Virus record (IMG/VR): IMGVR_UViG_3300029908_000007
Span: 98,309-162,308 of that record
Length of the DNA stretch: 64,000 bases
Origin: a virus
Reading direction: 5' to 3' (one strand)
A program made the translations under genes and the position numbers. A model generated the notes under the pieces. The model ran no database searches, was not told the DNA's origin, and saw nothing but the letters and a program-made list of their open reading frames with translations. Positions 1 to 64,000 of this stretch are shown here, piece after piece; within the stretch, counting starts at the first letter, position 1, and every line of letters starts with the position of its first letter.

Positions 1-128
1 ATGGTTTGACCGGAGGAACCCGTAAAGTATTGAATTTGTTTACTAGTATTGACAAGGGTTGTGGTGCCGCCCGCTGTGGCAGTACTAGCTTCTTGCATTA
101 CAACTTGGCCGAATTGAAACAGTCCCAT
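1..128 (-). CDS. Tail-fibre-like protein, N-terminal fragment (runs off the left edge)
   Basis: The ATG at 126-128 follows a good ribosome binding site (AAAGGAG, 7 nt away). The 42 visible codons begin MGLFQFGQVV and turn quickly into a Thr/Gly/Ser-rich stretch like the neighbouring fibre proteins. Position and composition suggest another fibre or fibre-tip subunit of the tail operon. The C-terminus lies outside the window, so function is inferred only from context. Confidence 0.6.
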   Translation of the reverse strand, partial: MGLFQFGQVVMQEASTATAGGTTTLVNTSKQIQYFTGSSGQT

Positions 129-155
129 TGAAACTCCTTTAAACTCTATCTATCA

Positions 156-168
156 TAAAGATTGCGAT
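156..168 (-). promoter_or_regulatory. Intergenic 13-mer motif copy (ATCGCAATCTTTA)
   Basis: An exact copy of a 13-mer that recurs at 7933-7945, 21366-21378 and 39200-39212. Here it lies in the 42-bp gap upstream of the fibre gene starting at 128, 26 nt before the ribosome binding site and start codon region ends. It could be a promoter or operator element for phage structural genes. The function is inferred only from its recurrence and position. Confidence 0.45.
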
Positions 169-170
169 TT

Positions 171-1220
171 CTACTGGTAAGCCGCTAATTGCCATGCCAG
201 CCTATAATTTGAGGATCCAGTTGGTACATTCCAGTTCACCGTAAAAGTCGATATAGTTTTTGCGGTGATTGTAACTGGTTGAAATTGTGGAGAAATATCT
301 GTATAATTGGTAAGCTCTGCTATGACCACGTAATTTGTAGATAATAGCGCTAAGGGGAAGGTAATAGTGATCGATGTTTGACCCGATCCTACAATTGATT
401 CCCCGGATTGTTCCGAAAGTCCTGGCGAAATCGCGTAGTCCAGGTAATAATTCCCGTCCGGAATAAGTTGATTCCATTCAAAAGTCGCGGTAGTCGTGGT
501 TTTATTTGTAACAGTAAGTGGGAAAAATTCAGGATTGGGATCGGTTGAATTATAAATACCGCCCAAGATAACATAGGAACTACTACTTTGTGGACTCAAA
601 AATGTAACTACTTGACTGGTTGTTCCCATAGTTAGTGGAACTTCCTGCGCGGTTCCTCCGCCGCTTCCCGAGCCCGAACCAGATCCATAAAACATGGTGA
701 TCGCGCTTTGAACAACGTTTTGGATGGTACCACCCATATTGTGAAGCGTGACATACCCAAAAGGTTGGGTTTGTGATTGTGGGGCTGGAACCAGAGCGTC
801 GGCTAATACCGCATTTGGGGTACCGATAACTACGGCGATATCATTGCTTTCATCGATAGCTAATAGAATTTGAACGTAATCTCCGGAAGGTAAAGTGAGT
901 GGGATTGATCCTCCCGTAGAGGTGACAATATTTCCACCAGATGAAGCGGGGAAGGTCACGGTTCCACCCGTAAAGACCGGAACTACGGTACCTAAAAAAG
1001 AAGCCGATTTATTTCTGCCTGAGACGGAATTTGCAACTAGAGAAGGACCGATATTGACTACAAGAGAGGGACTAGACGTGGCGTCAATTTTAAATGGAGG
1101 GGTTAGATCTTGATCAATAGAAGATAGTAAAACGTCAAGAGTATTTCCTGAAACCCAAGGAAATAGTTCTTGTAAGATGCCACGATACTCGCTTTGTCTA
1201 GAATCTATGGGTTTATACAT
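171..1220 (-). CDS. Tail fibre / receptor-binding protein with two C-terminal H-type-lectin-like domains
   Basis: A 349-aa structural protein. The N-terminal ~170 residues are beta-rich (attachment and shaft). A flexible GSGSGSGSGGG linker follows at about 180-190, then two tandem ~75-residue beta domains (about 190-270 and 275-349). The domains share the pattern V-x-F...Y-V...F-P-x-T-x-T...F-x-W...Y-x-L-x-W, which resembles H-type lectin folds and suggests sugar binding at the fibre tip. The same C-terminal domain ends the next gene (1242-2006). A TGATATA motif sits 12 nt before the start. The lectin assignment is by eye. Confidence 0.7.
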   Translation of the reverse strand: MYKPIDSRQSEYRGILQELFPWVSGNTLDVLLSSIDQDLTPPFKIDATSSPSLVVNIGPSLVANSVSGRNKSASFLGTVVPVFTGGTVTFPASSGGNIVTSTGGSIPLTLPSGDYVQILLAIDESNDIAVVIGTPNAVLADALVPAPQSQTQPFGYVTLHNMGGTIQNVVQSAITMFYGSGSGSGSGGGTAQEVPLTMGTTSQVVTFLSPQSSSSYVILGGIYNSTDPNPEFFPLTVTNKTTTTATFEWNQLIPDGNYYLDYAISPGLSEQSGESIVGSGQTSITITFPLALLSTNYVVIAELTNYTDISPQFQPVTITAKTISTFTVNWNVPTGSSNYRLAWQLAAYQ

Positions 1221-1241
1221 ATCAATCTCTATATATCATAA

Positions 1242-2006
1242 CTAGTTGTTTGCAATAGCGTGCCAGACCAAAGAATAGTTTGCTGTTGCGGTCGGACTAT
1301 TCCATTTAACCGTAAAGCCCGTGGTACTAAAAGCAGTAATTTCAATAGGTTGAAACTGAGTGTTGGTGTCAGTGGTGTTAATGAAATTACATGTGATGGC
1401 ATAACTTGTATTAGCAAAAGCCGTGCTGTAAGTAACGGAAACCGTGGTAACACCGCTGCCAATGGCCTGTGTTCCCGATCTATAAGTAATAGCGGTTGCA
1501 TTGGTTGCACTATATGCGGCATCCCATGCAGCTGCGGTATTAACTGACGTCGAGGTACAAGTAAATATACACTGAGTTCCAGCCGCCATCACTTGAACGC
1601 TAGCACTTGTAGAAGTCTGAACAGTTACTGAGCCCGTGGAACGATTCATTATCTGATAGGCTTGACCCACAACTAAAGTTGAGGTACTTGGCAAAGTAAC
1701 GGTTTGTGTTGTGGTTCCTGTGAATTGCTGATAATATGTACTTGATACCGATAAAGTCGTAGTACTGGCAGCGGTAGCAGTAGTTGTAAAGCCCTCACTT
1801 ATATTATTGATCTGTGTATTAGCGTTGGTATCCCTAAACATTACCGTAGAAGCCGTAGGAGCTGCTACAAGACTTACCGCACTAGGTGTGGTGGAGCTGC
1901 CACTGATATTAGCTAAGACCGTGGCAGTGGCGATCGACGGCAAATCCGTCAACGCCATCGCCGTGCCTCTTAGTGCTCCACTTACTGGTTTTGTAAAATT
2001 TGACAT
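1242..2006 (-). CDS. Tail fibre protein with C-terminal H-type-lectin-like domain
   Basis: A 254-aa Thr/Ser-rich fibre protein. The first ~60 residues are low complexity. A central domain (~85-165) has an alternating pattern typical of phage fibre beta-domains. The last ~75 residues, ending YSLVWHAIANN, align by eye with the two C-terminal domains of the neighbouring 171-1220 protein (shared FQPIEIT/FQPVTIT and F-T-V-x-W). It probably forms a fibre tip or adaptor. Its start follows AAGG and a TGATATA motif 11 nt upstream. Confidence 0.65.
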   Translation of the reverse strand: MSNFTKPVSGALRGTAMALTDLPSIATATVLANISGSSTTPSAVSLVAAPTASTVMFRDTNANTQINNISEGFTTTATAASTTTLSVSSTYYQQFTGTTTQTVTLPSTSTLVVGQAYQIMNRSTGSVTVQTSTSASVQVMAAGTQCIFTCTSTSVNTAAAWDAAYSATNATAITYRSGTQAIGSGVTTVSVTYSTAFANTSYAITCNFINTTDTNTQFQPIEITAFSTTGFTVKWNSPTATANYSLVWHAIANN

Positions 2007-2031
2007 CCTTACTTTCTATATCATGAACCTA

Positions 2032-4404
2032 TTAGTTGACTCCGACTACTTGCGCGTCAACCCAGATATTGTTAGCATCTTTTACTTGACCCACTCTTAC
2101 GATAGCCAGTCCCGAAGACGATGGCGCCGTTGAAGTACAAGCACCGGAGCTACCTAAGTAAAGTGGCGCTCCCGTGGTGAATCCATGGCTTGGTACATTG
2201 ATGATACCAAATTCGGTTACGGTTACCGACTGACCTTGAGAAACACCGGAACCAGGATAGGCCAAACCGATAACGTAAAAATTGTCTGTTGTAGCAGCGT
2301 TGTTGTCGGCTTTCCACATTCTGCCCACGGTCGAACCGCCATCGGTTGACAACGCGTATCTCAAAGCGTACAGCGTAGAAGCGGTAAGCGATTGATCCGA
2401 GGTTTCCGTCGTGGTTGTAGCAGTGCTAACTGTTGAGGGCGTCGCCCATGCCGCAGTGCCTCCGGAGACCGTCAATACCTGTCCCGTAGACCCAATTGCA
2501 AGATTGGTTGCGGAATTGCTGCCGTTGCCAACGATCAAATCGCCAGTCGCTGTGATTGGAGATAATGCGTTAAAAGCCGCTGATTTTGTTGTCTGACCGG
2601 TGCCGCCGTTTGCTATTGCAATTGTAGTTCCAGTCCATGTACCAGACGTAATAGTTCCAACCGAGGTCAGACTGGAACTTACTACCGTACTGTTCAGCGT
2701 GGTTCCAGAAAGCGTTCCGGCTGGAGCCACAACTGCGTTTCCGGTAATGGAAGTTACCAAACCTTTTGCATTAATAGTAACAGCTGGAATGCTGGTAGAA
2801 GAACCCGTGGTACCAGCGGTAGCAACTGTTGCCAATGTAAGAACGGATCCAGAAGTTGTGGCGTCGCCGCTTAGAGCAGCAGCTGCAGTAACCAACCCTT
2901 TTCCGTTTACAGTTACTGAAGCAAATGTTCCCGTATTAGAATTTACAGTTGCAAGAGTAAGAGCTGCAGAGCCCGGTCCGGAAGCCGTTGCGTCCCCGGT
3001 CAATGCTGTGATATAGTTTCCAGCGGCTTGTTTTCCGTTGAAAGTATTCCAGTCCGTTGAAGACAGATATCCGTTTGTAGAGGTATTTGACTGAGTAATG
3101 CTAACGGTGTTTCCAGATAACGACAGGGGAGCGTTGAAAGTATAAGACGTAGGTCCTGCGAACTCCGTAAACATTGGAGTAGAAGAAGATCCGAATACAT
3201 GATTTGCTACAAAAGCGCTGTCAGCGTATACGGTACCATTTAAAATTAACCACGCATCGCCTATTGCGGTAGGTAGTCCGTTTGAAGTCAGGACATAAGC
3301 GGTACCAATCCCACTTGCGGTGTATTCACCGCTTGTAGTTGCTACGGTTTGGTTTCCGAGAATAACTAAATCACCGTTCTGAACCGAATATCCGTCGATG
3401 GTAAGAGTTGCCCCACCAGTCAAAGGTACGTTGCTAGCAGCGTAGGCTTTAGCCGGACCTTGCCATGTTAATCCACTAATCGCGGCATCAACATATCCTT
3501 TTGTAGCCGCATCTGTTGAGGTGGAAGGAGCTGCAAGACCGTTAATCTGATTGCTTCCCATGTTCAGGGCTTGTGCTTGCGTACCCAACGAAGTCAGGGA
3601 AGATGCGGTAACCGTAGAATTCAGAGTGGTTCCAGAAAGTGTGCCAGCAGGTGCTACAACCGCGTTACCAGTAACAGAGGTTACCAATCCCTTAACGTTG
3701 ATGGTGATAGAAGGAATGCTAGTAGAAGAACCTGTGGTTCCAGCAGTTGCGACAGTTGCGAGTGTCAAAGCACCGGAACTTGCAATAGTTGCATCACCGG
3801 ACATCGCAACAGCTGCGGGCTGATTTGAACCGTTTCCAACATAGATATCGTTAGTCGCCAAAGGTAACATTTGGGCGGCTGTAATCGTGCCAGACAACTG
3901 AGAGGTCGGAAGACTTAATGCGGAAAGCGTGGTTAGCGTAGAATTAGAACTTGCTGTAATATTAGAGGCAGTTCCCGTAATGCTCCCGCTCGGGATTACA
4001 TAATCGGTTCCAGCAACAGCGGCACTGATTGCGGTTCCATTACCCTTTAAAAGTCCGGTAATAGTTGTGGTTAGAGTTAGAGCAGGAGTAGATCCTCCAG
4101 AAGAAGTCCCCGCAAATCCGTTGGCAGTATTTACGGAAACCGATGTAACGCTACCAGAAGCAGAAGCGATCCAACTCAGATTACCGCTGCCATCATTTGC
4201 CAAAACGTAGTTTGATCCACCGGCTTGCGCGGCAGGCCAAACAACGGAATACGTCGTGGTCGTGGAATGCGCGGCTTGTGTAAAAGATCCGCCGCCAGTT
4301 GCGGCATTGATCTGAAGACCTTGTACGCTAAGAGTGTTAGTTGAAAGATCAACTGTTCTTGGTACGGCGGAGATAAGTTCTAAAATTTTGCTATAAGTTG
4401 CCAT
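2032..4404 (-). CDS. Long tail fibre protein with internal repeats
   Basis: A 790-aa Ser/Thr/Gly/Val-rich protein with internally duplicated modules. Blocks containing GTTGSSTSIP, KGLVTS and APAGTLSGTTLNS occur twice (about residues 215-270 and 515-580). Near residue 300 the segment DAATKGYVDAAI resembles the shaft repeat of many phage fibres. The last ~90 residues form a compact domain resembling the downstream 4418-4873 protein (a decoration-like beta fold). It probably trimerises as a side or long tail fibre. Two long antisense open frames inside it are composition artefacts. Confidence 0.7.
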   Translation of the reverse strand: MATYSKILELISAVPRTVDLSTNTLSVQGLQINAATGGGSFTQAAHSTTTTYSVVWPAAQAGGSNYVLANDGSGNLSWIASASGSVTSVSVNTANGFAGTSSGGSTPALTLTTTITGLLKGNGTAISAAVAGTDYVIPSGSITGTASNITASSNSTLTTLSALSLPTSQLSGTITAAQMLPLATNDIYVGNGSNQPAAVAMSGDATIASSGALTLATVATAGTTGSSTSIPSITINVKGLVTSVTGNAVVAPAGTLSGTTLNSTVTASSLTSLGTQAQALNMGSNQINGLAAPSTSTDAATKGYVDAAISGLTWQGPAKAYAASNVPLTGGATLTIDGYSVQNGDLVILGNQTVATTSGEYTASGIGTAYVLTSNGLPTAIGDAWLILNGTVYADSAFVANHVFGSSSTPMFTEFAGPTSYTFNAPLSLSGNTVSITQSNTSTNGYLSSTDWNTFNGKQAAGNYITALTGDATASGPGSAALTLATVNSNTGTFASVTVNGKGLVTAAAALSGDATTSGSVLTLATVATAGTTGSSTSIPAVTINAKGLVTSITGNAVVAPAGTLSGTTLNSTVVSSSLTSVGTITSGTWTGTTIAIANGGTGQTTKSAAFNALSPITATGDLIVGNGSNSATNLAIGSTGQVLTVSGGTAAWATPSTVSTATTTTETSDQSLTASTLYALRYALSTDGGSTVGRMWKADNNAATTDNFYVIGLAYPGSGVSQGQSVTVTEFGIINVPSHGFTTGAPLYLGSSGACTSTAPSSSGLAIVRVGQVKDANNIWVDAQVVGVN

Positions 4405-4417
4405 GATTTACTCCTAA

Positions 4418-4873
4418 TTAAAGTTGACCGATTAGTTGTGGAATTATTACCAAATCTTGCTGTAAACTGTTTGTTTCGTTTTGCACAATTATTCCCACGT
4501 AATAGACGAAGTCGCCGGGACCAAAACCTGTAACACCGTCATCAGGGCGCGTGTTCTGGATGGTACCACTCAGACCAATCCAAATAGCCTGTCCTATCGC
4601 AAATCCGTAGGTAAGAGAAAGATTTAAAAGTCTGCCGTTGCTGATCACTGGCCCGTTGGCATTACCGGGAATTCTGAACTGAGCAATGCCAACAAATGCG
4701 CTAACCGAAGCCTGCGAGGTGACATCGGTGGGCGCGATCATGTCTTGTGTGCCAGTAGAGCTGACAGGGGTTCCTTGAGGAATTGCGGTACCACTATTAT
4801 TGGTATAGTTAGACACAATTCCAGTGGAACTTGCGGTACTTTGCTGACTAAAGAAAAATGGACTATAAGTCAA
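4418..4873 (-). CDS. Small fibre-associated or decoration-like structural protein
   Basis: A 151-aa protein with a Ser/Thr-rich N-terminus, then a domain containing GTAIPQGTPV, FVGIAQ, NGRLLNLSL and GQAIWIGLSG. This order (early Gly-Pro turn, Val-Gly-Ile-Ala, then a Gly-Gln-x-I-W strand) resembles DUF2190-like/decoration folds and the C-terminal domain of the adjacent 790-aa fibre. It lies in the fibre operon, 13 bp from the next gene. A fibre accessory or tip role is inferred. Confidence 0.55.
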   Translation of the reverse strand: MTYSPFFFSQQSTASSTGIVSNYTNNSGTAIPQGTPVSSTGTQDMIAPTDVTSQASVSAFVGIAQFRIPGNANGPVISNGRLLNLSLTYGFAIGQAIWIGLSGTIQNTRPDDGVTGFGPGDFVYYVGIIVQNETNSLQQDLVIIPQLIGQL

Positions 4874-4888
4874 AGTTAGCTCCCAAAG

Positions 4889-7861
4889 TTATAAAATATA
4901 CCAAGCTGATCCCGAACTGACCACGGTTACGGTTTGCCATTGCGAAGACAATAGAAAAGTATTGCTGCCATCTATCAATTCCGACCCATTGGCCATAATC
5001 GTTAAAACATTTGCGCTGGAATCGATCTTCTTCATAAAAAAGATTCTTCCAACACCAGTGGCTGCGGTTGGAAGAGATAGTGTAAATGCTCCACCGGTGC
5101 AATCGCCTAAAATTACAAAGTCTGTAGACATTAGGGTATATGGACCGGTTTTCGTAGAAACTGATACCGCGTTTCCAAATGCGTTGGTTCCAGCAGGCCC
5201 TGCGGGACCAGTAGGACCAGTAGGACCTTCGGGTCCGATTTCGCCCAGACTCCCACCATTACCGGCAAAACGAAACTGAAGTTCGTCGCCAACAACTAAT
5301 CCGCCACCGGGAAAACTAACGATTTGAATTTCATTACTAGGAGCGCCAGAGGCCCCGACTTCAGCATAGGCTCCGCTTTCAACGTCTAAAAACTGACCAT
5401 TAAGAAGAACTTGTAGTGTTCCTTTGCCCACGGTATAATATTGCGTTGCGTTGGCTTCTCTGCTATTATTTGGAAGATGAATGAAACCGCCATTGGCAAC
5501 GGGTCCGTTTATAGAGACCGGAGAATTTAAAGAAGGAGGATATGTTCCACCGGAAGCGACGACATCAACGGTCTCATCGTATGTTGGGGAATCCAATGAA
5601 CTTAGAATGATTCCAACGTCTTCATCAAGTTTTTTAATACCCAATGTTAGATTATCGCCGTCTTGAATAGCAAAGTTTCCACTACCAGTTCCGGCCTGTG
5701 TGGCAGAAATTGCAAACGGAGCACCCACATTAACGTTAGCCGGTGAATTGGTAAGACCGGCGCTGTTATTGGTAACGGTAATAACATTACTAATTGCGGT
5801 TGCGGTGAAATCTTTTCTGCTTGTGGAATTGAGAAGAGTGGTCAACGTAGTTGCGGTTTGAGCAGCGGTTTGTCCAGTGGTTACAATCCATTCCAAAGAA
5901 ATCGCATTTGCGATTGGCATTGGATCCACGCCGGTTCCATCTTTGTTTACCCAAACATAGTACTGTATAAGACTAACGGAAGGAAAAATTTCAAAATACT
6001 GATTAGAAGCCATCGAAGCCGCGCTACCGGTTGTAATGCTAACGATCTGTGGAAGAACTAAAGGTCCTCCGCCTTCCCACATTTGATATGTAGAAACATA
6101 GGCTGGAGCGGTGGCGCTTTCAATTGGGCTACCGGTGTAGGTAAGTAGGTTTTGAATTTGAGGACCACTGACGTTTTCGCTGACGCCATATGATAAATCC
6201 ATTCCTAACCAACGAATATAAACTCTAGGTAAGGCGCCGCCGTCATCGTTTCTAGCTAGCAACCACCAAGTATTCGATGCAATCGGTACGCTTGCACGTG
6301 GTACGATTTGAATATCTCTGGAATTACCACTAACACCGGGTAATGTATATTCTCCCCAAGCATATTGAGAAGCCGCTCCGCTAGCCCCCGTAGAAGTTCC
6401 ACCATAAGTAGAAGTCAATGTGACTTGTGAAACAGAATTAACTGTCAAAATCTGATAATAGGCGGCATGACTTGCTGAAGCTATTTTGATCCAATCACCA
6501 GCAAGTACAGCGGACGTCCAGGCCACACTGCCTACGGAACTAACTACAGCAGAAGCATTGGTCCAAATAAGATCTGGGGAGATTGCGGCGTCGCGAGTAA
6601 GTTCTAAATAAGCGACTTCACCATCGGTCAGAGTTACTGTGCTACCCGTAGGATTTGCTTGGATCTGATATTCTAAATTAGAACCTATTACTTTAAAATT
6701 TAAAACGTTGGACCAATTAATTTGGCCCGGTTGCGTTGCCACAGGATTTGTAAATGAAACCGTGGTTCCAGTTACAGTATCTGAGGCTTCGTTGGACATG
6801 ACAACCGTGGAACCACTAATAGAAAGAACCGTGGTGCCAGCGATAAAAGCTTCGCCACTGATATACTGACCACTGGCTATTCCTGTTGTGGAAGCCAGAC
6901 TGGTAATTTGGTTGCTGCCTAGGGTAACGTTACCGGTAGTCGTGAGAATTGGTGTGGTATCGGGAATCACACCGTGACTGATGTTACCATTACTGGTTAA
7001 GATGGTATTAACAGCGTCTTCTCTAAGTTGAGGTACACTGCCACCCGGACTTGGACCGGTCCCAAAAAACGAATACCAATAGGGTCCGCCGCCTAAATCT
7101 AGGAAGCCCGACATCACAGCGTTCATCCAATCCTTGAGATCGGTGATGGCTTTGTCTCCACCGTAAAACGGATTGCTGCCGTTTGTGGTAGTTACTGGTG
7201 GATTTTCTGAAGTCCCTTCCGGCCAACTATAGACATTGAACGGATTAGGATTGGCGCCGCCTGTTCCTAAGCGAAACAGTAGGGGCCTGGAATCTGTTAT
7301 GGAAACCACGTTGTTGCCGCTATCGGTAAGAATTACGGCAATGGGAAGAATGTTGGAAGCCCAAACCGTAGATGTGATTACGAATTCGTAGTTTAGGATG
7401 ATCGCTGCGGGATCAATTGTGGAATCTTGTTGGCTCGTTGAAGGATCCCAAAGCGCACGTTGTACGTCGGTTGTGGGATCTTGGAAGCGATAGTAATCGA
7501 TGCCAACATAGTTATTGGTGCCTGGAACGAAGGCGCCGCTGACATTTGACACAATCGCAGCATTTAGGGTAACAGCGGGGGTTCCAGCTGGAACCAAATA
7601 TATGGTACCTGACTGAGACGCGGTGACGTGCATGAGGGCGCCAGCGCTAACGATTACCTGTAGGTTTGAGGCGGCGCCACCGATGGGGTTGGTGGCCATG
7701 TTTAACGCGAAGCCGTTGATGATATAGGGGTTACCGGCTCCGGTCACGAATGCTTCAAAAGACGTGTCAAAGTCAGCACTTACAGCGGATTCAACAGCCT
7801 TTAGATCAGGCACGTCAACTCTCATCTGACTTAAATAATTTTCGCGGCGCTGAATAGCCAT
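4889..7861 (-). CDS. Large tail fibre/baseplate-attached fibre protein with a short collagen-like segment
   Basis: I start this gene at the internal ATG at 7859-7861 (MAIQRRENYL, 990 aa). It follows GAGGG, and the upstream extension would cross promoter motifs. The N-terminal ~100 residues look like the baseplate-attachment domain of long fibres. The centre is a series of Thr/Ser-rich beta modules. Near residue 895 there is a collagen-like G-x-y run (GPEGPTGPTGPAGPAG), a known trimerising neck, followed by a ~90-residue C-terminal tip domain (LGDCTGGAFTLSLP). It is first in the fibre gene run. Confidence 0.75.
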   Translation of the reverse strand: MAIQRRENYLSQMRVDVPDLKAVESAVSADFDTSFEAFVTGAGNPYIINGFALNMATNPIGGAASNLQVIVSAGALMHVTASQSGTIYLVPAGTPAVTLNAAIVSNVSGAFVPGTNNYVGIDYYRFQDPTTDVQRALWDPSTSQQDSTIDPAAIILNYEFVITSTVWASNILPIAVILTDSGNNVVSITDSRPLLFRLGTGGANPNPFNVYSWPEGTSENPPVTTTNGSNPFYGGDKAITDLKDWMNAVMSGFLDLGGGPYWYSFFGTGPSPGGSVPQLREDAVNTILTSNGNISHGVIPDTTPILTTTGNVTLGSNQITSLASTTGIASGQYISGEAFIAGTTVLSISGSTVVMSNEASDTVTGTTVSFTNPVATQPGQINWSNVLNFKVIGSNLEYQIQANPTGSTVTLTDGEVAYLELTRDAAISPDLIWTNASAVVSSVGSVAWTSAVLAGDWIKIASASHAAYYQILTVNSVSQVTLTSTYGGTSTGASGAASQYAWGEYTLPGVSGNSRDIQIVPRASVPIASNTWWLLARNDDGGALPRVYIRWLGMDLSYGVSENVSGPQIQNLLTYTGSPIESATAPAYVSTYQMWEGGGPLVLPQIVSITTGSAASMASNQYFEIFPSVSLIQYYVWVNKDGTGVDPMPIANAISLEWIVTTGQTAAQTATTLTTLLNSTSRKDFTATAISNVITVTNNSAGLTNSPANVNVGAPFAISATQAGTGSGNFAIQDGDNLTLGIKKLDEDVGIILSSLDSPTYDETVDVVASGGTYPPSLNSPVSINGPVANGGFIHLPNNSREANATQYYTVGKGTLQVLLNGQFLDVESGAYAEVGASGAPSNEIQIVSFPGGGLVVGDELQFRFAGNGGSLGEIGPEGPTGPTGPAGPAGTNAFGNAVSVSTKTGPYTLMSTDFVILGDCTGGAFTLSLPTAATGVGRIFFMKKIDSSANVLTIMANGSELIDGSNTFLLSSQWQTVTVVSSGSAWYIL

Positions 7862-7888
7862 TAAATGCCCTCTGGAATGGATCCTAGG

Positions 7889-7957
7889 TAAAGATTGTTG
7901 TTTAACTGACACCCCTATTATATCATATTGACATCGCAATCTTTACTGTGATATAGT
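7889..7957. promoter_or_regulatory. Divergent regulatory region with two AATCTTTAC motifs and back-to-back promoters
   Basis: The plus strand carries TTGACA (7928-7933), an 18-bp spacer and TATAGT (7952-7957) before the gene at 7981; the 13-mer ATCGCAATCTTTA fills the spacer. The minus strand carries TATAAT (7917-7922, within TGATATAAT) upstream of the fibre gene starting at 7861, and a second core motif AATCTTTACC (about 7887-7896) lies between that -10 and the start. The arrangement looks like a controlled divergent promoter; the motif could be an operator. Confidence 0.55.
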
Positions 7958-7980
7958 CTAAAGTGAAGAGGTGCGCTACA

Positions 7981-8364
7981 GTGGGAAAAAGTAAGCGAAC
8001 AGATAGATCGTTCACTAGAGAGCAGCGATTATCTAAAGAAAACAGGCAGTTAAAGAAAGAGTTGGCTCACCTAAGAAAACAGATAGCCCGTCTGGATCTG
8101 GATCGGTTCGAGACTCTCAGACAAATGGTAGCCGACCATGAGGAAAGCAAGCGTTTTGAAGAAAGTGCTGTAGAAGCCAACTCAAATATAGAGGCTTTGA
8201 AGCGTGATTGGGCATGTCATGAATGCGACAACGGTTTTTTAGAGATTGTTTTGTATTCAAAGATGGGGACTACGCAATACTACAGGAAATGCAATAACTG
8301 CACCAATCGTACCAAGGGTAAGCGTTACGAAGAAACTGTGAAGGGAATCCTAAAGAATGATTGA
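7981..8364 (+). CDS. Small coiled-coil zinc-ribbon protein
   Basis: I prefer the GTG at 7981, nine bases after AAGAGG; an upstream in-frame GTG at 7963 lies almost on the predicted transcription start. The ~127-aa product has a charged helical N-terminus (coiled coil around 15-60), then a Cys pair CHEC and a second pair CNNC about 25 residues later, a zinc-ribbon pattern. It may bind nucleic acid. It is a plus-strand insert in the minus-strand tail operon and overlaps the next gene by 8 bp. Confidence 0.6.
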   Translation: MGKSKRTDRSFTREQRLSKENRQLKKELAHLRKQIARLDLDRFETLRQMVADHEESKRFEESAVEANSNIEALKRDWACHECDNGFLEIVLYSKMGTTQYYRKCNNCTNRTKGKRYEETVKGILKND

Positions 8365-8584
8365 AGGCGACGTTGTTATTTGTGCCACTTCTCAGGCCGG
8401 TAGTATTGTTCAAATCGATGGCAAAAATGTTTGGGTATTGTTAAGAAATCACGATATTTGGACTGGCCTCTTAAGTCAAACCTACAAACCGCAATCCAAA
8501 GAACATCTGGATGCCTGTCCCATAGATGTCGCCAGGGTAGAGGCTAAACGCACAATCCGTGAAGACAGCGGATACGAAGACTAA
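8357..8584 (+). CDS. Small beta-barrel (KOW/SH3-like) protein, unknown role
   Basis: A 75-aa product beginning MIEGDVVICA with GSIVQIDGKNVWVLL. This strand-turn-strand pattern (G-D-V-V ... G-x-I-x-x-I-x-G-x-x-V-W-V) is typical of KOW/SH3-like barrels. It overlaps the zinc-ribbon gene by 8 bp, so the two are probably translated together. Its stop overlaps the convergent minus-strand gene by 3 bp. No specific function is assigned. Confidence 0.6.
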   Translation: MIEGDVVICATSQAGSIVQIDGKNVWVLLRNHDIWTGLLSQTYKPQSKEHLDACPIDVARVEAKRTIREDSGYED

Positions 8585-9333
8585 TCCACCCACCACTTCG
8601 AATATGGGTTATTATTTAGCCCTTGCGGACTGTAATAAATCGAAGTCACAGACTTCATGGGATCCGCGCCATAGTATTTCTTCAATCTCCAAAACCAAAC
8701 CTTACTTGCTAACCAACACCATAGACTAGTCTTTTTTAGGTTATTTTGAATCGTCCAGGTAAGCTGTCTGGTATTGGTATCCATGACGTTTTCCGACATA
8801 TTGGAAATCGCGATGGCTAGCGCGGAAAAAACGAACAATGGATGACACATCCAGCGAATCCAGCAATGCAAGGGATTGATTAGAGATGGAAATGCCGCCG
8901 AAATCATCGCGGTAAGAAGTGCGGGTTGTCTGATTAAAAAAGCCTGCCATTGCCACTTGCCGGGCTGCGGATTATAGAAAGAGCCTTTATATTTGATACA
9001 ACCCCAAAGTAATTTACGGGGGATTTCCGTGTTTCCCAATTCAATGCATGCGCTTACTGTGCCATAATAGTCATCTGGGCCATTGAGTCCGTCATTTTGT
9101 CCAACAGGAACTCTATTGAGTAGGTTGGAACCAATACACTGATTGATTTTGGCGGCGTAGTCTATTTTGTCTTGATCGGTAAGTTGTCCGTTTTTGTTTA
9201 ATAATATATAATAGATGGAAGTAAAAAGATTTCCATTGTCAGAGCCGCTTTGTCCGGGTTGCCACGTACCTGGATTTGGGGTGTTTAAATTGTTTCCATC
9301 AATGTACGTGGAAAAATCCTGTCTTATCGTCAT
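8581..9333 (-). CDS. Conserved-looking phage protein of unknown function
   Basis: A 250-aa protein with a TWQPGQ segment near residue 23 and many aromatic residues (clusters around 145-165 and 205-235, including SLWCWLASKVWFW). It has hydrophobic stretches at about 140-180 but no clear signal peptide. It lies between the fibre and baseplate genes, so a virion-associated role is possible. The AATCTTTAC motif core lies 6 nt before the start codon. I do not recognise a family. Confidence 0.55.
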   Translation of the reverse strand: MTIRQDFSTYIDGNNLNTPNPGTWQPGQSGSDNGNLFTSIYYILLNKNGQLTDQDKIDYAAKINQCIGSNLLNRVPVGQNDGLNGPDDYYGTVSACIELGNTEIPRKLLWGCIKYKGSFYNPQPGKWQWQAFLIRQPALLTAMISAAFPSLINPLHCWIRWMCHPLFVFSALAIAISNMSENVMDTNTRQLTWTIQNNLKKTSLWCWLASKVWFWRLKKYYGADPMKSVTSIYYSPQGLNNNPYSKWWVD

Positions 9334-9338
9334 ATTAG

Positions 9339-9346
9339 TAAAGATT
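9339..9346 (-). promoter_or_regulatory. AATCTTTA motif core upstream of the 9333 gene
   Basis: The 8-mer core of the recurrent intergenic motif, ending 6 nt before the minus-strand start codon at 9333. The spacing is similar to that at 39200-39212. No Shine-Dalgarno sequence is visible between the motif and the ATG. Confidence 0.35.
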
Positions 9347-9355
9347 GTTTTTAGC

Positions 9356-9382
9356 TTGACTTCTGCCGCAATACCATATAGG
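9356..9382 (+). promoter_or_regulatory. Candidate promoter for the lysozyme gene (15-bp spacer)
   Basis: TTGACT at 9356-9361, a 15-bp spacer, then TATAGG at 9377-9382. The lysozyme ATG at 9403 follows with GGAGG 8 nt upstream. The short spacer matches several other candidate promoters in this window. Confidence 0.45.
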
Positions 9383-9402
9383 GTATTTGGTGGAGGATAG
9401 CT

Positions 9403-9834
9403 ATGACCTATCTACAAATCATAACTGCTGCTGCCAAAGCAGCTAAGGTGAGCGCAATACTTCTGTATTCGATCTGTTCTCACGAGAGTCGCAATTTCGA
9501 ACTCGACTATTCTCTATATGACTCCGGATCTCCGAGTTATAGTGTTTGCCAAATAAAAGAAACCACAGCAATTCAGATGGGATGGCAAGGAAAAAATCCC
9601 ATGGAACTTCGAGATCCCCATGTTGGCATTAAATTTGCAGCGCTTTATCTGAGATATCAGCAAGACCGCTATGGCTCGGGGGATTGGGTTAAGTTGGCAA
9701 GCGCTTACAATGCGGGAAGCTATTCCGAAGGTAGAGTTAGAGGATGTCCCAAAAATCTAGGCTATATTAAATTGGTAAAGGAAAAGCTGCCCAAGAACCT
9801 AAGATATAAACTTAGCTGCGGTCCAAGGCCATAA
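9403..9834 (+). CDS. SLT-type lytic transglycosylase (phage lysozyme/endolysin)
   Basis: A 143-aa single-domain enzyme predicted to cleave peptidoglycan glycan strands. The SLT/goose-lysozyme motifs are in order: the catalytic Glu in SHES (E28), the S-Y-S-V-C-Q-I-K strand (~50-57), ELRDPHVGIKFAALYL (helix ~72-87) and AYNAG (~103-107). There is no signal peptide, so export would need a holin or delivery by the virion. GGAGG precedes the ATG. It is a plus-strand gene in the tail module whose 3' end overlaps the convergent tube-like gene by 23 bp. It could be the endolysin or a virion muralytic enzyme. Confidence 0.85.
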   Translation: MTYLQIITAAAKAAKVSAILLYSICSHESRNFELDYSLYDSGSPSYSVCQIKETTAIQMGWQGKNPMELRDPHVGIKFAALYLRYQQDRYGSGDWVKLASAYNAGSYSEGRVRGCPKNLGYIKLVKEKLPKNLRYKLSCGPRP

Positions 9835-10237
9835 GAGGAATCATTCCTTTAAAGGAAAAGTTCAGTTTATATGTGCCGGTAGCAGGGATGGAATGATTTT
9901 CACTAACTACTTTACACTGAGGAATAAAGAGAATATCTTCAGAAGTAGAGCGATCCGTAACTCTCAAACTCACATAAGGATTTGCAGAAACATCGGTGAA
10001 TAGTGGACGCAAGTTTTTAGCCTGAAGTCCACCTGAGTTTTTGATGCGAAATCCGCTTACGTTTCCGCTCACCGTTACTTTTCCACCTGCGATTTCTTGG
10101 CTATAGGCGCTGTCAATTCCGAAAATCTCCTCTTCGCCGTAATCGATGCCAAAACTAACATCGGCAACTTCTTTATAAAGTTGATTATTCCAAAAAATCG
10201 TGATTTGCGCTCCGGTGATTACAACTGGTAGTGACAT
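9812..10237 (-). CDS. Tail-tube-like / baseplate tube-initiator protein
   Basis: A 141-aa beta-rich protein starting MSLPVVITGAQITIFW. Features include FGIDYGEEEIFGID and GGKVTVSGNVSGFRIK. The repeated strand pattern and the small size resemble phage tail-tube or tube-initiator folds. It lies 2 bp downstream of a baseplate wedge gene and is probably co-transcribed with it. A tube role is inferred from fold-like pattern and context. Confidence 0.5.
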   Translation of the reverse strand: MSLPVVITGAQITIFWNNQLYKEVADVSFGIDYGEEEIFGIDSAYSQEIAGGKVTVSGNVSGFRIKNSGGLQAKNLRPLFTDVSANPYVSLRVTDRSTSEDILFIPQCKVVSENHSIPATGTYKLNFSFKGMIPLMALDRS

Positions 10238-10238
10238 A

Positions 10239-12173
10239 TTAAGTTCCCGTCAAATCATTGGTTGGATATATTACCGTAGTGGGGTTTGGACCGTATACAT
10301 AAGCGATCTCTGAATTAGGAGTTCCCGCTTTTCCCAATCCGATGTCGTTTGGATATAGGATTACGAAATTTATTGCGATTCCGGCTGCCACCACTTGTTC
10401 GATCAGGCTTTGACAATAAACTCGTCCACCAACGATATCTGTGATAAATCCTTGATAGTCGCTACCATTAGTAGCTGGAACTACCGGTGATTTAGTGGGT
10501 ACTACGCGGATTTCCTGGCCAGCGGGATGATCATACTGCAAACTGTTAACCGGTGAAAGCAAAATGCTCGTACTAGAAGGAACTGCGATTATGTTTGCCA
10601 ATTCCTGTGTGGGACCGCCGTAGTCAAAAACTACATAACCGGTTCCGTTTGGAAAACCCGCACTGTCTTCGACAAGTACTACATCTCCTGTTGAAGCATT
10701 CACGTCTTGCGTTAAAATCGAATGCTCAGCTCCTACAGTGAAGGGTTGCGTGGTGTCGTAGCTGTATGGACCATATTGATTGGGCTCCAGCGAAATATTA
10801 CTAGCTTGCATTAGATCAGGCACAATACTCGCAGAGCCAGTATAGGTCAAAACCAAGGTATTGGATAAACTGTTGTTGTAAATCAATACCACATTGTTGC
10901 TATTTATGATGGCTTGCAAACCAGCATTTAAAGCATTGATGGCATCAACCATGTTGGTAACGGTTTCTAGAATGGTTCCACCAATAACAAAATCGACTCC
11001 GGCTGTAAAATTGAGCGACGTAGTGATTTGAAACGTATCGCCGGGATTGGGCTGAGCATTGAAAGTGTAGTTCCCACGCGGTGGATCATGAAGGAACATG
11101 GCTCCGATTCTGTTTCTAACTATGACTTGTGTAGTGGCTGGAATAAAGATTTGTAACACATTGGTTCTGGTCTGATAGAGTGCGGCGTAATAGCCTTTGG
11201 TCTGAATGGTTTGCTTTGCGGGATAAAAGAATAGAACAGCGGTGTCCGAACCCTGCGTTACGATCCCCGTGGAACCAATGGGATTGTAGACATCGAAATA
11301 TGAGCTGCCAACTAATCCACCCACGGTATCTATGATAGTAAAGGTGCCGATATTTGTGGAGCTAGTAAAACCTCCGCCGTAGATATTAACGTAATCGCCG
11401 GGTGAAAGCTTACCAAGATTTGGATTGGCTCCGCCCGACCATGTAAAACGAATTCTTCCATCACTCTGTACACTAAGCGTCCATTGAGTCGATGCGTTTC
11501 CACCGGCGCCCACGCTTTCGGGGAACAGTAGGACATTTTGTGCTCTGCCACCCATAACTGTAACTGATGACCGAGGACCTATAGTATTACTAACAAGTTC
11601 GACATAGTTTCCCAACCCATTATTTTTAACCGCAGCCAGACCTGATAATCCCTGACTGTTGAGGTAGGCAACTACGGCATCTGCGATTTCAACTGCTAAG
11701 GCAGCGTGAATGTTGGTAAAATTTGCTGCTAGAAAAGGAATGGTTACTGGAGTGGCGCCGTCAAAACTTACAATCAAGGTGTCGCCATCTGCTAAATTAT
11801 AAGGCTCTACCGCAGTTGCGGAATCCGTGGCTTTACAGAATTCGTCGCTAAAAATGATATCAAGCAAGTTGTTGATAAGATCCCTAACTTGTTTTCTGTT
11901 CTTGACTTCTAAACCGATGGCGCGAAAGGCGCCATCACTGATTCCGATTTGTGCTGGCCTTGTGATGCCATAACTTGAAAGCAAAAGGTCAATGTATTGT
12001 GCAGAAGCTGTGGTAATGAACAAATTCTGATTGACGGCGTAAACCGAATTCACTAAGTATGAAGTCGCTGTCGCCAAGGAATACAAAACGGCGTCAACAT
12101 TTTTCCCTTTGATAGTAGGATTGAGATAACCTCTTAGTCTTTTGTACTCGCTCTGCGTTGTCGCTATAGCCAT
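10239..12173 (-). CDS. Baseplate wedge protein
   Basis: A 644-aa protein starting MAIATTQSEYKRLRGYL. The helical first ~110 residues (including DAVLYSLATATSYLVNSVYAV) resemble the start of baseplate J-like wedge proteins. The rest is beta-rich, with inserted modules containing GDTLIVSFDGATPVTIPF and FTWSGGANPNLGKLSPGDYVNIYG. It sits directly between the giant baseplate J gene (1 bp apart) and the tube-like gene. A partner of the J protein in the wedge is the simplest reading. Confidence 0.65.
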   Translation of the reverse strand: MAIATTQSEYKRLRGYLNPTIKGKNVDAVLYSLATATSYLVNSVYAVNQNLFITTASAQYIDLLLSSYGITRPAQIGISDGAFRAIGLEVKNRKQVRDLINNLLDIIFSDEFCKATDSATAVEPYNLADGDTLIVSFDGATPVTIPFLAANFTNIHAALAVEIADAVVAYLNSQGLSGLAAVKNNGLGNYVELVSNTIGPRSSVTVMGGRAQNVLLFPESVGAGGNASTQWTLSVQSDGRIRFTWSGGANPNLGKLSPGDYVNIYGGGFTSSTNIGTFTIIDTVGGLVGSSYFDVYNPIGSTGIVTQGSDTAVLFFYPAKQTIQTKGYYAALYQTRTNVLQIFIPATTQVIVRNRIGAMFLHDPPRGNYTFNAQPNPGDTFQITTSLNFTAGVDFVIGGTILETVTNMVDAINALNAGLQAIINSNNVVLIYNNSLSNTLVLTYTGSASIVPDLMQASNISLEPNQYGPYSYDTTQPFTVGAEHSILTQDVNASTGDVVLVEDSAGFPNGTGYVVFDYGGPTQELANIIAVPSSTSILLSPVNSLQYDHPAGQEIRVVPTKSPVVPATNGSDYQGFITDIVGGRVYCQSLIEQVVAAGIAINFVILYPNDIGLGKAGTPNSEIAYVYGPNPTTVIYPTNDLTGT

Positions 12174-12174
12174 A

Positions 12175-15100
12175 TTAACTTCCGATCACCGAAACCGAAA
12201 CATTTGATGGATCTAGGATAAAGGTTTGTTCGGATTGCTGCACTGCGATCAGATCATCTGTAGGAGAATACAGAGGGCTCGAAATAACTACTGAAGTTAC
12301 ACCAGGTACGACCATACAAACCGCTACTATGGAGCCCAATGCTATGCTCTGTCCAACTTTATTGCTATTAACTAAAGCCGCTACATTACTCTGGATCTGC
12401 TGACTCACCGCACTAAATGGAGCACCTGTTTGTAATCTGACTCCAATTGCCAAACTAACTACCAATGCCAAAGGCTCTCTAATAAAAATATCAGCGCCCG
12501 CCGCAGAAATTCCAGGATATTCACTCGAATCCGTAGGATCACCGTAGATCACACGATTTGCTTGTTGAATCAGTCCAGTATTATACTTGTAGCCATCTAG
12601 TCCTTGAGAAACCGATGTTCCAAAGTTAAGTTTGTTTAAAGCCGTAACTTCTACACCAGCGCTTTGATTGATCTTCTCATATTGTAAATACGTATCAAAT
12701 AAGATCTGATTCAAGTTAGTGGTACCGGGTTGTAATGCTACCAAATAGACATGCTTGTATCCTGTATATGCGGTTCCTTCTTCGATGTAGAAAGACGACA
12801 GCAATCCGTTTAGATTGATGCTATTGATTGTGTACGAGGAAAATGTAATCGTGGTATCGCCGGTGCCCGAGATCTTAGTAAGAGTTCCAGATGACAACGG
12901 ATTGCTTGTGCCGGTAGCGAGTAATGTAGTTCCGCCAGAAATAGTCGATCCCACAGTAAAAACTCCACCATTGTTGGAGTACGTGGCTCCAACGGTAGCG
13001 TTGGCCGAACTTACCGAGAACACATAGGTAGTAGTCAATACTCCGGTTACTACTATTTCCGTGGGACTAGGAACTGAATAAACAGGATAGGTACCAGCAT
13101 TTGTGGTTCCAAACGCATTGCTGGAAATCACCAAATCATCACCGGGGATCGTGGCTTCGTATTCGTAAAACTTCAAACTACTGCCAGTCAATACTTGTTC
13201 TTCTTCTACGTAGTCGGTGTTCTTAATCCAAAAACTATCGTTGAATGTTCTAATAACCCTATAGGTTCCCTGATTTGGGGCACTAAATGGTGCTCCAACG
13301 ATCACAGAATCGCCCTCCATGACACCGGTTGTAGCGGTGAAAGTACCCGTAGTATACGTATCGCTGGCTTCAACAGCGGCATTAGGGTTGGTTACTTGCA
13401 ATACACTAGAACTTACACCAGAAACTACGAAAGTACCATTATTCGCACTATTCGTTAGACCCGATACAGTTACCAAATCTCCAATACTTAATCCACTAAA
13501 AGTTGCTGCACCGCTTGTAATAGTATATTGACCTATTCCCGTACTTGGAACCGCAACACTTAGATTTCCGCCACCGGATTCGTTAAAATTCACTGAGAAC
13601 GTCAGATACTGTGGACTTCCCGTGCTGCCGACATAACTAAAACAAACCAAATCACCCTGCGCTTCGACTCTGAAAGTTAGTCCACTCAATCCACTTATAA
13701 TTCTAGGTGCGCCGAAGAAACGCTCACTTAAGGTTTGACCAGTTAAACTCACCGTACTCAAACCTGCAGAAGGCTGATTTGGGGTAATGGTAACATCGGT
13801 GCCGGGTCCAAACTGTGTTTGTTTCTGTTGTGTGTTAGCTGCTTGTAGGTAAAACCATTGTCCGCTGATTACATTAGCAGATGCTATAGAAGACGCAGAA
13901 ATCGCGCAATACGTGTTGTCAATGTCTAGTCCGGAATTTATGACTGGGAATGAATAACCGTTTGCCGCACCTCCTACGATTTCAACGTAACCCTGACTTC
14001 CATAGGTTTCCGACGACACTTCGAGTTGCGAATCTCTATTTGCGGTATTAATCAAACTAGCCGTACTGATGCCACTTACTGCCAACGTGTTTATGAATAG
14101 GTTGACTTGATCAATGGTGGTTGGAACGAAAAGCAGGGTTTCTCCGTTATTAAAAGCGTAACCTACATCGGTTGGGAGTGCTAAGGCGTTCTTCAATACA
14201 AATTGTGGAGAGCCCGATACATTACTAGAGAGCAACCAGTTGATGCCATCCAGAAGTTGGGTGCTGGCATTGGCAGTAATAATCCCTGTTCCAGGAGTGC
14301 CGCCGCTGCCATCATTTACAACGGTAGCGGATACGTAGGCGGATAGATTGGCGTTGACGTAAGCCGCAACCGCAGTTGCCGTTGTCGCAGGAGGAACGGT
14401 GATGGCGACATTAATCGTATTAGTAATAGTAACACTATTATTAAGCGCAGGTGCGCTAGGCGAATATACATAGCTAACCACGATTTCCTGACCCGTGGCA
14501 CCCCACGCCGTAGCTCTATAAAGAATCGAGCTTTGCGGCGTCGTGCTGCTCAAAGTCTTTTTGGCTTGCATCAGTACTTTATAGTTGTTGAAAGCAAAAT
14601 TAGCACCGAAAGAAGTTACAAAACTTCCGGTAGGTGCGAGATCGGTGTCGTAGGCGTTAAAGTTATTAGAGTTGGGACTATAGCTGGTATTGGTAAGCGC
14701 GTGACGATAAAGCGGAATCTGGAAGGTATTGTTTACGGGATTATTGTCAATAATAGCAACTAAACTATCTTTGTTACCAAAAGAAAGCGGGGCCGACGTG
14801 AAGAATCTATCATTGGTTCTGATACGTCTAACATCGGGATCTTTGGTGATTCCAACCGTGGTACCAGAAACCGTGGTTTCCTGCACGACTTCATTGACGG
14901 GTTGCTCGTCGTCGATACCGCCATAAGGATTTAAGAAGGTAATGATCTCATCGTCATCCCTACCAGCGAGAGTGATGTCGGAAACAAAAGAAGTAAGAAA
15001 AGTATCTGGTGGCTCCGCATAGGTGTCGCTGGCTACTTTGCTGTGAAAGAACGAAGGCAAGTAATTGCTAACGGTATCCTGATAGGCTATGATGGGATAG

Positions 15101-17655
15101 CTGCTTTCGCTACTTTGTCCCGCAGAAAAGTTGAGATCTTGTCCGATTGCGTCAAAAGTTACAACGGTAACGTATCCATTAGTATTGAGTGTCTTTGAGG
15201 TAATGGTGAGGTATTCTTCAACGATTACGCCAAAAATGAGAGAATCCGTCTGTGCTTGTAGAAATAATACCAAAGCATCCAGTGTTTGTAAACCCGTAGG
15301 TGTATTAAACTTCTGAGGTGCGTCTTTCATGTTAGCCACTACGAAGCCAGCTTTGTAGATGACATTGGCTTGTGGAACCACTGCGGCGGCTTCTGCAGAA
15401 GTAACTAAGATATTGAGCGTATCGTTGGTAAGCGTGGTCGTAGTTATGGAATGAACTCTGCCTTCTAATCTATTGGCGGCATTAAGTTCTGCGGACCAAA
15501 TAATGACGTAATCGCCGGGTACGACATCGGAGAATGCGAACAACGTATTTGATTTGTAACTCACCAAACTGCCGCTAACCGAAACCGTCAAAAACGAACC
15601 AGCTGTGACCCCGGTATGTATAGTGGTTGCGGGTTCGTCGATGGCGATCCAAATATAACCTTCGGATGGAAATGTAATAGATGCGCCGCTGATGACGGCA
15701 CTTGTTATGACCGCTCTTGTGCTTTCAATACCGGCTTCCAAATCTTCGCCTTCAACAAGCGGTGTTGCGAGTTCAAATTGGGCGGTATTTCTATCCAATG
15801 TATAACCAGCTGCAGCGCCTTGGGAAGTCAGACCTTCGCTTACGCTAAACATGCTCTTGGTAACCAAGGTTGAGCTTGGATTGATTACGATCTGCGCTCT
15901 AGGATTTGCTCCTAAATTGCTGGTAAGTTCGAGTTGAGAACCAGAAACCGTCGCAGTGATACCCGTTACTTTATTGTTAATTACAAGTGCCCAGGAAGCC
16001 AAAGAGTTGGTTGCATTTACGGTGTTGTAAAGCCCGGTTGCGATAAAATCTGCGTTTAAGAATGTATATGTGTTTTGAGCGGTACCGTCGACGCCTATGA
16101 TTAAAGTGTCGCCGTTGCTAATACTACTAGACCAACTACCTTGTTGTTCTGAAAATACTGAAGCCGTATTACCGTCTTCGAGGAGGAGTACTCCGTCTCT
16201 GTAAAGTCTGAGCGTTTCGTTTAGAGTAGTAGGGAAACCCATGTATAGATTGGCGTTGACAAGATTAGGCGAAGAAGGAACTGTGACTTGGATGCTTTCG
16301 TTGGCTTCTTTGATGGCTCTGATAACAACGTAGGTGCCGCCACCAGCGGTCGTGGCTTCGAAATTAACCAGGGTATCGGCGTTGATGCTAGCGCAGATTT
16401 CATAAGCGGTAGCGGCGCCTGGAGCTTGAAAATCCGAGGTCTGGAAAGCATGTTGAGTTGTAACTCCGCCTACGGTAACCGCTAATACGTAACCACCGTA
16501 AATAGCGAAGGGGCTGGCGTCTGTGGACTGCAAGAAGGCTTTTGCTACTGGAGCCTGGGTTCCACCGGTTGCGAGTTGAAAGAATTGTTCGCCGCCGATT
16601 GCGGAATCAATAATATGTTCGATCGCTACTCCGGCTGTCTTTGCCTCATACGGACGTCCTCCACCGGTTGAGATATAAACCGTGGAACTGCCGTCGAGAT
16701 TGTTAACCAAGGAGTCCGAAGTAATTGTGCCGGCTTCCGTAGTAGAACTTACACCAATCAAGGAGTTCTTGATAGCTGTCGGAGTGCCCAATCCTATTGA
16801 ACTAAAGAAATTTTGAATCGCGGTACGGATTTCGTCGTCGGTCTCGGGATCGGTTCCACCGCTGGTGGGGACAGGATTTGAAACCGTGGCTCCAGAAAAG
16901 GGTGGGCTTGCGAATTGACTAATAGCGGCTGCGGGAACATCTCCTGCGGAACCCGGAAGCTGAGCGGTTACAGGAATATTGGAAACTGAGGTAGCACCGT
17001 CTAGAATGATGCCTTGTTGGGTAACAGTGTATTGTTGAGCTGCTACCAATCCATTAGAAGGTGCGGTTACGATAGTATTGATTGGAACCGTGCGAACCCC
17101 GCCTTGACTAAGAATAATGCTTTCATTCAGGTTGTGGAATTTGGTGGTGGGGCTTGTGAGATTGAACTGAAAGTAATTCCCAACAGCTACAATAGAAGAA
17201 TAACCAATCGGCCCCTCGCTATTGTTCGTCCCACGACCGAGATAAACGGATCCCGAAGATGGAAAACCGGTGTTAGAACTAGCGTAAATAATTACGGAAC
17301 CCGCATTTGTAGCAGCAGCCCCAGGATACACGCTGGTTGAAACCATGGTAAAACTGGTATCAGTAACTGTTACATAACCCGTGGAAACCTGTGATGGCGT
17401 TAATTCGATATTAAATTCAGCAGCCATGGCCTGCAAACTGCTCCCAGTAGCATATTGTAGGGAACTGTTAAGAATGGTTTGGAAAACATCACCAGAAGCG
17501 CGGGAAACCGCCAAAGCCATGGTTTGAAAGAGGCTCAGACTAGCAGAACCTACGGACACGCTGGGGATCCCAGTAGCCGCTGCAAACTGATTAAGCATCG
17601 CCCCGAGGGTTTCTTGATATGACTGGGGTTGTGGAAGATTAGGTGTAGTCGCCAT
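12175..17655 (-). CDS. Giant baseplate J-like protein
   Basis: An 1826-aa product; typical phage J/gp6-like proteins are about 300-650 aa. The baseplate J signature is clear: a helical N-terminus, GSAGDVPAAAI (235-245), then GGTDPETDDEIR (266-277) followed by the helix RTAIQNFF. The usual C-terminal J helices appear only near the end (DGYKYNTGLIQQANRVIYGD, PLALVVSLAIGVRL). About 1300 residues of repetitive beta modules are inserted between, several with GDYVIIW/GDTLIIGVDG-like strands. It forms the wedge ring that connects the hub to the fibres. Confidence 0.8.
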   Translation of the reverse strand: MATTPNLPQPQSYQETLGAMLNQFAAATGIPSVSVGSASLSLFQTMALAVSRASGDVFQTILNSSLQYATGSSLQAMAAEFNIELTPSQVSTGYVTVTDTSFTMVSTSVYPGAAATNAGSVIIYASSNTGFPSSGSVYLGRGTNNSEGPIGYSSIVAVGNYFQFNLTSPTTKFHNLNESIILSQGGVRTVPINTIVTAPSNGLVAAQQYTVTQQGIILDGATSVSNIPVTAQLPGSAGDVPAAAISQFASPPFSGATVSNPVPTSGGTDPETDDEIRTAIQNFFSSIGLGTPTAIKNSLIGVSSTTEAGTITSDSLVNNLDGSSTVYISTGGGRPYEAKTAGVAIEHIIDSAIGGEQFFQLATGGTQAPVAKAFLQSTDASPFAIYGGYVLAVTVGGVTTQHAFQTSDFQAPGAATAYEICASINADTLVNFEATTAGGGTYVVIRAIKEANESIQVTVPSSPNLVNANLYMGFPTTLNETLRLYRDGVLLLEDGNTASVFSEQQGSWSSSISNGDTLIIGVDGTAQNTYTFLNADFIATGLYNTVNATNSLASWALVINNKVTGITATVSGSQLELTSNLGANPRAQIVINPSSTLVTKSMFSVSEGLTSQGAAAGYTLDRNTAQFELATPLVEGEDLEAGIESTRAVITSAVISGASITFPSEGYIWIAIDEPATTIHTGVTAGSFLTVSVSGSLVSYKSNTLFAFSDVVPGDYVIIWSAELNAANRLEGRVHSITTTTLTNDTLNILVTSAEAAAVVPQANVIYKAGFVVANMKDAPQKFNTPTGLQTLDALVLFLQAQTDSLIFGVIVEEYLTITSKTLNTNGYVTVVTFDAIGQDLNFSAGQSSESSYPIIAYQDTVSNYLPSFFHSKVASDTYAEPPDTFLTSFVSDITLAGRDDDEIITFLNPYGGIDDEQPVNEVVQETTVSGTTVGITKDPDVRRIRTNDRFFTSAPLSFGNKDSLVAIIDNNPVNNTFQIPLYRHALTNTSYSPNSNNFNAYDTDLAPTGSFVTSFGANFAFNNYKVLMQAKKTLSSTTPQSSILYRATAWGATGQEIVVSYVYSPSAPALNNSVTITNTINVAITVPPATTATAVAAYVNANLSAYVSATVVNDGSGGTPGTGIITANASTQLLDGINWLLSSNVSGSPQFVLKNALALPTDVGYAFNNGETLLFVPTTIDQVNLFINTLAVSGISTASLINTANRDSQLEVSSETYGSQGYVEIVGGAANGYSFPVINSGLDIDNTYCAISASSIASANVISGQWFYLQAANTQQKQTQFGPGTDVTITPNQPSAGLSTVSLTGQTLSERFFGAPRIISGLSGLTFRVEAQGDLVCFSYVGSTGSPQYLTFSVNFNESGGGNLSVAVPSTGIGQYTITSGAATFSGLSIGDLVTVSGLTNSANNGTFVVSGVSSSVLQVTNPNAAVEASDTYTTGTFTATTGVMEGDSVIVGAPFSAPNQGTYRVIRTFNDSFWIKNTDYVEEEQVLTGSSLKFYEYEATIPGDDLVISSNAFGTTNAGTYPVYSVPSPTEIVVTGVLTTTYVFSVSSANATVGATYSNNGGVFTVGSTISGGTTLLATGTSNPLSSGTLTKISGTGDTTITFSSYTINSINLNGLLSSFYIEEGTAYTGYKHVYLVALQPGTTNLNQILFDTYLQYEKINQSAGVEVTALNKLNFGTSVSQGLDGYKYNTGLIQQANRVIYGDPTDSSEYPGISAAGADIFIREPLALVVSLAIGVRLQTGAPFSAVSQQIQSNVAALVNSNKVGQSIALGSIVAVCMVVPGVTSVVISSPLYSPTDDLIAVQQSEQTFILDPSNVSVSVIGS

Positions 17656-17656
17656 T

Positions 17657-18664
17657 TTATAGAATTCCCATTTCTTTTAGCTTTTTCTGATTCCAAAGTT
17701 CTGAATTGGGATACTCTGACTTAAGCCAATCCCATTTGATCTGGGCATCGGGTCTCATCCAACCCTTAATTTCTACCCAAACGTTTAAATCGGACAAATA
17801 CAGATCTGGTCGATAGGTCTTGCCATCGGGCATTTTAAAAGTCTTGGGTTGCCAGTCGAAGTTGATCTGGTTAGCATTGAGATAGTCTACGGTTTTAGCT
17901 TCATATGAGCCTACGCAAACTAGCTCTTCATTGGTTTTCCAATGGAATTTGATGGAGGCTCTATTAGCGGACCTAGCAATTTTAAGCGCTATTCCTGGAT
18001 CTTGAATGGCGTACTCGAAACCATATCTAAGTAATGAAGTCTGTCTGACTTTTTCCCTTACTTCCGGAGATTTGCTGGGATGGTCAACCCCACGATTCTT
18101 AAGATTCGTTTTCTTTTTCTTCTCTTTTACGGAATCTGCCTGAGAAAGATTTTTTACTCCGTATTTTTCTTCTATTGTTTTATTACGTTTAGTCTTAGCT
18201 TCGGCATTCTGAGAAGCGTGTTCTACTCCATATTTTTTTAAACTAATTCTTTTCTTCTTTTCTTCTTTATCACCGGGATGAGAATCACCTCTCACATAAA
18301 CATGGTTCGGATAGGCAAAAAATTCTCCAATTCCCTTTTGAAAAAATCTACAGACTGTATGAGTATCCACGTAAGTACTTTCATCTACGGTCACTAAATT
18401 CCCATGAATGCGAACGAGTCTTTCTTTAAATTCTTCTAATGTAAGAGACTGTTCTTTCGCTCTTCTTTTGATTCCTACATCGGGATGGGTTTTTCCCTGA
18501 AACACAAAGGTGGGTTTAACCCACCATTCTCTGTCGTAGTCCTTGTGAATAAATTTTGCCTTTATTTGACTTCCGCGATAGGTCTCCACACAAAGGGTAA
18601 GAGAATCCCCATGTAATTTTTTAATCTTATCTAACACCTCTTTTAATGTCATCTTCTTTGGCAT
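17657..18664 (-). CDS. Homing-type endonuclease with YGVEH repeats and a PD-(D/E)XK nuclease domain
   Basis: A 335-aa basic protein. Residues 6-62 and 74-131 are a tandem duplication of one module. About 140-232 holds four ~25-residue helical repeats (KKYGVEHASQ, EKYGVKNLSQ and similar), known as DNA-binding repeats of phage-borne homing nucleases. The C-terminal domain has E255 (SYEAKTVDYL), D287 (YRPDLYL) and E298-x-K300 (VEIKG), a complete PD-(D/E)XK site. It is wedged between two baseplate genes with 1 bp on one side and 42 bp on the other. A free-standing mobile gene that cuts related phage genomes is the likely role. Confidence 0.75.
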   Translation of the reverse strand: MPKKMTLKEVLDKIKKLHGDSLTLCVETYRGSQIKAKFIHKDYDREWWVKPTFVFQGKTHPDVGIKRRAKEQSLTLEEFKERLVRIHGNLVTVDESTYVDTHTVCRFFQKGIGEFFAYPNHVYVRGDSHPGDKEEKKKRISLKKYGVEHASQNAEAKTKRNKTIEEKYGVKNLSQADSVKEKKKKTNLKNRGVDHPSKSPEVREKVRQTSLLRYGFEYAIQDPGIALKIARSANRASIKFHWKTNEELVCVGSYEAKTVDYLNANQINFDWQPKTFKMPDGKTYRPDLYLSDLNVWVEIKGWMRPDAQIKWDWLKSEYPNSELWNQKKLKEMGIL

Positions 18665-18673
18665 ATATCCTTT

Positions 18674-18680
18674 TATATCA
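18674..18680 (-). promoter_or_regulatory. TGATATA motif upstream of the homing endonuclease
   Basis: TGATATAAAAGG lies 10 nt before the start codon at 18664, so the nuclease gene may carry its own phage-type promoter inside the baseplate operon. The motif is shared with about ten other gene starts in this window. Confidence 0.35.
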
Positions 18681-18706
18681 CATCTTTAAAAATTTGTTAA
18701 GTAGAT

Positions 18707-21352
18707 TCATGAAGCTAGCTCAAAACTTAATGGTAAGGTGCCGCTATTCCCTGGTAACGCTACTGCCAAGTTTATTGACAACTTTGGTGGCGCCGCTGTA
18801 ATTTGAAGACTTGTTACACTTGCAAATCGTGGATCTTGAGTAACTTGTTGATTTATTTGCTGATAAAGCTGTTGAATATTCAAGTCTGCAATACTTGTAC
18901 CAGGACTCACACCGCACCCGTAGTTGGGGTCCAATAGTGAGGTATTCAGAACAGTTGAAAACAGTATCCATAAGGCCTGGATAAGATTTGTTAATCCAAA
19001 CGCGATCATACAATTTCCGTATTGGTCGAAGGCTAAATCGGAACCATTCAGCAAAATATCCACTCCCGACAATCCGGTCAACGGATCGTTCTGCGCGAGA
19101 CCGGGAGGAATGATGTTTGCCTGTCCTGGGTAAGTCGGGGCTGGTAGATCGGAAGGAATAAATATCTTCTGTTGCGAATTTACCGTATTCGGTAAATATG
19201 CCTGTACGGTAGCATTATCGCTTGTAATAAAATTACCAAGATTTGGTTCGCCATTTAAGGTCAAAAGATAGCTATTGGCATTAGGCAAGGTCGTGATATT
19301 TGTAATCTGTCTTGAGACAGGTATTTGTGTAAGACTTACTAAAGTGACGGTTTGCCCAATGAACAAATTTTGATTGCTAGAAACTACTACCTGTCTTCCA
19401 ATAGCGTTACTTAGCAATGGTAATAAAAAGGGAGTGTTTGAAATGTATGGCTCTTCCAAATTATTCAAAGTTGCGATTTCAATCCACCTATTTGGATCTC
19501 CGAGGTATCGTGCGGCGATTTGTTCGATGCTTGCGTTAAAAGGAACCGGTACGTAGACCTTGCTGTTGGGGATGTTAAACGGAATGCCCGATGCATTGGC
19601 TAGGCCCGCAACATAATTCATAGAGCTGACGACGTTGAGATCGGTTACCTGCGTGGAAGCCGTGAGATAGTTGATACCACTTACGAATTCGTATAGTGTC
19701 TCCAAAATATCGAACTCCGGAATTTGCATCGGTTGAATTCTAGAAGGAGGAGGTGTGAGATTAAACAAAGTGTTGTAAGTCGTATCTCCGGCGCCGAAAT
19801 AATCTGCTAATTGAATGGCGAGATTTAAAATCATACTCTGGTTTTTTTTGAGCTGGGCTACGGTCAGCGTGGTATTTGACAATATACTGTTTAGCTTCGC
19901 CTGTTGTGCGGAATTCAGACTTAACTGATTAGTGGGTACCTGATCTAAGAGATCGACATTTGCGTTGGGATTATTAAGAACCGCTGCGGCATTACTGGTC
20001 TGTTGTGCGTTTTGTGCGGCCACGCCTAATTGACCACCGGATACCGAAGTCTGGGTTAGCCCGTTATTCTTATTGTTGTTGGCGACCAATGCTGCGATTG
20101 CCGCCGCACCTGCTGCGGTTGTGACCGCTGCCGCTATTGCCGCAGAATTTATAGAAGCGTACTGCGCTATTGCGGAATTAAAATCCTGTGCTATGGCTTG
20201 TGGCATATCGGAAGCCGTGGTTCCAACGCCAAGCAGATCTTTTACAAATAACGCGGTTTGACTGAGCACGCTGAACACGCCGTTAACGTCTGAGGTCACC
20301 GCACCAATCAATGCAATAGCCGAACTGCAGGTAAGCCGGGCTTCGGTGATGCTGTTTAGAATCTTCTGTAAGATACCCGGCGTGATGGTATATGCTTGTG
20401 CTTGATTTACAGGTTGAGGAATTTCGCTGAGATCGATACGGCGCCAACCCTTGAACTGGAGTTGGTACATTATTTCCATCGGCTTGTTTACGCTTTGCTG
20501 CCAGGTAAACGCCAGCGGGGTTACAACGTAGGATTGGTTTTGTTTGGGTATGTCAAACACCAATCGCCAGCCCGCGTTTTTGGGGTTCTTCTTGGCTTCA
20601 GCGTATTGTTCCAAAAATTGTTGCAAATAAAGAGCTTGATAATAGCCCGTAGTCTCTCCACCGGCTCCGCCTGGATCCGTGGGACCGATTGTGACGGGTT
20701 TGCTATTCGGGCTATTCGTGGTGAATGTTTTAACCGTAGCAGCTGCTTGGTTGATAAGGCTAGTCGCCGCCGATAGGGTTCCACCGAATACGGATTGAAT
20801 TGTGGAAGGGCTCTGAGGTGGTTTGGTCACACTTCCTCGTTGAGGCCAAACGCCCATGGTGCCAGACGCGCTGATCATTTTAAACTTAACACCGTTGTGC
20901 TCTTCCAAAACACCTCTTAAAGTAGCCGAGGTATTGATAGCGTATTGGTCGACAATGCTAAGTTGTTGTGGAGTAATAGGTAGATTTAAAAGCCAACTAT
21001 TGTTTACGGGTGTGAAAATCAGTGTAGAAGAGCCCTGTTGTTGACCTGCTACAAGCTGAACAGAGAATTGGGAGGTCGCCGTCCCTACGATTGTGTTATT
21101 CTTTGAGGTGTCAACTACAAGTAATCTATAGGGAAAAAGCTGATTCCAGCGTTCGGCTTGAATCGTTATAGGAGCATAAAATGGACTAACAGATGGGGTC
21201 TGACCATTGGCATTCCACGGTAGAAGGCCTGGAGTTGCGGCATTGGCGGCGGTACCAGAAGATAGGCCAAAAGCTGCTAGAGCGGAGTTGCTCAGACTAC
21301 TAATAGCGTCGCCTACGCCTAAATTGCCGGTGCCGTTGTCAAAAACTCCCAT
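18707..21352 (-). CDS. Baseplate/tail assembly fusion: N-terminal beta domain, LysM-like domain and gp25-like sheath initiator
   Basis: An 881-aa protein. Residues ~50-170 form a beta domain (ERWNQLFPYRLLVV) like XkdP/gp53-type tail proteins, and ~380-560 is helical and Ala/Asn-rich. A LysM-like segment lies at ~603-635 (NASIEQIAARYLGDPNRW). The C-terminal ~765-881 (DILLNGSDLAFDQYGN ... LWILFSTVLNTSLLDPNYG) matches the gp25/GPW sheath-initiator pattern. T4-type phages encode gp53 and gp25 separately; here they appear fused. The 13-mer motif and TGATATA precede the start, marking the head of a transcription unit. Confidence 0.7.
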   Translation of the reverse strand: MGVFDNGTGNLGVGDAISSLSNSALAAFGLSSGTAANAATPGLLPWNANGQTPSVSPFYAPITIQAERWNQLFPYRLLVVDTSKNNTIVGTATSQFSVQLVAGQQQGSSTLIFTPVNNSWLLNLPITPQQLSIVDQYAINTSATLRGVLEEHNGVKFKMISASGTMGVWPQRGSVTKPPQSPSTIQSVFGGTLSAATSLINQAAATVKTFTTNSPNSKPVTIGPTDPGGAGGETTGYYQALYLQQFLEQYAEAKKNPKNAGWRLVFDIPKQNQSYVVTPLAFTWQQSVNKPMEIMYQLQFKGWRRIDLSEIPQPVNQAQAYTITPGILQKILNSITEARLTCSSAIALIGAVTSDVNGVFSVLSQTALFVKDLLGVGTTASDMPQAIAQDFNSAIAQYASINSAAIAAAVTTAAGAAAIAALVANNNKNNGLTQTSVSGGQLGVAAQNAQQTSNAAAVLNNPNANVDLLDQVPTNQLSLNSAQQAKLNSILSNTTLTVAQLKKNQSMILNLAIQLADYFGAGDTTYNTLFNLTPPPSRIQPMQIPEFDILETLYEFVSGINYLTASTQVTDLNVVSSMNYVAGLANASGIPFNIPNSKVYVPVPFNASIEQIAARYLGDPNRWIEIATLNNLEEPYISNTPFLLPLLSNAIGRQVVVSSNQNLFIGQTVTLVSLTQIPVSRQITNITTLPNANSYLLTLNGEPNLGNFITSDNATVQAYLPNTVNSQQKIFIPSDLPAPTYPGQANIIPPGLAQNDPLTGLSGVDILLNGSDLAFDQYGNCMIAFGLTNLIQALWILFSTVLNTSLLDPNYGCGVSPGTSIADLNIQQLYQQINQQVTQDPRFASVTSLQITAAPPKLSINLAVALPGNSGTLPLSFELAS

Positions 21353-21365
21353 TTAACCCTCAATG

Positions 21366-21404
21366 TAAAGATTGCGATTTTCGGTCTTATGATATACTAT
21401 ATCA
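21366..21404. promoter_or_regulatory. Divergent promoter region with 13-mer motif and palindromic TGATATA pair
   Basis: The segment holds TAAAGATTGCGAT (21366-21378) and a near-palindrome TGATATACTATATCA (21390-21404) that gives a TGATATA on each strand. On the plus strand TTGCGA-15 bp-TATACT would start transcription about one base before the ATG at 21406, i.e. a nearly leaderless mRNA. On the minus strand TGATATA precedes the baseplate fusion gene (start 21352). Confidence 0.5.
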
Positions 21405-21405
21405 T

Positions 21406-21981
21406 ATGAGCCCTATTTTTAGAATGTTTGCCCTTGTTTTTGTTGCTGTTTTGGTTAATTTCAGTTGCCAAAGCTGTTCTTCTATTGGTATAAAACCATT
21501 CCCCGAGTATAAAGGCGTAGATCCTAGAGCTGAGAGCATTGTCAAAGAATATAAAGAATTGGCTAGAATTCAAGGAATCGTCTTTAAAAACGAGGTAACT
21601 GTTGGATTTAAAACGATAAATCGTGGAACAGTGATTGGCATTTGTACCAGAGCGCCGTTTTGGCATGAAGTGGATTTGGATCTTGATTTCTGGAATCAAG
21701 CCACACAAACATCGAGGCTGGCCCTGGTCTTGCATGAATTATCACATTGTTACTGCGAACGCGGACATGATTGGGGCAATGCACACGATTACCCCGAAAC
21801 TTCCAGCGAAAGGCTCAAAGAGATCTTGGATTCGTTGGCGGAAGGCAAAGTACCTCCTGGACGGTACGATGACAACTGTCCTCAGAGTTTGATGTTTCCA
21901 GAAATTTTAACCGATGGTTGCGTTAAAGCTCACTATGGCGATTTTTCGAAAGAGCTATTCCAAAGATGTGTGCCATACTAA
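21406..21981 (+). CDS. Secreted or lipoprotein-like protein with HExxH metallopeptidase-type motif
   Basis: A 191-aa protein with an N-terminal signal-like segment (MSPIFRMFALVFVAVLV) and Cys residues soon after (SCQSC; the lipobox is poor). The central VLHELSHCYCERGH contains HExxH, with a further His seven residues after its second His, and downstream ETSSER could supply a third ligand. It is Cys-rich at the C-terminus. A periplasmic zinc protein or peptidase is inferred; the exact family is not recognised. No Shine-Dalgarno sequence is visible. It is plus strand within the tail module. Confidence 0.65.
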   Translation: MSPIFRMFALVFVAVLVNFSCQSCSSIGIKPFPEYKGVDPRAESIVKEYKELARIQGIVFKNEVTVGFKTINRGTVIGICTRAPFWHEVDLDLDFWNQATQTSRLALVLHELSHCYCERGHDWGNAHDYPETSSERLKEILDSLAEGKVPPGRYDDNCPQSLMFPEILTDGCVKAHYGDFSKELFQRCVPY

Positions 21982-21982
21982 T

Positions 21983-22351
21983 ATGCTTGACAGCGCCCAA
22001 ATAAAAAATATCACGTATCTTTATACTAAGTTCATGGAAAGCGAAGAACTGGGCTGGAGTGATGTCGACGATTGTCTTGAATTGCTCCAATTTTTGGATG
22101 ATTTTCAGCTTTGCAGAGAATGCGATGTTCTTTATTCGCACCACAAGTACAAAAACATGGGCTGCGAATTCGATCATAAACCTGGTTCGGTTTGTATTGT
22201 TAAAAATATTTTAGAAGCCGTGGATGCTATTTTGGAACTTTATAAAGAGACAAACAGCCTTCATGTTAAAAATCGTTACGTACTCTCGCACTATCTAGCA
22301 TTAGCCCAAGTTGGTAAGATTATAGAATTGCCAAGTTCTGAAGTTTATTGA
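21983..22351 (+). CDS. Hypothetical protein, unknown function
   Basis: A 122-aa product starting MLDSAQIKNI, one base after the stop of the HExxH gene, so the two are probably coupled. An upstream ATG at 21914 would overlap that gene by 68 bp and is less likely. The product is acidic and helical, with a Cys pair CREC and a later CEFDH segment that might bind a metal. It overlaps the convergent 22345-22608 gene by 7 bp. No family recognised. Confidence 0.55.
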   Translation: MLDSAQIKNITYLYTKFMESEELGWSDVDDCLELLQFLDDFQLCRECDVLYSHHKYKNMGCEFDHKPGSVCIVKNILEAVDAILELYKETNSLHVKNRYVLSHYLALAQVGKIIELPSSEVY

Positions 22352-22608
22352 ACCCTGAGTGGTAGAATTTGAAGACTAGATAGGCAATTCATGGCTGCGT
22401 TATATTGTTTTTCATTGCCTTCGTCTAGGGTGCGCAGGATATTGCTCATTAGAATGTCGTAGTACTTTTCAGCTTCCTGACGGGAGAAAGCAAAATCGCC
22501 GTCCTTCTGGTAAAAATCGCTGCCAATTTGTATAACGTAGGTATTAGCTTCGGCTCTGAAGATCTGTTCCTTGGTAATTCCTGCGAACGGTCTCTTCTTC
22601 TTGCTCAT
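22345..22608 (-). CDS. Small hypothetical protein
   Basis: An 87-aa mostly helical protein starting MSKKKRPFAGITKEQIF. It overlaps the preceding membrane protease-like gene by 4 bp (ATGA), so the two are likely co-translated. No recognisable domain. Confidence 0.55.
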   Translation of the reverse strand: MSKKKRPFAGITKEQIFRAEANTYVIQIGSDFYQKDGDFAFSRQEAEKYYDILMSNILRTLDEGNEKQYNAAMNCLSSLQILPLRVQ

Positions 22609-23147
22609 AAATGTCCCACAGCCGCCCTTACCGTCATGATGGTCGCGAAGTCATAGAGCATGTGTCCCAACATAAGAGTTGTAACACCATTCTTTTCAAT
22701 GAACCTAACAGCGTAGGGGATATAAAAAGAAATCATAGCCGCAGCAAACACGCCTTGGTAAGTGTGTCCCGTGAAGAAGGAGAGCATAACAAAAGCTAAT
22801 AATAGCATGTGGACAGGCCACATCCACTTACTGGTTCCCAGCATGCGTTTCAATAGAACTAAGGGAAAACTATAGCATAAGTCTTCCCACCCGACAAACG
22901 CGGTTCCACCAATCGGTAACATGTAGGCGGTTTGCGCTTGTTCTAATCCGATTCCTTGCGAGAAAGCGGTTTTGATCATAAAATATCTAACTACTGACAT
23001 GCAGGCCATGAACAAAACCCATTTACCAAAAACTTTAGGTTTGAAAGATAGCAGATTTTTATATTCGGATTTCCAAACACAGTAAAAGGTAAAAACGCCT
23101 AAGCACCAATATGGAAGCATACGAGTGGCAAATTCTAAAAAGCTCAT
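22605..23147 (-). CDS. CPBP-like (CAAX-protease/Abi) integral membrane protein
   Basis: A 180-aa protein with about five hydrophobic segments. The three CPBP motifs can be seen in degenerate form: E88-D89 in GWEDLCYSF (motif EExxxR, Arg lacking), FFTGH with H128, and GHMLYD with H162 and D166 (HxxxD/N). CPBP proteins are intramembrane metalloendopeptidases, often linked to bacteriocin immunity, and would act in the inner membrane. It follows AGGT and the AATCTTTAA motif at 23161. Catalytic competence is uncertain because motif 1 is incomplete. Confidence 0.55.
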   Translation of the reverse strand: MSFLEFATRMLPYWCLGVFTFYCVWKSEYKNLLSFKPKVFGKWVLFMACMSVVRYFMIKTAFSQGIGLEQAQTAYMLPIGGTAFVGWEDLCYSFPLVLLKRMLGTSKWMWPVHMLLLAFVMLSFFTGHTYQGVFAAAMISFYIPYAVRFIEKNGVTTLMLGHMLYDFATIMTVRAAVGHL

Positions 23148-23160
23148 AGTTACCTCAAGT

Positions 23161-23168
23161 TAAAGATT
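23161..23168 (-). promoter_or_regulatory. AATCTTTA motif core
   Basis: A copy of the recurrent core located 14 nt upstream of the CPBP-like gene start, in the 22-bp gap after the 23170-23430 gene. It suggests that the CPBP pair has its own control element. Confidence 0.3.
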
Positions 23169-23169
23169 C

Positions 23170-23430
23170 TTACGAAATAGTTCCAGTTCCCACACCAGTG
23201 CCCGCGCTAGGAGTTCCTGGAGGTGACGTAACTGGGATAGTTACCACGTCTGCAGTAGTTACTAACGCGTTGCTTACAAAAAATGGAATAATGGCATTTG
23301 CGATTCCCAAAGATAGGGCCGGTATATAATTGGGAGTACTTACGGATCCACCGAATTGGGCTTCAATAGCTGCGGTGATCGCTGCGGTTAATGCACTTTG
23401 TAATACCGTTTCTTGTCCTGTTATTGGCAT
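23170..23430 (-). CDS. Small tail/spike-associated protein
   Basis: An 86-aa protein starting MPITGQETVLQ, with an amphipathic Ala-rich helix and a Gly/Thr/Pro-rich C-terminus (SPPGTPSAGTGVGTG). It lies 8 bp after the spike gene in the hub operon. Small proteins at this locus often accompany the spike. The function is inferred from position only. Confidence 0.55.
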   Translation of the reverse strand: MPITGQETVLQSALTAAITAAIEAQFGGSVSTPNYIPALSLGIANAIIPFFVSNALVTTADVVTIPVTSPPGTPSAGTGVGTGTIS

Positions 23431-23438
23431 AATATCTC

Positions 23439-24374
23439 CTATTTTGTAAATACGTGTGTGCTTAACGACGGATCCATTGGAACCAAGGGAGGGCCGGTTG
23501 GAACCGCGAGATCGCCGATATGAGTGTGAGCATTGTACAATGTAGCAAAAGTATTTCCTTTGATTACGGCTTCAACCGCACCTACTCCTAAATCGATATT
23601 GCTTCCGTCTATAGTCGTGAGACCTTCGGCGATAATATCCGTGGTCCCCGTAGTTTGGATACTAGTATTTCCCTGATTTATAACATTAATATTTCCAGTC
23701 GCCGTTACCGTCACGTCTCCACTTTTAGCCATCGTAAACGTAGCCGTGCTGTGGGCAACACTAAAGCTTCCATCGGTTGAAATCTGGACAACTGTATTGC
23801 CTTGGCTGGGGTCAACCGGCGTTCCGTCACTATTTGTGGCGCCTTTAAAAGTTAAGGCCGTAGAACCGTCTGGGTTGACTGCGACATTGACACCGTTATA
23901 CTCGCCCTGCAAACGAGGTTGAGTATCTACAAGAGTGGTCGATCGATCGGGATTAGGAAATCCTCCAATGATCATGGCTTTATTAGAAGTGCCATCCAAA
24001 CAAAGAAGTAGAACAATACTACCATTTTGTCCACTAAATCTAACCGCCTCACCTGTATAGGTCTGTTGGGTTTTGGCTCTAAAGTTCATTTCGAAAAAAT
24101 CGGCGACGCCACCAAAGGAATCATTGGCCAAACATTTTTTATACCTAATAGTCGTGGCTCCGCGATCCTCATCCTGCTGGGTTGTGACTACATCGTACTC
24201 GGTCGACAATTTGGTTCTATTTTCTGGATCACTTATTGGATAAGATGCAACCACAACTCCAGCCCTGAGTGCTGTGTCTTTATAGCTCTTATTGAATCCA
24301 GCCATTTGAGAACTGACGGAATCGCCCAACAAACCGGAAGGAAGTACGGCGCCATTTTCTAAGTAGTTGCTCAT
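23439..24374 (-). CDS. Baseplate spike protein (gpV/gp5-like)
   Basis: A 311-aa protein. Residues ~75-165 look like an OB-fold (FRAKTQQTYTGEAVRFSG ... IIGGFPNPDR). About 180-265 is a Thr/Val/Asn-rich regular stretch with short alternating strands (SGDVTVTATGNINV), typical of the spike beta-helix. The C-terminal NAHTHIGDLAVPTGPP is the usual His-x-His tip segment of spikes. It is ATGA-coupled to the hub gene upstream. It would form the membrane-piercing needle. Confidence 0.8.
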   Translation of the reverse strand: MSNYLENGAVLPSGLLGDSVSSQMAGFNKSYKDTALRAGVVVASYPISDPENRTKLSTEYDVVTTQQDEDRGATTIRYKKCLANDSFGGVADFFEMNFRAKTQQTYTGEAVRFSGQNGSIVLLLCLDGTSNKAMIIGGFPNPDRSTTLVDTQPRLQGEYNGVNVAVNPDGSTALTFKGATNSDGTPVDPSQGNTVVQISTDGSFSVAHSTATFTMAKSGDVTVTATGNINVINQGNTSIQTTGTTDIIAEGLTTIDGSNIDLGVGAVEAVIKGNTFATLYNAHTHIGDLAVPTGPPLVPMDPSLSTHVFTK

Positions 24375-26245
24375 GTGTTGGTATTCTCCCCGCCGCCAGT
24401 GCGTTGAGGGCTGTTAATAGAAGTGCCTGTATTGGGTTGAGGAAATCCGGTTCCACCACCATGCGGGGTATCTGGATTAGAAGGAGCGCTTCTGTAAACC
24501 GTGTCTTGGCTTTCTGATACTCCGGGAAGAATTTGATTATGTTTGTAATCGTTTTGTCGCAAAGCGTAGGCATCGGAGAATGTCATTTCCGCGTATTTTA
24601 AGCCTTGTTTGCTGGAACCAATGCTTATGCCGTGACTAACACTTAGTGTGGTTACAAATTTCTTCCTACCATCTGCGGGTGATATCGCACAGGTATGTGA
24701 GATCTGTTCTATGTGATACACGACTCCGTTGAACTGTAGATTATCTCCTACTGCGATGGGATCTACGATGCCCACGCATTCTATGGTTCCGTTCATTTTT
24801 AACTGGCCGCCGATAAGAGCATCTCCCAATATCTTGGCCCAATAAACGCTTTTATAATCGGTCTTATTGGCATAATTAACGGGTTCGTCGAAAAGGGAAG
24901 TGACTACATAAGGTCGGAGCCCGCTTCTCTTGACATCATCGACGTCGTAAAGATAGTTCTTTTGTGCGGTTTCAGAAGAAAGATCGTAGCCTTCTGGACC
25001 CAATGTAGACCTACCGAAGTACTGAACAAAATTAATTCTAGCAGATTCGTCTCTACCTAGATCAAAATTATAAACTATGGCAGGATCTATCTTCCATCTT
25101 GGGATGTTCATAAATCTAGTAACTTGAAAACCACCTACGGCAAAATCATCATTCGTGAAAGGTATTTGTCTGAAAACCACGGTTGGCATGACATCACCAT
25201 CTGGGGAGAGCCTAAAACAGGTATATAGTTCGTTGATTGGAGCATTGGAGAATTGATTAAGGATTGACCAAACCTGAACCTGATTCCAATATTCTGGTTT
25301 GGTTACGGTTTCACCCTGGCATTTATTGCTGGTAACGAAAAATCTTCCATCGTCTTGCGAAATCGTTGGGTTGAGACCGCTGGCAGCGTCTTGACTAGCA
25401 TTGGCGTTATAACTCTGTATACCAAAAAGATAGTTGTACACGTCTTTAGCCGCAACGGCTTCCGGCACATTCAATAGTTTCCCCAAAAGACCGGGAATAA
25501 AAAATAGTGTGTTTGGACTTTTAACTATGCCTTTTACAAATCTTCCATTGTCGCCTATCCCATTTCCAACTAGAACTTCTATCAAGAACTGCATTATGTC
25601 CTGAACGTTAGTAAGTCCTTTATTGGTTACCATGAGCGCCCAGGCAGAGGCTAGGTTGGTAAACCATAGATTGACGTTATTTTGTTCGGATTGATCGACG
25701 AGATTTTGATTAAAGTAAATGGTATTATTGAATTCCGTGAAAGCAAAACCCGTAATTCTATATACCAGCGATTTAGTTCCTTTTTCCTGATCAATAATAG
25801 CCAATGATTCTCTGACCCCTTGTACTTTGAAAACACCCTTAAATCCGTCATTGGCTCCATTGATGGGTAAACTATTTCTGGCGTTGTCGGCAACACGTCG
25901 GGCTTCGGATTCCCAGTTCAACATATTTACTATTACGAAATCACCGGGCGCGATTTCGGTTTCATAATTTACGTCGGTCATAAGAAGAGTGGCCGACATA
26001 GAGGGAGTAAGAACGCCTTTATTAACATTGGCGGAAACCTGAATACAGTCGTTTTCAACTACTAACGGTTTAGGTCTCACCGTGGTATAGTTGACTCCAT
26101 TGCTTGGAGTCGTCCTAAGCGTATCTCTTTGTTGCCAGCTTACGAAAGTTAGGACCCAGGTAGGACTGCTTTGATTTACAAAACCTTCTCCTTGGCCGTT
26201 ACCATGTACGGTTAGGGGATATGTGTAGGCGTTGGTATTCGCCAT
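24371..26245 (-). CDS. Baseplate hub protein (gp27-like)
   Basis: A 624-aa protein between tape measure and spike, overlapping both neighbours (1 bp and 4 bp). The N-terminal ~180 residues are beta-rich, with APGDFVIVNMLNWES and a hub-like domain. The centre is helical. About 500-560 holds a second beta domain (ECVGIVDPIAVGDNLQFNGV ... YHIEQISHTC) typical of hub proteins. The C-terminus is disordered, Pro/Gly/Thr-rich. Order, size and pattern fit the trimeric hub that carries the spike. Confidence 0.75.
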   Translation of the reverse strand: MANTNAYTYPLTVHGNGQGEGFVNQSSPTWVLTFVSWQQRDTLRTTPSNGVNYTTVRPKPLVVENDCIQVSANVNKGVLTPSMSATLLMTDVNYETEIAPGDFVIVNMLNWESEARRVADNARNSLPINGANDGFKGVFKVQGVRESLAIIDQEKGTKSLVYRITGFAFTEFNNTIYFNQNLVDQSEQNNVNLWFTNLASAWALMVTNKGLTNVQDIMQFLIEVLVGNGIGDNGRFVKGIVKSPNTLFFIPGLLGKLLNVPEAVAAKDVYNYLFGIQSYNANASQDAASGLNPTISQDDGRFFVTSNKCQGETVTKPEYWNQVQVWSILNQFSNAPINELYTCFRLSPDGDVMPTVVFRQIPFTNDDFAVGGFQVTRFMNIPRWKIDPAIVYNFDLGRDESARINFVQYFGRSTLGPEGYDLSSETAQKNYLYDVDDVKRSGLRPYVVTSLFDEPVNYANKTDYKSVYWAKILGDALIGGQLKMNGTIECVGIVDPIAVGDNLQFNGVVYHIEQISHTCAISPADGRKKFVTTLSVSHGISIGSSKQGLKYAEMTFSDAYALRQNDYKHNQILPGVSESQDTVYRSAPSNPDTPHGGGTGFPQPNTGTSINSPQRTGGGENTNT

Positions 26246-28431
26246 TATCTACCGCCCTGAGGTTGTCTGCTTCTAGACGTGGGATGAAAAAAAGATCCCT
26301 CTTCTTTTTTGACCGGAGTTCTTCCAACTATATCTAGGTTTTCTTTTACAGCTTTATTGAACTTATCTAATCCATCAGCGGCTGGGACTATCACATCTTT
26401 CAGTCCTCTAAAACTTTCCAATATAGCTTTGGAATCCGCTGCCAAAGCTTTGACCATTTCGTCTTCCGCTCTTCCGGTTTCACCGGGACCTTCCAACTTT
26501 TTCTTTGCCATTTCTTCGAACATATCTGTTCGACCAGCTCCTGCGGGCTGAGTTGTGCCCTTAATAAAAGCTTCCATTTGTTTGCGATTTTTAGCCATTT
26601 CAGGGTATTCTATAGCAGTTACTTTAAACAATTCTTGTTCTTGCTGATTGATTTGGCCACCGACTTCTCCCATTCCTTTAGCACTTAGTGGTCCCATCAT
26701 CTGCGCTCTTTTTGCGGCAAGACTCTTAGTTAGTACATCGCCTTGAGGCAAGCGATGAATTGCTCCAGCACCGGCTTTTTGTAATCTACCTACAAGATCT
26801 TCTGGAGATTTGCCATATTTACGGGATAACTCTTGTACTATGGGATGATCGGCAGATAATTGATCGGCGGGAATCGTAGAAAGCGAAGCTCTGTCCATTG
26901 GGGACATACCTCCAATTACGGAATCCTGAAGCATGCCAGCGGCACGCATGACGCCTTGAGGTCCGGTGTTGGCCGATGTTATCTGATTGAACGCCTGATA
27001 AGCACCTTGGGCGCCTTGAATGCCTCTGGTAGTGGGTTCCGCCATGAAACCGCCGAAGCGCTTTACAATGTTCTCGATATCTGCTTGATTACCGGTTTCA
27101 CTTCTAGAAATTACCTGAGCCGTGGCGTCTAGGAATTTGCGATTCTCTTCTCTGAATTCGCTGCCATCTAAACCCAGTCTATTGCCTTCGGCGATCATTT
27201 TGACAAATGCCTGAGTAGAAGCTTGTGAACTTCCCAGGGTTTGGGAAAGATTTCCCAGGATTCCACCGGCATTGGTGATATCCATGTTTCTTGCCGCTTG
27301 TAAGCCTGTGACAGAACCTCTGCCCATTCTAGTAGATCCGCCAGCTCCTATGATCTGGCCCGACATCTGGGCCGCCATGTCATCAGTAAATCCAGCACCA
27401 ACCGCTCGTTCTCTGAATCCTCCGGGGCCGTGAAAAGTGCTGTAATCCAAACCGAGTTGTCGTTGTGTGGAAAGATAGCCTCCAGCGGCTCCTCTAAACT
27501 GTTCTTGAGCCCTCAATTTCTTGAGCCCTTCGGGACTGGATTTAAGTGCTTCGTATTGTTTGGCTTGTTCTTCTTCGAATTCCTGTCGTAGCTCCGCCTG
27601 GACCATATCCTTTTGGCCTTGATTTCCGAACACACCCATAAGTGATTGTCTTGGCCTGAGAATCGCGGCTAGCGGATTATTCAGCCTACCTTCCATGCGC
27701 TCACCGGCGACGCCATGAGCTTTAGCTCTTTCACCCCTAAACATAAACTCTTCCATTGACTTGCCAGCGTAGAGTGCGTTGAACTGGGCTCCAGGGGCTC
27801 CGGCTTGAGCTATGGAAGCCGATAAGAGTTCTGTGGCTCTACCACCGGATTCCGCGAAAGATCTGCGAATGTTTTCGATCATCAAGGCGACACCGGTGAT
27901 GGCCGCTGCGGCGCCGGTTACAACGGCTGCGGTTCCTGTTATCGAAGAAGTGAGAGAAGAAAGAGCCGCAGTAGAACTACCTTGATTCCCAGGAGCTGGG
28001 CCGCCGGTTAGATTTCCACGGTTAACCAACGTATGTAGTTCGCCCGTGGTTCTAAGTTCTTGCTTCTTTAATTCGTTAAGCCTTTCCTGAATCTGAAACT
28101 TTCTTTGTTCGCTTGCTAATCCGCTGGCTTGTTCTTTATTTAGGTCGCCTTGAAGTTTTTTTATGACTTCCATCTTGCGACGGGTTTCTTCGAAAATCTT
28201 ATCGGATTGCTGTTTTGCTTTGTTTTGCTCTTGCTGGACCTGGCCCGAAGAAGGCGCTCCTGGAAGGCCTCCTAGACCCATGGCACGCATTTTCTGGTCG
28301 ATCTGGCGCTGCTGCTGGAGAAGATTGGCGGGATTATTCAGCTGATTGAGCTGTTCTTGCATCCTTTTGACGGCGCTTTGAAAAGCTTTATCATCCAGAT
28401 CAAGACTGATTTTTAGTTTTTTCTCTGCCAT
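26245..28431 (-). CDS. Tail tape measure protein
   Basis: A 728-aa protein starting MAEKKLKISLDLDDKAFQ. It has Gln/Lys-rich coiled coil at ~15-145, a hydrophobic Ala/Gly/Val segment at ~155-190 (VVTGAAAAITGVAL), then a long helical region with Met/Gly-rich repeats. This is the usual make-up of a tape measure, which sets tail length; at roughly 0.15 nm per residue it predicts a tail tube near 100-110 nm. Upstream lie TGATATAAC and a palindromic AATCTTT motif pair. Confidence 0.8.
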   Translation of the reverse strand: MAEKKLKISLDLDDKAFQSAVKRMQEQLNQLNNPANLLQQQRQIDQKMRAMGLGGLPGAPSSGQVQQEQNKAKQQSDKIFEETRRKMEVIKKLQGDLNKEQASGLASEQRKFQIQERLNELKKQELRTTGELHTLVNRGNLTGGPAPGNQGSSTAALSSLTSSITGTAAVVTGAAAAITGVALMIENIRRSFAESGGRATELLSASIAQAGAPGAQFNALYAGKSMEEFMFRGERAKAHGVAGERMEGRLNNPLAAILRPRQSLMGVFGNQGQKDMVQAELRQEFEEEQAKQYEALKSSPEGLKKLRAQEQFRGAAGGYLSTQRQLGLDYSTFHGPGGFRERAVGAGFTDDMAAQMSGQIIGAGGSTRMGRGSVTGLQAARNMDITNAGGILGNLSQTLGSSQASTQAFVKMIAEGNRLGLDGSEFREENRKFLDATAQVISRSETGNQADIENIVKRFGGFMAEPTTRGIQGAQGAYQAFNQITSANTGPQGVMRAAGMLQDSVIGGMSPMDRASLSTIPADQLSADHPIVQELSRKYGKSPEDLVGRLQKAGAGAIHRLPQGDVLTKSLAAKRAQMMGPLSAKGMGEVGGQINQQEQELFKVTAIEYPEMAKNRKQMEAFIKGTTQPAGAGRTDMFEEMAKKKLEGPGETGRAEDEMVKALAADSKAILESFRGLKDVIVPAADGLDKFNKAVKENLDIVGRTPVKKEEGSFFHPTSRSRQPQGGR

Positions 28432-28479
28432 TTCAATACCTTAGCGGTTTGGTCTTTAAATACTAAAAGACCATATAGG

Positions 28480-28519
28480 TAAAGATTCCAATCTTTGACC
28501 CTACCCCGGCGTTATATCA
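28480..28519 (-). promoter_or_regulatory. Control region of the tape-measure operon: palindromic AAAGATTCCAATCTTT and TGATATA
   Basis: AAAGATTCCAATCTTT (28481-28496) is a perfect 16-bp inverted repeat built from two facing copies of the recurrent core. TGATATAAC (minus strand, 28513-28519) lies 16 bp upstream of it. A -10-like element followed by a dyad looks like a promoter with an operator just downstream, before the tape-measure start at 28431. Confidence 0.5.
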
Positions 28520-28532
28520 TAAATGGATGGAA

Positions 28533-28709
28533 TTACTGTGAAAACAATAGCTTAATAGGCCCCGCTATGGCCGCAAACAACGTGACGTAGATGAGATAGA
28601 ACTGAAAGGGGCTAAAACCCCTTTCCTTAAAAGACATGAATAGAAGGATGGGCCCAAACACCACCAGCATATCTAGCCAAGCTCTCAGATAGGCCTTGAC
28701 ATATTTCAA
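28533..28709 (-). CDS. Small two-helix membrane protein (TTG start)
   Basis: A 58-codon frame begins with TTG immediately after the stop of the 28710-28898 gene and has GGGGAG nine bases upstream; an internal ATG at 28670 gives 45 aa. The product has two hydrophobic helices (MLVVFGPILLFM and FYLIYVTLFAAIAG). Caution: an 8-bp-stem hairpin (28604-28625) lies within the frame and could be a terminator instead. If real it may be holin-like. Confidence 0.45.
   Translation of the reverse strand: MKYVKAYLRAWLDMLVVFGPILLFMSFKERGFSPFQFYLIYVTLFAAIAGPIKLLFSQ
28604..28625 (-). terminator. Hairpin GAAAGGGG-CTAAAA-CCCCTTTC
   Basis: A perfect 8-bp stem with a 6-nt loop. The run of T needed for a classic intrinsic terminator is weak on both strands. 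It lies inside the candidate small membrane gene, so it is either a terminator after the 28710-28898 gene or a coding coincidence. Confidence 0.35.
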
Positions 28710-28898
28710 TTACTTGGTCTCCCCTAATTGCTTTACCAGCTTTGCTTTCTGGCCCACAAATACCTGGTCGAGATCGCTGCCGTCGCCTTTGATATTGCGT
28801 TCGGTGTATGAAATTAGTTTCTTAATGTACAGGCGTTCCGAGCTTTCTTTTTTCATTTTCTTCGCTTTCTTTTTGCTACCGGTCTGTTTTTTTGCCAT
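28710..28898 (-). CDS. Small Lys-rich protein, unknown function
   Basis: A 62-aa very basic protein (MAKKQTGSKKKAKKMKKESS) with a helical C-terminal half. It overlaps the 3' end of the endonuclease VII-like gene by 46 bp. AGGAG precedes the start. It could bind nucleic acid. Confidence 0.5.
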   Translation of the reverse strand: MAKKQTGSKKKAKKMKKESSERLYIKKLISYTERNIKGDGSDLDQVFVGQKAKLVKQLGETK

Positions 28899-29740
28899 GT
28901 TGTATCAGTGCTCCTATTGTTATTTAGGTATTCTATAGCTTTTAACATTAAGTCTTGTGAATCGCTAAAATGTCCTAAACCTCTATTGCATTTGTCACAC
29001 AGAAGGCCTCTGATTAAACCAGTCTTATGGTCGTGGTCTACAGACATACGCTTTTTAAAATCTTTTTGGTCTATTTTACATATAGCGCATTTTCCATCCT
29101 GTTGTCTCAAAAAATCTTCAAAATCTTCTAAATTTATTCCATAAGTAGATCTCAATTGACTATTTTTATATTGATGGGGTTTCTTTTTCCTTCTTTCATT
29201 ATCTTGCATTCTTACTCTCTCTATATTGTTCTTTTTCCAGTTATCCGGGGTTCCCAACTGACAATCTATACAAAAAGGTCTAGCGCCATCTTTAGTTCTT
29301 TTACTCGGATAAAATTCTGATAATTTTTTAGTTATTTTACATTTAAAGCAATTTTTAAGTCCTTCTAAAAAAAGAGGATTGTGGGGATGTTTGAAGCTTT
29401 TACCGAAAGGATTTTTAGAACGCATTAAGGTTTTGTCCATATGCGCCGTAGCCTCTTCTAGCCATCCATTTCTGCCAGCGATAACTGGAGCAGATGGGGA
29501 CTCTCTTTCCCAATCAGACGGTCTGTCAAATCTTTTAGCGTCTTCCATTATTTTTTCTTTAATCCAATATCCATTGGGTTTCTTTTTGGGTTTCATATGC
29601 GCTGTCAGTTCTGGTAACCACCCATTTATTCTGGATTTATCGTAAGCGTGTTTAGACTCCAACTTCCAGGCGCTCTTAGAATTAAATCTCAGAGCGTCCT
29701 CTCTACATTTTTCTTTAGTCCAATATCCCCAATTTTTCAT
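28853..29740 (-). CDS. Recombination endonuclease VII-like HNH nuclease with N-terminal repeat modules
   Basis: A 295-aa protein. Two ~45-residue modules (about 5-49 and 56-101) share GYW-x-KEK, a basic helix and NGWL-x-E-x-TAHM, known from phage homing nucleases. Then a Cys4 zinc element (CFKCK ... CIDC, ~136-160). The C-terminal domain LRSTYGINLEDFEDFLRQQ, CAICK, VDHDHKTG and LLCDKCN is the endonuclease VII (T4 gp49-type) ββα-metal nuclease. It may be a mobile endonuclease rather than the Holliday-junction resolvase. Its ATG lies one base after the PagL-like stop. Confidence 0.75.
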   Translation of the reverse strand: MKNWGYWTKEKCREDALRFNSKSAWKLESKHAYDKSRINGWLPELTAHMKPKKKPNGYWIKEKIMEDAKRFDRPSDWERESPSAPVIAGRNGWLEEATAHMDKTLMRSKNPFGKSFKHPHNPLFLEGLKNCFKCKITKKLSEFYPSKRTKDGARPFCIDCQLGTPDNWKKNNIERVRMQDNERRKKKPHQYKNSQLRSTYGINLEDFEDFLRQQDGKCAICKIDQKDFKKRMSVDHDHKTGLIRGLLCDKCNRGLGHFSDSQDLMLKAIEYLNNNRSTDTTWQKNRPVAKRKRRK

Positions 29741-29741
29741 A

Positions 29742-30227
29742 TCACCATTTCAAACTAAATTCAAGGTTGATAAAGTCCCGACCAAGATTTTGTGGATATA
29801 AATCACAATTTGAGATGTGATTGTATTCAATCCCCATCCCAGCTCCGTCTTCATCCCTTATTCCAATCCCCAGATTCTCATTAAAGTTGGGAAATATCCC
29901 GCCCAAATAACTATCTGTTGATGTAATCATAGCCAATCCAATCCCACTCCTAATTTCCACAATGCCTTCATGCACAACAATACCAAGTCCGGAGCTTCCA
30001 TAAAGACTACTACTCCTAGCCGGATTGCCACTATTGTCGGTCCAATAACCTACCTTGTTCTGCCAGTAAAGTGATCTTAATAGATAGTAGCGATAGCCCA
30101 AATCCACGGTTTTCGTCTCGATCATCGAATTAGTAGCACTAGGTCCCACACCTAGGCCGTAATTGATGAAGGCTTCATCGGCGAAGACTTGGCTGGCGAG
30201 TAGAAGTAGAAAGAGATATTTCATCAT
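29742..30227 (-). CDS. PagL-like lipid A 3-O-deacylase (outer-membrane beta-barrel)
   Basis: A 161-aa protein with a classic signal peptide (MMKYLFLLLLASQVFA, then D). The mature part is a small beta-barrel with aromatic strands and a C-terminal strand ending FSLKW. The motif EYNHISN near the end matches the PagL active-site signature H-x-S-N: H137 and S139, with D151 fourteen residues after the His where PagL has Glu. PagL removes an acyl chain from lipid A in the outer membrane. Start could be either of two adjacent ATGs (30227 or 30224), after GAGGG. A phage copy may alter the host surface. Confidence 0.6.
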   Translation of the reverse strand: MMKYLFLLLLASQVFADEAFINYGLGVGPSATNSMIETKTVDLGYRYYLLRSLYWQNKVGYWTDNSGNPARSSSLYGSSGLGIVVHEGIVEIRSGIGLAMITSTDSYLGGIFPNFNENLGIGIRDEDGAGMGIEYNHISNCDLYPQNLGRDFINLEFSLKW

Positions 30228-30244
30228 TTTCCCTCATTTTTTAA

Positions 30245-30306
30245 AGTGCGTGGGCCGCTGGACCACCCTATCTCCACTTAGCCGGAATTGTACCGGCACC
30301 CGCGCA
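30245..30306 (-). other. Structured intergenic segment with nested inverted repeats
   Basis: On the minus strand GTGCGCGGG pairs with CCCACGCAC (one mismatch) and encloses GCCGG-TACAATT-CCGGC, a 5-bp stem with a 7-nt loop that looks like a tRNA T-arm. No acceptor or anticodon partner fits, so I do not call a tRNA. It sits in the 107-bp gap before the PagL-like gene and may be a leader structure or tRNA remnant. Confidence 0.3.
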
Positions 30307-30334
30307 CCCTCAGCCCTCCGAAGAGAGCGGAGAT

Positions 30335-30541
30335 TTAAAATTCACTGTAAGGACCGGACCAGTCCCCGCCACGTTTACCGATGCAAAATAATCGCTTGGA
30401 GACGTATCCACAGATGGGTTCCATCCAATGAGCGCGGGTCCAATGACACACCAGCAGAGGATATTGGCAGAGCATCCACTGATCTTCGCGGTGAAAGACC
30501 AGCCATCCGAAAATAACGGGCACCCTAAAATACAACTTCAT
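30335..30541 (-). CDS. Small Trp-rich protein downstream of the Ead/Ea22-like gene
   Basis: A 68-aa frame starting MKLYFRVPVIFGWLVFH, overlapping by ATGA the restored stop of the Ead/Ea22-like gene at 30538. It is rich in Trp, Cys and His, with a basic C-terminus. In the raw sequence it is fused in frame to the Ead-like gene by a one-base insertion upstream, but as an independent gene its start and coupling make sense. Function unknown. Confidence 0.5.
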   Translation of the reverse strand: MKLYFRVPVIFGWLVFHREDQWMLCQYPLLVCHWTRAHWMEPICGYVSKRLFCIGKRGGDWSGPYSEF

Positions 30542-30787
30542 CCCCCGCCTCCCTCTTTCATGGCCTCTAGGCTGCGGATACGGGCTATGAGTTCGAGGAT
30601 CGCGGTGGGGGTTGCAAGCTGCGATGAACTCAGAATCCTCTTTTGGTTTGTGCCCAGTGTAAGCCACATACCAAACATCACGAGTAATGTGCGCCGTCTG
30701 AATTACATCATTGTCAGCCGTCTTATGCCAAGGTCCCGGCGTCGCCGACCGTGCGAGTTTTTCAAGAGCGTCGTAATCTGTGGTCAT
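30538..30787 (-). pseudogene. Ead/Ea22-like phage protein, frameshifted by one base
   Basis: The frame starts at the ATG 30785-30787 after AAAGGA and reads DYDALEKLARSATPGPW ... SEFIAACNP, the Ead/Ea22 family pattern. At the G5 run 30607-30611 (C5 on the coding strand) the frame breaks. Removing one base gives the expected family ending TAILELIARIRSLEAMKEG and a stop that overlaps the next ATG. The intact product would be 82 aa. The break may be an assembly error in a homopolymer or a true mutation. Family function is unknown (lambda ea22 region). Confidence 0.7.
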
Positions 30788-30848
30788 GGGGTTCCTTTCA
30801 GCCTCCCTTGCGGTCGGCAATTACCTAATCATCAAATGATATTCACGC

Positions 30849-31223
30849 CTAGCGGCCCACGCACCGAACCGCATAGGTACTGATGCGGAAGCCATAGTAC
30901 ACGACGCCGCCGAGGCTGCCGTTGAATATCCACGCACTGTAGCGACCGCCGGAGAACACCGAGGCGGACCAAAAGCTTTCTACGTCAGGGATAACATTGA
31001 GCAGTCCGTTCTCAATGGCCACGGAGATTTCATCCCTTGTTGGGATGCCCCATGCCCTGTCTTTGAATTTACCTAATTCAGCCACAAAAGACGCTTGTGT
31101 GATCTCAATGGCTTTGTCGAAAGCATACTTGTCTTTCAGCGGAGGACTCCAGAGGAGATTCGTTTGATTGTCTCTCCAGAAAACGAGGCCTTTTTTATTC
31201 GTGATCTTTGTAAAAGATTTCAT
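30849..31223 (-). CDS. DUF1566/Lcl-type domain protein
   Basis: A 124-aa single-domain protein. It has GLVFWRDNQTNLLW at 12-25, WGIPTRDEI at ~58-66, then SFWSASVFSGGRYSAW and the final strand YAVRCVGR. This order (W-x-x-P-T-x-x-E, W-S-A-S, Y-A-V-R-C-V) is the DUF1566/Lcl fold found in adhesins and as a variable domain in some diversity-generating systems. No signal peptide. ATGA-coupled to the upstream MazG-like gene. Confidence 0.65.
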   Translation of the reverse strand: MKSFTKITNKKGLVFWRDNQTNLLWSPPLKDKYAFDKAIEITQASFVAELGKFKDRAWGIPTRDEISVAIENGLLNVIPDVESFWSASVFSGGRYSAWIFNGSLGGVVYYGFRISTYAVRCVGR

Positions 31224-31552
31224 AGTTTCTCTTTCTCCGTTGAAGACGTGTGAGGCTGTTCATCTAGCAATGCGCCATGTTCCTTGGATCGTCCGAGAAA
31301 CTTTTCAAACCGCTGTTTCTTTTCCATGACTCTTTGAGCGAAGTCATCGGGCCATTTAACGAGACCTTCTTCAATACACTTTTCCATCATCCCGTTTAAA
31401 TCTGCCCATTCGTGCATGATGCGTTCGGCGTTGGTGTAGGGCTGTCCCGGCTGTATCTCTCCCAAGCTAAACCTGGCAGCTTTGCTGGCTCGTTGCGCGA
31501 CTTCGCCACACTCTTCCATTAAATTTATCAAAATATGTTCTGTTCTATCCAT
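31220..31552 (-). CDS. MazG-like all-alpha nucleotide pyrophosphohydrolase
   Basis: I choose the ATG at 31552 (after GGAGGAGTG), giving 110 aa. The helical segment LMEECGEVAQRASKAARF supplies the E-E-x-x-E metal-binding motif, and EWADLNGMMEKCIEEG supplies the second E-x-x-D motif of the MazG/dUTPase-like fold. It probably hydrolyses non-canonical or excess (d)NTPs and fits the nucleotide-pool genes nearby. Confidence 0.65.
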   Translation of the reverse strand: MDRTEHILINLMEECGEVAQRASKAARFSLGEIQPGQPYTNAERIMHEWADLNGMMEKCIEEGLVKWPDDFAQRVMEKKQRFEKFLGRSKEHGALLDEQPHTSSTEKEKL

Positions 31553-31616
31553 CACTCCTCCGAAACCGGCGGCCTACTTATTGTCAGATTTCTGGGTTTA
31601 CTGACGGTAATTGGAT

Positions 31617-31754
31617 TCATTCATCGTTTACCCCAAACATTCGACAAAGTTTTGTAAGTACTTTCAAGACTGACTTTCGATCCATTCTTAAAAGAAGATC
31701 AGCACATCGCCCATAAATCACATCCTCGAATGCTTCTCTCTGTTTTGGTGTCAT
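31617..31754 (-). CDS. Tiny helical basic protein
   Basis: A 45-codon gene in an otherwise empty gap: ATG at 31752-31754 after AAAGG, starting MTPKQREAFEDVIYGRCADL and ending with GVNDE. It is amphipathic helical throughout. There is no homology I can recognise. Support comes from its start signal and from filling the gap between two genes of the same strand. Confidence 0.45.
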   Translation of the reverse strand: MTPKQREAFEDVIYGRCADLLLRMDRKSVLKVLTKLCRMFGVNDE

Positions 31755-31788
31755 TGTTCAGCCTTTCTTAAGCACAATCCTACCAGGC

Positions 31789-32064
31789 TTATTCTGACGC
31801 ATCAGCTTTTGCCGGGTTACTCTTGTGTGCTTCCCATCCTAGACGAAAAGCATTTTTCAATCGAACGTCTACCGACGCTCCAACTTTAATTCGATCCTCA
31901 CAAAATCGTCTAAGAGCCAGTTCGAATGGTCGACGAGCCTCTGGAATATTTTCAAGATAGGCATATTCATCCTCTCTGATTCTGTGTTTAAACCCATCTC
32001 TTTTGGCCTCAGCTTCACCCCGTGGTGAATCCTCGTACCGCCTCATTTGACCTCGATCATCCAT
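31789..32064 (-). CDS. Hypothetical protein
   Basis: A 91-aa charged helical protein starting MDDRGQMRRYEDSPRG, preceded by AAGGA. A central segment EARRPFELALRRFCEDRI and FRLGWEAHKSN is typical of small phage accessory proteins. No function assigned. Confidence 0.55.
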   Translation of the reverse strand: MDDRGQMRRYEDSPRGEAEAKRDGFKHRIREDEYAYLENIPEARRPFELALRRFCEDRIKVGASVDVRLKNAFRLGWEAHKSNPAKADASE

Positions 32065-32099
32065 TTTTATTTCCTTTCTTCAGCGTAGTCCTGCGCGGT

Positions 32100-32243
32100 T
32101 CAGCGTTTCATATTTTGATGATTGACAACATCTCGTCGACAGAAACTGGGATCGGTGTCGTCATTCCCAGTACAGACGAGCTTCCCATCAGTAGAACAAG
32201 CGCTTAAAGCAATCATGGCAATTAAAATCATTAGCAGTTTCAT
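32100..32243 (-). CDS. Tiny lipoprotein
   Basis: A 47-aa product with a textbook lipoprotein signal: MKLLMILIAMIALSAC, lipobox LSAC, mature part about 32 residues with two further Cys. AAGGGG lies 5 bases before the ATG, and the ATG overlaps the stop of the upstream gene (ATGA). Size and signal recall the outer-membrane spanin Rz1, but the mature part is not Pro-rich and no inner-membrane spanin partner is evident. An outer-membrane lipoprotein of unknown role. Confidence 0.6.
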   Translation of the reverse strand: MKLLMILIAMIALSACSTDGKLVCTGNDDTDPSFCRRDVVNHQNMKR

Positions 32244-32614
32244 AGTTTCCCCTTTGTTAGTAGACCGTTTACAATCAAATCTTTAAAGTATTTTACAGGC
32301 AATCTTCGGACCTGAGTTCTCTTCCGCCAGTTCCCGAGATCGTATGGGTGTGTGGGAACGTCTCTGCAGAAAATTTCAGAATTACAAACGTAATGGGTGA
32401 AGCCGGGTCCAGCATACTCTAGGATGGTTAGACGAAAGCCGTCTTCGCTCGGGACTGGAGAATATACGGGGTCTCCATTTTTATTAGTTAGGCCGTGAAG
32501 AACGAATTCGATGTTATTTCCTAAAACAAAGAAAAGAACGTCGCCGTAATAGATGTCTCCGGGTTTAGGGGGACTAAGGACAAGTTTTGCGCGTCTAAGG
32601 GCTTCAACGATCAT
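32240..32614 (-). CDS. Hypothetical protein
   Basis: A 124-aa protein starting MIVEALRRAKLVLSPP. It has a beta-rich centre (YYGDVLFFVLGNNIEFVLHG) and FTHYVCNSEIFC. A strong candidate promoter lies just upstream (32623-32649), predicting a transcript that starts about two bases before the ATG. No family recognised. Confidence 0.55.
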   Translation of the reverse strand: MIVEALRRAKLVLSPPKPGDIYYGDVLFFVLGNNIEFVLHGLTNKNGDPVYSPVPSEDGFRLTILEYAGPGFTHYVCNSEIFCRDVPTHPYDLGNWRKRTQVRRLPVKYFKDLIVNGLLTKGKL

Positions 32615-32622
32615 CCGTAGAT

Positions 32623-32649
32623 ATTATACCGACTTTTTAAGAATGTCAA
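32623..32649 (-). promoter_or_regulatory. Promoter with consensus -35 and -10 and a 15-bp spacer
   Basis: TTGACA (minus strand, 32644-32649), 15 bp, TATAAT (32623-32628). It lies across the 3' end of the HAD gene and points to the gene starting at 32614. Both hexamers are perfect, but the spacer is two bases short of the usual 17, and the predicted start leaves almost no leader. Confidence 0.55.
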
Positions 32650-33037
32650 GGGCTAAATTTACGTCTTCTGAAGTTAGTCCAACATACGGGAATGTTTTAA
32701 CAAAGTGATCTTCTAGGCCTGTAAATCCTCTTTCATCGTCTATAATAACGTAATGAGTTATTTCTGGATTTCTGGCTAAATGGGCCCTGATCTGATTCCC
32801 TCGTTCGCCCTTCTCATCTCCGGTAATTCCTATAACTCTAGAGGAATCGATGCCGTTGGCTTGTAAAGTCTTTTTACATTGTTCTTCGCCTAAATGACGC
32901 CAACTCGAAGATATGACAATTTTTAAATCGGGTTCTTGATCCAAAAGAGACTGAAAATTCTTACAAGCGACTTTAGAGAAATTATAATTTCCAAACGTAA
33001 ATATGACACCGTCAAAATCTGCGTATACCGCCTTCAT
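32624..33037 (-). CDS. HAD-superfamily hydrolase (Swiss-army-knife RNA-repair HAD type)
   Basis: A 137-aa protein with the HAD motifs in order: D7-F-D9-G in YADFDGVIF (nucleophile and acid/base Asp), ISSSWR (motif II Ser), and VIIDDERG (motif IV Asp pair). The I-S-S-S-W-R and I-x-G-I-T-G-D segments match small HAD phosphatases of the RNA-repair-associated group. It could be a 3'- or 5'-phosphatase on nucleic acids or nucleotides. ATGA-coupled to the upstream gene. Confidence 0.7.
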   Translation of the reverse strand: MKAVYADFDGVIFTFGNYNFSKVACKNFQSLLDQEPDLKIVISSSWRHLGEEQCKKTLQANGIDSSRVIGITGDEKGERGNQIRAHLARNPEITHYVIIDDERGFTGLEDHFVKTFPYVGLTSEDVNLALDILKKSV

Positions 33038-33312
33038 AATCTTCTCCCCGGATATCCATCTGGGATACCCTCAATTTCTGAATATTTGTAGAATTTTGTC
33101 AACGACTCAATGGTATCCAGAGTGTCTTGTTTCCATCCACTGACTTCGCCGATATAAAAATTACAAACAATTACTGGAACGTGTAGGGCCGCCGACATAA
33201 TAGCCGCGCCTTCGGGTCCACCAAAAGAGGTCTGTTCTGAGAACCACTTCTGGATAAATGGTCGATTGACGTCGTAAGCGGTAATGCTAACCCTCACTAT
33301 TGCCTTCTTCAT
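33034..33312 (-). CDS. Hypothetical protein upstream of the HAD hydrolase
   Basis: A 92-aa protein starting MKKAIVRVSITAYD, with strand-helix alternation and SFGGPEGAAIMSAALHVPVIVCNF. It overlaps both neighbours (HAD by 4 bp, CxxC protein by 26 bp). No known family. Confidence 0.55.
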   Translation of the reverse strand: MKKAIVRVSITAYDVNRPFIQKWFSEQTSFGGPEGAAIMSAALHVPVIVCNFYIGEVSGWKQDTLDTIESLTKFYKYSEIEGIPDGYPGRRL

Positions 33313-33511
33313 CGCTCAACTCATCAAAAGTAATGGTCTCTGGCATATCGGTTAGGATTAGATCTTCTTTGCCTAAAATCTTTTCGACCAACCCAAAAAG
33401 GTGTGTTCGTTCGGAATCGTCTTCGCTGAAATCAAGCAATTCTCCGATAGCACCAAGAGCTTCCCGGTTTGTAAGTTTTTCTTTTTCCCACTGTAAACAG
33501 ACCACACACAT
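33287..33511 (-). CDS. Small CxxC phage protein
   Basis: A 74-aa protein starting MCVVCLQWEKEKLTNREAL. The N-terminal C-x-x-C with the following W-E-K-x-K-L-T-x-x-E-A is a common small phage family. The rest is acidic and helical. GGAG precedes the start. Possibly metal-binding; role unknown. Confidence 0.6.
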   Translation of the reverse strand: MCVVCLQWEKEKLTNREALGAIGELLDFSEDDSERTHLFGLVEKILGKEDLILTDMPETITFDELSDEEGNSEG

Positions 33512-33520
33512 ACTATCTCC

Positions 33521-33745
33521 TCAACCGTTCCAACGCCAAAATGGAGCCTTGTTTCCCTTTTCAGGAAAGGGAGGACATCCGAGGTAGCCGTCAATTTTGT
33601 CCTTCGCTACATCTTTAAAAAACAAATTTTTATCTTTACACTTTTCACACTTAAGATCTTTTAGACTGCTCTGATCATAGACGGTCTTGTAGATGGTGTG
33701 ATCACAGTAAGAGCAGATTACTTTAATTTCCACGAGCGCCCTCAC
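33521..33745 (-). CDS. Small zinc-ribbon protein
   Basis: A 74-aa protein with CSYC near residue 11 and CEKC about 20 residues later, a zinc-ribbon pattern, then a hydrophobic tail. It overlaps the upstream gene by 23 bp. Probably nucleic-acid or protein binding; role unknown. Confidence 0.6.
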   Translation of the reverse strand: MRALVEIKVICSYCDHTIYKTVYDQSSLKDLKCEKCKDKNLFFKDVAKDKIDGYLGCPPFPEKGNKAPFWRWNG

Positions 33746-34064
33746 TAATGCTCTTGAGAGTTCTCAGTATGATAAGGCCCAGTCTATCAACCAACTCTCT
33801 ATAAGCGGCATCGGCATCTGTGTGTTCTTTGATCTTGTGGTCGAAATAACCAGGATAGGCTTTTTCCGCTTTCTCCAGAAGTGTGGCGCCTTTGTCTTCA
33901 TCACCCATGGCGTACCAGTCGTGGGCCATGCAAATCATGGATTTTGCTATAATGGCGGGCTCTAGCTTAGTATTGCCATCAACATTATCTTCTATTTTGA
34001 GCAGTTCTTCGATAAGATCGCGATGTTCTTGGGGAATATCACCATGTAGATTGTGTCTGCTCAT
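33723..34064 (-). CDS. Hypothetical helical protein
   Basis: A 113-aa protein starting MSRHNLHGDIPQEHRDLIEELL, all-alpha, with a TPR-like stretch (WYAMGDEDKGATLLEKAEKAYPGYFD). It follows the ribonucleotide reductase in the same direction. Between them lies a stem CCTCAAGG/CCTGAGG with an AATCTTTACC core (34080-34087), perhaps a terminator or attenuator. Confidence 0.55.
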   Translation of the reverse strand: MSRHNLHGDIPQEHRDLIEELLKIEDNVDGNTKLEPAIIAKSMICMAHDWYAMGDEDKGATLLEKAEKAYPGYFDHKIKEHTDADAAYRELVDRLGLIILRTLKSISEGARGN

Positions 34065-34073
34065 AAGAAAGGC

Positions 34074-34103
34074 CTCAGGTAAAGATTAAGCCTTGAGGAA
34101 AGA
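34074..34103 (-). terminator. Stem-loop carrying an AATCTTTACC core, downstream of the reductase gene
   Basis: On the minus strand CCTCAAGGCTT and CCTGAGGCC can pair across a loop that contains the recurrent AATCTTTACC core. It lies in the 55-bp gap between the reductase stop and the next start. It could be a terminator or attenuator, or another copy of the regulatory motif; there is no strong T run. Confidence 0.35.
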
Positions 34104-34119
34104 AATGTCAAGGCAAATC

Positions 34120-36096
34120 TTAGACATCACAAATTCCACCGGCACAGGCCAAGCTCTTAGCGCCTTCGGTGTTATCGTCGGTTTCGTATTTACCAAGTTG
34201 GGTATAGTCGATTTTAGGGAAGGCCTTGGCCATTTTGTCGTACTCTTCCTTGGTGATCTTCTCGTATGGAGGTTGCTCATATACATGATCCTTCACTGGC
34301 AAGAAGGATATTCCATTAACGATCTCCCAATTCTTGTATACCCAATCACCTACCGATAACCATTCTTCGGGCTTAATATAAACCGTAATACTAGCGTTAT
34401 GCTCACACCAGTTCTTCTGGATCTTTTTATAGTGCTCTAGTTGATCCAGAGCCGTCACATCTTCGATCGTAATAGCATTCTTGGGAGCCGCCACTGGAAA
34501 CGAGACAATCCACGTATTTACTTTGTCTGGGCTCCATCCATCGGGATCAAAGATCGGACATTCGGCTCTAGCTTGTTTAAGTCCTTCTAACTTGTTTTCT
34601 GCGGCATCGTATAATCTGATGGCTTTGACATAGTCTTGTTTACGTTGCCCATTTTCAGGTGAAACCGGAAGACCCTGATCTTTGATCATTCGAAAAAGAG
34701 GGTCACTTCCGGAAATGCGATATCTGCGGATATAGTATTTTGCAAATCTCTGGTGTAGGCCCGAAGAAGAGTCCACCAATTGGGAGACCGTTCCGCTAGG
34801 TTTCACGCAGGTAATAGCGGCTGGCATTGGAATTCCCATAATCTCCGAAGCCTTCTTGGCGACTTTCAAAGCTTTGGCCTTATATGCTTTGAGTGCTTCT
34901 TTGGTGAATAAATGGGGGGCATCGAATTGTCCGGTAATAGAAACTCCGAGCAAGCGCTCTTCATCACAGTTCTGTTTCCATTTAGGATTCAAATATGGAA
35001 AATTGGTAAAACATGCTTGTATAATTCCCATCCAGGTAGCGGTCTCTATCTTTTCTAGCATAGTTCCGATATCATCGTCTGCGCGTGCCACTACTTCGGA
35101 AAGATTGCAAAACTGTTGATTTCTAAGGAGAATTTCAAAGCATGGATTTGCCCCTAATATCAAGGATTTGTCCCGTCTCTTTGGCGCCATTTCTCTGGCA
35201 GCTTCCAGATTACAGATTCCTCGTTCTCCGGAACCCGATGCGATTAGGGAACTCCATTCATTCATAAATGTGACGATATCTGGTTTGGAATAATATACAG
35301 CGGAATTATTGGCCATGTGTCGCCTAACTGGAAAATTTCCAGACTTGGCGTCTCGCATTTCTTTGTCGTTAAGATCAGAAAGACTTATTTCTGACGAGCG
35401 CCGAACTCCTCCAACTACGACGATCTGAGCAATCTCACACATAATGTCGTGACACTCTAATGACGTAAGTTTTCTACCCCTAGCATGATGGAATACGTCC
35501 TTGATAAAATAGTGCAGCTGTGCCAACGGACCTGGACCACTAGCACGTCCGCCCATAGTCTTAAGCCTTGCTCCTGCTGGTCTGATCTTGTTGTATCTCA
35601 TTTCTAGATCTTGGCCGGAATACAAGGCATTAATTAAAAGCTTAATAGAGTCCGCCCAGCCGGTTTTTGAGTCTTCGACTTCATGAACTTGACCGCTTGG
35701 AAAGATCTGGTCGGACACAACAGGAAGCAAGCTAACGTATTTATTTTCAACTGAGAACCCCGCTCCGGAACCGCACATTAGAATATACAGGGCTTCGGCA
35801 AATGCGTCGGGGTTGTCCACAGCTCCAAAAGAGCAGTTGTAGATAGTCGTATTGTCTTGTTGAGCAGGCTTTCCTGCGGCCCAGAGGAAACGCATTGAGG
35901 GCATCACACCAAAGGAAAGAATACCTTCTTGGATTTTTCTGAGAACTTTGTCTGGGATCTTGTCTCCTAGATTGGACTGTACGAAATCCATATATCTCTG
36001 AACTGTTTCTGGCCAATTTTCTCGTCTTCTTTCTTCTTCTAGCCAACGCGAATATGTGCGAACGTAAACGAACTCCGAAGCGGGGGAACGAAACAT
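34120..36096 (-). CDS. nrdJ: Adenosylcobalamin-dependent (class II) ribonucleotide reductase, monomeric RTPR type
   Basis: A 658-aa enzyme that would reduce ribonucleotides to deoxyribonucleotides for phage DNA synthesis. The class II residues are present: C88 in YNCSF, the NPCFEI motif (N317, C319, E321), C330 in FCNLSE, and a C-terminal thiol pair C651/C656 (CAGGIC) for re-reduction. The pattern resembles the monomeric Lactobacillus triphosphate reductase more than dimeric NrdJ. It needs cobalamin from the host but no oxygen and no second subunit. AGGAG lies 8 nt before the ATG. Confidence 0.9.
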   Translation of the reverse strand: MFRSPASEFVYVRTYSRWLEEERRRENWPETVQRYMDFVQSNLGDKIPDKVLRKIQEGILSFGVMPSMRFLWAAGKPAQQDNTTIYNCSFGAVDNPDAFAEALYILMCGSGAGFSVENKYVSLLPVVSDQIFPSGQVHEVEDSKTGWADSIKLLINALYSGQDLEMRYNKIRPAGARLKTMGGRASGPGPLAQLHYFIKDVFHHARGRKLTSLECHDIMCEIAQIVVVGGVRRSSEISLSDLNDKEMRDAKSGNFPVRRHMANNSAVYYSKPDIVTFMNEWSSLIASGSGERGICNLEAAREMAPKRRDKSLILGANPCFEILLRNQQFCNLSEVVARADDDIGTMLEKIETATWMGIIQACFTNFPYLNPKWKQNCDEERLLGVSITGQFDAPHLFTKEALKAYKAKALKVAKKASEIMGIPMPAAITCVKPSGTVSQLVDSSSGLHQRFAKYYIRRYRISGSDPLFRMIKDQGLPVSPENGQRKQDYVKAIRLYDAAENKLEGLKQARAECPIFDPDGWSPDKVNTWIVSFPVAAPKNAITIEDVTALDQLEHYKKIQKNWCEHNASITVYIKPEEWLSVGDWVYKNWEIVNGISFLPVKDHVYEQPPYEKITKEEYDKMAKAFPKIDYTQLGKYETDDNTEGAKSLACAGGICDV

Positions 36097-36111
36097 CGTG
36101 ATGTCTCCTAA

Positions 36112-36423
36112 CTATTCCTGGATTTTGAAAATCTTTGCTAACTCTTCAGCGAGTATCTCATTCTCCGCCAAAAAGTCAAGACGAATCTGTCTGATGAACA
36201 TAAAACTATTGAGAGTGGCGGCGGCAAACAAAAAATATGGGTTGTTATCGACGTACCTGAGATCGATTACTGCAACAGCGATAGTCGCTAGAATCAATCC
36301 AACCACATTCCTAAGACTGAGCCCAATGGTACGCCAAAACAAGCGCTTCTCTAAAGCTTTGAGCTGAGTTTTTTGTTCTTCGGTGAGTTCTTTGTCTAAC
36401 TCATTAAACTCATTGTTTTTCAT
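36112..36423 (-). CDS. Small membrane protein with two transmembrane helices
   Basis: A 103-aa protein with charged helical ends and two hydrophobic segments (about 33-53 and 60-78; VVGLILATIAVAVIDL and YFLFAAATLNSFMFI). It overlaps the upstream gene by 14 bp. Inner-membrane location inferred; no family recognised. Confidence 0.6.
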   Translation of the reverse strand: MKNNEFNELDKELTEEQKTQLKALEKRLFWRTIGLSLRNVVGLILATIAVAVIDLRYVDNNPYFLFAAATLNSFMFIRQIRLDFLAENEILAEELAKIFKIQE

Positions 36424-36598
36424 TTTTCATCCTTCTCATAACTTTGTCAATACACTTCACTATAAGTCCTGGATCGATTTTTTCTTCTATCATCAGTGTT
36501 GCGAACCGCTCCACTGCTAGCTCCGCGTCTCCTCCGCAGTCAGTATTTTCTACGATGAATTCGATCTGTGCTCGGTTTAAGCTAATTTTTTCGCTCAT
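36410..36598 (-). CDS. Small helical protein
   Basis: I start at the ATG 36598 (MSEKISLNRAQIEF, 62 aa) because it lies one base past the upstream gene's stop. Two amphipathic helices, basic C-terminus (KVMRRMKNEKQ). Unknown function. Confidence 0.5.
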   Translation of the reverse strand: MSEKISLNRAQIEFIVENTDCGGDAELAVERFATLMIEEKIDPGLIVKCIDKVMRRMKNEKQ

Positions 36599-36599
36599 A

Positions 36600-36818
36600 T
36601 CAATCCGTGAGTACCAGTGCGCGATAGTTGCCGTCTTCGTCAAGAACGACTAAGAGACCGGCTGCGCGATTTGTCCGAACCACCCTTTCGATCCCGGTGT
36701 GACCAATGCTGCCGATATCAACCCAGAGCCCTCTACCGTCTACGGAGACGCGGCGCGGGCGATCAATTTTCTTTAGATAAGGCTTGCCAAGCTTATTGGC
36801 GTGAATTTCGAATACCAT
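36600..36818 (-). CDS. Small beta-rich protein
   Basis: The ATG at 36818 (MVFEIHANKLGKPYLK, 72 aa) has AAGGAG 7 nt upstream and is preferred to a longer frame. The product has regular strands (RRVSVDGRGLWVDIG and GLLVVLDEDGNYRALVL). It overlaps the upstream gene by 26 bp. Function unknown. Confidence 0.55.
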   Translation of the reverse strand: MVFEIHANKLGKPYLKKIDRPRRVSVDGRGLWVDIGSIGHTGIERVVRTNRAAGLLVVLDEDGNYRALVLTD

Positions 36819-37053
36819 CTTGCAGCTCCTTGTAGAAAACTTCCAAAAATTCAATTATAAAACCGGTCAGGGTTGCCATATCGCAATCTGGGTAGCCGAT
36901 ATGCCGATGATCGTAGTACTCGTGGTCGAATTCTTTCCTAATTTCTACCCTCAACATCCCGGAGAAATCTCCGCAGAATTGAATGCGGTGGTCTAACTCT
37001 ACTATATCAGATAAAAGTTGAATCAATCTGAGATCTGTAAATTTATTCTCCAT
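36793..37053 (-). CDS. Hypothetical acidic helical protein
   Basis: An 86-aa protein starting MENKFTDLRLIQLL, rich in His, Asp and Tyr (DHEYYDHRHIGYPDCD). Part of the overlapping small-gene run. Unknown function. Confidence 0.5.
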   Translation of the reverse strand: MENKFTDLRLIQLLSDIVELDHRIQFCGDFSGMLRVEIRKEFDHEYYDHRHIGYPDCDMATLTGFIIEFLEVFYKELQDGIRNSRQ

Positions 37054-37198
37054 GACGCTTCACGTACCTTTCTAAGATCCACAGAACAAATCTAAACGGT
37101 AATAAGTACAAAGAAATCAATAAGATGGGAACGCATGCTATGACGAATGTCGCCACCAACCAAAACATTCTCCACGCGACTAAGATCCCGTTTTTCAT
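37043..37198 (-). CDS. Tiny membrane protein
   Basis: A 51-aa frame starting MKNGILVAWRMFWLVATFVI. One long hydrophobic region (~12-42, possibly two helices) is followed by a basic tail (RYVKRHGE). Its ATG overlaps the dUTPase stop (ATGA), and its stop overlaps the next start by 11 bp, so it fits the operon exactly. Possible holin-like or membrane accessory protein; unproven. Confidence 0.55.
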   Translation of the reverse strand: MKNGILVAWRMFWLVATFVIACVPILLISLYLLPFRFVLWILERYVKRHGE

Positions 37199-37632
37199 AC
37201 ACCAGTACTTCCGAATCCTCCTGATCCCCTATCGCTCACCGAGAGTTCTTCGACTTCCACTGGGATCGGCAAAGCAATGGGTACTATTAGGAGCTGAACC
37301 ACTCGATCGCCTGGCACGTATTCTCGTGAATGAATACCAGGCAAAACTTCTTTGTAGAATCTAGACTTCAGAGATCCTCTGTAGGAACTGTCGATAACAC
37401 CAATTCCGTTTGCAAGCGAAAGACCGGTCTTGCTCACACTTGATCTTGCCGCAATCAATCCCATAAAACCGGGGTCGATTTCGACTGCCAGCCCGGTATC
37501 GTATTCCCAGAAACCGTATTCATTGTCGTAACGAACGCTGATAGCTGCTAAGTCGAGTCCGGCGTCGTTGGAGTAAGCCCTTCTGGGGATCTGGGCATCG
37601 GGGTGTAGTTTTTTGAACTTTAAGGTTTTCAT
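37195..37632 (-). CDS. dut: dUTP diphosphatase
   Basis: A 145-aa trimeric-type dUTPase with all five motifs: SNDAGLDL (I), ARSSVSKTG (II), GVIDSSYRG (III), PGDRVVQLL (IV) and RGSGGFGSTG (V, the C-terminal arm). It cleaves dUTP to dUMP and pyrophosphate, keeping uracil out of phage DNA. It is coupled by ATGA to a small acidic gene upstream and works alongside the reductase and pyrophosphatase genes in this region. Confidence 0.93.
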   Translation of the reverse strand: MKTLKFKKLHPDAQIPRRAYSNDAGLDLAAISVRYDNEYGFWEYDTGLAVEIDPGFMGLIAARSSVSKTGLSLANGIGVIDSSYRGSLKSRFYKEVLPGIHSREYVPGDRVVQLLIVPIALPIPVEVEELSVSDRGSGGFGSTGV

Positions 37633-37796
37633 TCTTCGTTCTCCACTTCTTCTTCGTCATCGCCGAGAGTCCATTCCAGCTCGTCTCCCTCGATCAAAAA
37701 TTGAAGAGTCTCGTAAAGTCTCTCTTTTACGTCATCGGGATCTGTGGCATCTGCTTTAAGATTTAGTGTTATGCTTACTTTCAAAATTTTTAGCAT
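37629..37796 (-). CDS. Small acidic protein upstream of dUTPase
   Basis: A 55-aa frame starting MLKILKVSITLNLKADATDP, then a helix KERLYETLQFLIEGDELEW and a very acidic tail (GDDEEEVENEE). GAGGAT precedes the ATG, and the stop overlaps the dUTPase start (ATGA). Small strand-helix acidic proteins of this type are common in phages; function unknown. Confidence 0.6.
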   Translation of the reverse strand: MLKILKVSITLNLKADATDPDDVKERLYETLQFLIEGDELEWTLGDDEEEVENEE

Positions 37797-37841
37797 CTTT
37801 ATCCTCTCAGTACTTATATCTGGCTTAATTCAAAAAGTCAA

Positions 37842-38408
37842 TCACTTTTTCGAACACCACGAACTATGTGCGCCGCCTACGGAACCGGCTCCGCAAACAC
37901 AGGCATCGGCGTCGTCTTTGAGTACTGCGTCGTCATCGCTTGGCGGCTGTATTCCCGTTAAGGCTTTGTAAGGCGGGATGGCAGGAGTAGCACTTCCCGC
38001 GCCGCCGCCACCAATAAAATAGTGATAACTCCCTCCACCACTAATACCTGGGGCGGTAATGGTGACAACGCCTCCACCACTACTAAAGTTGCCTGTAGAA
38101 GGGCTACCAACCATCCCTTGCGTTTGTGGATCGATTACAGCAATCCCTTTAAAAACAGTATAACCCGAAGAGAAACCACCGGTATTCTGATAGCCCGTGG
38201 TCCAATTGGGAACGATTTCGGTTCCATCCAGAAATTGGTCGTTTTCGGCTTCGATAAGAAAAGAATAAGAGCTGGGATCCTGGCCTATTTTGGTAATAGT
38301 CGTGGTTCCACTCAAAGCGTTAAAAATTTGTTCGAGAATGTAAAAATCGATGCCATTAGGACTGGAAGCGCCTAAGCCAGGCATGATTCTGGTGAAAATT
38401 TTGCCCAT
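37842..38408 (-). CDS. Probable structural protein with Cys-rich C-terminus
   Basis: A 188-aa protein. The N-terminal half is ordered (GIDFYILEQIFNALSG), the centre is Gly/Ser-rich (GISGGGSYHYFIGGGGAG), and the end carries C-x-C ... H-S-x-W-C (ACVCG, HSSWCSKK), a short metal-binding tail seen in phage proteins. Gly-rich composition like virion proteins. A good promoter and TGATATA precede it. Function uncertain. Confidence 0.5.
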   Translation of the reverse strand: MGKIFTRIMPGLGASSPNGIDFYILEQIFNALSGTTTITKIGQDPSSYSFLIEAENDQFLDGTEIVPNWTTGYQNTGGFSSGYTVFKGIAVIDPQTQGMVGSPSTGNFSSGGGVVTITAPGISGGGSYHYFIGGGGAGSATPAIPPYKALTGIQPPSDDDAVLKDDADACVCGAGSVGGAHSSWCSKK

Positions 38409-38428
38409 TGAAATACCCTCTTAAGAAG

Positions 38429-38457
38429 GATATATCACGGCGAATCTAGGAAGTCAA
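38429..38457 (-). promoter_or_regulatory. Promoter TTGACT-17-TATATC overlapping a TGATATA motif
   Basis: On the minus strand TTGACT (38452-38457), 17 bp, TATATC (38429-38434). It points at the gene starting at 38408; the predicted leader is about 14 nt and contains GAGGG. This is one of the clearer sigma70-like promoters here and overlaps the recurrent TGATATA. Confidence 0.5.
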
Positions 38458-38469
38458 GGATTATTTAGA

Positions 38470-39195
38470 TTATGGCCAGGGATAGTACGGCCATTGCGGA
38501 TAGACCGGAGTGGAGCGCCAGGTAATGAGGATCCTGGGAGGAGCGGGGAATTGCTGTGGGCTGCCCCAAGGTCCGGAGTAGTCTAAAACGTTACCGTAGT
38601 TTATTAAATTATACGGGTAGCCGCCGTAAAAAGCTCCAAAACCTGGTAGAGTGAACGGCTCATAACTGACGGGATACCCGTTATAGCTTTTCTGCGTTAT
38701 ACTGAAAGTGAAGCCTAAGCTCGTGAAATAATTGCCTAAACTCGCGATCGGCAGATGCGGCAATACATCAAACCAAGCCTGAAATAAGCCTAACTCATTA
38801 TTATTGCTTATAATCTGGTTGGCGCCGTCGATAAAGTTTTTAGCAGCAATGGCTTGAAGATCGGTGAGACCAGTCGCTGAAGCCTGATTCGCCAGTGGGG
38901 CTACGATTGGGATGTCTTCAATGGCTATAATAACCGTACAATAATGCACACTTGAGTCGGTTTGGGTGACACCGATGACGACTGAGGTGGGCGGAATTAC
39001 ACCGCCCGCAGTCCCGCTTATAACGCCCGTGGTTGGATCTAAAACGAGTCCTGAAGGCAAAGTGCCACCGGTAACCGCATATGGCGTTCCAGAGGTCCCT
39101 GGGAAGGGTGTAATGGTCACTGTCTGGCCGGGCTGCCATATACTGGGGTTACTTGAATAGCGTAGGACGGAAAAAGGGTAGATTGGCGTAGTCAT
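38470..39195 (-). CDS. Probable virion protein with an Ig-like (He_PIG/cadherin-like) domain
   Basis: A 241-aa protein. Residues ~22-95 contain GTLPSGLVLDPTTGVISGTA, the signature of putative Ig/He_PIG modules common on phage and bacterial surfaces. The C-terminal half is rich in Tyr, Pro and Gly (FGAFYGGYPYNLINYG). An exact 13-mer motif lies 5 bases upstream of the start, as for the tail genes, supporting late structural expression. It may decorate the particle. Confidence 0.55.
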   Translation of the reverse strand: MTTPIYPFSVLRYSSNPSIWQPGQTVTITPFPGTSGTPYAVTGGTLPSGLVLDPTTGVISGTAGGVIPPTSVVIGVTQTDSSVHYCTVIIAIEDIPIVAPLANQASATGLTDLQAIAAKNFIDGANQIISNNNELGLFQAWFDVLPHLPIASLGNYFTSLGFTFSITQKSYNGYPVSYEPFTLPGFGAFYGGYPYNLINYGNVLDYSGPWGSPQQFPAPPRILITWRSTPVYPQWPYYPWP

Positions 39196-39199
39196 GTAC

Positions 39200-39212
39200 T
39201 AAAGATTGCGAT
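39200..39212 (-). promoter_or_regulatory. Intergenic 13-mer motif copy
   Basis: ATCGCAATCTTTA on the minus strand, ending 5 nt before the ATG of the Ig-like protein. This is the fourth exact copy in the window and the only one in the accessory half. No Shine-Dalgarno sequence lies between the motif and the start codon. Confidence 0.45.
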
Positions 39213-39222
39213 CCAAATGACC

Positions 39223-39756
39223 CTAAGTGTGTTTTACAAAAGTCTTGTTTGACCATTCCAAAAGTTGTTTATTCATTTCTTCCAGATTCTTACTTACTTG
39301 CTCTTTATGGGCTTCCACGCTCTTCTCGTAGGCTACAACAGCATCTTCTTTAGAGCCCTGTCCCATTACGTAAAATCCTGGCTTATAGGTATTTAAGTAT
39401 ATTTTAATATCTTCTAGTCTTTGACTTATGGTGCGACCGTACCAGGTTTCCTCATCGGGAAAAGTCTCTCCTACCAAGACGGCAATTATTTTGTCATCGC
39501 TGACTCCATTATCGTCGCAGTAAAGAATGCTATGGATCTCAGCATCAACCTCGGCTAATGGGGCGATGGCGTCGAAACTTAAAACAAAGATATCAGCGGC
39601 GTCGGTATCGGCGCTTAAAGAACCAGGTATAAATCCATAGTTGTCCGGAACGGTTTGGTTAAGAGGTCGGTCTAGCCTAAGTCGTCCCGTTGTCTTATCG
39701 ACTTCGTATTTATATCTGGAACCCCGTGGAATCTCCACCACCATCTTAACTTTCAT
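39223..39756 (-). CDS. ppa: Inorganic pyrophosphatase
   Basis: The ATG at 39756 gives 177 aa, the usual length of family I enzymes. Motifs: EIPRGSRYKYE near the start, DNYGFIPG, DTDAADIFVLS with the metal-binding Asp residues, and DDKIIAVLV. It hydrolyses pyrophosphate released by DNA polymerisation and by the phage dUTPase and MazG-like enzyme. The C-terminal helix (KEQVSKNLEEMNKQLLEWS) is typical. It overlaps the tiny upstream gene by 11 bp. Confidence 0.85.
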   Translation of the reverse strand: MKVKMVVEIPRGSRYKYEVDKTTGRLRLDRPLNQTVPDNYGFIPGSLSADTDAADIFVLSFDAIAPLAEVDAEIHSILYCDDNGVSDDKIIAVLVGETFPDEETWYGRTISQRLEDIKIYLNTYKPGFYVMGQGSKEDAVVAYEKSVEAHKEQVSKNLEEMNKQLLEWSNKTFVKHT

Positions 39757-39847
39757 CTTCGACCTCATCTGGCATGGGGAACATAAACACTGCGGTTCCC
39801 AAAACGCCGATCTCAAACAGCACAAATGCTAGAGTTGCTGTGTTCAT
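39746..39847 (-). CDS. Tiny single-pass membrane protein
   Basis: A 33-aa frame, MNTATLAFVLFEIGVLGTAV then an acidic end (DEVEDES). Its start overlaps the upstream gene's stop (ATGA) and its end overlaps the pyrophosphatase start, the same layout as other tiny genes here. One membrane helix. Possibly only a translational coupler. Confidence 0.4.
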   Translation of the reverse strand: MNTATLAFVLFEIGVLGTAVFMFPMPDEVEDES

Positions 39848-40041
39848 GCGTCACCCAGGACGACATCTAATTCTTTTGCGGCGACAGCGACGGCTTTTCC
39901 GGCCTCTTGATTTCCACGATTGCTCATATACCAGCGCTGCGCCGAACGGAGGGCTCTGGCGGCATTGGTCAGGGCTTCCAGTTTAGCTTCTGCCTTTGCT
40001 AATTCTTCTCTGAGATCTTGTACGACATAATCTTCACCCAT
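39844..40041 (-). CDS. Small helical (coiled-coil) protein
   Basis: I start at the ATG 40041 (after AAGGGG), giving 65 aa. Continuous helix with heptads: DLREELAKAEAKLEALTNAA, then basic Trp/Arg and an Ala/Val-rich end. It sits directly beside the TnpB element. Unknown function. Confidence 0.5.
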   Translation of the reverse strand: MGEDYVVQDLREELAKAEAKLEALTNAARALRSAQRWYMSNRGNQEAGKAVAVAAKELDVVLGDA

Positions 40042-40084
40042 AATCACCCCTTAAAATTTTTAACCATCTTATTAAGAAAAACTC

Positions 40085-40250
40085 TGGCCTCGTGTCCGCT
40101 TCTAAATTCTAACCTCAGGTACGAAAGATTTCGGTGTCATCGTGACACCGTTGCTTTCACGGCACCTGATCGCTTTTTGACCGTAGTCAAAATGCTAGCC
40201 GTTCCCTTCAGAGCTATGTTCTTTGCCGCATTTACGTCGGCATGGAACGC
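40085..40250 (-). ncRNA. Possible omega-RNA/right-end structure of the TnpB element
   Basis: In IS200/IS605 elements the guide RNA overlaps the 3' end of tnpB and runs into the element's right end. Here the tnpB stop lies inside a perfect hairpin CGGTGTCA-TCG-TGACACCG (40132-40150), and the downstream segment up to about 40085 is AT/GC mixed with further short pairings. Boundaries are guesses; no matching transposon end was verified. Confidence 0.3.
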
Positions 40251-41222
40251 GCTTTTACACGCGGTACAACTAAATGTACCATTCGTTCTACTCCGCTTGT
40301 CTACGTGGTTACAACTGGAACAGGTTTGACTAGTATATGCTGGATTTACTGTCCATACAAACACTTGTTCTTCCTGTGCTATTTGCTCACAACGACTTGC
40401 AAAGTAAGTTCTCGCCCACCCCTGAAGCTTTCCGCTTCGGAGATTGGCGATCACTTTTGGGTCTTCAACTACTAGATTCCACCCGTTTAGCTGTGCGACG
40501 CGCACCGCTCGACGGGCTTCAACATCAAGTATTTGTTTTAAATTTGTTTTAGTAGAATCGGATTTAAAGTGTTGGCCTTTTAGATTAGCTTGTCTTTGGC
40601 GTTCCGCTTTTTTAAGTCTTTGTTTTTTAATAACAACTGAGGTGTTCTGGCCAACATAGCCGTCACTACGAGCGACAGAATTACGATAGCCGACATCACA
40701 GCCCAGGCTTTGTTTCTTAGGGTGTGCTTTTTCAACTTCTTTTTGAACAAAGACTAAGGCATAGAATTTGCCGTTCTTATCTTTTACGAATTCACAAACA
40801 GGGTTGAGCGCGTAACCGCGCTTTAACCACTGATTTAATCTTTTATGACTTTTTACGGGAAGTAAGGTTTTTTTATTACTAAATTGGCTCTCAACTTTTA
40901 ACCAATAGTCGAAGATAGAATCTTTTGAGACTTCGATGGCTGCTGGGCAGCCAATGAAAGCTATTTTAGGAACGTTGGATTTATTATCGGTAGCCTTAGT
41001 TGCCGCACGGTGTGCGGCTAAGATGTTTCTAGCACGATGCTGGGCTTTGTTAGCAAGTCCTCCCATACCCGAAGTACTCAATGCCGCGCCATGGGGCGCA
41101 AAATAGAGTTGAGTTACAAAGTGTTGGGCATAAAGCAAATGTTTTTCATAGGTATACCTGGCCGCGTCGAGTTTCGACACGTTGGGGAAGATCGCTAGTT
41201 TTAAAGCTCTAGTAACTAACAT
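40137..41222 (-). CDS. tnpB: Stand-alone TnpB RNA-guided nuclease (IS200/IS605 family)
   Basis: A 361-aa protein with an apparently intact RuvC-like site: D176 in LGCDVGYRN, E253 in LVVEDPK and D329 in HADVNAAKNI. The zinc ribbon C301/C304 (CSSC) and C319/C322 (CTAC) lies between the last two. Length is normal for TnpB. No TnpA transposase lies beside it, so the element is either mobilised in trans or kept as a homing-type nuclease. Candidate left-end hairpins lie upstream (41281-41371). A TTGACT -35 lies about 35 bp before the start. Confidence 0.88.
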   Translation of the reverse strand: MLVTRALKLAIFPNVSKLDAARYTYEKHLLYAQHFVTQLYFAPHGAALSTSGMGGLANKAQHRARNILAAHRAATKATDNKSNVPKIAFIGCPAAIEVSKDSIFDYWLKVESQFSNKKTLLPVKSHKRLNQWLKRGYALNPVCEFVKDKNGKFYALVFVQKEVEKAHPKKQSLGCDVGYRNSVARSDGYVGQNTSVVIKKQRLKKAERQRQANLKGQHFKSDSTKTNLKQILDVEARRAVRVAQLNGWNLVVEDPKVIANLRSGKLQGWARTYFASRCEQIAQEEQVFVWTVNPAYTSQTCSSCNHVDKRSRTNGTFSCTACKSAFHADVNAAKNIALKGTASILTTVKKRSGAVKATVSR

Positions 41223-41280
41223 CGTTTAAGCCTATCCTATCTATTTTGAAAAGTCAAGCAAATAATTAAAATCTTTCATT

Positions 41281-41371
41281 GGCGACCCGTCCGGTGGTCG
41301 CCTAACACGTACCCCTCTGCTGCGCAGCCTGGGTACTGTAGGAAAGCCTATGATTCATTTAACAGGCTTTC
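41281..41371 (-). repeat. Three consecutive hairpins upstream of tnpB (possible left end)
   Basis: GGCGACC/GGTCGCC (41281-41302), GTACCC/GGGTAC (41309-41336) and GAAAGCCT/AGGCTTTC (41342-41371) are perfect inverted repeats placed one after another. Subterminal hairpins mark IS200/IS605 ends. The third overlaps the stop of a 29-codon frame and could also terminate the aminotransferase operon. Confidence 0.45.
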
Positions 41372-41437
41372 ATCGAACTGCTTAGAAGCACTATATAGGG
41401 CCAGGGCATTTCTGATAAATATCTGTCTTTTGGTCAT
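41348..41437 (-). CDS. Tiny frame, possible gene remnant at the TnpB insertion
   Basis: A 29-aa frame MTKRQIFIRNALALYSASKQ ending NES, 16 bp after the aminotransferase stop. It looks like the start of a longer helical protein whose continuation is absent, which would fit truncation by insertion of the TnpB element. Weak ribosome binding site. Low confidence. Confidence 0.25.
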   Translation of the reverse strand: MTKRQIFIRNALALYSASKQFDESLLNES

Positions 41438-41453
41438 CTTATGTACGATACTA

Positions 41454-42392
41454 TCACTTTACGATAGTTTCTGTCAAGGAAAAGTTCCTCACCCTGGTCA
41501 CAAACTCCGAAAAATCGTCATCCGTGCATCCCATATTGAGTCTAATCCATTCATTGGTCGATCCAAAGGCTTCTCCGCCGATACCCGTAACCCCGGCCTT
41601 GGCGAAATACTCGGCACGCTTCTCCCACAAGAAAATGCCATCCCTAACCTGAAAGCCTAGATCGCCTAAGATCTTCCACCTGTAGTTCATAACAGCCCGA
41701 CCTAGCTCCATAACGTTGACATCGCTTACCCAATGGTGTATAAGTACCTGGTAGGCTTTGTTCTGGGCTTCAATGCTGACACCACAGGTCTGGTATTCGA
41801 TGAACTTCCGCATCTTGGCGGCGACTTCGGGGTCTTTAACCAAAGCCCATCCCAGGCGAGTGCTGGCGTGGCCCGTGGCCTTGGATAGGCTAAACACCAT
41901 TAAGTCCTTGTCGGTCTTCATAGCATCGCCGGTTCTAAAATATTGTTGCCAATTATAACAATAATCATAGATAGTCGGGATCTTTGAACCCAACCTCTGC
42001 AGCCATTCTCCATCGGGGTTGTTTGGGCAGGTTGCGATTTCAACATCGGCGTTTTCATAATTTCGGACAAAATTGGCGCCTGCCATGTTTGCCATATCGG
42101 GGAAACGCATGAAATATGGGGGTGAAGCGTATACATGTTTGGCGCCTAAAGCACTAATCGCCGCCTGAATGACCTGCGTGGCACCATTGGCTATCACGAT
42201 TTCGTGGTCCGTCGCATGGGGTCCAAACACGTTTTGTTCTTTGTAATGCAACATACGGATGGCTTGGATGAGTTCGGGTAGGACAATTGCGTATGATAAA
42301 TCCTTATCCAAGGCGTGCGTCATGGGTGGCAGATTCTTCCAGAACGGATATAAAAAGTAGGTGTTACCCCAGCCGAGTTCTAGTGTGTTCAT
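41454..42392 (-). CDS. PLP-dependent aminotransferase of the alliinase/TAA1-like type
   Basis: A 312-aa fold-type I PLP enzyme, shorter than most aminotransferases (~400 aa). Motifs: ANGATQVIQAAI (PLP phosphate-binding turn, ~69-79), TCPNNPDG with N125, IYDYCY with D143/Y144, and FSLSKATGHASTRLGW with the Schiff-base Lys K171 and phosphate-binding R179. The S-K-x-T-G-H-A-x-x-R-x-G-W-A-L-V-K-D signature is that of the alliinase C-terminal/tryptophan aminotransferase (TAA1) family. Its substrate in a phage is unknown. Confidence 0.75.
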   Translation of the reverse strand: MNTLELGWGNTYFLYPFWKNLPPMTHALDKDLSYAIVLPELIQAIRMLHYKEQNVFGPHATDHEIVIANGATQVIQAAISALGAKHVYASPPYFMRFPDMANMAGANFVRNYENADVEIATCPNNPDGEWLQRLGSKIPTIYDYCYNWQQYFRTGDAMKTDKDLMVFSLSKATGHASTRLGWALVKDPEVAAKMRKFIEYQTCGVSIEAQNKAYQVLIHHWVSDVNVMELGRAVMNYRWKILGDLGFQVRDGIFLWEKRAEYFAKAGVTGIGGEAFGSTNEWIRLNMGCTDDDFSEFVTRVRNFSLTETIVK

Positions 42393-42514
42393 GGGATCCC
42401 CTTAAGAAGTCGAAAGCTGAGGCAGGTCGAACAAAGATTATCTCGGTAGACAACAATCAGACCGCATTGAAAACACCAGGCAACTTCTTCGTCTTTGAGT
42501 AAACGGAATATCAT
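42389..42514 (-). CDS. Tiny double-CxxC zinc protein
   Basis: A 41-aa frame, MIFRLLKDEEVAWCFQCG then CSTC about 16 residues after the first pair. ATGA overlaps link it to the nucleotidase gene upstream and the aminotransferase downstream. A minimal zinc ribbon. Confidence 0.5.
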   Translation of the reverse strand: MIFRLLKDEEVAWCFQCGLIVVYRDNLCSTCLSFRLLKGIP

Positions 42515-42963
42515 ACGCTCTCCTTATTTTTCAAATACTCAACAATCCTTTTCCATTCTTCCTCGGATCTAGTCCTATCAAAATGGATAAACTTCCCAGG
42601 AAAGGTCTCCCATCTCCTGTCGTCATCGATGAGATAGTCACCTCTTAGAAGGTTCTTGTCGGTAACAATGCACATTCTTTTTACAAGTTCTGGGAAATGT
42701 TCTCTCACCCAACCCACCTTTTCTGATGGCGAATAATCGGTCTTCGTTGTATGCTTGGTTCCAATATAGACTTCGAGTCTTGGGTTGTCTAATAAAGCTT
42801 GAACACCTTCTTTGGCACCTGGCAGTACTTTTAGATTGCGAAAAAACCCAGGCTCGAACATCTCGGGCGGATCTTTAATATGAACAGCAATGGCACCGTC
42901 GAAATCGGCGCAAACTCCATCAAGGTCAATGAAAACGATTTTCTTTCTAGGTTGGGACTTCAT
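42511..42963 (-). CDS. 5'(3')-deoxyribonucleotidase (NT5C-type HAD)
   Basis: A 150-aa HAD phosphatase: FIDLDGVCADFDGA supplies the D-x-D-G-V nucleophile, FFRNLKVLPGAKEGV is the NT5C-specific loop, YIGTKHT the motif II region, and YLIDDDRRW motif IV. These enzymes dephosphorylate dNMPs and so balance pools. ATGA-coupled to the exonuclease gene. Fits the phage's nucleotide-pool set. Confidence 0.8.
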   Translation of the reverse strand: MKSQPRKKIVFIDLDGVCADFDGAIAVHIKDPPEMFEPGFFRNLKVLPGAKEGVQALLDNPRLEVYIGTKHTTKTDYSPSEKVGWVREHFPELVKRMCIVTDKNLLRGDYLIDDDRRWETFPGKFIHFDRTRSEEEWKRIVEYLKNKESV

Positions 42964-43529
42964 GTTTTCTCCCTAAGCTTTTCCAACAGTTTCAAGTAAA
43001 TCCTAAAAGTATTTTCGGCATCATCTCTTGCGTTATGTTTTTGTCCTTGAAACTTGAGACCCAGTTTGGTCATGCTTTTAGCTAAACCACCCGCAACCTG
43101 TCTACCGTTAATAAGTCTCCAGGATACAAACAAAGTCTTGGCGTCAATCCAGCGGCGTCCAAAACACCAATCAAACTGTAGACCTTCCTGTTTAAGTTGA
43201 TTTCCTAGTTCCTGGGTGTCGCCTCCGCCCCAGGTTATCGCGTTTACAAAGGATCCGTGTTTTTCATGGATGGCTTTTAATTCGTTGTAAGCGTCTTCCA
43301 AGGTACCAGCGCCGTCTACATCGGATTGTTTGATTTTAGTGAGTTCCGTGATCACGGGATTAAGTTCTTCATTGGGGTTTACGAATACGTGGAATCGTTC
43401 CAAGATCTCTCCGGTCTGTATATTACCAACAACGGCGCCAACAGAAATGATCTTCTGGGACGGCTGGTTCATCTCCAGATCCAAAGAAGTAAAAATGACG
43501 ATGGGTTCCATGACTTTCTGATTCTTCAT
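42960..43529 (-). CDS. DEDDh 3'-5' exonuclease (RNase T/DnaQ/ERI-like)
   Basis: A 189-aa exonuclease. Exo I: SLDLEM with D17 and E19. Exo II region: WGGGDTQEL. Exo III: HNARDDAENT, with the H-x-x-x-D of the DEDDh class. It would trim single-stranded DNA or RNA 3' ends. Coupled at both ends by 4-bp overlaps to the nucleotidase and HNH genes. Confidence 0.8.
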   Translation of the reverse strand: MKNQKVMEPIVIFTSLDLEMNQPSQKIISVGAVVGNIQTGEILERFHVFVNPNEELNPVITELTKIKQSDVDGAGTLEDAYNELKAIHEKHGSFVNAITWGGGDTQELGNQLKQEGLQFDWCFGRRWIDAKTLFVSWRLINGRQVAGGLAKSMTKLGLKFQGQKHNARDDAENTFRIYLKLLEKLREKT

Positions 43530-44077
43530 TTTCTCTTCCCGGACAAATCTTTCTTTGTCTTTTCCTTATGACAGGTATAGCAGATGGCCTGGTGATTGTC
43601 AAGTCCTAAAGATGGTCCACCCTTACTAATTGCAAGTACATGATCTACTTCTGGTTTTCTTTCCTTTGGGACCATTTTCTTAAGTCGTTTGAAATAATAC
43701 CAAGGCAAGCTTTCCAATTCGAAAGTGGCCCTATGTCTAATCATATCCTTTTCTCTCATTGATTCCAAAAATGGGAAGTAGTCGAATTGGCAACACAAAC
43801 ATTTCCAGTCCTGTCTATGTAAAAGCATACCTAGAGCATCTTCTTTTTGTGGATAGAAGGTAGCCATAGCAGACGTAGAGCAGTTCTTAGAACAATACTT
43901 TTGGTTCCCATGAAAAATCTCTGTAATGGCGCACCAAGCGCAAAATTTCTTTGGCTTACCTAACTTATTTAGTTCTTCAAGTCTTATGGGTTTAATAGAA
44001 TCAAGGTTGTGGGATCTGTGTGTAGTTGATTTGATCAGTTCCTCAACTTTGGGATTACCTGAAGGAACGTATTTCAT
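43526..44077 (-). CDS. HNH endonuclease with an N-terminal zinc finger
   Basis: I start at the ATG 44077 (ATGA overlap with the upstream stop), 183 aa. A Cys cluster CAWC ... CSKNC (~46-66) and CLCC follow. The HNH core is KPEVDHVLAISKGG ... LDNHQAICYTCHKEKT near the C-terminus. Probably a free-standing homing nuclease, or a genome-processing nuclease. Confidence 0.75.
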   Translation of the reverse strand: MKYVPSGNPKVEELIKSTTHRSHNLDSIKPIRLEELNKLGKPKKFCAWCAITEIFHGNQKYCSKNCSTSAMATFYPQKEDALGMLLHRQDWKCLCCQFDYFPFLESMREKDMIRHRATFELESLPWYYFKRLKKMVPKERKPEVDHVLAISKGGPSLGLDNHQAICYTCHKEKTKKDLSGKRK

Positions 44078-44556
44078 TTCTTGGCGTCGCACTTCTCGCA
44101 ATAATCGAACCGGGAAGTGAACCCCTCATAAGTCTTCCAAGAATGAAGACACTGTTTTACAATCTTTTCATCGATAGCAATGTGCCAATTAATGCCATCA
44201 CTATAAAATTTGACGGGCTCGTATTGGTTAATTCCGTGCATCGCATATCTCATAGAGTCTAAATAATGTGCTTTGTCAATACTATCTACAATAGATTTTA
44301 AGGCGCCTTGGATGTCAATGGGCTCAACTTCTTCCAAATCTTCCTCTTTGCAATCTATTTTAGCGTATCTCTTTCCCATGTACGTACCTACCTGGTCACT
44401 GAAATCCCAATAATCTTCTTCCACAGCAACGGTATATTTTGTTTTGTGGCCATTCGTTTTGCTATAACTGAAATTGCATGCTACAACCATACCTTCTTTA
44501 TTTACAGTTTTAACAAAAACTTCTTCATTACACGAAAACTTAAAAGGATTGCTCAT
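44074..44556 (-). CDS. Hypothetical protein
   Basis: The ATG at 44556 (MSNPFKFSCNEEVF, 160 aa) follows GGGGAG and overlaps the upstream lipoprotein stop. The N-terminal half is beta-rich; a C-terminal C-x-x-C (YCEKCDAKK) together with a nearby CLHSW looks zinc-binding. Unknown function. Confidence 0.55.
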   Translation of the reverse strand: MSNPFKFSCNEEVFVKTVNKEGMVVACNFSYSKTNGHKTKYTVAVEEDYWDFSDQVGTYMGKRYAKIDCKEEDLEEVEPIDIQGALKSIVDSIDKAHYLDSMRYAMHGINQYEPVKFYSDGINWHIAIDEKIVKQCLHSWKTYEGFTSRFDYCEKCDAKK

Positions 44557-44765
44557 CGTTTCTCCCCACACATAGCCGAAAATTGTCGGTCGGCGTATTT
44601 TTTAATCCAAATCAGACATTCACCCGATTTCCCATAAATCTCTCCGCACCTCCGTTGTGCGTATACCAATTCCTTCTGGTCCTCTGCGTTCCAAGGCAGC
44701 TTGGACGTATTGACGATCTTAGGCTGCGGGCACGACAAAGTCAAGAGAATAAAGGCGGCGATCAT
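44553..44765 (-). CDS. Small lipoprotein
   Basis: A 70-aa protein with a short lipoprotein signal (MIAAFILLTLSC) and a mature part with three more Cys (RRCGEIY, GECLIW, SAMCGEK). It would be anchored in the outer or inner membrane facing the periplasm. Overlaps the preceding tiny membrane gene (ATGA). Role unknown. Confidence 0.6.
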   Translation of the reverse strand: MIAAFILLTLSCPQPKIVNTSKLPWNAEDQKELVYAQRRCGEIYGKSGECLIWIKKYADRQFSAMCGEKR

Positions 44766-44905
44766 TCTCCACCCTTTACCAACTTAAGTCTGCTCTTCTT
44801 CTTAGCTTTGGCACGCTTCTTGCGTTCAATAGTCAAAACAGACGCTGCGATTAACGCGAACATCCCAACATAGACGGCTGCGACGATCCAGTCAATAGCG
44901 GTCAT
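44762..44905 (-). CDS. Tiny membrane protein
   Basis: A 47-aa frame, MTAIDWIVAAVYVGMFALIA followed by a strongly basic tail (RKKRAKAKKKSRLKL). One N-terminal helix with a cytosolic basic end. ATGA overlap downstream and TAATG upstream. Confidence 0.55.
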   Translation of the reverse strand: MTAIDWIVAAVYVGMFALIAASVLTIERKKRAKAKKKSRLKLVKGGE

Positions 44906-45303
44906 TATGGATACCATTCCGACCCATCCGGCTGTTTGCCCGGTTTCTTCTTTGGTTTCTTTGGTTTCTTGCCCTTCTTCTTAACTTTCTTCTTAGTCTT
45001 ATCAAGAGTTTTCCTGGCGGCTTTGAGCATTTCTTCTGGTGCTGGTTTCATTACTTTACTCATGGCTACCCACGTCGCCTCGTCGGCCTCAAATCTGGCC
45101 TTAACGCAATCTCCGCAATCGCAATTGACCACCATCTGCTGAATCCCAACCCCGTCATATACAAACTTTTCAATCTGCTCTGATTCTTTCTTGATGTCAA
45201 CCTTCCTCTCCTCCGCCTTAATCGACTCCCAGACCGTCAATGCGGCTAAAACGACAATAGCCAAAAGTATAGATATTCCAAAAATGTTTTGCCACATAGT
45301 CAA
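44905..45303 (-). CDS. Membrane-anchored protein with a Lys/Pro-rich tail
   Basis: A 132-aa protein: one N-terminal transmembrane helix (IFGISILLAIVVLAALTVW), a middle with CDCGDC, then a Lys-rich low-complexity tail (KKKVKKKGKKPKKPKKK). The topology resembles an inner-membrane spanin or anchor but there is no proof. Confidence 0.55.
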   Translation of the reverse strand: MTMWQNIFGISILLAIVVLAALTVWESIKAEERKVDIKKESEQIEKFVYDGVGIQQMVVNCDCGDCVKARFEADEATWVAMSKVMKPAPEEMLKAARKTLDKTKKKVKKKGKKPKKPKKKPGKQPDGSEWYP

Positions 45304-45881
45304 TCCCGTAATCGTCTCCCGTGTTTCATAAGGATTCCATACAATCTGCGCTCATCCCTCTGCTGTTGCCATTCCTCAATCGTCCAACTAGCTTTAAAGT
45401 CATTCATTTCTTGTTCTTTGTCTTCATCAGTTTTTACATTTGGTCTACTTGACTTCATATAAGAACAACCTTTCTTATCTTCACAAGGTTCAAACCAGAT
45501 CTTAGATTCTCCCCACTTTATATCATGGTGTCGACGCGATCTATCCGCGTATTCGTCTTTTTTGAGTCTTCCCGCGAGCTTAATGGCAATCCTCAAGGCT
45601 TGGAGATCCTTTTCTTCTTGATAGGCGTGGCCATTGAGCAGGGTCTTTTGGAGACGGATTAGGAAGTACTCGATGATGGTGAAGATACTTTGGAAATCGA
45701 AGTCCCAGGTCTTCCTTAGGGCATGGTACCACCACTGAAAACCTCGTTTGATTTCAAAGACGGGCTTCCCAAAGAGTCGCCAAGACCAGTCGTAGTAGAA
45801 ATCCCCAATAGGAGACATCAACCACCAACTGTAGAGTTTTGAATGTTCTTTGGGTTCTTTGAGAGCTTTTGAATTAAACAC
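45300..45881 (-). CDS. Hypothetical protein
   Basis: A 193-aa protein rich in Trp and charged residues (LYSWWLMSPIGDFYYDWSWRLFG; WTIEEWQQQRDERR). Helical, soluble. Overlaps both neighbours by 1-4 bp. Not recognised. Confidence 0.55.
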   Translation of the reverse strand: MFNSKALKEPKEHSKLYSWWLMSPIGDFYYDWSWRLFGKPVFEIKRGFQWWYHALRKTWDFDFQSIFTIIEYFLIRLQKTLLNGHAYQEEKDLQALRIAIKLAGRLKKDEYADRSRRHHDIKWGESKIWFEPCEDKKGCSYMKSSRPNVKTDEDKEQEMNDFKASWTIEEWQQQRDERRLYGILMKHGRRLRD

Positions 45882-46213
45882 TATCGCTTCTCCAACGCTC
45901 GTTGATCGAAAACATCAAAGAACTCGGTCTCGTGTATATTGCTGCACTCTTCCAAATACACCCAGGCCGCGTTATAGTTCTTAGTAGCTTGTAGACCTAC
46001 GACCGTCATTTTCTTACAATTGCTGTTGTAAAAAGTCGCGCCGCTATCATTCTGATTAACTTTAACCGATTCACCATAATAAAGTTCTTTGTCATCTCCA
46101 TACCAAGAACGGAAGAAGGTTCCTTTGCCTCTGTGATCTTCTCCGATGGAAATACCTACCGCAAGAAAAATACAAGCTAAGGCAATTCTATGTAAAACTT
46201 CTGCTTTATTCAT
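45881..46213 (-). CDS. Secreted or membrane-anchored small protein
   Basis: A 110-aa protein with an N-terminal hydrophobic helix (HRIALACIFLAVGISIG), then a beta-rich domain containing two Cys (SNCKKMTVVG, LEECSN). Likely exported or anchored. One-base overlaps with both neighbours. Confidence 0.5.
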   Translation of the reverse strand: MNKAEVLHRIALACIFLAVGISIGEDHRGKGTFFRSWYGDDKELYYGESVKVNQNDSGATFYNSNCKKMTVVGLQATKNYNAAWVYLEECSNIHETEFFDVFDQRALEKR

Positions 46214-46476
46214 CAGCTCTCCTTCATCCTTCTCAGGTTACGTTTCTTAAGCTTCTTGGCTTCATTTTTTCTATTATAGGGCCTATGGAATCCATGATCG
46301 ACTTGCCACAATCCAATTAGTAAGCCCTGTACATCCCTTGGTCTCATGCCTTCCTTACTAATTATCTTTGCAAATGACTTCCAAAATTCCTCGGAATTGA
46401 TATAGGCTAGTTCTTCTCGGTGGGCTAAGTAGATCCCAGTTTGACGATAAATAAAGGATTTAAGTTTTAGAATCAT
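46213..46476 (-). CDS. Small basic helical protein
   Basis: An 87-aa protein, MILKLKSFIYRQTGIYLAH with a basic end (KNEAKKLKKRNLRRMKES). Overlaps the zinc-finger gene by 17 bp. Unknown function. Confidence 0.5.
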   Translation of the reverse strand: MILKLKSFIYRQTGIYLAHREELAYINSEEFWKSFAKIISKEGMRPRDVQGLLIGLWQVDHGFHRPYNRKNEAKKLKKRNLRRMKES

Positions 46477-46642
46477 TATTCTTTTCCAACTTATTAATCC
46501 GCTTTTCCAACATAAACACTTTCTTCTGAAGTTTCTCTAAAGGAGTTTCTCTTGCTTTAACTCTGTCCCTGCAGTCCGAGCAATACGAAAAGTGGGGAAG
46601 TAACCAAACTTCCTGACAACATGAGCATAGGTGTTGTTGCAT
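46460..46642 (-). CDS. Small zinc-finger/coiled-coil protein
   Basis: The ATG at 46642 (MQQHLCSCCQEVW, 60 aa) overlaps the SLOG gene's stop by one base. Cys pattern CSCC ... CSDC, then a leucine-heptad helix (LQKKVFMLEKRINKLEK). Likely dimeric metal-binding protein. Confidence 0.55.
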   Translation of the reverse strand: MQQHLCSCCQEVWLLPHFSYCSDCRDRVKARETPLEKLQKKVFMLEKRINKLEKNNDSKT

Positions 46643-46977
46643 TACCCCTCCACCCTCAAAACAATCATATTCATTTCGCATGCATATTGTACGCAATTAG
46701 CGGTGCCTCTACCGCCTGGGAAGGCAACGACTACGGCGTCTGGATGAGCTTTTAACATCTCCACGTTCCTAATAGGTCCAGCTGCTTTCCCATGTTTTTC
46801 CCAATCTGCTGACATCGTAACGCATTCGATTTTATAAAATTCTGCATACATTCTAGCCAACCGATCGGCTCCAAATGCGCCACCTTGGACAATCATAGTT
46901 GGTTTAAATAGGTCCAATACATCGTCTACCATATTTGCGTCGCTATAATCTCTGCCGCCGGTTACAATTACTTTCAT
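46642..46977 (-). CDS. YspA/DUF2493 SLOG-family protein
   Basis: A 111-aa Rossmann-like protein: VIVTGGRDY at the start, VQGGAFGADRLA, GKAAGPIRN and VVAFPGGRGTANCV, all typical of the cpYpsA/YspA SLOG group that binds nucleotides or related ligands. Such proteins are frequent in phages and conflict systems. Ligand here unknown. Confidence 0.75.
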   Translation of the reverse strand: MKVIVTGGRDYSDANMVDDVLDLFKPTMIVQGGAFGADRLARMYAEFYKIECVTMSADWEKHGKAAGPIRNVEMLKAHPDAVVVAFPGGRGTANCVQYACEMNMIVLRVEG

Positions 46978-47213
46978 TTTACCACACCTCTAATGGGATG
47001 ACTGAATTCATGATAGGGTTCCAAACAAGTCGCTCTCATGCCCTGAAGTCTGGAACTTCCCTCAAAATGTCTTGCTAAGGCTTTATGAAAGGCGTCGTGA
47101 ATCAATTCACTATATAGTCCTTCGAAACTAACGGCTTCCGTTGTACACCACTTTCCGCTTTCTTTCCAAAAATCTACCCTGCACATATAGGGATCTCTGC
47201 TATAATTGCTCAT
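46974..47213 (-). CDS. Small hypothetical protein
   Basis: The ATG at 47213 (after AAGAGG) gives 79 aa: MSNYSRDPYMCRVDFW, with HDAFHKALARHFEGSSRL and Cys/His residues. ATGA-coupled to the SLOG gene. Role unknown. Confidence 0.5.
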   Translation of the reverse strand: MSNYSRDPYMCRVDFWKESGKWCTTEAVSFEGLYSELIHDAFHKALARHFEGSSRLQGMRATCLEPYHEFSHPIRGVVK

Positions 47214-47239
47214 ATCCACCTCTTATCCAGCCTACCATA

Positions 47240-47256
47240 GCTGTTTTGGGATGTCA
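47240..47256 (-). promoter_or_regulatory. ATAGTTCTTGACAT motif (promoter -35 region)
   Basis: One of four copies of ATAGTTCTTGAC in the window (also near 51313, 54287 and 55618). It contains TTGACA and lies in the short gap upstream of the gene starting at 47213; the -10 is weak (TAGGCT at 17 bp). Confidence 0.4.
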
Positions 47257-47260
47257 AGAA

Positions 47261-47437
47261 CTATCTACGACCGTATGAAACGCCAAGTAAAAACATCGCC
47301 ATATGCGGTACCACGCTTTTGATACTTTCAAAAACCGCTTCGGTCCCGTTTTTAACCATAAATACTTCGGCCACGCAAGCCACTAAGTACATGAAGGCGA
47401 GGAAGGCTAGTGCTGATTTGGTGAAACCGTCGTTCAT
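47261..47437 (-). CDS. Small two-helix membrane protein
   Basis: The ATG at 47437 (after GGAG; ATGA overlap with the phosphatase stop) gives 58 aa: ALAFLAFMYLVACVAEVFMV and a second hydrophobic segment SVVPHMAMFLLGVSYG with a final RR. Size and topology are holin-like, but no lysis gene is adjacent. Confidence 0.5.
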   Translation of the reverse strand: MNDGFTKSALAFLAFMYLVACVAEVFMVKNGTEAVFESIKSVVPHMAMFLLGVSYGRR

Positions 47438-48171
47438 TCCACGTTCTCCTGTTCCACAACGATCATCTCTGGGTATTGCAGGGCAATAAGCCTGCCATAA
47501 GGTTCTCGTTTGAAGTAAGCGCCACCATCTATGCAAGCGAAGTGTTCCTTCACGGTGGCGCCACCACGCTGTGGAGTATGGCCATAAACTGAGTAAATTC
47601 CTTCTATTTTCGCAGGGTAAGGTGTCCGTTCCCAAAGCAGATTATCTCTAAACTGTGGACTGTCATGGGGATATTCGTCCCAAGCATAGGCAGCGGTGCT
47701 ATGGCTAACCAAGAGATAGTCGCCTTTGGCGTTCCGGCAATCCTTATATTCGATATAAACTGGTAACGTCTTCATCCAAGCCAGATGTTCTTTAAGTGCG
47801 GCGATGTCGTAGGGCCTGGTTTTAACGATCTCTCCTGAAGCCATCTCTTCGGTGGCATCGATTCGATAGCTCTCCAAGCACCGATCGCCGCCATTCATTT
47901 CCCAAATCCCGTGGTAGTGATCAGTAAATGCGTGCTGGGTTCCATCTGGTTTAGTGCGGAATTGGAGTTCGTCGATCATCATTTGTTCGTGGTTGCCAAC
48001 CACGCAATCGTAGCCGCCGTTCTTTACGAATTCCACGACTTTGCGTGAATCCAAACCGCGATCCACGAGATCTCCCGCAAACGTGATAGGAACTTCTGGT
48101 GGAAGCTTGGCAACAAGGGCCATTAGGGTTTTGTAGGTGCCATGGACATCCGAAATAACGATTCTACTCAT
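47434..48171 (-). CDS. Calcineurin-like metallophosphatase (PrpA/lambda-phosphatase type)
   Basis: The ATG at 48171, after GAAGGA, gives 245 aa. Motifs in order: SDVHG, GDLVDRG, VGNHE, a distal SHS and VYGHTPQ. These are the metal ligands of Ser/Thr-phosphatase-like enzymes. Similar phage enzymes dephosphorylate proteins or cyclic nucleotides. Cytosolic. Confidence 0.85.
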   Translation of the reverse strand: MSRIVISDVHGTYKTLMALVAKLPPEVPITFAGDLVDRGLDSRKVVEFVKNGGYDCVVGNHEQMMIDELQFRTKPDGTQHAFTDHYHGIWEMNGGDRCLESYRIDATEEMASGEIVKTRPYDIAALKEHLAWMKTLPVYIEYKDCRNAKGDYLLVSHSTAAYAWDEYPHDSPQFRDNLLWERTPYPAKIEGIYSVYGHTPQRGGATVKEHFACIDGGAYFKREPYGRLIALQYPEMIVVEQENVE

Positions 48172-48370
48172 AAAATCCTTCAACGGTTATGTGTGGAACA
48201 GATAGAGGATGGGGTGGTGGAAATGCTCCAAATGGATTTCCTCTCAGTTTCTCAACTTCTTCAATCAGTTCCATCACCTGTAGAAACTCGGCGTAATGTC
48301 CGTAACTCCTGGCTTTGGCCTTGAGTAGGTCTAGCCCTTCTTGTGTGCTTAAGTCAATTTTCTTGCTCAT
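48164..48370 (-). CDS. Small hypothetical protein
   Basis: A 68-aa helical protein MSKKIDLSTQEGLDLLKAKA with a Pro-rich end (FGAFPPPHPLS). Overlaps both neighbours. Unknown. Confidence 0.5.
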   Translation of the reverse strand: MSKKIDLSTQEGLDLLKAKARSYGHYAEFLQVMELIEEVEKLRGNPFGAFPPPHPLSVPHITVEGFYE

Positions 48371-48705
48371 TGTTTTTCCTTCTTCTGTTCCTTAGCTGGC
48401 TTCCCCAGTCTTTTCCTTACCGGTTCCATTTCTTTCTCCCAAAGACTATAACTGTCTAAATTAGAGTCGACTCTAATTTTCGCCGATTGAGCCAGACCGT
48501 CTTCGGGGTCGAAATCAACCATGTCCATAATCTTCCCACCATGCTTTTCAGCTAGTGCGTTGTAGTCGCGCTCGATATAATCATACATAGAATCTTCTAA
48601 AACCGGTGCCGCCAAGACGTAATAACGATATCGATGCTCAAGTAGGCGGCCATAATAGAGTTCTAGGTAAGCAGTCATTTCTTCGGGAGTTAAGTCGTCG
48701 ATCAT
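48367..48705 (-). CDS. Stand-alone protein resembling the Ia domain of NAD-dependent DNA ligase
   Basis: A 112-aa protein. The helix-loop HRYRYYVLAAPVLEDSMYDYI matches the Ia domain of LigA (Y-Y-V-L-D-x-P-x-x-x-D-x-x-Y-D), which binds the NMN half of NAD. No adenylation domain follows, so it cannot ligate by itself. It may bind NAD/NMN or be a remnant kept for another use. Confidence 0.55.
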   Translation of the reverse strand: MIDDLTPEEMTAYLELYYGRLLEHRYRYYVLAAPVLEDSMYDYIERDYNALAEKHGGKIMDMVDFDPEDGLAQSAKIRVDSNLDSYSLWEKEMEPVRKRLGKPAKEQKKEKQ

Positions 48706-48833
48706 TTAATACTCACTAATGCTTTTAATGGCACATAGCTTGGATGTCTTATCCCGTATTCGTTGATTTCCTCCGGCGTAACCTCATTATAATAAAATTT
48801 ACAATAAGCTAGGTGTGCGGCTTGATGAATCAT
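48702..48833 (-). CDS. Tiny hypothetical protein
   Basis: A 43-aa frame MIHQAAHLAYCKFYYNEVTP, found in an otherwise empty gap. ATGA overlaps join it to the genes on both sides, which is the main support. Confidence 0.45.
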   Translation of the reverse strand: MIHQAAHLAYCKFYYNEVTPEEINEYGIRHPSYVPLKALVSIK

Positions 48834-48943
48834 GTTCTCATTCTTTTTGGTTTTGGGTATCTTAAGTTACTCTTGGTAAAGTCAGAGATTTCAGTATTTA
48901 TATAGCTTTCCATAAGTTCTTGGAGCCGCTCTGCGCTTCTCAT
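48830..48943 (-). CDS. Tiny basic protein
   Basis: A 37-aa frame MRSAERLQELMESYINTEIS with a basic end (RYPKPKRMRT). Its ATG overlaps the upstream stop at 48940 and its stop overlaps the next ATG, as elsewhere in this run. Confidence 0.4.
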   Translation of the reverse strand: MRSAERLQELMESYINTEISDFTKSNLRYPKPKRMRT

Positions 48944-49191
48944 ACCTCTTCTTCCCCTAATCCCTCTAATTCTTCCATGGTAATCTCCAACCACTTGGCG
49001 CTGGGGATCTCTTTTAGACGGAGGAGTTCTTTGGCTTTCTGAAACCCCGCCCTATAGGCATCGTACAGACTACATCCACAAAACATATAGATGTGCTCTC
49101 CAAAGGGAGTTCCTGGTACTGTGCGCTGGCAAAGACAATCGTCGCCATTTTCATGACAATGGGCTTCGGCTAGCTTGTCTATGAGTTTCAT
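48940..49191 (-). CDS. Small Cys/His protein
   Basis: An 83-aa protein, MKLIDKLAEAHCHENGDDCLCQ, with CGCSLYDAYRAGFQKAKELL. The Cys/His cluster suggests metal binding. Overlaps neighbours by 4 bp. Confidence 0.5.
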   Translation of the reverse strand: MKLIDKLAEAHCHENGDDCLCQRTVPGTPFGEHIYMFCGCSLYDAYRAGFQKAKELLRLKEIPSAKWLEITMEELEGLGEEEV

Positions 49192-49373
49192 TCATCCTCC
49201 AATTCAAACCGTTTCAATGCTTCTTCTTTCCAGGCCAAGGTTTCTTCGTTACTAATCTCCAATTGTTCTCTGAGATAATCGATTTCAGCTAAAAGTTCTT
49301 TAGTCATTTGCGCTTGATTTAAAGATGCAAGTTCTCTAATTTCAGCTTCTCTCTCTGATGATAGTCTGCTCAT
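49188..49373 (-). CDS. Small coiled-coil protein
   Basis: A 61-aa continuous acidic helix (MTKELLAEIDYLREQLEISN) with heptad spacing. Coupled at both ends by ATGA. Confidence 0.5.
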   Translation of the reverse strand: MSRLSSEREAEIRELASLNQAQMTKELLAEIDYLREQLEISNEETLAWKEEALKRFELEDE

Positions 49374-49738
49374 TTCTTACATCCTTTCTCACACTTTTTA
49401 TTAAATTTAACAATTAACTCCACATCTGCATCCCAGCTTATCACTTTTGGAAAATTAGAGCAAGCCATATCATATCTTTTCGATGTTTCTTCTAATAACA
49501 GAGCCACGGATACCGCACATATTTTAGAACAATTGGAAATTTTTTCTTTAAGAATTCCTTCTACTTCTGCGATATCTTCGGTATTATGGGGAATGTCGGA
49601 AACCGGAGTCTCTGGTTTTGGCTCGCAATCCACCAACTGTTGCCCCATAAAAGCTCGGGTCCCGTTAGAGAATTCGCAACGGTCCTTGTCTGTACAACCA
49701 CATGCTGCTAGGAGTAGTAAAAGAATTAAGTATCTCAT
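49370..49738 (-). CDS. Cys-rich lipoprotein
   Basis: A 122-aa protein with lipoprotein signal MRYLILLLLLAACGC and six further Cys spread through the mature part, likely disulfide-bonded in the periplasm. Helical C-terminal half. No family recognised. ATGA overlaps both sides. Confidence 0.6.
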   Translation of the reverse strand: MRYLILLLLLAACGCTDKDRCEFSNGTRAFMGQQLVDCEPKPETPVSDIPHNTEDIAEVEGILKEKISNCSKICAVSVALLLEETSKRYDMACSNFPKVISWDADVELIVKFNKKCEKGCKK

Positions 49739-49920
49739 TTGTCCTTCTCATCTTCGAATACAGGCGTCCAGTACAGTGTGGGGCAATTTTTGATAGAATC
49801 GTGGAATTGTTTTCTCATGATCCTCATTTCCCATTCTTCTCTGGCACTAATGGTCTTTACAAAGGAACCTATTACTTCTCCATCGCCGTTTTTAATTTCA
49901 AAAAGAGTAATGGTTTTCAT
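49735..49920 (-). CDS. Small hypothetical protein
   Basis: A 61-aa protein MKTITLFEIKNGDGEVIGSF, an N-terminal beta hairpin then a helix (EEWEMRIMRKQFHDSI). Unknown. Confidence 0.5.
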   Translation of the reverse strand: MKTITLFEIKNGDGEVIGSFVKTISAREEWEMRIMRKQFHDSIKNCPTLYWTPVFEDEKDK

Positions 49921-50096
49921 CCCTCTCTCCTCTTCTTATTCATGCATTTCTCACAATAATAGGCGTTACAAACTTCGTTATCGCTAACCCAATGCGTACC
50001 AAACTCGCTTAGCTGTCCGCAAGCGCAGAGATCGTCGGGATTTATGACCCCAAAATTAGCAGCTATAGACTCTTCGGGGTTGTATACGGCGATCAT
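49917..50096 (-). CDS. Small zinc-binding protein
   Basis: The ATG at 50096 gives 59 aa: MIAVYNPEESIAANFG, then CACG and YYCEKCMNKKR, a C-x-C ... C-x-x-C arrangement with H43-like His between. ATGA overlap with the upstream gene. Confidence 0.5.
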   Translation of the reverse strand: MIAVYNPEESIAANFGVINPDDLCACGQLSEFGTHWVSDNEVCNAYYCEKCMNKKRREG

Positions 50097-50464
50097 TCCA
50101 CACCAAAATCCTGTAAGCACTGGCGAACCAATACCAAACTAACCCTAAGTAGATCTACCTTTTCTTCTCCGGTCATGCGATCTCCGTAAATATTTACGGT
50201 GTCAGTGAGTCCCATTGCTAGATTCTTAACTGGTCCGTGGCCTTCGATAAATTCTTTTAGTGTTTTCATACCAGCTCTAGGATCCGGATCCACGGGAATG
50301 ATTTTGCCGATCACCAAAAAGTCAACCCAGTAACCCTCCATTGGATCCGGATGGGCCTTCAAAAACTTGGTTACAAAGGTCTTTGCGGACTTCAGACTTT
50401 TGAAGAGTTTGAGTTTGGGCGTGGAGTCGTCCACGTAGTGGACATATGTTTTATTTTTCTTCAT
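50093..50464 (-). CDS. Hypothetical protein
   Basis: The ATG at 50464 (MKKNKTYVHYVDDS, 123 aa) is preferred over an upstream frame inside the next gene. An alpha/beta protein with GYWVDFLVIGKIIPVDP and a helical C-terminus. Unknown. Confidence 0.5.
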   Translation of the reverse strand: MKKNKTYVHYVDDSTPKLKLFKSLKSAKTFVTKFLKAHPDPMEGYWVDFLVIGKIIPVDPDPRAGMKTLKEFIEGHGPVKNLAMGLTDTVNIYGDRMTGEEKVDLLRVSLVLVRQCLQDFGVE

Positions 50465-50669
50465 TGTCTTCCTCCAAAACTTCCAACAAAATATCTGCGG
50501 CTGAAACCACATGCTTTGCCCAGCTCTTTAGCTGGCCATCGCTATCCGATGCATTGATGGTCCTGGCATAAATATCCATAGCTAGGTATTCTCGTTTGGT
50601 GAGTCCATCTTCTACCCTATATATGTTGCCAACGCCAGTTTCTTGGGGGAACGCTGATTTATTTTTCAT
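50451..50669 (-). CDS. Small conserved-type phage protein
   Basis: A 72-aa protein with SAFPQE near the start and GLTKREYLAMDIYARTI, a pattern (G-L/M-T-x-R-x-x-x-A) common in small phage proteins. The rest is helical and acidic. Function unknown. Confidence 0.55.
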   Translation of the reverse strand: MKNKSAFPQETGVGNIYRVEDGLTKREYLAMDIYARTINASDSDGQLKSWAKHVVSAADILLEVLEEDNEEK

Positions 50670-50830
50670 CCAATCTCCGTTTCATCAAAAGTCTTAACTG
50701 CATTCTTAAGCTCATCGAATTTAAACCCATTGAAAGGCCATTCGGTATGATATTCATAGGTTTGTACAAAAGTTCGAGCTGTCTTAATTATAGCTTTGAT
50801 TTGTAGCCATTCCTCTCTAGTTAGTTCCAT
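50666..50830 (-). CDS. Tiny hypothetical protein
   Basis: A 54-aa frame MELTREEWLQIKAIIKTART, helical, then WPFNGFKFDELKNAV. ATGA overlap with the gene downstream and 14-bp overlap upstream. Unknown. Confidence 0.5.
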   Translation of the reverse strand: MELTREEWLQIKAIIKTARTFVQTYEYHTEWPFNGFKFDELKNAVKTFDETEIG

Positions 50831-50954
50831 GCTCTTCCTTCCATTCCTGACATTCTTCCTCTTTCATTTTTAAATAACAATCCTCACAATAATACTCGCT
50901 GCCATCGTAATAAAAATTCGCGCCTTCAAGACCACAGCCGGGGCAGTTGGTCAT
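50817..50954 (-). CDS. Tiny zinc-ribbon protein
   Basis: The ATG at 50954, after GAAGGG, gives 45 aa: MTNCPGCGLEGANFYYDG then YYCEDCY, a complete C-x-x-C ... C-x-x-C zinc ribbon with an acidic tail. Confidence 0.6.
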   Translation of the reverse strand: MTNCPGCGLEGANFYYDGSEYYCEDCYLKMKEEECQEWKEEHGTN

Positions 50955-50955
50955 A

Positions 50956-51270
50956 TTAAACCCTTCCCTCTCCACGACATTTATAACAACCACTAGTTGC
51001 AGAATGGACTGGCCCATAGGTAGTAATGCTGCCGCTTCCATTACATTCGCGACAAATTATTTTATTTCGTTCTTTATAAAGTTTATCTTCAAGTGACTTG
51101 ATCTCTTCCCGCATAGGATTAGAGATGCAATCGTAGCCATGAGACATGCTATAATTGTCGTGAGCACCAGCCACCCATGAGGCAACTATATTTAGCTGCT
51201 CTTTGGTCACAACTAGGCCTGCATCCTCGAAAGCCTCTGCGATGCAATCTGTCCAATAGTCACTGGCCAT
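50956..51270 (-). CDS. Phage protein with DnaJ-type zinc finger half-site
   Basis: The ATG at 51270 (after GGAGAAGG) gives 104 aa. N-terminal DYWTDCIAEAFEDAG is a frequent start in phage proteins. The C-terminus has CRECNGSGS and CYKCRGEG, two C-x-x-C-x-G-x-G motifs of the DnaJ central zinc domain. Confidence 0.65.
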   Translation of the reverse strand: MASDYWTDCIAEAFEDAGLVVTKEQLNIVASWVAGAHDNYSMSHGYDCISNPMREEIKSLEDKLYKERNKIICRECNGSGSITTYGPVHSATSGCYKCRGEGRV

Positions 51271-51355
51271 ACCTTCTCCTCCGCCCACTGTCTCACAAGG
51301 CCTGGCGGAAGTCAAGAACTATTTTATTAAGGGATTGTTAAATCAGGACACTTAT

Positions 51356-51374
51356 CTGGACACTGTGTCCAGAT
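51356..51374. repeat. 19-bp palindrome TCTGGACACTGTGTCCAGA
   Basis: Perfect except for its central base. It begins where the DUF2384-like gene ends, with GGACAC repeated just beside it. It could be a terminator hairpin (8-bp stem, 3-nt loop) or a dyad operator; no T run follows. Confidence 0.4.
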
Positions 51375-51586
51375 TAAGAAGGCGGTGGTCCATTCTCTTC
51401 CATAGCCCCAACCACAAACTTGGCTACTTTTTGAAGACCGGCTTCTCCTCGAATGGCGATAAGATCGGATGGCGACATGTTTCCAAAGTGAGGATTGTCG
51501 GTTAGCAGCCAAAACGCGATCTTCGCCGGATCATCCTTAAAGAATTCAGCGAGACCGGTTGCGATGGCGGTTATTGGGGAGTCGAT
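51374..51586 (-). CDS. DUF2384 (MbcA/ParS/Xre toxin-binding) like protein with unclear start
   Basis: The frame between the stop at 51374 and about 51586 reads ITAIATGLAEFFKDDP, AFWLLTDNPHFGNMSP and DLIAIRGEAGLQKV, the pattern of DUF2384 antitoxin C-terminal domains (W-L-x-T-x-N-P-x-x-x-x-x-S-P). No ATG, GTG or TTG opens it; ATC at 51584-51586 nine bases after AAGGA is the best candidate, possibly a rare start or a sequence error. No RES-type toxin partner is visible. Confidence 0.5.
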   Translation of the reverse strand: MDSPITAIATGLAEFFKDDPAKIAFWLLTDNPHFGNMSPSDLIAIRGEAGLQKVAKFVVGAMEENGPPPS

Positions 51587-51828
51587 CGTTTGGAGTCCTT
51601 ATACAGATCTTCGACAGCCTTCATAGTTTTATCAGCATCGAAACCGTTTTGGTTGCACATATAGGCGATCCCGAATTCCGCATAAGCTACGTCTGCTGGA
51701 GATTTATCTTTTACGCTGTCGTCGAAATCAATTCTTTGCTTGATCTCTTTCCTACAAGAGTCCAAAGTGGGTCGGGGCTTAATGGTAGCACAAGCAAATA
51801 AGAAGGGGAGCAAGAGTAGGTATTTCAT
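51571..51828 (-). CDS. Small lipoprotein
   Basis: An 85-aa protein with signal MKYLLLLPFLFAC and a mature helical part with two Cys (DSCRKE, YMCNQNG). Periplasmic face. No family recognised. Overlaps the DUF2384-like frame by 16 bp. Confidence 0.6.
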   Translation of the reverse strand: MKYLLLLPFLFACATIKPRPTLDSCRKEIKQRIDFDDSVKDKSPADVAYAEFGIAYMCNQNGFDADKTMKAVEDLYKDSKRSTPQ

Positions 51829-51837
51829 ATATTCTAC

Positions 51838-52035
51838 TTAAACCTTGATAATGTCTTTTTTAAAGAATAGCTTAGCGCCTCCAATAACGATGCCGAAAGC
51901 ACCAAAAACTAGAGCCAGGAGCCCGATATACCATTTCTTACGGAAGCCCAGAACGGCTCCGTAGATATGAAGCGCAAATAAACCCAAGGCCAGTGCTAGC
52001 ATTCCTAGAACAAAAACAGCTGATACCAAAGTCAT
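51838..52035 (-). CDS. Small two-helix membrane protein
   Basis: A 65-aa protein: two long hydrophobic helices (~5-28 and 35-55) separated by a basic turn RKKW, and a basic end (FFKKDIIKV). GGAGG precedes the ATG, with TGATATA 22 nt upstream. Holin-like topology, but unproven. Confidence 0.55.
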   Translation of the reverse strand: MTLVSAVFVLGMLALALGLFALHIYGAVLGFRKKWYIGLLALVFGAFGIVIGGAKLFFKKDIIKV

Positions 52036-52060
52036 AAATTAATCCTCCATTTGTTGTATA

Positions 52061-52186
52061 TCATAGACCACAGATGACATAATCGGATATTCCAAAATTG
52101 GAAAGCGTCTTCTCAGAGGCCTCAATAATACAATCCTCGCATATATCTGCGACTAGTTCTAGTTTGTGTTTAATACAAATGGCCAT
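52061..52186 (-). CDS. Tiny Cys-containing protein
   Basis: A 41-aa frame MAICIKHKLELVADICEDCI, with two single Cys and a C-x-x-C. Start overlaps the upstream stop (TAATG). Its 3' end overlaps the TGATATA motif of the next gene. Confidence 0.4.
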   Translation of the reverse strand: MAICIKHKLELVADICEDCIIEASEKTLSNFGISDYVICGL

Positions 52187-52506
52187 TAGCTATCTTTCCT
52201 CTTCATTTCAACATAGAAGGTCCAAACCTGAAGTTTTTCTTTATACAGACTTAGTATTAAGTCCCATTTGGTTTTCCAAGAATCGTTATTTAAAACCAAG
52301 GCATATATTGAAGATCTATAAAATTGAACATTGGCTAGCTGATCTCTTAGAAAGGGGTCGGTTTCGGCTTCGACTTCCATGGCCTTCAAATAGGTCTCAA
52401 TTTCTTTGATAAACTCGGTTTTAAGACGAAGCTCTTGGCCATCAGATAATATGGTCAACATTCTGGAGAATTGGGTAAAGTAAGGGGAGACTTCTAGGGT
52501 TTTCAT
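52186..52506 (-). CDS. Hypothetical helical protein
   Basis: A 106-aa all-helical protein MKTLEVSPYFTQFSRMLTIL. Abuts the 52507-52917 gene with no gap. Unknown. Confidence 0.5.
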   Translation of the reverse strand: MKTLEVSPYFTQFSRMLTILSDGQELRLKTEFIKEIETYLKAMEVEAETDPFLRDQLANVQFYRSSIYALVLNNDSWKTKWDLILSLYKEKLQVWTFYVEMKRKDS

Positions 52507-52917
52507 TTAAACCTCGACCTTGTGCGACCGGCAGTACCTAAACTTCTTACCCGCGCACTCGTTATCCACGACTTCACATTGGCTGTGATCGGAGCCGCTG
52601 GAGACCTTGACTTCGATGGGCATGTTGTCGATACCTGTTGGAATTCGAAAATTGACATTGAGAGCGGCGTGGTATTGACCGCTATAGCCGCCCTGAACAG
52701 AGGGGGAGCCGAGGGTAAATATAGAGGTTCCGGCTGCAAAATCAAAAGAACTAGCCCAAAATTGGTTGCCCACATATACACTGTGGTCCGAGCTGCGAAT
52801 TACATCGGATATAGACTCAAAAAAATAAATTCCTGCATTAATTTCAGTAATTACAGCTCTAAAAGGTAAAAAAGCTTTTGAGCTTAGTTCTAGTATTCCG
52901 ATGTCTCCTATTTGCAT
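52507..52917 (-). CDS. Hypothetical beta-rich protein
   Basis: A 136-aa protein MQIGDIGILELSSKAFLPFRAV, mostly strands, ending with a Cys/His cluster (SQCEVVDNECAGKKFRYCRSH) that could bind zinc. Unknown. Confidence 0.5.
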   Translation of the reverse strand: MQIGDIGILELSSKAFLPFRAVITEINAGIYFFESISDVIRSSDHSVYVGNQFWASSFDFAAGTSIFTLGSPSVQGGYSGQYHAALNVNFRIPTGIDNMPIEVKVSSGSDHSQCEVVDNECAGKKFRYCRSHKVEV

Positions 52918-52919
52918 AA

Positions 52920-53282
52920 TTATCCTTTCAATAATGGCATCGTCGCCACTAATACTGTTAAATGTAAGGCTTGATCGACGCCGATGACGGCGAAAAAGTT
53001 GTGAACTTGTTTTTCAGCCCAGAGGCGCTTGGTGATGCGGGAAGTGATGTAGTCTGTTGCGAAGTGGGCCAAGCCGTTAACTAAGACGTAGGCGGAGGTA
53101 GCACCCACTGAATAGGGTCCGACAAAGATCTGAGAGAAACGAAGAGCCAGCCACATCCAAAACATGTAACTAACAATATGTCGGGCTAGCCAATAGTTTG
53201 AGCTGCTCTTGTTCTTGGCTTGTTGGTCGGTTTGCATGAAGAAGTCGGCGAAACAATGGGCCCAGATTAAGACGTAAATCAT
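52920..53282 (-). CDS. DUF3307 family membrane protein
   Basis: A 120-aa multi-pass protein. WAHCFADFFMQTDQQAKNK and the later FATDYITSR and GVDQALHL supply the H-x-x-x-D-F and D/H residues that define DUF3307 (conserved acidic and His residues in helices). Function of the family is unknown. Confidence 0.7.
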   Translation of the reverse strand: MIYVLIWAHCFADFFMQTDQQAKNKSSSNYWLARHIVSYMFWMWLALRFSQIFVGPYSVGATSAYVLVNGLAHFATDYITSRITKRLWAEKQVHNFFAVIGVDQALHLTVLVATMPLLKG

Positions 53283-53665
53283 GGCTTCACCTCGGCTTTA
53301 ATAACGGCGATGTTAACGATGGGAATATAAGCGCAGAGTCCGTCGTCTTTGTAATAGCCATCCCTAAACACCGAGTATTCTATGAAATTCTCCACACGTT
53401 CCTGGCTGTCATAGAGTTCGGTTTCCCAGCCGAAGCCATTGTTCCGAGTTCGGGCTTCTGGTTCAAAGGTGTCGGTGTAATGGACATGGCCGTCTTTTCG
53501 AATAATAACGGCTCTATAACGAGGTTTGGCTTTCTCCTCTGCTATCCAAGCCGATTCTCCTTTTTTACATAGCTGGTAAGCGCGTTTGTCATCTCTGCTA
53601 TCTTTGATACAGGCCCAGACGATGACGGCGATGAGAAAGACGGCGACGGCGAGGATGTAGGTCAT
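53279..53665 (-). CDS. Membrane-anchored hypothetical protein
   Basis: A 128-aa protein with one N-terminal transmembrane helix (ILAVAVFLIAVIVWACI) and a soluble alpha/beta domain. ATGA coupled on both sides. Unknown. Confidence 0.5.
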   Translation of the reverse strand: MTYILAVAVFLIAVIVWACIKDSRDDKRAYQLCKKGESAWIAEEKAKPRYRAVIIRKDGHVHYTDTFEPEARTRNNGFGWETELYDSQERVENFIEYSVFRDGYYKDDGLCAYIPIVNIAVIKAEVKP

Positions 53666-54012
53666 ACCGAATCCCTTGCTTTAGTATAGGTCTCAATTTC
53701 TTTTTGTGCTAATTCAACCGCCTTCTTCGCACTTTCTAGAATGGCTTTAAAATCTTTCTTTTTGGCCATTCGAATCTCGTCTACGCTGACATACGATTCC
53801 GGCTTATAGATAGCAGCCATTCTGGAATCGCTTATGTAATAAGCTACACTCTCCAACCCCATTTCTTCTGAATCTTTTTTATTTGCTTCAACAAAACGCC
53901 AATTTAAAACGCTGCGAATAACTCCCCCAAATCTAGGATCCTCTTCTAATTGGACAGGGTATTTGTTGTAGCTGGGAATGACCACCCAATCGCCTTTCTT
54001 GTACGCGTTCAT
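53662..54012 (-). CDS. Hypothetical protein
   Basis: A 116-aa protein: N-terminal beta barrel-like part (YKKGDWVVIPSYNKYPV) and C-terminal helix (ILESAKKAVELAQKEIETY). Unknown. Confidence 0.5.
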   Translation of the reverse strand: MNAYKKGDWVVIPSYNKYPVQLEEDPRFGGVIRSVLNWRFVEANKKDSEEMGLESVAYYISDSRMAAIYKPESYVSVDEIRMAKKKDFKAILESAKKAVELAQKEIETYTKARDSV

Positions 54013-54170
54013 GTGGTTTCTCCTCTAGATCCAAGTTCTTGGAGAATGGCTTCTAGCTGACCCGCTTTCTTGTGAAAATCTTCTAGGATTGAAAAATAGA
54101 GATCTCTTAAGGTCTCATCATCTGCTAAGTCAAGTTCCCAATCGCATTCTATTATCTTAAATAGACTCAT
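54009..54170 (-). CDS. Tiny helical protein
   Basis: A 53-aa frame MSLFKIIECDWELDLADDET, helical, with GAGGAT upstream and an ATGA overlap with the next gene. Fills a gap downstream of a promoter. Confidence 0.5.
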   Translation of the reverse strand: MSLFKIIECDWELDLADDETLRDLYFSILEDFHKKAGQLEAILQELGSRGETT

Positions 54171-54258
54171 AATCCCAATCCTCGGTCCTCTAATCGGTTA
54201 AAGCAACTTAGACTAAAATTAAGCCAAAGCCAGCGCACACTGCTCACCACGAAACCAG

Positions 54259-54290
54259 GATATAACAGGGTTTGGGGAATGTCAAGAACT
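54259..54290 (-). promoter_or_regulatory. Promoter ATAGTTCTTGACAT with 15-bp spacer and TATATC
   Basis: TTGACA (minus strand, 54280-54285), 15 bp, TATATC (54259-54264), with the ATAGTTC extension upstream of the -35 shared by three other sites. It drives the operon beginning with the gene at 54170. Confidence 0.5.
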
Positions 54291-54293
54291 ATT

Positions 54294-54926
54294 TTAGTAA
54301 CCGTCGTCTTCGTCAGGCGGCTTAGGAGCGGGAAGTGGTTGGATTCTATGAGTAGGTAGTTCAAACTCAATATCTTTGTTTTTACAGTATTCCATGAGTT
54401 TGTCGACATCTAAAGGTGCTGGTACGCGCTCCAACACGCCCTCATAGTAATCGTGGCATTGATCGACATAGCACCAGGTTCCATCTTCTAAACGATCATA
54501 CATGCCGTAATAACGTGTGGTTAGTAGTTGATCGGAAGCCAAGGGGTGTCGGATCTCAACCGTGGTTCCAGTATAAGGTTTGTCATGGAATGAGTAAATC
54601 CTAAACTTGCCTTCGTTAAAATATAGAGAAATGCTAAAATTTGGAAATAGTTCTTCGAGTTCTTTTTTGATGGTTTCTTCGAGTTCTTTGGTATCTACAT
54701 TTAGGGGAAGTTTGAGAGCTTTAAGTATTTCTTTGGAAACCCACATCGAGCCCATGGTTAGTTCTTTGTCGATAATAGTTCGTAGGACGTTGTCATCCAT
54801 GGCGATGCGGAGCTGTTTATCGATGATCCTGTGGGTTGAAACATTGGCTAAAGTCGGACTCCAACTGCCGTCTTCGTCTAGGATTACTTGAATTTTAAGT
54901 CTAAGGTTTCTCATACCGTAAGTCAT
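54294..54926 (-). CDS. Hypothetical protein
   Basis: A 210-aa alpha/beta protein starting MTYGMRNLRLKIQVIL, with a central helical part and a Pro-rich end (QPLPAPKPPDEDDGY). ATGA coupled upstream. Unknown. Confidence 0.55.
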   Translation of the reverse strand: MTYGMRNLRLKIQVILDEDGSWSPTLANVSTHRIIDKQLRIAMDDNVLRTIIDKELTMGSMWVSKEILKALKLPLNVDTKELEETIKKELEELFPNFSISLYFNEGKFRIYSFHDKPYTGTTVEIRHPLASDQLLTTRYYGMYDRLEDGTWCYVDQCHDYYEGVLERVPAPLDVDKLMEYCKNKDIEFELPTHRIQPLPAPKPPDEDDGY

Positions 54927-55204
54927 TGGTTCCCTTCTATCCTTTCCAACGCCGTCCTAGCTGGGCCCAAGTAGCTTAATGCGTTAAGAGCGTGTACGGC
55001 GATACTAAGTTTGTCTTCAAGCCTCATTCGGCCTTTCTCGCATTCCCAGCTTTCAAGACCACATTCGGATCTGTCTTCCACGGCCTGGGCGTAACCCCAA
55101 CGAGCACCTTCTTTGAAATTATACTTGGCGGTAGTTCGGGAATCGATAAAAGTATCGGAACCAGCTTTTTCAGCGGCATCTCGCAGCTTATTCTCATCGA
55201 TCAT
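54923..55204 (-). CDS. Hypothetical protein
   Basis: A 93-aa helical protein, KYNFKEGARWGYAQAVEDRSEC in the centre, a common small phage type. Coupled to the membrane gene upstream by ATGA. Confidence 0.5.
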   Translation of the reverse strand: MIDENKLRDAAEKAGSDTFIDSRTTAKYNFKEGARWGYAQAVEDRSECGLESWECEKGRMRLEDKLSIAVHALNALSYLGPARTALERIEGNQ

Positions 55205-55392
55205 GAAAAAATCCTCTTAATAGCCAGCCAAGCGCCCTTAAGTGCTAACAAAGTAAGAAGTAGCGGCCATATAAAAAACCAGGCAAGGTTTTCTGCTGAG
55301 GGATGCTTGCTGTCTTCGCTTAGTAAGGCGCAGAAAAAGCCGATGGCTATATAGCCTATAATTGTTAGGGCAATGATTTGATCCATATTCAT
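55201..55392 (-). CDS. Small membrane protein downstream of the structured leader
   Basis: A 63-aa protein with two hydrophobic segments (IIALTIIGYIAIGFFCAL and FIWPLLLTLLALKGAW). AGGAG lies 7-8 nt before the start. It is the first gene after the structured RNA at 55408-55583, so it is the gene most directly controlled if that RNA is regulatory. Confidence 0.55.
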   Translation of the reverse strand: MNMDQIIALTIIGYIAIGFFCALLSEDSKHPSAENLAWFFIWPLLLTLLALKGAWLAIKRIFS

Positions 55393-55407
55393 AAATCTCC
55401 TATATAT

Positions 55408-55583
55408 GCAAGGGCTGCTCGCGACTGCAGCTCAGATTGGACCCAAGATCATCTGTTCCGATCGGACTCAGCCAACTAGCCTGCTTGGGCGCTAGTTGTT
55501 GCGCATCTTCCGACTCGTGCGTGTCTCCAGCGGGATGCGAAGTAAGCCTCGCCACCTTCCCGCAGCTTCCCACGCCGCCTTGC
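55408..55583 (-). ncRNA. Candidate structured leader RNA (about 176 nt), family unknown
   Basis: Lies between a promoter (TTGACT-15-TATACT, 55592-55618) and the gene at 55392. It is GC-richer than its surroundings. The ends close with GCAAGG/CCTTGC. Inside I see GCGTG/CACGC enclosing GCGGGA/TCCCGC and GCGAGG-CTTA-CTTCGC, then CAACTAGC/GCTAGTTG with a 10-nt loop, CAGAT/ATCTG, and GCTGC/GCAGC. The 72-codon frame across it starts upstream of the predicted transcription start and has no coding look. Could be a riboswitch, ribozyme or trans-acting RNA. It does not match the cobalamin, tmRNA or RNase P cores. Confidence 0.55.
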
Positions 55584-55591
55584 CTAACTAG

Positions 55592-55618
55592 AGTATAACA
55601 GGGGGAATCAGAAGTCAA
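55592..55618 (-). promoter_or_regulatory. Promoter of the structured leader (15-bp spacer)
   Basis: TTGACT (minus strand, 55613-55618), 15 bp, TATACT (55592-55597), with the shared ATAGTTC extension upstream. Predicted start near 55585, two bases before the closing stem of the structured RNA. Confidence 0.55.
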
Positions 55619-55632
55619 GAACTATTTTGGGG

Positions 55633-55680
55633 CGTAAGCCTTTCCGGGCTGAGCCGGGGGTTTCATAACCCCAGCACGTC
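55633..55680 (-). terminator. Tandem hairpins after the 55663 gene
   Basis: On the minus strand GGGGTT-ATGA-AACCCC overlaps the stop codon, followed by CCGGCTCAGCCCGG and GGC-TTAC-GCC, then AAAAT. Probably ends transcription of the 56-57 kb operon just before the leader promoter. Confidence 0.5.
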
Positions 55681-56280
55681 TCTAATGGGAAAATCTTTTA
55701 AGTCCTGGTCTCCTAGGATATAACAACGGTTGTGCGCGGGGACTTCGAGATAAGCTTTTCTCAGCTCTTCCAGATTGGATTTGGAGGGATCCAGGATGTA
55801 GCTATGGTAGGCGTCAAAACAGATTTCAGAAGCCGATTTATTACCTAGTCCGACGTGAACCGCGTCTAAAACGGCTTTGACGAAGTCGGCTTGGGTTATC
55901 CATTTATGAGCAAACATCAGACCGCCGTCTTTTCGTAAGGTCTTGGCCTGCGTGAATACAAAGCCTTGATCGCCGATCCTAACTTCGGTTCCATCGGGGA
56001 CGTCTATGGTAATCCAGCCCGAAGACGTTTTAGCCAAAAATTCGGCTTTATCCATTGGCCCCCAACATTCGATGCCGCCGCCTTCGAAGACTTTAAGAGT
56101 GGTTAGGTAGTAGTTCGTGTTATGGATAAAACAGTAGGTTTCAAAGATACAGTCTTTACCGGGATAGTAGTATATCACAAATCTAACTATTGCTGGTAAA
56201 ACGACAAAAGTGACAAATGTTGGGTTCCGTAAATTTTCCGGAACAGGTGTAATGGTTGGAAGCGGCAGCGCTAGTCCCAT
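55663..56280 (-). CDS. Hypothetical protein
   Basis: A 205-aa protein. The N-terminal ~45 residues are hydrophobic/Pro-rich (MGLALPLPTITPVPEN; FVTFVVLPAIVRFVIYY), the rest alpha/beta with WGPMDKAEFLAKTSSGWITIDVP. It overlaps the HNH gene by 10 bp. Not recognised. Confidence 0.5.
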   Translation of the reverse strand: MGLALPLPTITPVPENLRNPTFVTFVVLPAIVRFVIYYYPGKDCIFETYCFIHNTNYYLTTLKVFEGGGIECWGPMDKAEFLAKTSSGWITIDVPDGTEVRIGDQGFVFTQAKTLRKDGGLMFAHKWITQADFVKAVLDAVHVGLGNKSASEICFDAYHSYILDPSKSNLEELRKAYLEVPAHNRCYILGDQDLKDFPIRDVLGL

Positions 56281-57284
56281 ATGGTACAGGGGGCTGTAGG
56301 TTTGGGGGCTGGAGCGGGATTAAGGAATTTATTAATATCAAAAAATTCAGAAGGAATATTGGCGTTTTTCTTCAGGTTATCTGCACATAGTATGGGACGT
56401 AAATTAGTGTAATGTAAAGCTTTTAGATAAGCTTCAGAGCTGTGATCATAGGCTTTACTTATGGGATAGTAGTGATCTAGATGCCATAAAGTTCCGTGGT
56501 TATCCCAGGTCATTCCATTTACAAATTGTTTTTCTAAATACTTCCTTAAGTCCGTGTTAGTACAACCGATTTTATCATTAAACCTTTCGTTGTCAGCAAA
56601 TAAAAATTGTCTCAAAGAAGCTCTGGCGGCATTGAAAAATTTATCACGATTAATCCTCGTGGGGTTATATCTGCAAGTACTACAAATGAGTCCGTTATTT
56701 CCGGTATCGGTTTTAAACAAATCTAGGGATAATTCTTGGTTGCAGTGTTTACAAAATCTATGACCATCCTTGGGAGTGATTAGGGGCTTCCTGTCTCTAT
56801 GGCTTTCTGGAAGTCTCGTCAACGACTGTACGAAAGTACCCATGGCCATAGCTCGTTCCCAAAACTCAGCTCTGCGATCTCTGTGAGTCTTTTTAGGAGA
56901 CTTACGGGACTTGGGAAGGGGTGGCAGTCCGTTTCTCTTACGGCGGTGTCCTTCAGCCCTACAGGGCTTGCATTTGGAATAATATTGAGGATAGCCTTTC
57001 TTAGTCCAATTGGCAATGGTAAAATCGTCGATGGGCTTCTCTAGACCACAATGGCCCTGGCATTCTCTACGTGTTAAAACTTTTGCTTTTTTAAACTTAG
57101 GAAGCTTTTTGAGGATCCAAAGGCTTTTTCGATTCTTTAAACGCTTTTCGGCTTTCTTGAGTTCGACTTTCTCCTTACGCCTCTGAGCAACTCTTATGGG
57201 ACGCATACGGTCTTCTAGGCGGCAATAGTCGCAATATAGACCCGCTTCTACTATTCCCCTACATTTACGACATAGCTTCTTCAT
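56271..57284 (-). CDS. HNH endonuclease with several zinc knuckles
   Basis: A 337-aa protein. Zinc elements: CRKCRG/CDYC (4-21), a C-x-x-x-C ... C-x-x-C element (~75-107), and CKHC/CSTC (~175-200). Basic linker regions between. The HNH core near the C-terminus is WHLDHYYPISKA ... HYTNLRPILCADNLKKN, typical of phage HNH nucleases. TGATATA lies 9 nt before the ATG. Probably a homing nuclease or an HNH involved in DNA processing. Confidence 0.75.
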   Translation of the reverse strand: MKKLCRKCRGIVEAGLYCDYCRLEDRMRPIRVAQRRKEKVELKKAEKRLKNRKSLWILKKLPKFKKAKVLTRRECQGHCGLEKPIDDFTIANWTKKGYPQYYSKCKPCRAEGHRRKRNGLPPLPKSRKSPKKTHRDRRAEFWERAMAMGTFVQSLTRLPESHRDRKPLITPKDGHRFCKHCNQELSLDLFKTDTGNNGLICSTCRYNPTRINRDKFFNAARASLRQFLFADNERFNDKIGCTNTDLRKYLEKQFVNGMTWDNHGTLWHLDHYYPISKAYDHSSEAYLKALHYTNLRPILCADNLKKNANIPSEFFDINKFLNPAPAPKPTAPCTIWD

Positions 57285-58152
57285 AGCTTCTATATATCAA
57301 AGAGAAAGGTGCCCATCGTGGTAATCATTGGATTTTTGTAAAAAAAATTTTAAAAATTGACATGCTATATTAAGAGAAAATCCTATGGAAAAAAATTTTA
57401 GAAATTATAAAGTAATTGCATTTGTTACATAATAGGGTTGAACCATGCGACCTAATAGGGATTCACCGATAAACGATTTTGCTGACTAATCATCAATGTA
57501 TTCAATGACTTACACATGTGTCGTATCCGCGCAGGTGTCAACTTGATTGATAGCAGACTAACGCGCTGATACTGTTAGACTATTCGCGTTGACAATTATC
57601 GTCACTTCGGACGCCTAACCTAGGCCATAACAGACATGGGCCTTAACAATTAGGGGAATGCGGGCGCGGTATCGGATTGACTCCGCATGGTGGAATAGAC
57701 GGAATTGATAGATTGACGTGATATTGAATAGATAGGGAGATCTCGTCTAGGTTTAGTACATGTTTGGTTTTAACATTTTGTAACGTATTGAGGATTGACC
57801 GGGGATATCGGACGCACAAATGCCCTAGACCGATGCGGACTAAGGCGATTGTTAAGGTTTTAAAATCTATTGTAAACGACTCCTATTAAATCGCATATAA
57901 CGCATGCCAGCGCATTAAGTTGCTTTTAATAGATAGCCTATAGGTAAAGATTGTAGGGACTAAGAGGAAAAGTGAAAACGAAAAGCGAATTGCTGAGTAA
58001 TTCTATGTGGTTAACGTCTTCAAAGGCCTACCGGCCACGTCCGACGATCTTTTAGACGCTGTAAACACCATATACAGCGTTTTTGCCATGTTTTGCCATG
58101 CCCTACGCTATAACGTTCCCTGTCATGGTATCTGCCTTGCATCATAGAAGTC
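57285..58152. other. Gene-free 870-bp region at the strand switch, rich in TTGAC
   Basis: No open frame over about 20 codons has a credible start. The plus strand carries TTGAC five times (57357, about 57589, 57676, 57712 and 57794), the AATCTTTA core (57945-57952) and several AT-rich stretches. It separates the minus-strand operons from the plus-strand right end. It may hold divergent promoters, small RNAs or a replication origin; I cannot decide. Confidence 0.5.
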
Positions 58153-58647
58153 ATGAAAACCCATTTTGAAACCGAAACCTGCTCTAGATGTCATGGAAGC
58201 GGCAAATATAGTTACTGCGAGCGTTTCGCCGATATCTGTTTTAAGTGCGGCGGCGCGAAAGTCGTTTTGACTAGTCGCGGCGCCGCTGCTAAGGCCTACC
58301 TTGAAAACCTATGTTCTAAGCCCGCTAGTGCGTTACAGGTAGGCGAGCGCGTCTTAGTCCATGGCATGACCTTGGGCGGTACGCTATTCAGCTATATCGC
58401 CACGGTTACATCAATTGAAGTCGACGCCGCCGATCCCTGTATTAGTACTAGCTTCATTGGACCCAGAAACCGCTATATTGAAGTAACGACTTCGCATCCC
58501 AAGTACGGCGAAAACCGTCAAGGCGTTTATAACAGTGATTTCCGAATGTATCCCGCTAATAATGAAAAATTAATAGCCAAGGCCTTGGAGTATCAATCCA
58601 GCCTGACTAAAAAAGGAGTTCCCAAGAAGTCTCGAAAAACCGCTTAA
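58153..58647 (+). CDS. Phage protein with DnaJ-type zinc finger
   Basis: A 164-aa protein. CSRCHGSGKYS and CFKCGGAK (about 10-37) form a two-C-x-x-C zinc domain of the DnaJ central type. The rest contains a beta domain (LQVGERVLVHGMT, IATVTSIEV) and a basic C-terminus. Frequent in large phages; role unknown. Confidence 0.65.
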   Translation: MKTHFETETCSRCHGSGKYSYCERFADICFKCGGAKVVLTSRGAAAKAYLENLCSKPASALQVGERVLVHGMTLGGTLFSYIATVTSIEVDAADPCISTSFIGPRNRYIEVTTSHPKYGENRQGVYNSDFRMYPANNEKLIAKALEYQSSLTKKGVPKKSRKTA

Positions 58648-58979
58648 ACGTTTTTCATTCCTTGCATCTCCTCTGTTTTGCCTATAATGAGAAACACTAG
58701 GGCCCAGTCTTGACGCCTAGACTTGACGCATGACTCCGGGCCCTAACGCCGTCGACTGACTCCTATTGATATACCCTTGACCGATCCGCGCCCAGTCAAG
58801 CCTTACTGTTTAAGCCCTTGACGCTGTACTGACAATTGACGACTTTTAAAACTCCGATTTCAATTGTTTCAAGTACTTGCGAAAAGTGTTAACAATTGCC
58901 TGTAACTGCCTGATATATAACGCGGAAACCAGCTAGCGCTGGCGAGCATTATACAACTATTTGAATAGACTGGGATTAA
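58648..58979 (+). promoter_or_regulatory. Gene-free region with a promoter and five TTGAC repeats
   Basis: TTGCAT (58662-58667), 15 bp, TATAAT (58683-58688) is a plausible plus-strand promoter. Downstream, TTGAC occurs five times in about 130 bp (cTTGACgc three times). Clustered direct repeats could be -35 boxes or protein-binding iterons. No gene seen. Confidence 0.45.
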
Positions 58980-59165
58980 TTGATTATTTCAGCCTTGGCA
59001 TGTTTAGTGTACTATAGTCTGGTAGGACTGCAAATTGGATCATTTAAATTTGTGGGCATTAAACAAGGCGCGACCGGCGAATATTTGCAGATAGGTTGCC
59101 ACAAAATCTTGATCAGTGAAGTCGAAAAGGTTTTAGGCTCGGAAAACGTGGTTAGAATTACTTAA
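58980..59165 (+). CDS. Small protein with uncertain start
   Basis: An open frame of 61 codons from a TTG at 58980. The C-terminal ~40 residues (FKFVGIKQGATGEYLQIGCH) look like a real small beta domain, but a promoter-like CTATAGTCTGGTA (59011-59024) lies within the upstream part, so translation may begin later, at a GTG. Role unknown. Confidence 0.4.
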   Translation: MIISALACLVYYSLVGLQIGSFKFVGIKQGATGEYLQIGCHKILISEVEKVLGSENVVRIT

Positions 59166-59187
59166 CCCATTGTATTGAAAGGAAATT

Positions 59188-59862
59188 ATGTTAAACCAAG
59201 TCAAGTCTGTTATTAGTATTGAAAACCTTGTTAAGGAATTAAGCCCTAGGGGGAATGGGAAAACCATTAAGTCAAATAAACCTAAAAACGGTATTCACGC
59301 CTATGTCTGGCGCATGGCTCGGTTTTATGGCGGTATCGATACCTGTATTCCCATGACTGCTAATTGGGATTTACATACCGGGATAGAAGAGACTTTCGGA
59401 GTGAAGTACTATACCAGTATTAAGGACGAAAACGGCCTATCTGTTAAGGGTTACAGCGACAATGAGATATGCGCATGGCTTGACGGAGTCGCAAAACAAG
59501 TACTAGGTGCAATGGGCTTGGGTCCGATGCGATTGACGGTTAACCCGGATGAAACACTAGTTCTAACTGGCCGTCAAAACAGTATGGATGGAATCGCGGT
59601 AGGCGCAATGGTTGCTAAAGTCAATACCTTGGATAAACTAACACTCGCCATTGTCTATCATGGTGCCCGACTTCAACCCTATGGCGCGTCAATTGAGTCT
59701 TGGCGAGTCGTGAAGTCTGGCATTGATTTAGCCAAACTAGAGTCAATCGGCCTAGGCGAATTGCGCAAAACCGTTGTTTTGAAAAATGGGGGAAGCATTA
59801 ATGGATCGATTGACGCATGGCTTGACTTGCATCAAGAGATATTGAAAACCGATGCGGCGTGA
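59188..59862 (+). CDS. Hypothetical protein
   Basis: A 224-aa protein with AAGGA upstream. Alpha/beta, with WRMARFYGGIDTCIPMTANW and RQNSMDGIAVGAMVAKVN. No family recognised. Followed by a strong terminator hairpin, so it ends a transcription unit. Confidence 0.6.
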   Translation: MLNQVKSVISIENLVKELSPRGNGKTIKSNKPKNGIHAYVWRMARFYGGIDTCIPMTANWDLHTGIEETFGVKYYTSIKDENGLSVKGYSDNEICAWLDGVAKQVLGAMGLGPMRLTVNPDETLVLTGRQNSMDGIAVGAMVAKVNTLDKLTLAIVYHGARLQPYGASIESWRVVKSGIDLAKLESIGLGELRKTVVLKNGGSINGSIDAWLDLHQEILKTDAA

Positions 59863-59875
59863 GTTAACTTAGTAT

Positions 59876-59902
59876 GGGTCCGGGTATCTGCCCGGGCCCT
59901 TT
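59876..59902 (+). terminator. Intrinsic terminator GGGTCCGGG-TATCTG-CCCGGGCCC-TTT
   Basis: A 9-bp stem (one G-T pair) with a 6-nt loop followed by TTT, 14 bp after the 59862 stop. Confidence 0.65.
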
Positions 59903-59910
59903 CGCCATTG

Positions 59911-59966
59911 CCCTTGGGTCCCTGCCCTTGGGTCCCTGCCCTTGGGTCCCTGCGGCGGCGGCGGCG
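59911..59966 (+). repeat. Three perfect 14-bp direct repeats and a CGG run
   Basis: CCCTTGGGTCCCTG occurs three times in tandem (59911-59952) and is followed directly by a CGG-type run to 59966. It is noncoding and GC-rich in a moderate-GC region. Confidence 0.7.
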
Positions 59967-59975
59967 ACCCCCACC

Positions 59976-59991
59976 GTGTCAGGCCTGACAC
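59976..59991. promoter_or_regulatory. Perfect 16-bp palindrome GTGTCAGGCCTGACAC
   Basis: A fully symmetric 8+8 dyad in the gap between two plus-strand genes, about 155 bp upstream of the cold-shock gene. It is a likely dimeric repressor operator, or a hairpin. Confidence 0.45.
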
Positions 59992-60146
59992 ATCCCTGCG
60001 TCCGATCTACCCTATTCCCAGCCTACTGCCCAACAAATTGACGGCGACTAATAGTTATACGCTTTCCAAGTAGCAATTCCCCAATAATATCAACTAAACC
60101 ACGCTGGCACCGATTCTGCAATATACTATTCCAAGAGGTACTAGAT

Positions 60147-60380
60147 ATGAAAACAGTAAATGGTAAAGTAAAATGGTTTAACTCGTCGAAAGGATATGGC
60201 TTCATTGACTCCGAAGGCACTGGTGAACACATTGACATTTTTGTTCACTATACCGCTATAGCTGGCGAAGGCTACAAGGAATTGCAGGAAGGCGAAGTTG
60301 TGACTTTCGACTTGCTAGACGGGCCAAAGGGTCCCCAGGCTTTGAACGTGGTTAGACAAGGCTCGGCACTGACGGCCTAA
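60147..60380 (+). CDS. Cold-shock domain protein (CspA family)
   Basis: A 77-aa single cold-shock domain: [16 protein letters not shown] (RNP1 KGYGF) and DIFVHYTAI (RNP2). Binds single-stranded RNA/DNA and acts as an RNA chaperone or antiterminator; a phage copy may aid expression or alter host RNA. AGAGG precedes the ATG, and a terminator-like hairpin follows. Confidence 0.9.
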
Positions 60381-60392
60381 AAGGGATAGGGT

Positions 60393-60417
60393 GGGGTAGG
60401 GTTAAATCCCCTACCCC
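60393..60417 (+). terminator. Hairpin GGGGTAGGG/CCCTACCCC after the cold-shock gene
   Basis: A perfect 9-bp stem with a 7-nt loop, 13 bp after the stop codon. The following bases are TCAAAATTGAG, so the T run is poor. Confidence 0.5.
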
Positions 60418-60474
60418 TCAAAATTGAGTTTCTAAAAGTGTTTTTTTCTGAAAGTGTTTTTTAGGAAGGACTAT

Positions 60475-60576
60475 ATGAGCTTCGCCATGATCTTAGCTAT
60501 AACCTTGGTAGGCCTGACTGACTTGTTGATCCTTTCGATCAGAGTCAACGGTGGGATTGGAGATTATTATGCTTAA
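60475..60576 (+). CDS. Tiny membrane protein
   Basis: A 33-aa frame MSFAMILAITLVGLTDLLIL, one helix, with GGAAGG upstream. Its stop overlaps the repeat-protein start by 8 bp, suggesting coupling. Confidence 0.45.
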   Translation: MSFAMILAITLVGLTDLLILSIRVNGGIGDYYA

Positions 60577-61189
60577 ATATAAATTACGACTTGATCTTAA
60601 ACTCAAACTAGGCTTTGTGACTCTATTTAGGATCGAGCGCATATCCAACGGAGAATTGGGCGGATACATTGAAAAAGAAAGTAACCTAAGTCAAGAAGGC
60701 TCGGCTTGGGTATACGGCGAGGCTCGGGTATACGGCTCGGCTCAGGTATCCGGCTCGGCTCAGGTATACGGCTCGGCTTGGGTATACGGCTCGGCTCAGG
60801 TATCCGGCTCGGCTCAGGTATACGGCTCGGCTTGGGTATACGGCTCGGCTCGGGTATACGGCTCGGCTCGGGTATACGGCTCGGCTCAGGTATACGGCTC
60901 GGCTCGGGTATACGGCTCGGCTCGGGTATACGGCTCGGCTCAGGTATCCGGCTCGGCTCGAATAGAAAATATTGAAGAAATTGTTAACTTTGTAATTGCA
61001 ATGAGTTTTTCTATAACAATTACACCAGACAATATCGCCATTGGCTGTCAGTTAAAAACTAGAAAGGAATGGTTTAAGGTTACTAAAAAACAGGCAATTG
61101 AAATGGGCTTGAAATCCGAATTATATCCGCATTACAAACAATTGCTTAAAACAGGTATGGCAATGGTGCCAGCTAGAAAAGGTAAATAA
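60569..61189 (+). CDS. Hexapeptide-repeat (beta-solenoid) protein with 18-bp DNA repeats
   Basis: The ATG at 60569 (after GGAG) gives 206 aa. After ~43 residues comes GSAWVY/GSAQVS/GSARVY repeated 14 times (~44-127), then a ~78-residue C-terminal domain. G-S-A-x-V-Y/S with period six fits a left-handed beta-helix or related solenoid. The repeats are near-identical at DNA level (60698-60949), so they are young and probably vary in number. Similar phage proteins are of unknown function. Confidence 0.7.
   Translation: MLKYKLRLDLKLKLGFVTLFRIERISNGELGGYIEKESNLSQEGSAWVYGEARVYGSAQVSGSAQVYGSAWVYGSAQVSGSAQVYGSAWVYGSARVYGSARVYGSAQVYGSARVYGSARVYGSAQVSGSARIENIEEIVNFVIAMSFSITITPDNIAIGCQLKTRKEWFKVTKKQAIEMGLKSELYPHYKQLLKTGMAMVPARKGK
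60698..60949 (+). repeat. Tandem repeat, 18-bp unit, 14 copies
   Basis: Units such as GGCTCGGCTCAGGTATAC differ at only two or three positions (CAG/CGG/TTGG, TATAC/TATCC). In-frame, within the hexapeptide-repeat gene. Confidence 0.9.
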
Positions 61190-61190
61190 T

Positions 61191-61355
61191 ATGCAAATTA
61201 AAATGTATGACGATATTCAGTTAATGACCGGACAAGGCGAGGAGTGGCTTTTAAACCGGCTGGGTTGCCATGTCATGATCTTTTTTGACGGCAATTTGAG
61301 GAAAGATGGAAGCGGCAACGACGACGTGACTCTGACTAACTACTGCGATGCTTGA
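61191..61355 (+). CDS. Small hypothetical protein
   Basis: A 54-aa frame MQIKMYDDIQLMTGQGEEWL, with DGNLRKDGSGND at the end. It starts one base after the repeat protein's stop. Unknown. Confidence 0.5.
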   Translation: MQIKMYDDIQLMTGQGEEWLLNRLGCHVMIFFDGNLRKDGSGNDDVTLTNYCDA

Positions 61356-61377
61356 TTTCTGGCCTATCCCAATACGG

Positions 61378-61430
61378 TAACCCCTAGTCGTTTGCGCTGT
61401 TCTGCGCGTTCTAAAAGCGATTAGGGGTTA
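61378..61430. terminator. Bidirectional hairpin TAACCCCTAGTCG/CGATTAGGGGTTA
   Basis: A 13-bp stem (one mismatch) with a 27-nt loop between the convergent genes ending at 61355 and 61433. Suitable as a two-way terminator. Confidence 0.5.
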
Positions 61431-61432
61431 TT

Positions 61433-61615
61433 TCAATAGATTAGGCATTTTATTGCCCTTCTAGTCTTACCTTCTGGTGTGCCATTCAATTCTACACTAC
61501 GCGCATTTATACATGTTTTGCATCGCGCCGTCGCACCGTCCCGAACATACTTGCTTTTATGAAACAGAGTTAAACTTTTGATTTCTTTACAAGTTTTACA
61601 TTGTTTGGATTGCAT
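61433..61615 (-). CDS. Small zinc-ribbon protein (HNH-type N-terminal module)
   Basis: The ATG at 61615, after GAAGG, gives 60 aa: CKTCKEIKSLTLFHKSKYVRDG and CKTCINARS. This C-x-x-C ... C-x-x-C module is the usual N-terminal finger of phage HNH/endonuclease VII proteins, but no nuclease domain follows; it may be a remnant or a free-standing finger. Its start and RBS lie inside a large inverted repeat. Confidence 0.55.
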   Translation of the reverse strand: MQSKQCKTCKEIKSLTLFHKSKYVRDGATARCKTCINARSVELNGTPEGKTRRAIKCLIY

Positions 61616-61616
61616 G

Positions 61617-61683
61617 AGACCTTCCATCCCTTACGATAGGTTAATTGCTAACCTACCGTCCTTGCGCAAGGGATGGAAGGTCT
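61617..61683. repeat. 16-bp perfect inverted repeat with nested hairpins over a start region
   Basis: AGACCTTCCATCCCTT (61617-61632) pairs with AAGGGATGGAAGGTCT (61668-61683). Inside, TAGGTTA-ATTGC-TAACCTA and CCTTGCGCAAGG form further dyads. The 3' arm on the minus strand contains the ribosome binding site of the 61615 gene, so the fold would hide it. Confidence 0.6.
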
Positions 61684-61703
61684 AACGATTGTCTTATATC
61701 ATA

Positions 61704-61722
61704 AACTCGTATAACTTTTATA
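61704..61722. promoter_or_regulatory. Dyad TCGTATAA-CTT-TTATACGA
   Basis: A perfect 8-bp inverted repeat with a 3-bp centre, close to a minus-strand TGATATA (61695-61701), in the gap between the zinc-ribbon and HicA genes. Likely an operator of a small regulator. Position may be off by one or two bases. Confidence 0.4.
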
Positions 61723-61845
61723 CGATATGACAATTTAGGGCATTTTAATTGCCAATTATTGTCACTATTTCTATAGAAAACCTTATATTGATTTATGGCT
61801 GGCATGGGCATTGCTATATAGTCTGGTATAAGAGGAGATTAAAAG

Positions 61846-62031
61846 ATGTTCACCACAATGAAATTAAGGGCAGTAGTTAAAGAAATCGAAAAAGCAGGTT
61901 TTGTTTTAATCCGTAATAGTACACACAAAGTCTATCAAAAAGGAGAAGTCGTCGTTATGGTCCCTCATAGTTCAACTATTTCCCCTGGAACGGTTCATGG
62001 CATTTTTAAGGCCATTAAGAAAGCGGCATAG
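61846..62031 (+). CDS. HicA-like mRNA interferase toxin (orphan)
   Basis: A 61-aa protein with the HicA/YcfA fold pattern: LRAVVKEIEKAGFVLIRN, then H27 in STHKVYQKG (the usual catalytic His of HicA is in G-S-H; here T-H), VVVMVPHSS and SPGTVHGIFKAI. HicA binds and cleaves mRNA. GGAG precedes the ATG. No HicB antitoxin follows, only a 42-aa unrelated frame. It may be silenced, serve as an antitoxin-independent host factor, or be a non-toxic RNA-binding relative. Confidence 0.7.
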   Translation: MFTTMKLRAVVKEIEKAGFVLIRNSTHKVYQKGEVVVMVPHSSTISPGTVHGIFKAIKKAA

Positions 62032-62032
62032 T

Positions 62033-62161
62033 ATGTTAAGTGAAACAATGTTAGATGATATTATGGCGAATGAAGAAATCTGGTATGTCTCAAGTAGTGG
62101 CAATGCTTGGATTATTTCATATTACGATCTAATCGATAGACAACAAAGGAAAACTATATGA
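62033..62161 (+). CDS. Small hypothetical protein next to HicA
   Basis: A 42-aa frame MLSETMLDDIMANEEIWYVS. Starts one base after the HicA stop and ends with an ATGA overlap, so it is in the same operon. It lacks the HicB partial RNase H fold. Could be a new-type antitoxin; untested. Confidence 0.45.
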   Translation: MLSETMLDDIMANEEIWYVSSSGNAWIISYYDLIDRQQRKTI

Positions 62162-62697
62162 ACAAAACTATTAAGGCACTGAATAAGAAACTTGACTCGG
62201 CAAAGGCTGATATTGGTGAAATCGAAGCCAAGTTACAGCTGGCATGGGATAAGATTTTCGTCAAGAACAAAGCGATTAAGGAAGCCGTTATTAAGGTCGA
62301 GTCAAGTCAGGAGTATGGTTACAACGGCATTTATGAAGAGATATACTCATGGGTCCGTTTTGACGCCGCTGATTTCAAAGATTCAAAAGTGTTTTTTAAG
62401 AACTATATGCGGGAATACCATTTTATCGAAGTCGACTTCGACAACGACGCTTTGATGCTAAACCTGGGTCCTAATATCATTGTCTGCGATGACGGCTCGG
62501 TCTACGATCAAGACGCGAGGAAAACGATTTTGACCAAAGACGACTATAGAGACGACGACGGACAACTAGACTATGATCGGCGCAATGCGCTAATCGAAAA
62601 GTATATGGAAGAAACGGGTTGTTTCCCAGGAGTGTTTTCAATGGATCGATACGGCAATGTGTTCCCTGTTAAAACTCAGAAAGAAAAGGTGGCGTAA
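62158..62697 (+). CDS. Hypothetical protein
   Basis: A 179-aa protein: coiled-coil N-terminus (~1-50), then an acidic alpha/beta domain with many Asp/Tyr (FKDSKVFFKNYMREYHFIEV). AAAGGA upstream. Unknown. Confidence 0.55.
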   Translation: MNKTIKALNKKLDSAKADIGEIEAKLQLAWDKIFVKNKAIKEAVIKVESSQEYGYNGIYEEIYSWVRFDAADFKDSKVFFKNYMREYHFIEVDFDNDALMLNLGPNIIVCDDGSVYDQDARKTILTKDDYRDDDGQLDYDRRNALIEKYMEETGCFPGVFSMDRYGNVFPVKTQKEKVA

Positions 62698-62876
62698 TGA
62701 AAAAGAAAGAAGTCGAAAAGAAAATCGAAGCGGCGTACAAACGGCATGGGAACGGCGTGCAAATTCCAATGCTAGTTATTCCCCGGATATACAAGGCTGG
62801 GCAAGACGCCGCTGCGCTGGGCTTGGATATTGACGCCGCTGTGAAGGCTGCAATTGAAAACTACAGACTAAACTGA
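62697..62876 (+). CDS. Small basic-acidic helical protein
   Basis: A 59-aa frame MKKKEVEKKIEAAYKRHGNG, with helical DAAALGLDIDAAVKAAI. TAATG overlap with the upstream stop. Unknown. Confidence 0.5.
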   Translation: MKKKEVEKKIEAAYKRHGNGVQIPMLVIPRIYKAGQDAAALGLDIDAAVKAAIENYRLN

Positions 62877-62886
62877 GGAGAATCGT

Positions 62887-63093
62887 ATGAAGTTAGAACT
62901 ATATGTAATCGGACACTATTCGGATACCGGACGCTATTATATTGGCAGACTAGACCGTGTCACTGATTACGGTACCGTTAGCCGTATCTTGGTCAGGGAT
63001 GACATTCGGACCAAGGCCGAGGCATTGGCATTGCTTAAAGAATACAATCGGCTGGGCTTAAGGCCGGTGAGTGAATTGGGAAAGGTGGCTTAA
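62887..63093 (+). CDS. Small hypothetical protein
   Basis: A 68-aa protein MKLELYVIGHYSDTGRYYIG, strand-rich start and helical end. GAGGAG upstream. Unknown. Confidence 0.5.
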   Translation: MKLELYVIGHYSDTGRYYIGRLDRVTDYGTVSRILVRDDIRTKAEALALLKEYNRLGLRPVSELGKVA

Positions 63094-63094
63094 T

Positions 63095-63283
63095 ATGCAA
63101 GTTAGTAATAAATTAGAGTCATTGACTTTGGTAGCCGAACATATTTTAAATCAGGAAGCCGACGACTACGTTCAGTGGTGTGAAGAAAATGAGCTAGATC
63201 CCAAAGATATTAATGGGGATATGCAAAAGAGTCACGTCTACGCATTGGCACTAATTGGGCTTGGCCTGGAATTTGAGGAGTAA
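63095..63283 (+). CDS. Small acidic helical protein
   Basis: The ATG at 63095, after GGGAAAGG, gives 62 aa: MQVSNKLESLTLVAEHILNQ with many acidic residues. One base after the upstream stop. Unknown. Confidence 0.5.
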   Translation: MQVSNKLESLTLVAEHILNQEADDYVQWCEENELDPKDINGDMQKSHVYALALIGLGLEFEE

Positions 63284-63288
63284 TTGAT

Positions 63289-63612
63289 ATGAAAACATTA
63301 GCAGATTTCAAACGACGCCTAGTAGTGGGTCAAGTAGTCGAGAAAACCTTTCACCTTGGCGACTTAATCGTGAATGGCAATACCGGGCAGGTCAATCTGC
63401 GCGGTGGACCCAAGGTGATGCTTCAGAAAGTAGTCAAGCCACAAAGTCAAAGCGTGGGATTCGAGTTATTGGAAGGCTCCCAGGCTGGGCAGACTACGTG
63501 GCTACAGTATCCAAAGGCTAAGGATTTAAAGATAGTGGATGCTGATACCGCTCAGGTATGGGATGGTGGGGAGTTAATTTTGACGTATCGGTTTATTCAA
63601 TCTGAAAAGTGA
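63289..63612 (+). CDS. Hypothetical beta-rich protein
   Basis: A 107-aa protein MKTLADFKRRLVVGQVVEK, mostly strands, likely a small barrel. Unknown. Confidence 0.5.
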   Translation: MKTLADFKRRLVVGQVVEKTFHLGDLIVNGNTGQVNLRGGPKVMLQKVVKPQSQSVGFELLEGSQAGQTTWLQYPKAKDLKIVDADTAQVWDGGELILTYRFIQSEK

Positions 63613-63625
63613 AATCGAGGAACAT

Positions 63626-64000
63626 ATGAAAACTATTGAAATCAAGACACAAAAAGAATTAGATAAACTTCCGGATTCATTTAATGAATTTACTTGTATT
63701 GAAATTCGGTCAGATAAAACTATCCGAATTGAAGTAACAAAGCATCGTAGTAATAGCCAGGTTAGGGCGTGCGATTCGAGCCAGGTTACGGCGTATGGTT
63801 CGAGCCAGGTTAGGGCGTGCGATTCGAGCCAGGTTACGGCGTATGGTTCGAGCCAGGTTACGGCGTGCGATTCGAGCCAGGTTAGGGCGTGCGATTCGAG
63901 CCAGGTTACGGCGTATGGTTCGAGCCAGGTTAGGGCGTGCGATTCGAGCCAGGTTACGGCGTATGGTTCGAGCCAGGTTACGGCGAGCGATTCTATCCAG
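63626..64000 (+). CDS. Octapeptide-repeat protein, 5' part (runs off the right edge)
   Basis: GAGGAA precedes the ATG. A ~43-residue N-terminal domain is followed by ten 8-residue repeats alternating SQVRACDS and SQVTAYGS in the visible 375 bp. S-x-V-x-A-x-x-S with period eight suggests a beta-solenoid. The DNA repeats (24-bp unit from 63755) are nearly identical. Same style as the 60.6-61.2 kb gene, but with an unrelated unit. C-terminus outside the window. Confidence 0.65.
   Translation, partial: MKTIEIKTQKELDKLPDSFNEFTCIEIRSDKTIRIEVTKHRSNSQVRACDSSQVTAYGSSQVRACDSSQVTAYGSSQVTACDSSQVRACDSSQVTAYGSSQVRACDSSQVTAYGSSQVTASDSIQ
63755..64000 (+). repeat. Tandem repeat, 24-bp unit, at least 10 copies
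   Basis: AGCCAGGTTAGGGCG and AGCCAGGTTACGGCG cores alternate with TGCGATTCG and TATGGTTCG endings. The array continues past the window edge. Confidence 0.9.

Follow-up and report, generated by a model that had tools for sequence, protein, structure and literature searches.

A conserved AATCTT box before virion genes as a putative −10-only late promoter element in a lineage of uncultured contractile-tailed phages

A repeated word in the gaps before virion genes

The window analyzed here is a stretch of 64,000 nucleotides (positions 98,309 to 162,308 of the 162,308-base IMG/VR virus record IMGVR_UViG_3300029908_000007) that includes a baseplate assembly gene and further tail-region genes, with a short word recurring in the gaps before them. 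Four exact copies of the 13-mer ATCGCAATCTTTA lie at 156–168 (− strand), 7933–7945 (+), 21366–21378 (−) and 39200–39212 (−), exactly as a preliminary description of this DNA had them, and neither the window nor the whole record holds a fifth. Its statement that such recurrence is almost nil by chance also stands: a third-order Markov model of the genome predicts 0.014 copies per whole genome, although the case weakens when up to two mismatches are allowed (seven matches against 2.51 expected, with seven reached in one of 100 shuffles). Outside three tandem-repeat arrays, ATCGCAATCTTTA, taken with its reverse complement, is the sole 13-mer with at least four copies in the window. The 8-mer AATCTTTA, whose core is AATCTT, has 12 copies in the window against 4.87 expected, a number reached in none of 100 shuffles. 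Ten of these had been listed, all present and all between genes; two were omitted, one at 11144–11151 (−) within the coding sequence 10239–12173 and one at 32278–32285 (+), antisense within the coding sequence 32240–32614, and both genic copies are probably due to chance.

Eight putative late −10 boxes lie on the minus strand upstream of open reading frames (ORFs), at 4–48 nt from the end of the 8-mer to the ATG, where about seven at 5–60 nt had been proposed. The first (156–163, in the 13-mer at 156–168), whose first A is 35 nt from the ATG, would serve a conserved 816-aa ORF that continues past the left edge of the window, and that at 7889–7896 precedes a 990-aa ORF homologous to the gene at 139197 of Myxococcus phage Mx1, with AATCTT upstream in the orthologous gaps of six of nine genomes (the present one, G000, counted). 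At 9339–9346, the first A is 13 nt from the ATG of a 250-aa ORF (8581–9333), which is predicted to be leaderless. The candidate at 21366–21373, in the 13-mer ending at 21378, precedes the baseplate assembly gene (18707–21352); that at 23161–23168, 21 nt from first A to ATG, precedes a 180-aa ORF (22605–23147); and that at 28480–28487 heads the tail-region genes 26245–28431, 24371–26245 and 23439–24374, its orthologous gaps having AATCTT upstream in six of eight genomes (G000 counted). A further putative box at 34080–34087 has its first A 23 nt from the ATG of a 113-aa ORF (33723–34064), and the last, at 39200–39207 in the fourth 13-mer, has its first A exactly 12 nt from the ATG of a 241-aa ORF (38470–39195) with an Ig-like (He_PIG) match, again predicted to be leaderless. 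One exact 13-mer, that at 7933, is on the plus strand; its putative box (7938–7945, +), divergent from that at 7889, is followed after 17 nt by the GTG that opens a 133-aa frame, and AATCTT recurs at 23–41 nt in all four other orthologous gaps examined. The remaining listed copy of AATCTTTA, at 57945–57952 (−), exists but sits in a non-coding stretch with no ORF start within 120 nt.

Over the 162-kb record, with 212 genes called, no 8-mer is more enriched in upstream positions than AATCTTTA, which precedes 18 genes against 0.65 expected (about 1e-19). It is not equally common inside genes, a frequency that the preliminary description had singled out for checking: 22 of its 29 genome copies are intergenic and seven are in genes, while the non-coding fraction is 11.5% of the genome, this figure and the gene starts both resting on our own gene caller. 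Among the compared genomes, AATCTT precedes genes of the virion blocks in 83 of 273 gene–genome cells and genes of the replication block in 4 of 176 (p = 6e-16; this and the other p-values are optimistic, the genomes being related to one another). The core is mostly missing before the major capsid gene and before the two genes that precede it (0/7, 1/7 and 0/6 genomes), and the tail sheath gene has it in two of eight genomes, both times 101–110 nt upstream and inside the preceding ORF; variant boxes or other promoters must therefore serve these genes.

Conservation and register of the box

Related phages carry the motif in their orthologous gaps, the other check that had been named. Either AATCTTTA or CAATCTTA is among the ten best upstream 8-mers in each of the genomes G001 to G006, and the box word lies upstream of five genes in the fragment G007. 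Orthologous gaps keep AATCTT in 57 of 88 cases, against a mean of 9.6% and a maximum of 29% for 41 letter permutations, and at gaps where G000 lacks the core, 31 of 355 orthologues carry it. The gap before the baseplate gene has AATCTT in 24 of 25 orthologous loci, some of them near-duplicates of each other or of the window (25 of 27 loci were taken in; L016 and L036 were left out). The 13-mer was considered as the unit and rejected: its ATCGC prefix stands before four copies here, one in G001 and none in seven other genomes. The conserved unit is the 8-bp AATCTT(T/A)A, not the 13-mer.

For positions 1–20000 of the window, no relative was found among named phages at the nucleotide level, and a search of named phages with the baseplate protein returned one record, Mx1 (OR576727). 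Mx1 has homologous virion genes, many of them preceded by the core, and a homologous sigma gene. In a hand-picked set, 13 of 27 plus-strand genes have AATCTT no more than 80 nt away, and none of seven minus-strand genes does; Mx1 differs in its 55% GC content and in that the bases after AATCTT are free. Its box was seen by inspecting gaps and in the pooled offset test described below, the top words of the upstream-word search in Mx1 being others, without AATCTT among them. The available portions of the Mx1 genome announcement (PMC10720576) make no mention of promoters.

The position of the box relative to start codons was examined in an annotation-free test, in which an ATG was counted if it opened a frame of at least 80 codons. 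Of 1,545 AATCTT words in nine genomes, 28 have such an ATG at offset 12, against a background of 5.75 per offset, and all nine genomes contribute to this spike. The best of 59 other permutations of AATCTT reaches 8, and the eight hexamers more enriched at this offset are all Shine–Dalgarno-like. A held-out set of 14 loci yielded only three ATG frames at offset 12, and 73 sigma loci, which are poor in virion genes, yielded five without a clear peak. Chance or base composition, for which the mismatch-tolerant count of the 13-mer could be cited, is refuted by the enrichment, permutation and orthologue controls and by phage T4, where an ATG frame stands at offset 12 in 2 of 259 AATCTT words with no spike; we give this explanation practically no weight.

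Leaderless spacing is found in 26 of 135 boxes, about one fifth, the RNA 5′ ends being predicted from sequence. Among leader-class boxes, an A stands at +12 in 69 of 112, compared with 358 of 1309 genic copies (p = 7e-13), and a Shine–Dalgarno sequence accompanies 84 of 109 leader sites and 5 of 26 leaderless-spaced sites. TGATATA boxes have an identical 12-nt peak when counted from their TATA. The strand specificity of the box, and an offset that could equal a cutting distance, would also suit an RNA-level element, either a leader or an endonuclease site cut 12 nt downstream to give leaderless mRNAs; this is most improbable, as the register is identical to that of the TGATATA promoter class, the word is nearly missing before replication genes, and Rfam finds no RNA family at gathering score in the window.

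In the pooled 135 sites, no position between −44 and −29 exceeds 0.2 bits, and TTGAC occurs there in three. The 26 leaderless sites by themselves, a small sample, have T-rich positions −37 and −36 (0.47 and 0.41 bits) that the 109 leader sites do not show. The AATCTT box is without a general −35 partner. A few boxes do lie near TTGAC, either directly after it (window 7933, record 53165 and record 25594) or, as TTGACA, about 18 nt downstream of it (window 34080), which would be compatible with an operator at which a phage activator or repressor binds near late promoters. Such an operator is nonetheless very unlikely: leaderless ATGs and the +12 A of leader promoters both keep a constant 12-nt distance from the box, the 135 sites show no further word at a fixed distance, and AATCTT(T/A)A is not palindromic.

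The phage sigma factor and the proposed promoter

A sigma70-family gene lies at 63421–64476 of the record, about 34 kb left of the window, and encodes 351 aa. Its product matches PHROG 351 (E = 1.9e-9), and a profile of 52 homologues matches RpoD and SigA with E values of 1e-9 to 1e-8, the RpoD match (E = 9.8e-10) ending at residue 570 of 617. The AF2 model aligns with residues 90–565 of E. coli sigma70, and Foldseek ranks sigma factors first among its matches (E = 3.8e-5), with VIA-align reaching Z = 13.2, so that profile, Foldseek and VIA-align together place it in the sigma70 family by region 2 homology and fold. The Pfam model of sigma region 2 (PF04542) has no match in G000 at E ≤ 10 and gives 19.5 bits in Mx1, below its 24-bit cut-off. 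Regions 1.2, 2, 3 and 4.1 are kept, and the protein stops short of region 4.2, which reads the −35 element; the C terminus lies near region 4.1 in all 75 homologues examined (75 of 80 loci, with L131, L159, L161, L167 and L177 left out). The phage sigma seems to have lost part of the usual DNA-reading equipment. No separate Sigma70_r4 match passes the cut-off in eight genomes, with sub-threshold matches in four. The sigma gene is found in eight of nine genomes, the ninth being a 60-kb fragment, and has 106 relatives in IMG/VR. An RNA polymerase beta subunit was matched in none of eight genomes (control positive in 14 of 14), and the single-subunit RNA polymerase family gave no match, its controls being silent too.

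The computed evidence comprises, for the box, its enrichment and conservation, its strand and register, the +1 signature and the class of genes that it precedes, and, for the sigma factor, its homology and its truncation. On this evidence the box is highly likely to be a late promoter −10 element that works without a −35 element and would most likely be read by the phage sigma, and the repeated word is very probably an on-switch for particle genes. AATCTT(T/A)A would be the −10 element of the lineage's late promoters, with AATCTT at −12 to −7, and transcription would start mostly at the A 12 nt (sometimes 13 nt) downstream of the first A of the box. Where the A of the start codon falls at +1, the mRNA would be leaderless; otherwise it would have a leader, mostly with a Shine–Dalgarno sequence. 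We infer an RNA start at this place and a host core polymerase at work, most likely steered to the box by the phage sigma, as well as late timing, because the genes served are virion genes. Among the roles of promoter, operator or leader offered by the preliminary description, the first is borne out by the placement of the word before virion-gene operons, its near-absence before replication genes and its −10 register, which the other two fit less well.

Sigma and box are linked here because they co-occur and because the loss of the −35 element matches that of region 4.2. A link of this kind leaves room for the late −10 element being read instead by a host sigma, or by a sigma70 remodeled by a phage protein, and a host is identified for Mx1 alone among the compared genomes. 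We regard this as unlikely: the AATCTT core and the phage sigma are both retained across genomes of 33–55% GC, and there is already a host-like promoter class, with TAnnnT at a 17-nt spacer in 14 of the 26 CTTGAC words that lie between genes.

Comparison with T4 and with leaderless bacterial promoters

Among phages with their own sigma factor, late promoters have been well studied chiefly in T4 and in a few phages of Gram-positive bacteria. The T4 late promoter word is TATAAATA. It is read by gp55, a very small relative of sigma domain 2, with the co-activators gp33 and the sliding clamp gp45, as the available portions of two sources describe (PMC2988020; PMC7892883). Like T4 as those accounts describe it, the present phages have a −10-type word of 8 bp ahead of their virion genes without −35 conservation, and their diverged sigma, which lacks a −35-reading domain, would likewise work with the host core polymerase. 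They differ in the word (AATCTTTA, an octamer at −12 to −5, as against TATAAATA starting at −13), in the sigma (351 aa with regions 1.2–4.1, as against the very small domain 2 relative gp55) and in leaderless spacing (26 of 135 boxes here, none of the 23 upstream sites in T4). Run as a yardstick, T4 favors an A at 13–14 nt from the first T; the upstream-word search on T4 did not place its known late word among the ten best 8-mers. The sigma profile aligns with gp55 over 29 residues (3.2 bits; E = 0.0059 in a three-protein search). Among the called proteins of all nine genomes, phmmer found no match to gp55 at E ≤ 10, and it found none to gp33 or gp45. Neither a gp45-type nor a beta-clamp match passes the cut-off in eight genomes: PF02767 has one sub-threshold match, in G005, and PF09116 is absent from all eight, the control genomes also falling below its cut-off.

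Leaderless promoters of bacteria use TATAAT-type words. In Deinococcus-Thermus (PMC12340547) and mycobacteria (PMC4633059), according to the available portions of these sources, the −10 region adjoins the ORF, and a −10 box likewise sets the start codon at or near +1; those are host promoters, whereas a phage-specific word before virion genes is found here. In the literature searched, judged mainly by titles and abstracts, no report of the AATCTTTA box was found.

On balance we favor, with some reservation, a large lineage of uncultured contractile-tailed phages, with 106 sigma relatives in IMG/VR, that uses a sigma70 lacking region 4.2 and −10-only AATCTT late promoters, about a fifth of which would give leaderless virion mRNAs. 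This lineage would have come to the T4 solution, late promoters free of a −35 element, along another path, in which a full sigma was trimmed instead of being reduced to sigma2. If true, this would be a second, differently built late-promoter solution beside that of T4 and a natural test of how a sigma works when its −35 domain and, within the searches made, the T4 clamp co-activators are missing. Transcription starts could be predicted with single-base precision, both in uncultured phages and in Mx1, a laboratory phage; sequence alone would suffice to mark late genes and operons throughout a large environmental lineage; and leaderless translation would be tied to phage virion genes.

For the gene adjoining that of the sigma factor, a role as a gp33-like co-activator is not supported. 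The structures nearest to its model are GroES/Cpn10 and T4 gp31, with modest scores (best Foldseek E = 6.3e-3; Z up to 6.3, the first 13 rows all being GroES/Cpn10).

The repeated word and the genes it precedes

The four exact copies of the 13-mer set out in the preliminary description (window 156-168, 7933-7945, 21366-21378 and 39200-39212; three on the minus strand, one on the plus) were recovered, with no further exact copy elsewhere in the 162,308-base record, for which a third-order model gives an expectation of 0.014 copies per genome. Once three tandem arrays are set aside, it is the only 13-mer with four copies in the window. The octamer within it, AATCTTTA (core AATCTT), occurs 12 times in the window compared with 4.87 expected, a number reached in none of 100 shuffles; the ten core sites described earlier are all present, but two more copies, both within genes, had been omitted. 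Of the ten intergenic copies, nine lie a short distance upstream of a same-strand frame of more than 100 aa. The exception, at 57945, has no such frame and falls in a stretch free of called genes (57300-58150; no Rfam match), which may be the remains of a gene or an RNA locus. The units of the tandem repeats at 60644-61021 and 63707-63994 are 18 and 24 bp long, both divisible by three.

The remaining record was retrieved, 212 genes were called with a simple hexamer model (our own calls, with at least three window starts placed otherwise than a closer start check suggests) and enrichment of upstream words was assessed. AATCTTTA is the best-enriched upstream 8-mer (18 genes versus 0.65 expected, p ~1e-19), followed by TATGATAT and ATGATATA, which form a second class. 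Its intergenic preference extends to the whole genome, with 22 of 29 copies between genes though non-coding DNA makes up 11.5% of the sequence. Among the relatives (G001-G007), AATCTTTA is the top 8-mer in G001, AATCTTTA or CAATCTTA ranks in the top ten of each of G002 to G006, and the word lies upstream of five genes in G007, a 60-kb fragment; in Myxococcus phage Mx1, also one of the nine genomes compared, the best words differ from the AATCTT box. Applied to T4, this search leaves TATAAATA out of the ten best 8-mers, and can therefore overlook a true late word. The octamer thus recurs in relatives, but the 13-mer does not stand as the element: it occurs once in G001 and is absent from the seven other genomes, so its ATCGC prefix is local, with C mildly preferred directly before the octamer.

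The box is also kept in orthologous gaps. Across 15 core genes (orthologues in at least five genomes) with AATCTT in the gap in the window's own phage, G000, it is retained in 57 of 88 orthologous gaps, compared with a mean of 9.6% and a maximum of 29% for the 41 letter permutations with enough data, and with 31/355 for gaps in which G000 lacks it; the genomes share kinship, and p-values overstate their independence. Searches that used the baseplate protein (window 18707-21352) as query found 27 IMG/VR loci at 33-100% identity and one named phage, Mx1, at 32%. AATCTT is present upstream of the baseplate gene in 24 of the 25 loci printed (L032 lacks it), which are not all independent, some being near-identical to one another or to the window. 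As an illustration from a hand-chosen gene set, AATCTT lies at most 80 nt upstream of 13/27 plus-strand genes printed for Mx1 (portal, tail, baseplate J, tailspike and others) and of 0/7 minus-strand genes. At Mx1 13002, the putative prohead protease gene is annotated as starting upstream of an AATCTT box; a later ATG, 12 nt from that box, may be the real start.

Virion genes are the main class served. With gene blocks drawn by record position after the annotation had been seen, AATCTT is found upstream in 83/273 gene-genome cells of the virion blocks (38 core genes) versus 4/176 of the replication and nucleotide block (25 core genes; p 6e-16), whereas the reversed word TTCTAA gives 17/273 and 9/176. 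In G000, AATCTTTA precedes 13/66 virion-block and 0/48 replication-block genes, 3/36 in the first 25 kb and 2/62 in the right arm. The box is mostly absent before the tail sheath gene and before the major capsid gene with its scaffold neighbours; AATCTT precedes the major capsid gene (record 25676-27061 and orthologues) in none of seven genomes. A different conserved stretch lies upstream of the gene at record 27972-28442 in G000 and G001. A homing/HNH endonuclease-like gene lies beside the baseplate genes at window 17657-18664, and an endonuclease VII-like gene is at window 28853-29740.

Register of the box relative to start codons

The strongest evidence on mechanism is the register. All 1,545 AATCTT words on both strands of the nine genomes were scored, free of annotation, for ATGs opening a frame of at least 80 codons. 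At offset 12 from the first A there are 28 such frames, compared with 5.75 as the per-offset background; the counts are 0, 2, 2 and 5 at offsets 8 to 11 and 7 at offset 13, offsets 14 to 19 have 2 to 6 each, and a broad rise begins at 20. The intergenic cases come from all nine genomes. At this offset the highest count among the 59 other letter permutations is 8, only eight hexamers are more enriched, all Shine-Dalgarno-like, and T4 gives 2/259. Fourteen held-out virion-gene loci (3 at offset 12, 1 at 13, 1 in total at 14-19, more from 20) suggest the same shape in numbers too small for proof; in sigma loci, poor in virion genes, offset 12 has a count of 5 and no clear peak stands out.

This is the profile that transcription starting 12 nt from the first A would produce, because start codons cannot precede +1, a Shine-Dalgarno is not required when they lie at +1, and there is no room for one at +2 to +8. 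Consistent with this, Shine-Dalgarno-like words accompany 5/26 boxes with a gene start at 11-13 nt and 84/109 with one at 20-110 nt, the latter figure being raised by the gene caller, whose start choice favours them. Independent support comes from the long-leader boxes, where position 12 is A in 69/112 (A or G in ~80%) versus 358/1309 copies within genes (p 7e-13). TGATATA served as an internal yardstick. If it is taken as an extended -10 (TGn-TATA), start codons after it are most frequent 15 nt from the T, a distance of 12 from TATA (21 cases at 15, 14 at 16, 12 at 13). The same distance of 12 would therefore place AATCTT where TATAAT lies, from -12 to -7, retaining A at -11 and T at -7, the two bases captured unpaired by sigma factors. 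In the -35 area of 135 pooled sites, nothing exceeds 0.2 bits and TTGAC occurs in 3; the 26 leaderless sites alone are T-rich at -37 and -36 (0.47 and 0.41 bits), a feature not seen in the 109 others.

The likely reader and the comparison with T4

The likely reader is a 351-aa protein encoded at record 63421-64476, outside the window, which matches PHROG 351 'RNA polymerase sigma factor' (E 1.9e-9) and the Mx1 'putative RNA polymerase sigma factor' WNM70309 (32% identity, E 1e-45). The gene is present in 8/9 genomes, and a profile search of IMG/VR found 106 relatives, 80 of them retained. A profile of 52 homologues aligns with RpoD/SigA from region 2 to region 4.1 (E 1e-9 to 1e-8), ending at about residue 566-570 of 613-617. 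The best Foldseek matches of the AlphaFold2 model (mean pLDDT 84, pTM 0.67) are sigma factors (E 3.8e-5, TM 0.40), and the model aligns with E. coli sigma70 from ~90 to 565 (Z 12-13), with a large r.m.s.d. because domain placing differs. The alignment tool warns that helical models can reach Z of up to ~13 by chance, so the sigma assignment depends on the sequence profile.

All 75 homologues examined stop no more than about 20 residues from the KLRGVTF-stop point of G000, a few of them with variant letters there, so the region 4.2 helix-turn-helix, the -35 reader, is missing; no other gene supplying it was found over the cut-off. The missing -35 reader of the predicted sigma is matched by the missing -35 element of the proposed promoter. 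By eye, in the profile alignment, the sigma70 residues that contact base -12 appear to be replaced in the phage protein, which would suit an A at that position where sigma70 has T. In G000, G001 and G002, a TGATATA box and no AATCTT lies upstream of the sigma gene, the arrangement that a host-to-phage cascade would call for. Eight genomes gave no match to an RNA polymerase beta subunit (control 14/14), and the host core polymerase is therefore the likely partner of the sigma; for single-subunit polymerases the search gave no match either in these genomes or in its controls.

T4 late transcription is described in PMC2988020 and PMC7892883 as using a -10-only word, no -35 and a phage sigma on host polymerase. 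The AATCTT system resembles it in each respect, the sigma and its use of host polymerase being predicted here, but by these comparisons it is not a member of the T4 late class: word and register differ, the match of the sigma profile to T4 gp55 (3.2 bits) does not establish homology, and similarity search found neither gp33 nor gp45. We propose that AATCTT boxes make up a class of phage late promoters that has a sigma factor of its own, trimmed in another way than that of T4.

Directly after the sigma gene, 73/75 sigma loci encode a small protein whose frame in many of them overlaps the sigma stop codon (record 64711-65034, outside the window; L098, a sigma-search locus, 3385-3705). A gp33-like identity is not supported, as its model is nearest the GroES and T4 gp31 co-chaperonins, with modest scores. 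An Mx1 GroEL homologue in the phage lies at record 22376-24142.

Other putative promoter classes

TATGATATA looks like a second, extended -10 class; its boxes occur genome-wide, for example at record 63420, 58448 and 61351, 15-18 nt before the sigma, portal and terminase start codons, and it seems also to give leaderless mRNAs. TGATATA lies upstream of AATCTTTA at three late genes of the window (7889, 21366 and 28480). Fourteen of 26 intergenic CTTGAC words in G000 have TAnnnT at exactly a 17-nt spacer, the layout of ordinary sigma70 promoters, and are probably host-type promoters. AAAATAGTTCTTGAC has three minus-strand copies in the right arm (window 51316, 54286 and 55619). AATCTTTA lies within or beside a host-like TTGAC...TA-type promoter at window 7928-7960 and at record 53154-53193 and 25594, so early and late promoters may overlap at such sites.

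Follow-up and report, generated by a model that had tools for sequence, protein, structure and literature searches.

Structured non-coding RNAs of unknown function are, as such, known from phages, the closest described systems being ROOL and GOLLD, which are carried by phages and prophages and are often found near tRNA genes (PMC12286853). GOLLD is composed of a conserved and a less conserved region and many of its members exceed 800 nt (PMC12286853). Both classes are far larger than the RNA family considered here (~100-280 nt), which has another architecture and on which their own Rfam models fail. The cyanophage abiF, wcaG, manA and glnA motifs are likewise structured, located in phage genomes and found by comparison, but none gives a Rfam match here and wcaG, manA and glnA, unlike the present family, are described as cis-regulators (cited in PMC12197685). 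A further likeness is to the trans-acting phage small RNAs IpeX, which is processed from a longer phage transcript, SprY and IsrK (PMC12197685); however, these have named targets in particular hosts, whereas the present family keeps a closed multi-helix scaffold across very diverse phages.

The DNA analysed here (the window) comprises the final 64 kb of a virus record of 162,308 bases, which is classed as linear. An earlier note, made from the sequence of the window, had drawn attention to a GC-rich block of ~176 nt behind TTGACT-15-TATACT, with paired ends (GCAAGG/CCTTGC) enclosing several helices, which stops just before the ribosome-binding site (RBS) of a small membrane gene. All of these features were recovered on the minus strand; the block has a GC content of 0.57 against ~0.43 in the surrounding DNA, its ends GCAAGG (55578-55583) and CCTTGC (55408-55413) pair, the named helices lie within 55408-55583, and 15 nt, which hold the RBS, separate the end of P1' from the start of the 63-aa gene. 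As judged from the sequence comparisons below, the block belongs to a family of folded, non-coding RNAs not catalogued before, the members of which probably act independently and in trans through a constant scaffold and a fast-changing interior.

Promoter and fold of the window element

The features of the locus, in the direction of transcription, are as follows.

55611-55625, minus strand: phage promoter family box ATAGTTCTTGACTTC, holding the -35 TTGACT (55613-55618)
55590-55597, minus strand: -10 region TATACTCT, with TATACT at 15-nt spacing or TACTCT at 17 nt
55408-55583, minus strand: RNA element, P1 to P1', 176 nt, matched by covariance model R2
55578-55583, minus strand: P1 5' strand GCAAGG, from covariation in 54 elements
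55571-55575, minus strand: P2 5' strand GCGUG, pairing with 55519-55523; CG to UA covariation in relatives
55564-55570, minus strand: conserved internal loop, 5' side GGAAGCU (GRAAGCU in the family), from the alignment of relatives
55558-55563, minus strand: P3 5' strand GCGGGA, pairing with 55530-55535
55530-55535, minus strand: P3 3' strand UCCCGC, from pairing and covariation
55524-55529, minus strand: conserved internal loop, 3' side UGGAGA, from the alignment of relatives
55519-55523, minus strand: P2 3' strand CACGC, from covariation
55432-55518, minus strand: hypervariable interior, with hairpin CAACUAGC/GCUAGUUG
55414-55431, minus strand: 3' hairpin GCUGC-AGUCGCGA-GCAGC, conserved loop AGU[C/A]GCG, abutting P1'; five of five stem pairs covary
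55408-55413, minus strand: P1 3' strand CCUUGC, from covariation in 54 elements
55397-55401, minus strand: RBS AGGAG of the downstream gene, from sequence
55201-55392, minus strand: gene for a 63-aa hydrophobic protein, directly downstream, with a weak match to phrog_7899

The proposal that the block has a promoter of its own stands as regards the upstream box and has to be amended as regards the spacer. With up to three mismatches, the box ATAGTTCTTGACTTC, for which the sister promoters of the same phage share the motif AATAGTTCTTGAC[AT]T, occurs nine times in the window against 2.4 expected, a number reached by none of 100 shuffles. Sites of this motif on the minus strand precede genes at 38450-38464, 47250-47264, 51308-51322, 54278-54292 and 55611-55625; at several promoter-box sites there is only a short leader before the gene, the leader at 55408-55583 being exceptional in length. 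TTGACT-15-TATACT itself has a single occurrence in the window, with none expected by chance. However, the sister promoters, for example TTGACA-17-TATCCT, suggest a spacer of 17 nt to TACTCT rather than one of 15 nt, and with this spacing the transcription start would fall a few bases from P1.

Folding of the window element gave -71.2 kcal/mol against -66.8 kcal/mol in shuffles (z = -1.07; 31 of 200 shuffles were equally good), a stability so unremarkable that folding energy alone proves nothing. The claim from a single sequence was thus not statistically secure, and it is the comparative evidence which made it so. Within the interior of the window element, the sequence would allow a loop-loop interaction in which CCCAAG (55484-55489), the loop of the CAACUAGC/GCUAGUUG hairpin, pairs with CUUGGG (55442-55447).

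Three further features of the window were observed. An open reading frame (ORF) at 40137-41222 (minus strand) resembles, by eye, a TnpB/IS200-family protein with a C-terminal zinc-finger motif, and the DNA around the 3' end of this ORF might specify a guide RNA. A protein encoded at 60551-61189 (plus strand) contains in-frame VYGSAQVSGSAQ-type repeats which have their source in a tandem DNA repeat, and a small protein encoded at 58153-58647 (plus strand) has an anti-TRAP-like zinc-binding motif scoring below the Pfam cut-off.

Relatives and covariation

The suggestion that the block lies outside the known RNA families was borne out by a scan of the window with Rfam 15, in which no family reached its gathering score and nothing meaningful was found at E<=10; the classes tested included riboswitches, ribozymes, tmRNA, 6S, RNase P, ROOL, GOLLD, HEARO and abiF. 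In 16 relatives, and in the bacterial and isolate relatives, the only matches at gathering score were neighbouring tRNAs. A search of papers available without subscription and of a minority of preprints found no description of the motif, and earlier publication elsewhere is possible.

Neither phage nor plasmid sequences gave a meaningful match to the window element in a direct blastn search. For two neighbouring genes, the search for orthologues led to a single near-identical contig, which is 100% identical over the element and hence of no use for covariation. An exact 17-mer from the window, GGCGAGGCTTACTTCGC, matched five other contigs, the two of these that were inspected closely being coding coincidences (genes encoding GEAYFA). 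The route to relatives led from a baseplate gene to related phages and from these to a DNA search of whole records, in which two weak collinear matches were found at the beginning of a record of 164,830 bases (G005). The homologue in this record keeps GCGGCGUGGAAAGCUG and CUGGAGACACGC, while its closing helix is different yet perfect (AUUGUAGAGG/CCUCUACAAU). The conserved core, GUGGRAAGCUG...CUGGAGACAC, was searched for as the pattern GTGGRAAGCTGN{32,62}CTGGAGACAC, which recovered 65 stretches in viral contigs; all 64 of the new viral loci from this first scan match covariance model R1, which six of the nine matches in genome contigs fail, these being coding coincidences without closing helix or 3' hairpin. 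A second scan of the collection with the 5' half only (GCGGCGTGGRAAGCTGTGG) gave 16 further contigs, and all 16 fit the full model, including 3' hairpin and P1', at 49.7-96.6 bits. Covariance model R2, built from relatives with the window excluded, gives the window element a score of 81.0 bits (E 9.8e-20) and has no other match in the window or in the 162-kb record.

Altogether 62 distinct elements were examined, comprising the window element, that of G005, viral contigs and three contigs from metagenome-assembled genomes. The shared architecture consists of P1, a 2-nt linker, P2, the internal loop GRAAGCU/UGGAGA, an optional P3, a hypervariable interior of ~30-160 nt, the 3' hairpin with its AGU[C/A]GCG loop, and P1'. 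A strict register holds in 54 of the 62: 4 nt separate the end of P1 from GUGG, and the first base of P1' comes 12 nt after that of GU[C/A]GCG. An earlier scan which allowed many offsets had chosen the same P1 position in almost all members. The window element has the exact P1/P1' offsets, P2 with the GRAAGCU/UGGAGA loop and the 3' hairpin abutting P1'. The invariance of the internal loop is overstated, as the search pattern imposed it in part.

From the 54 elements in register a gap-free alignment (54 x 70) was assembled out of fixed-length helical segments, the variable interior being left out. Of its 1080 helix cells 99.1% are paired, a proportion which drops to 31-43% if the partner is slid by one to three columns. 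Covariation in related elements had been named in the earlier note as a check, and both sides of a pair were found to have changed in a compensatory manner in 264 cells against 63.8 +/- 7.1 in shuffles. All six pairs of P1 covary, with 100% of cells paired, as do all five of the 3' hairpin, the pairing percentages of these two helices being somewhat inflated because both helped to select the sites; the variety of their pair types and the fixed offsets are spared this bias, and P3, unused in member selection, covaries in three of four pairs. In all 54 elements the GC content exceeds that of the locus (0.557 vs 0.443).

Distribution and exchange of the interior

The family was found in more than 80 phage sequences, with one to three copies per phage record, as well as in several isolated Pseudomonas phages and some bacterial chromosomes. 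A restriction of such elements to large phages is not supported, as relatives occur in small and large phages, on a plasmid and in bacterial chromosomes. Two synthetic consensus queries retrieved no relatives from the isolated-phage set, an apparent absence which was overturned once isolates were reached via a bacterial relative. The isolate relatives are PotUPM1, phi297, vB_PaeS-D14H, vB_PaeS-D14P, AUS531phi, a PACL phage, Persinger, Orimi01 and Ochrobactrum phage POI1126; these and a relative carried on a Roseomonas plasmid match at 35.0-61.8 bits. Weak matches in G006 and G007 (15-16.7 bits) are possible divergent copies and were excluded from the counts.

When 399 genomes of one bacterial phylum were surveyed with R2, there were two matches. 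One lies in the genome from which a metagenome-assembled contig of the set derives. The other, at 44.1 bits, is a chromosomal copy that shares P1, the linker, P2 and the 3' hairpin but has a short P2 loop; going by gene names read from the sequences, it is flanked by a treY-like gene on one side and by a convergent kinase-like gene on the other. Within the bacterial family to which this copy belongs ~28 of 75 genomes carry the element at 80-95% identity, the similarity stopping at the element boundaries, while in a class-wide survey with stricter filters four of 385 genomes matched, and the distribution across the class is thus patchy.

Several observations lie at the margins of the family. 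Two weak matches (16.7 bits) in phages related to that of the window, at L117 905-1065 (minus strand) and L118 881-1041 (plus strand), are preceded by TTGACA and TATAAG and contain a GUAGCG hairpin; they are possibly a highly divergent branch. In two bacterial genomes (L166 and L167) the 3' part alone, 30-65 nt, is conserved, and these partial copies are perhaps remnants or recombination products. ORFs are annotated across the element in phages PotUPM1, D14P and phi297 (L168 1599-1931, L173 1493-1663 and L175 1512-1769), and the corresponding hypothetical proteins are probably spurious.

Five P. aeruginosa phages carry the element at the same site, where the gene upstream of it has been annotated either as bci or as a regulator, and this slot is occupied by two alleles in which flanks and scaffold are near-identical and the interiors unrelated. 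Between D14H and phi297, 143 of 146 positions of the upstream flank are identical and 26 of the last 30 nt of the element, as opposed to 45 of 127 in the interior; the phi297-type interior is also present in the other three phages. The interior has thus been swapped while flanks and scaffold stayed, which identifies it as a module that changes fast and can be separated from the retained scaffold.

Genomic context and possible function

The genes next to the element are unrelated to each other. Most have no known function, DNA-metabolism genes occur here and there among them, and the 63-aa gene of the window is not a conserved neighbour. Across the loci no accompanying protein family, no partner molecule and no consistently nearby recombinase was found. 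In length the window element is similar to the pRNA of phi29 (~174 nt), a molecule whose sequence diverges while its secondary structure is kept. That RNA, however, is not known outside phi29-like phages, and a terminase-like gene lies near only 11 of 84 loci of the present family.

The earlier note had read the block as an operon leader, perhaps a riboswitch, and of the alternatives a 5' leader which governs downstream translation in cis, as a riboswitch, a thermosensor or a binding site for a protein, survives best, though we consider it unlikely. The position of the window element, with only the RBS between P1' and the start codon, would suit such a role, as would the same-strand gene starts within 70 nt downstream of 28 of 56 elements, and conserved loops within variable stems recall aptamers. 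However, there is no consistent class of downstream gene, an alternative fold hiding the RBS is not apparent, and many copies stand alone, 14 of the 56 having no same-strand gene within 300 nt downstream. The copy in G005 has a promoter by sequence match (TTGACA-17-TATAAT) and is immediately followed by a convergent gene, and in the tandem array of G005 the P1 of every unit is directly preceded by a separate TATAAT-like box. The D14H copy is followed by an intrinsic terminator, again by sequence match (GCCCGGC-TCCG-GCCGGGC-TTTTTT), and the 103-nt copy of Persinger by a GC-rich hairpin and T-run (CCCCGCC-ACTC-GGCGGGG-TTTTT); the latter is absent from the list of a consensus terminator scanner, probably because flanking A-T pairs lengthen the stem into the T-run. 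The POI1126 copy lies between two tRNA genes, the second of which begins 5 nt past the element. A tandem array at L116 1030-1660 (minus strand) comprises two recognisable copies (89.4 and 28.1 bits) and a degenerate third without the conserved loop, all three behind a TATAAT-like box.

Sequence matches point to a transcription unit of its own (promoter, terminator) in several members, not in all, and many of those that lie within operons have no recognisable promoter. A test for -10 boxes over all members gave eight of 52 against 10 shuffled in the tested region, which is not significant, and promoters are therefore claimed for individual members only.

A self-cleaving ribozyme or processing element which trims phage transcripts is improbable. 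Known phage ribozymes also combine small conserved loops with variable stems and occupy positions inside operons, which fits the fully variable stems of this family and its frequent location within 30 nt after a stop codon; against this, no Rfam ribozyme matches, the element with its hypervariable interior is larger than most ribozymes, and stand-alone copies have terminators. We regard as similarly improbable an element acting at the level of DNA, be it a structured mobile-element end, a recombination site or a cassette boundary. The sharp boundaries and unrelated flanks of the bacterial copies, the partial copies and the exchange of interiors between phages would all be accommodated by it, but promoters and terminators are oriented to one strand, the element is co-stranded with its neighbouring genes in about three quarters of cases, and a recombinase is not consistently nearby. 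That the block is a 72-codon protein-coding frame, which the earlier note had named as its refuter, or a chance GC-rich fold can practically be dismissed: the frame is open in the window and the fold unexceptional in energy, but across the 54 elements no frame is preferred (sense frames are open in 17 of 54, against 24% +/- 6% in shuffles, with phases 6/6/6), the element lengths cover all three residues modulo 3, and the covariation already refutes both.

If the family does consist of independent trans-acting RNAs, as we favour, each would be a stable transcript or a product cut from a longer RNA, with P1 shielding its ends. A partner common to the family, probably a protein or ribonucleoprotein of the host, would hold the constant scaffold. 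What the RNA binds or blocks would be set by the variable interior, the change of which would be driven by host-phage conflict. In the window, the RNA would be made first from the phage promoter with its 5' end base-paired, and the 63-aa gene would be translated from read-through. More tentatively, the RNA may be an allelic effector common to phages and bacterial chromosomes, such as a decoy for, or an inhibitor of, the RNA-binding or defence machinery of the host.

Few conserved RNA classes with strong covariation lie outside Rfam, and the present one extends across very different phages. As several phage records call an ORF across the element, their annotation would be corrected. Accessible members exist in the P. 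aeruginosa phages phi297, AUS531phi, D14H, D14P and Persinger, and the swap of the interior within a near-identical locus constitutes a natural experiment on what the RNA recognises.
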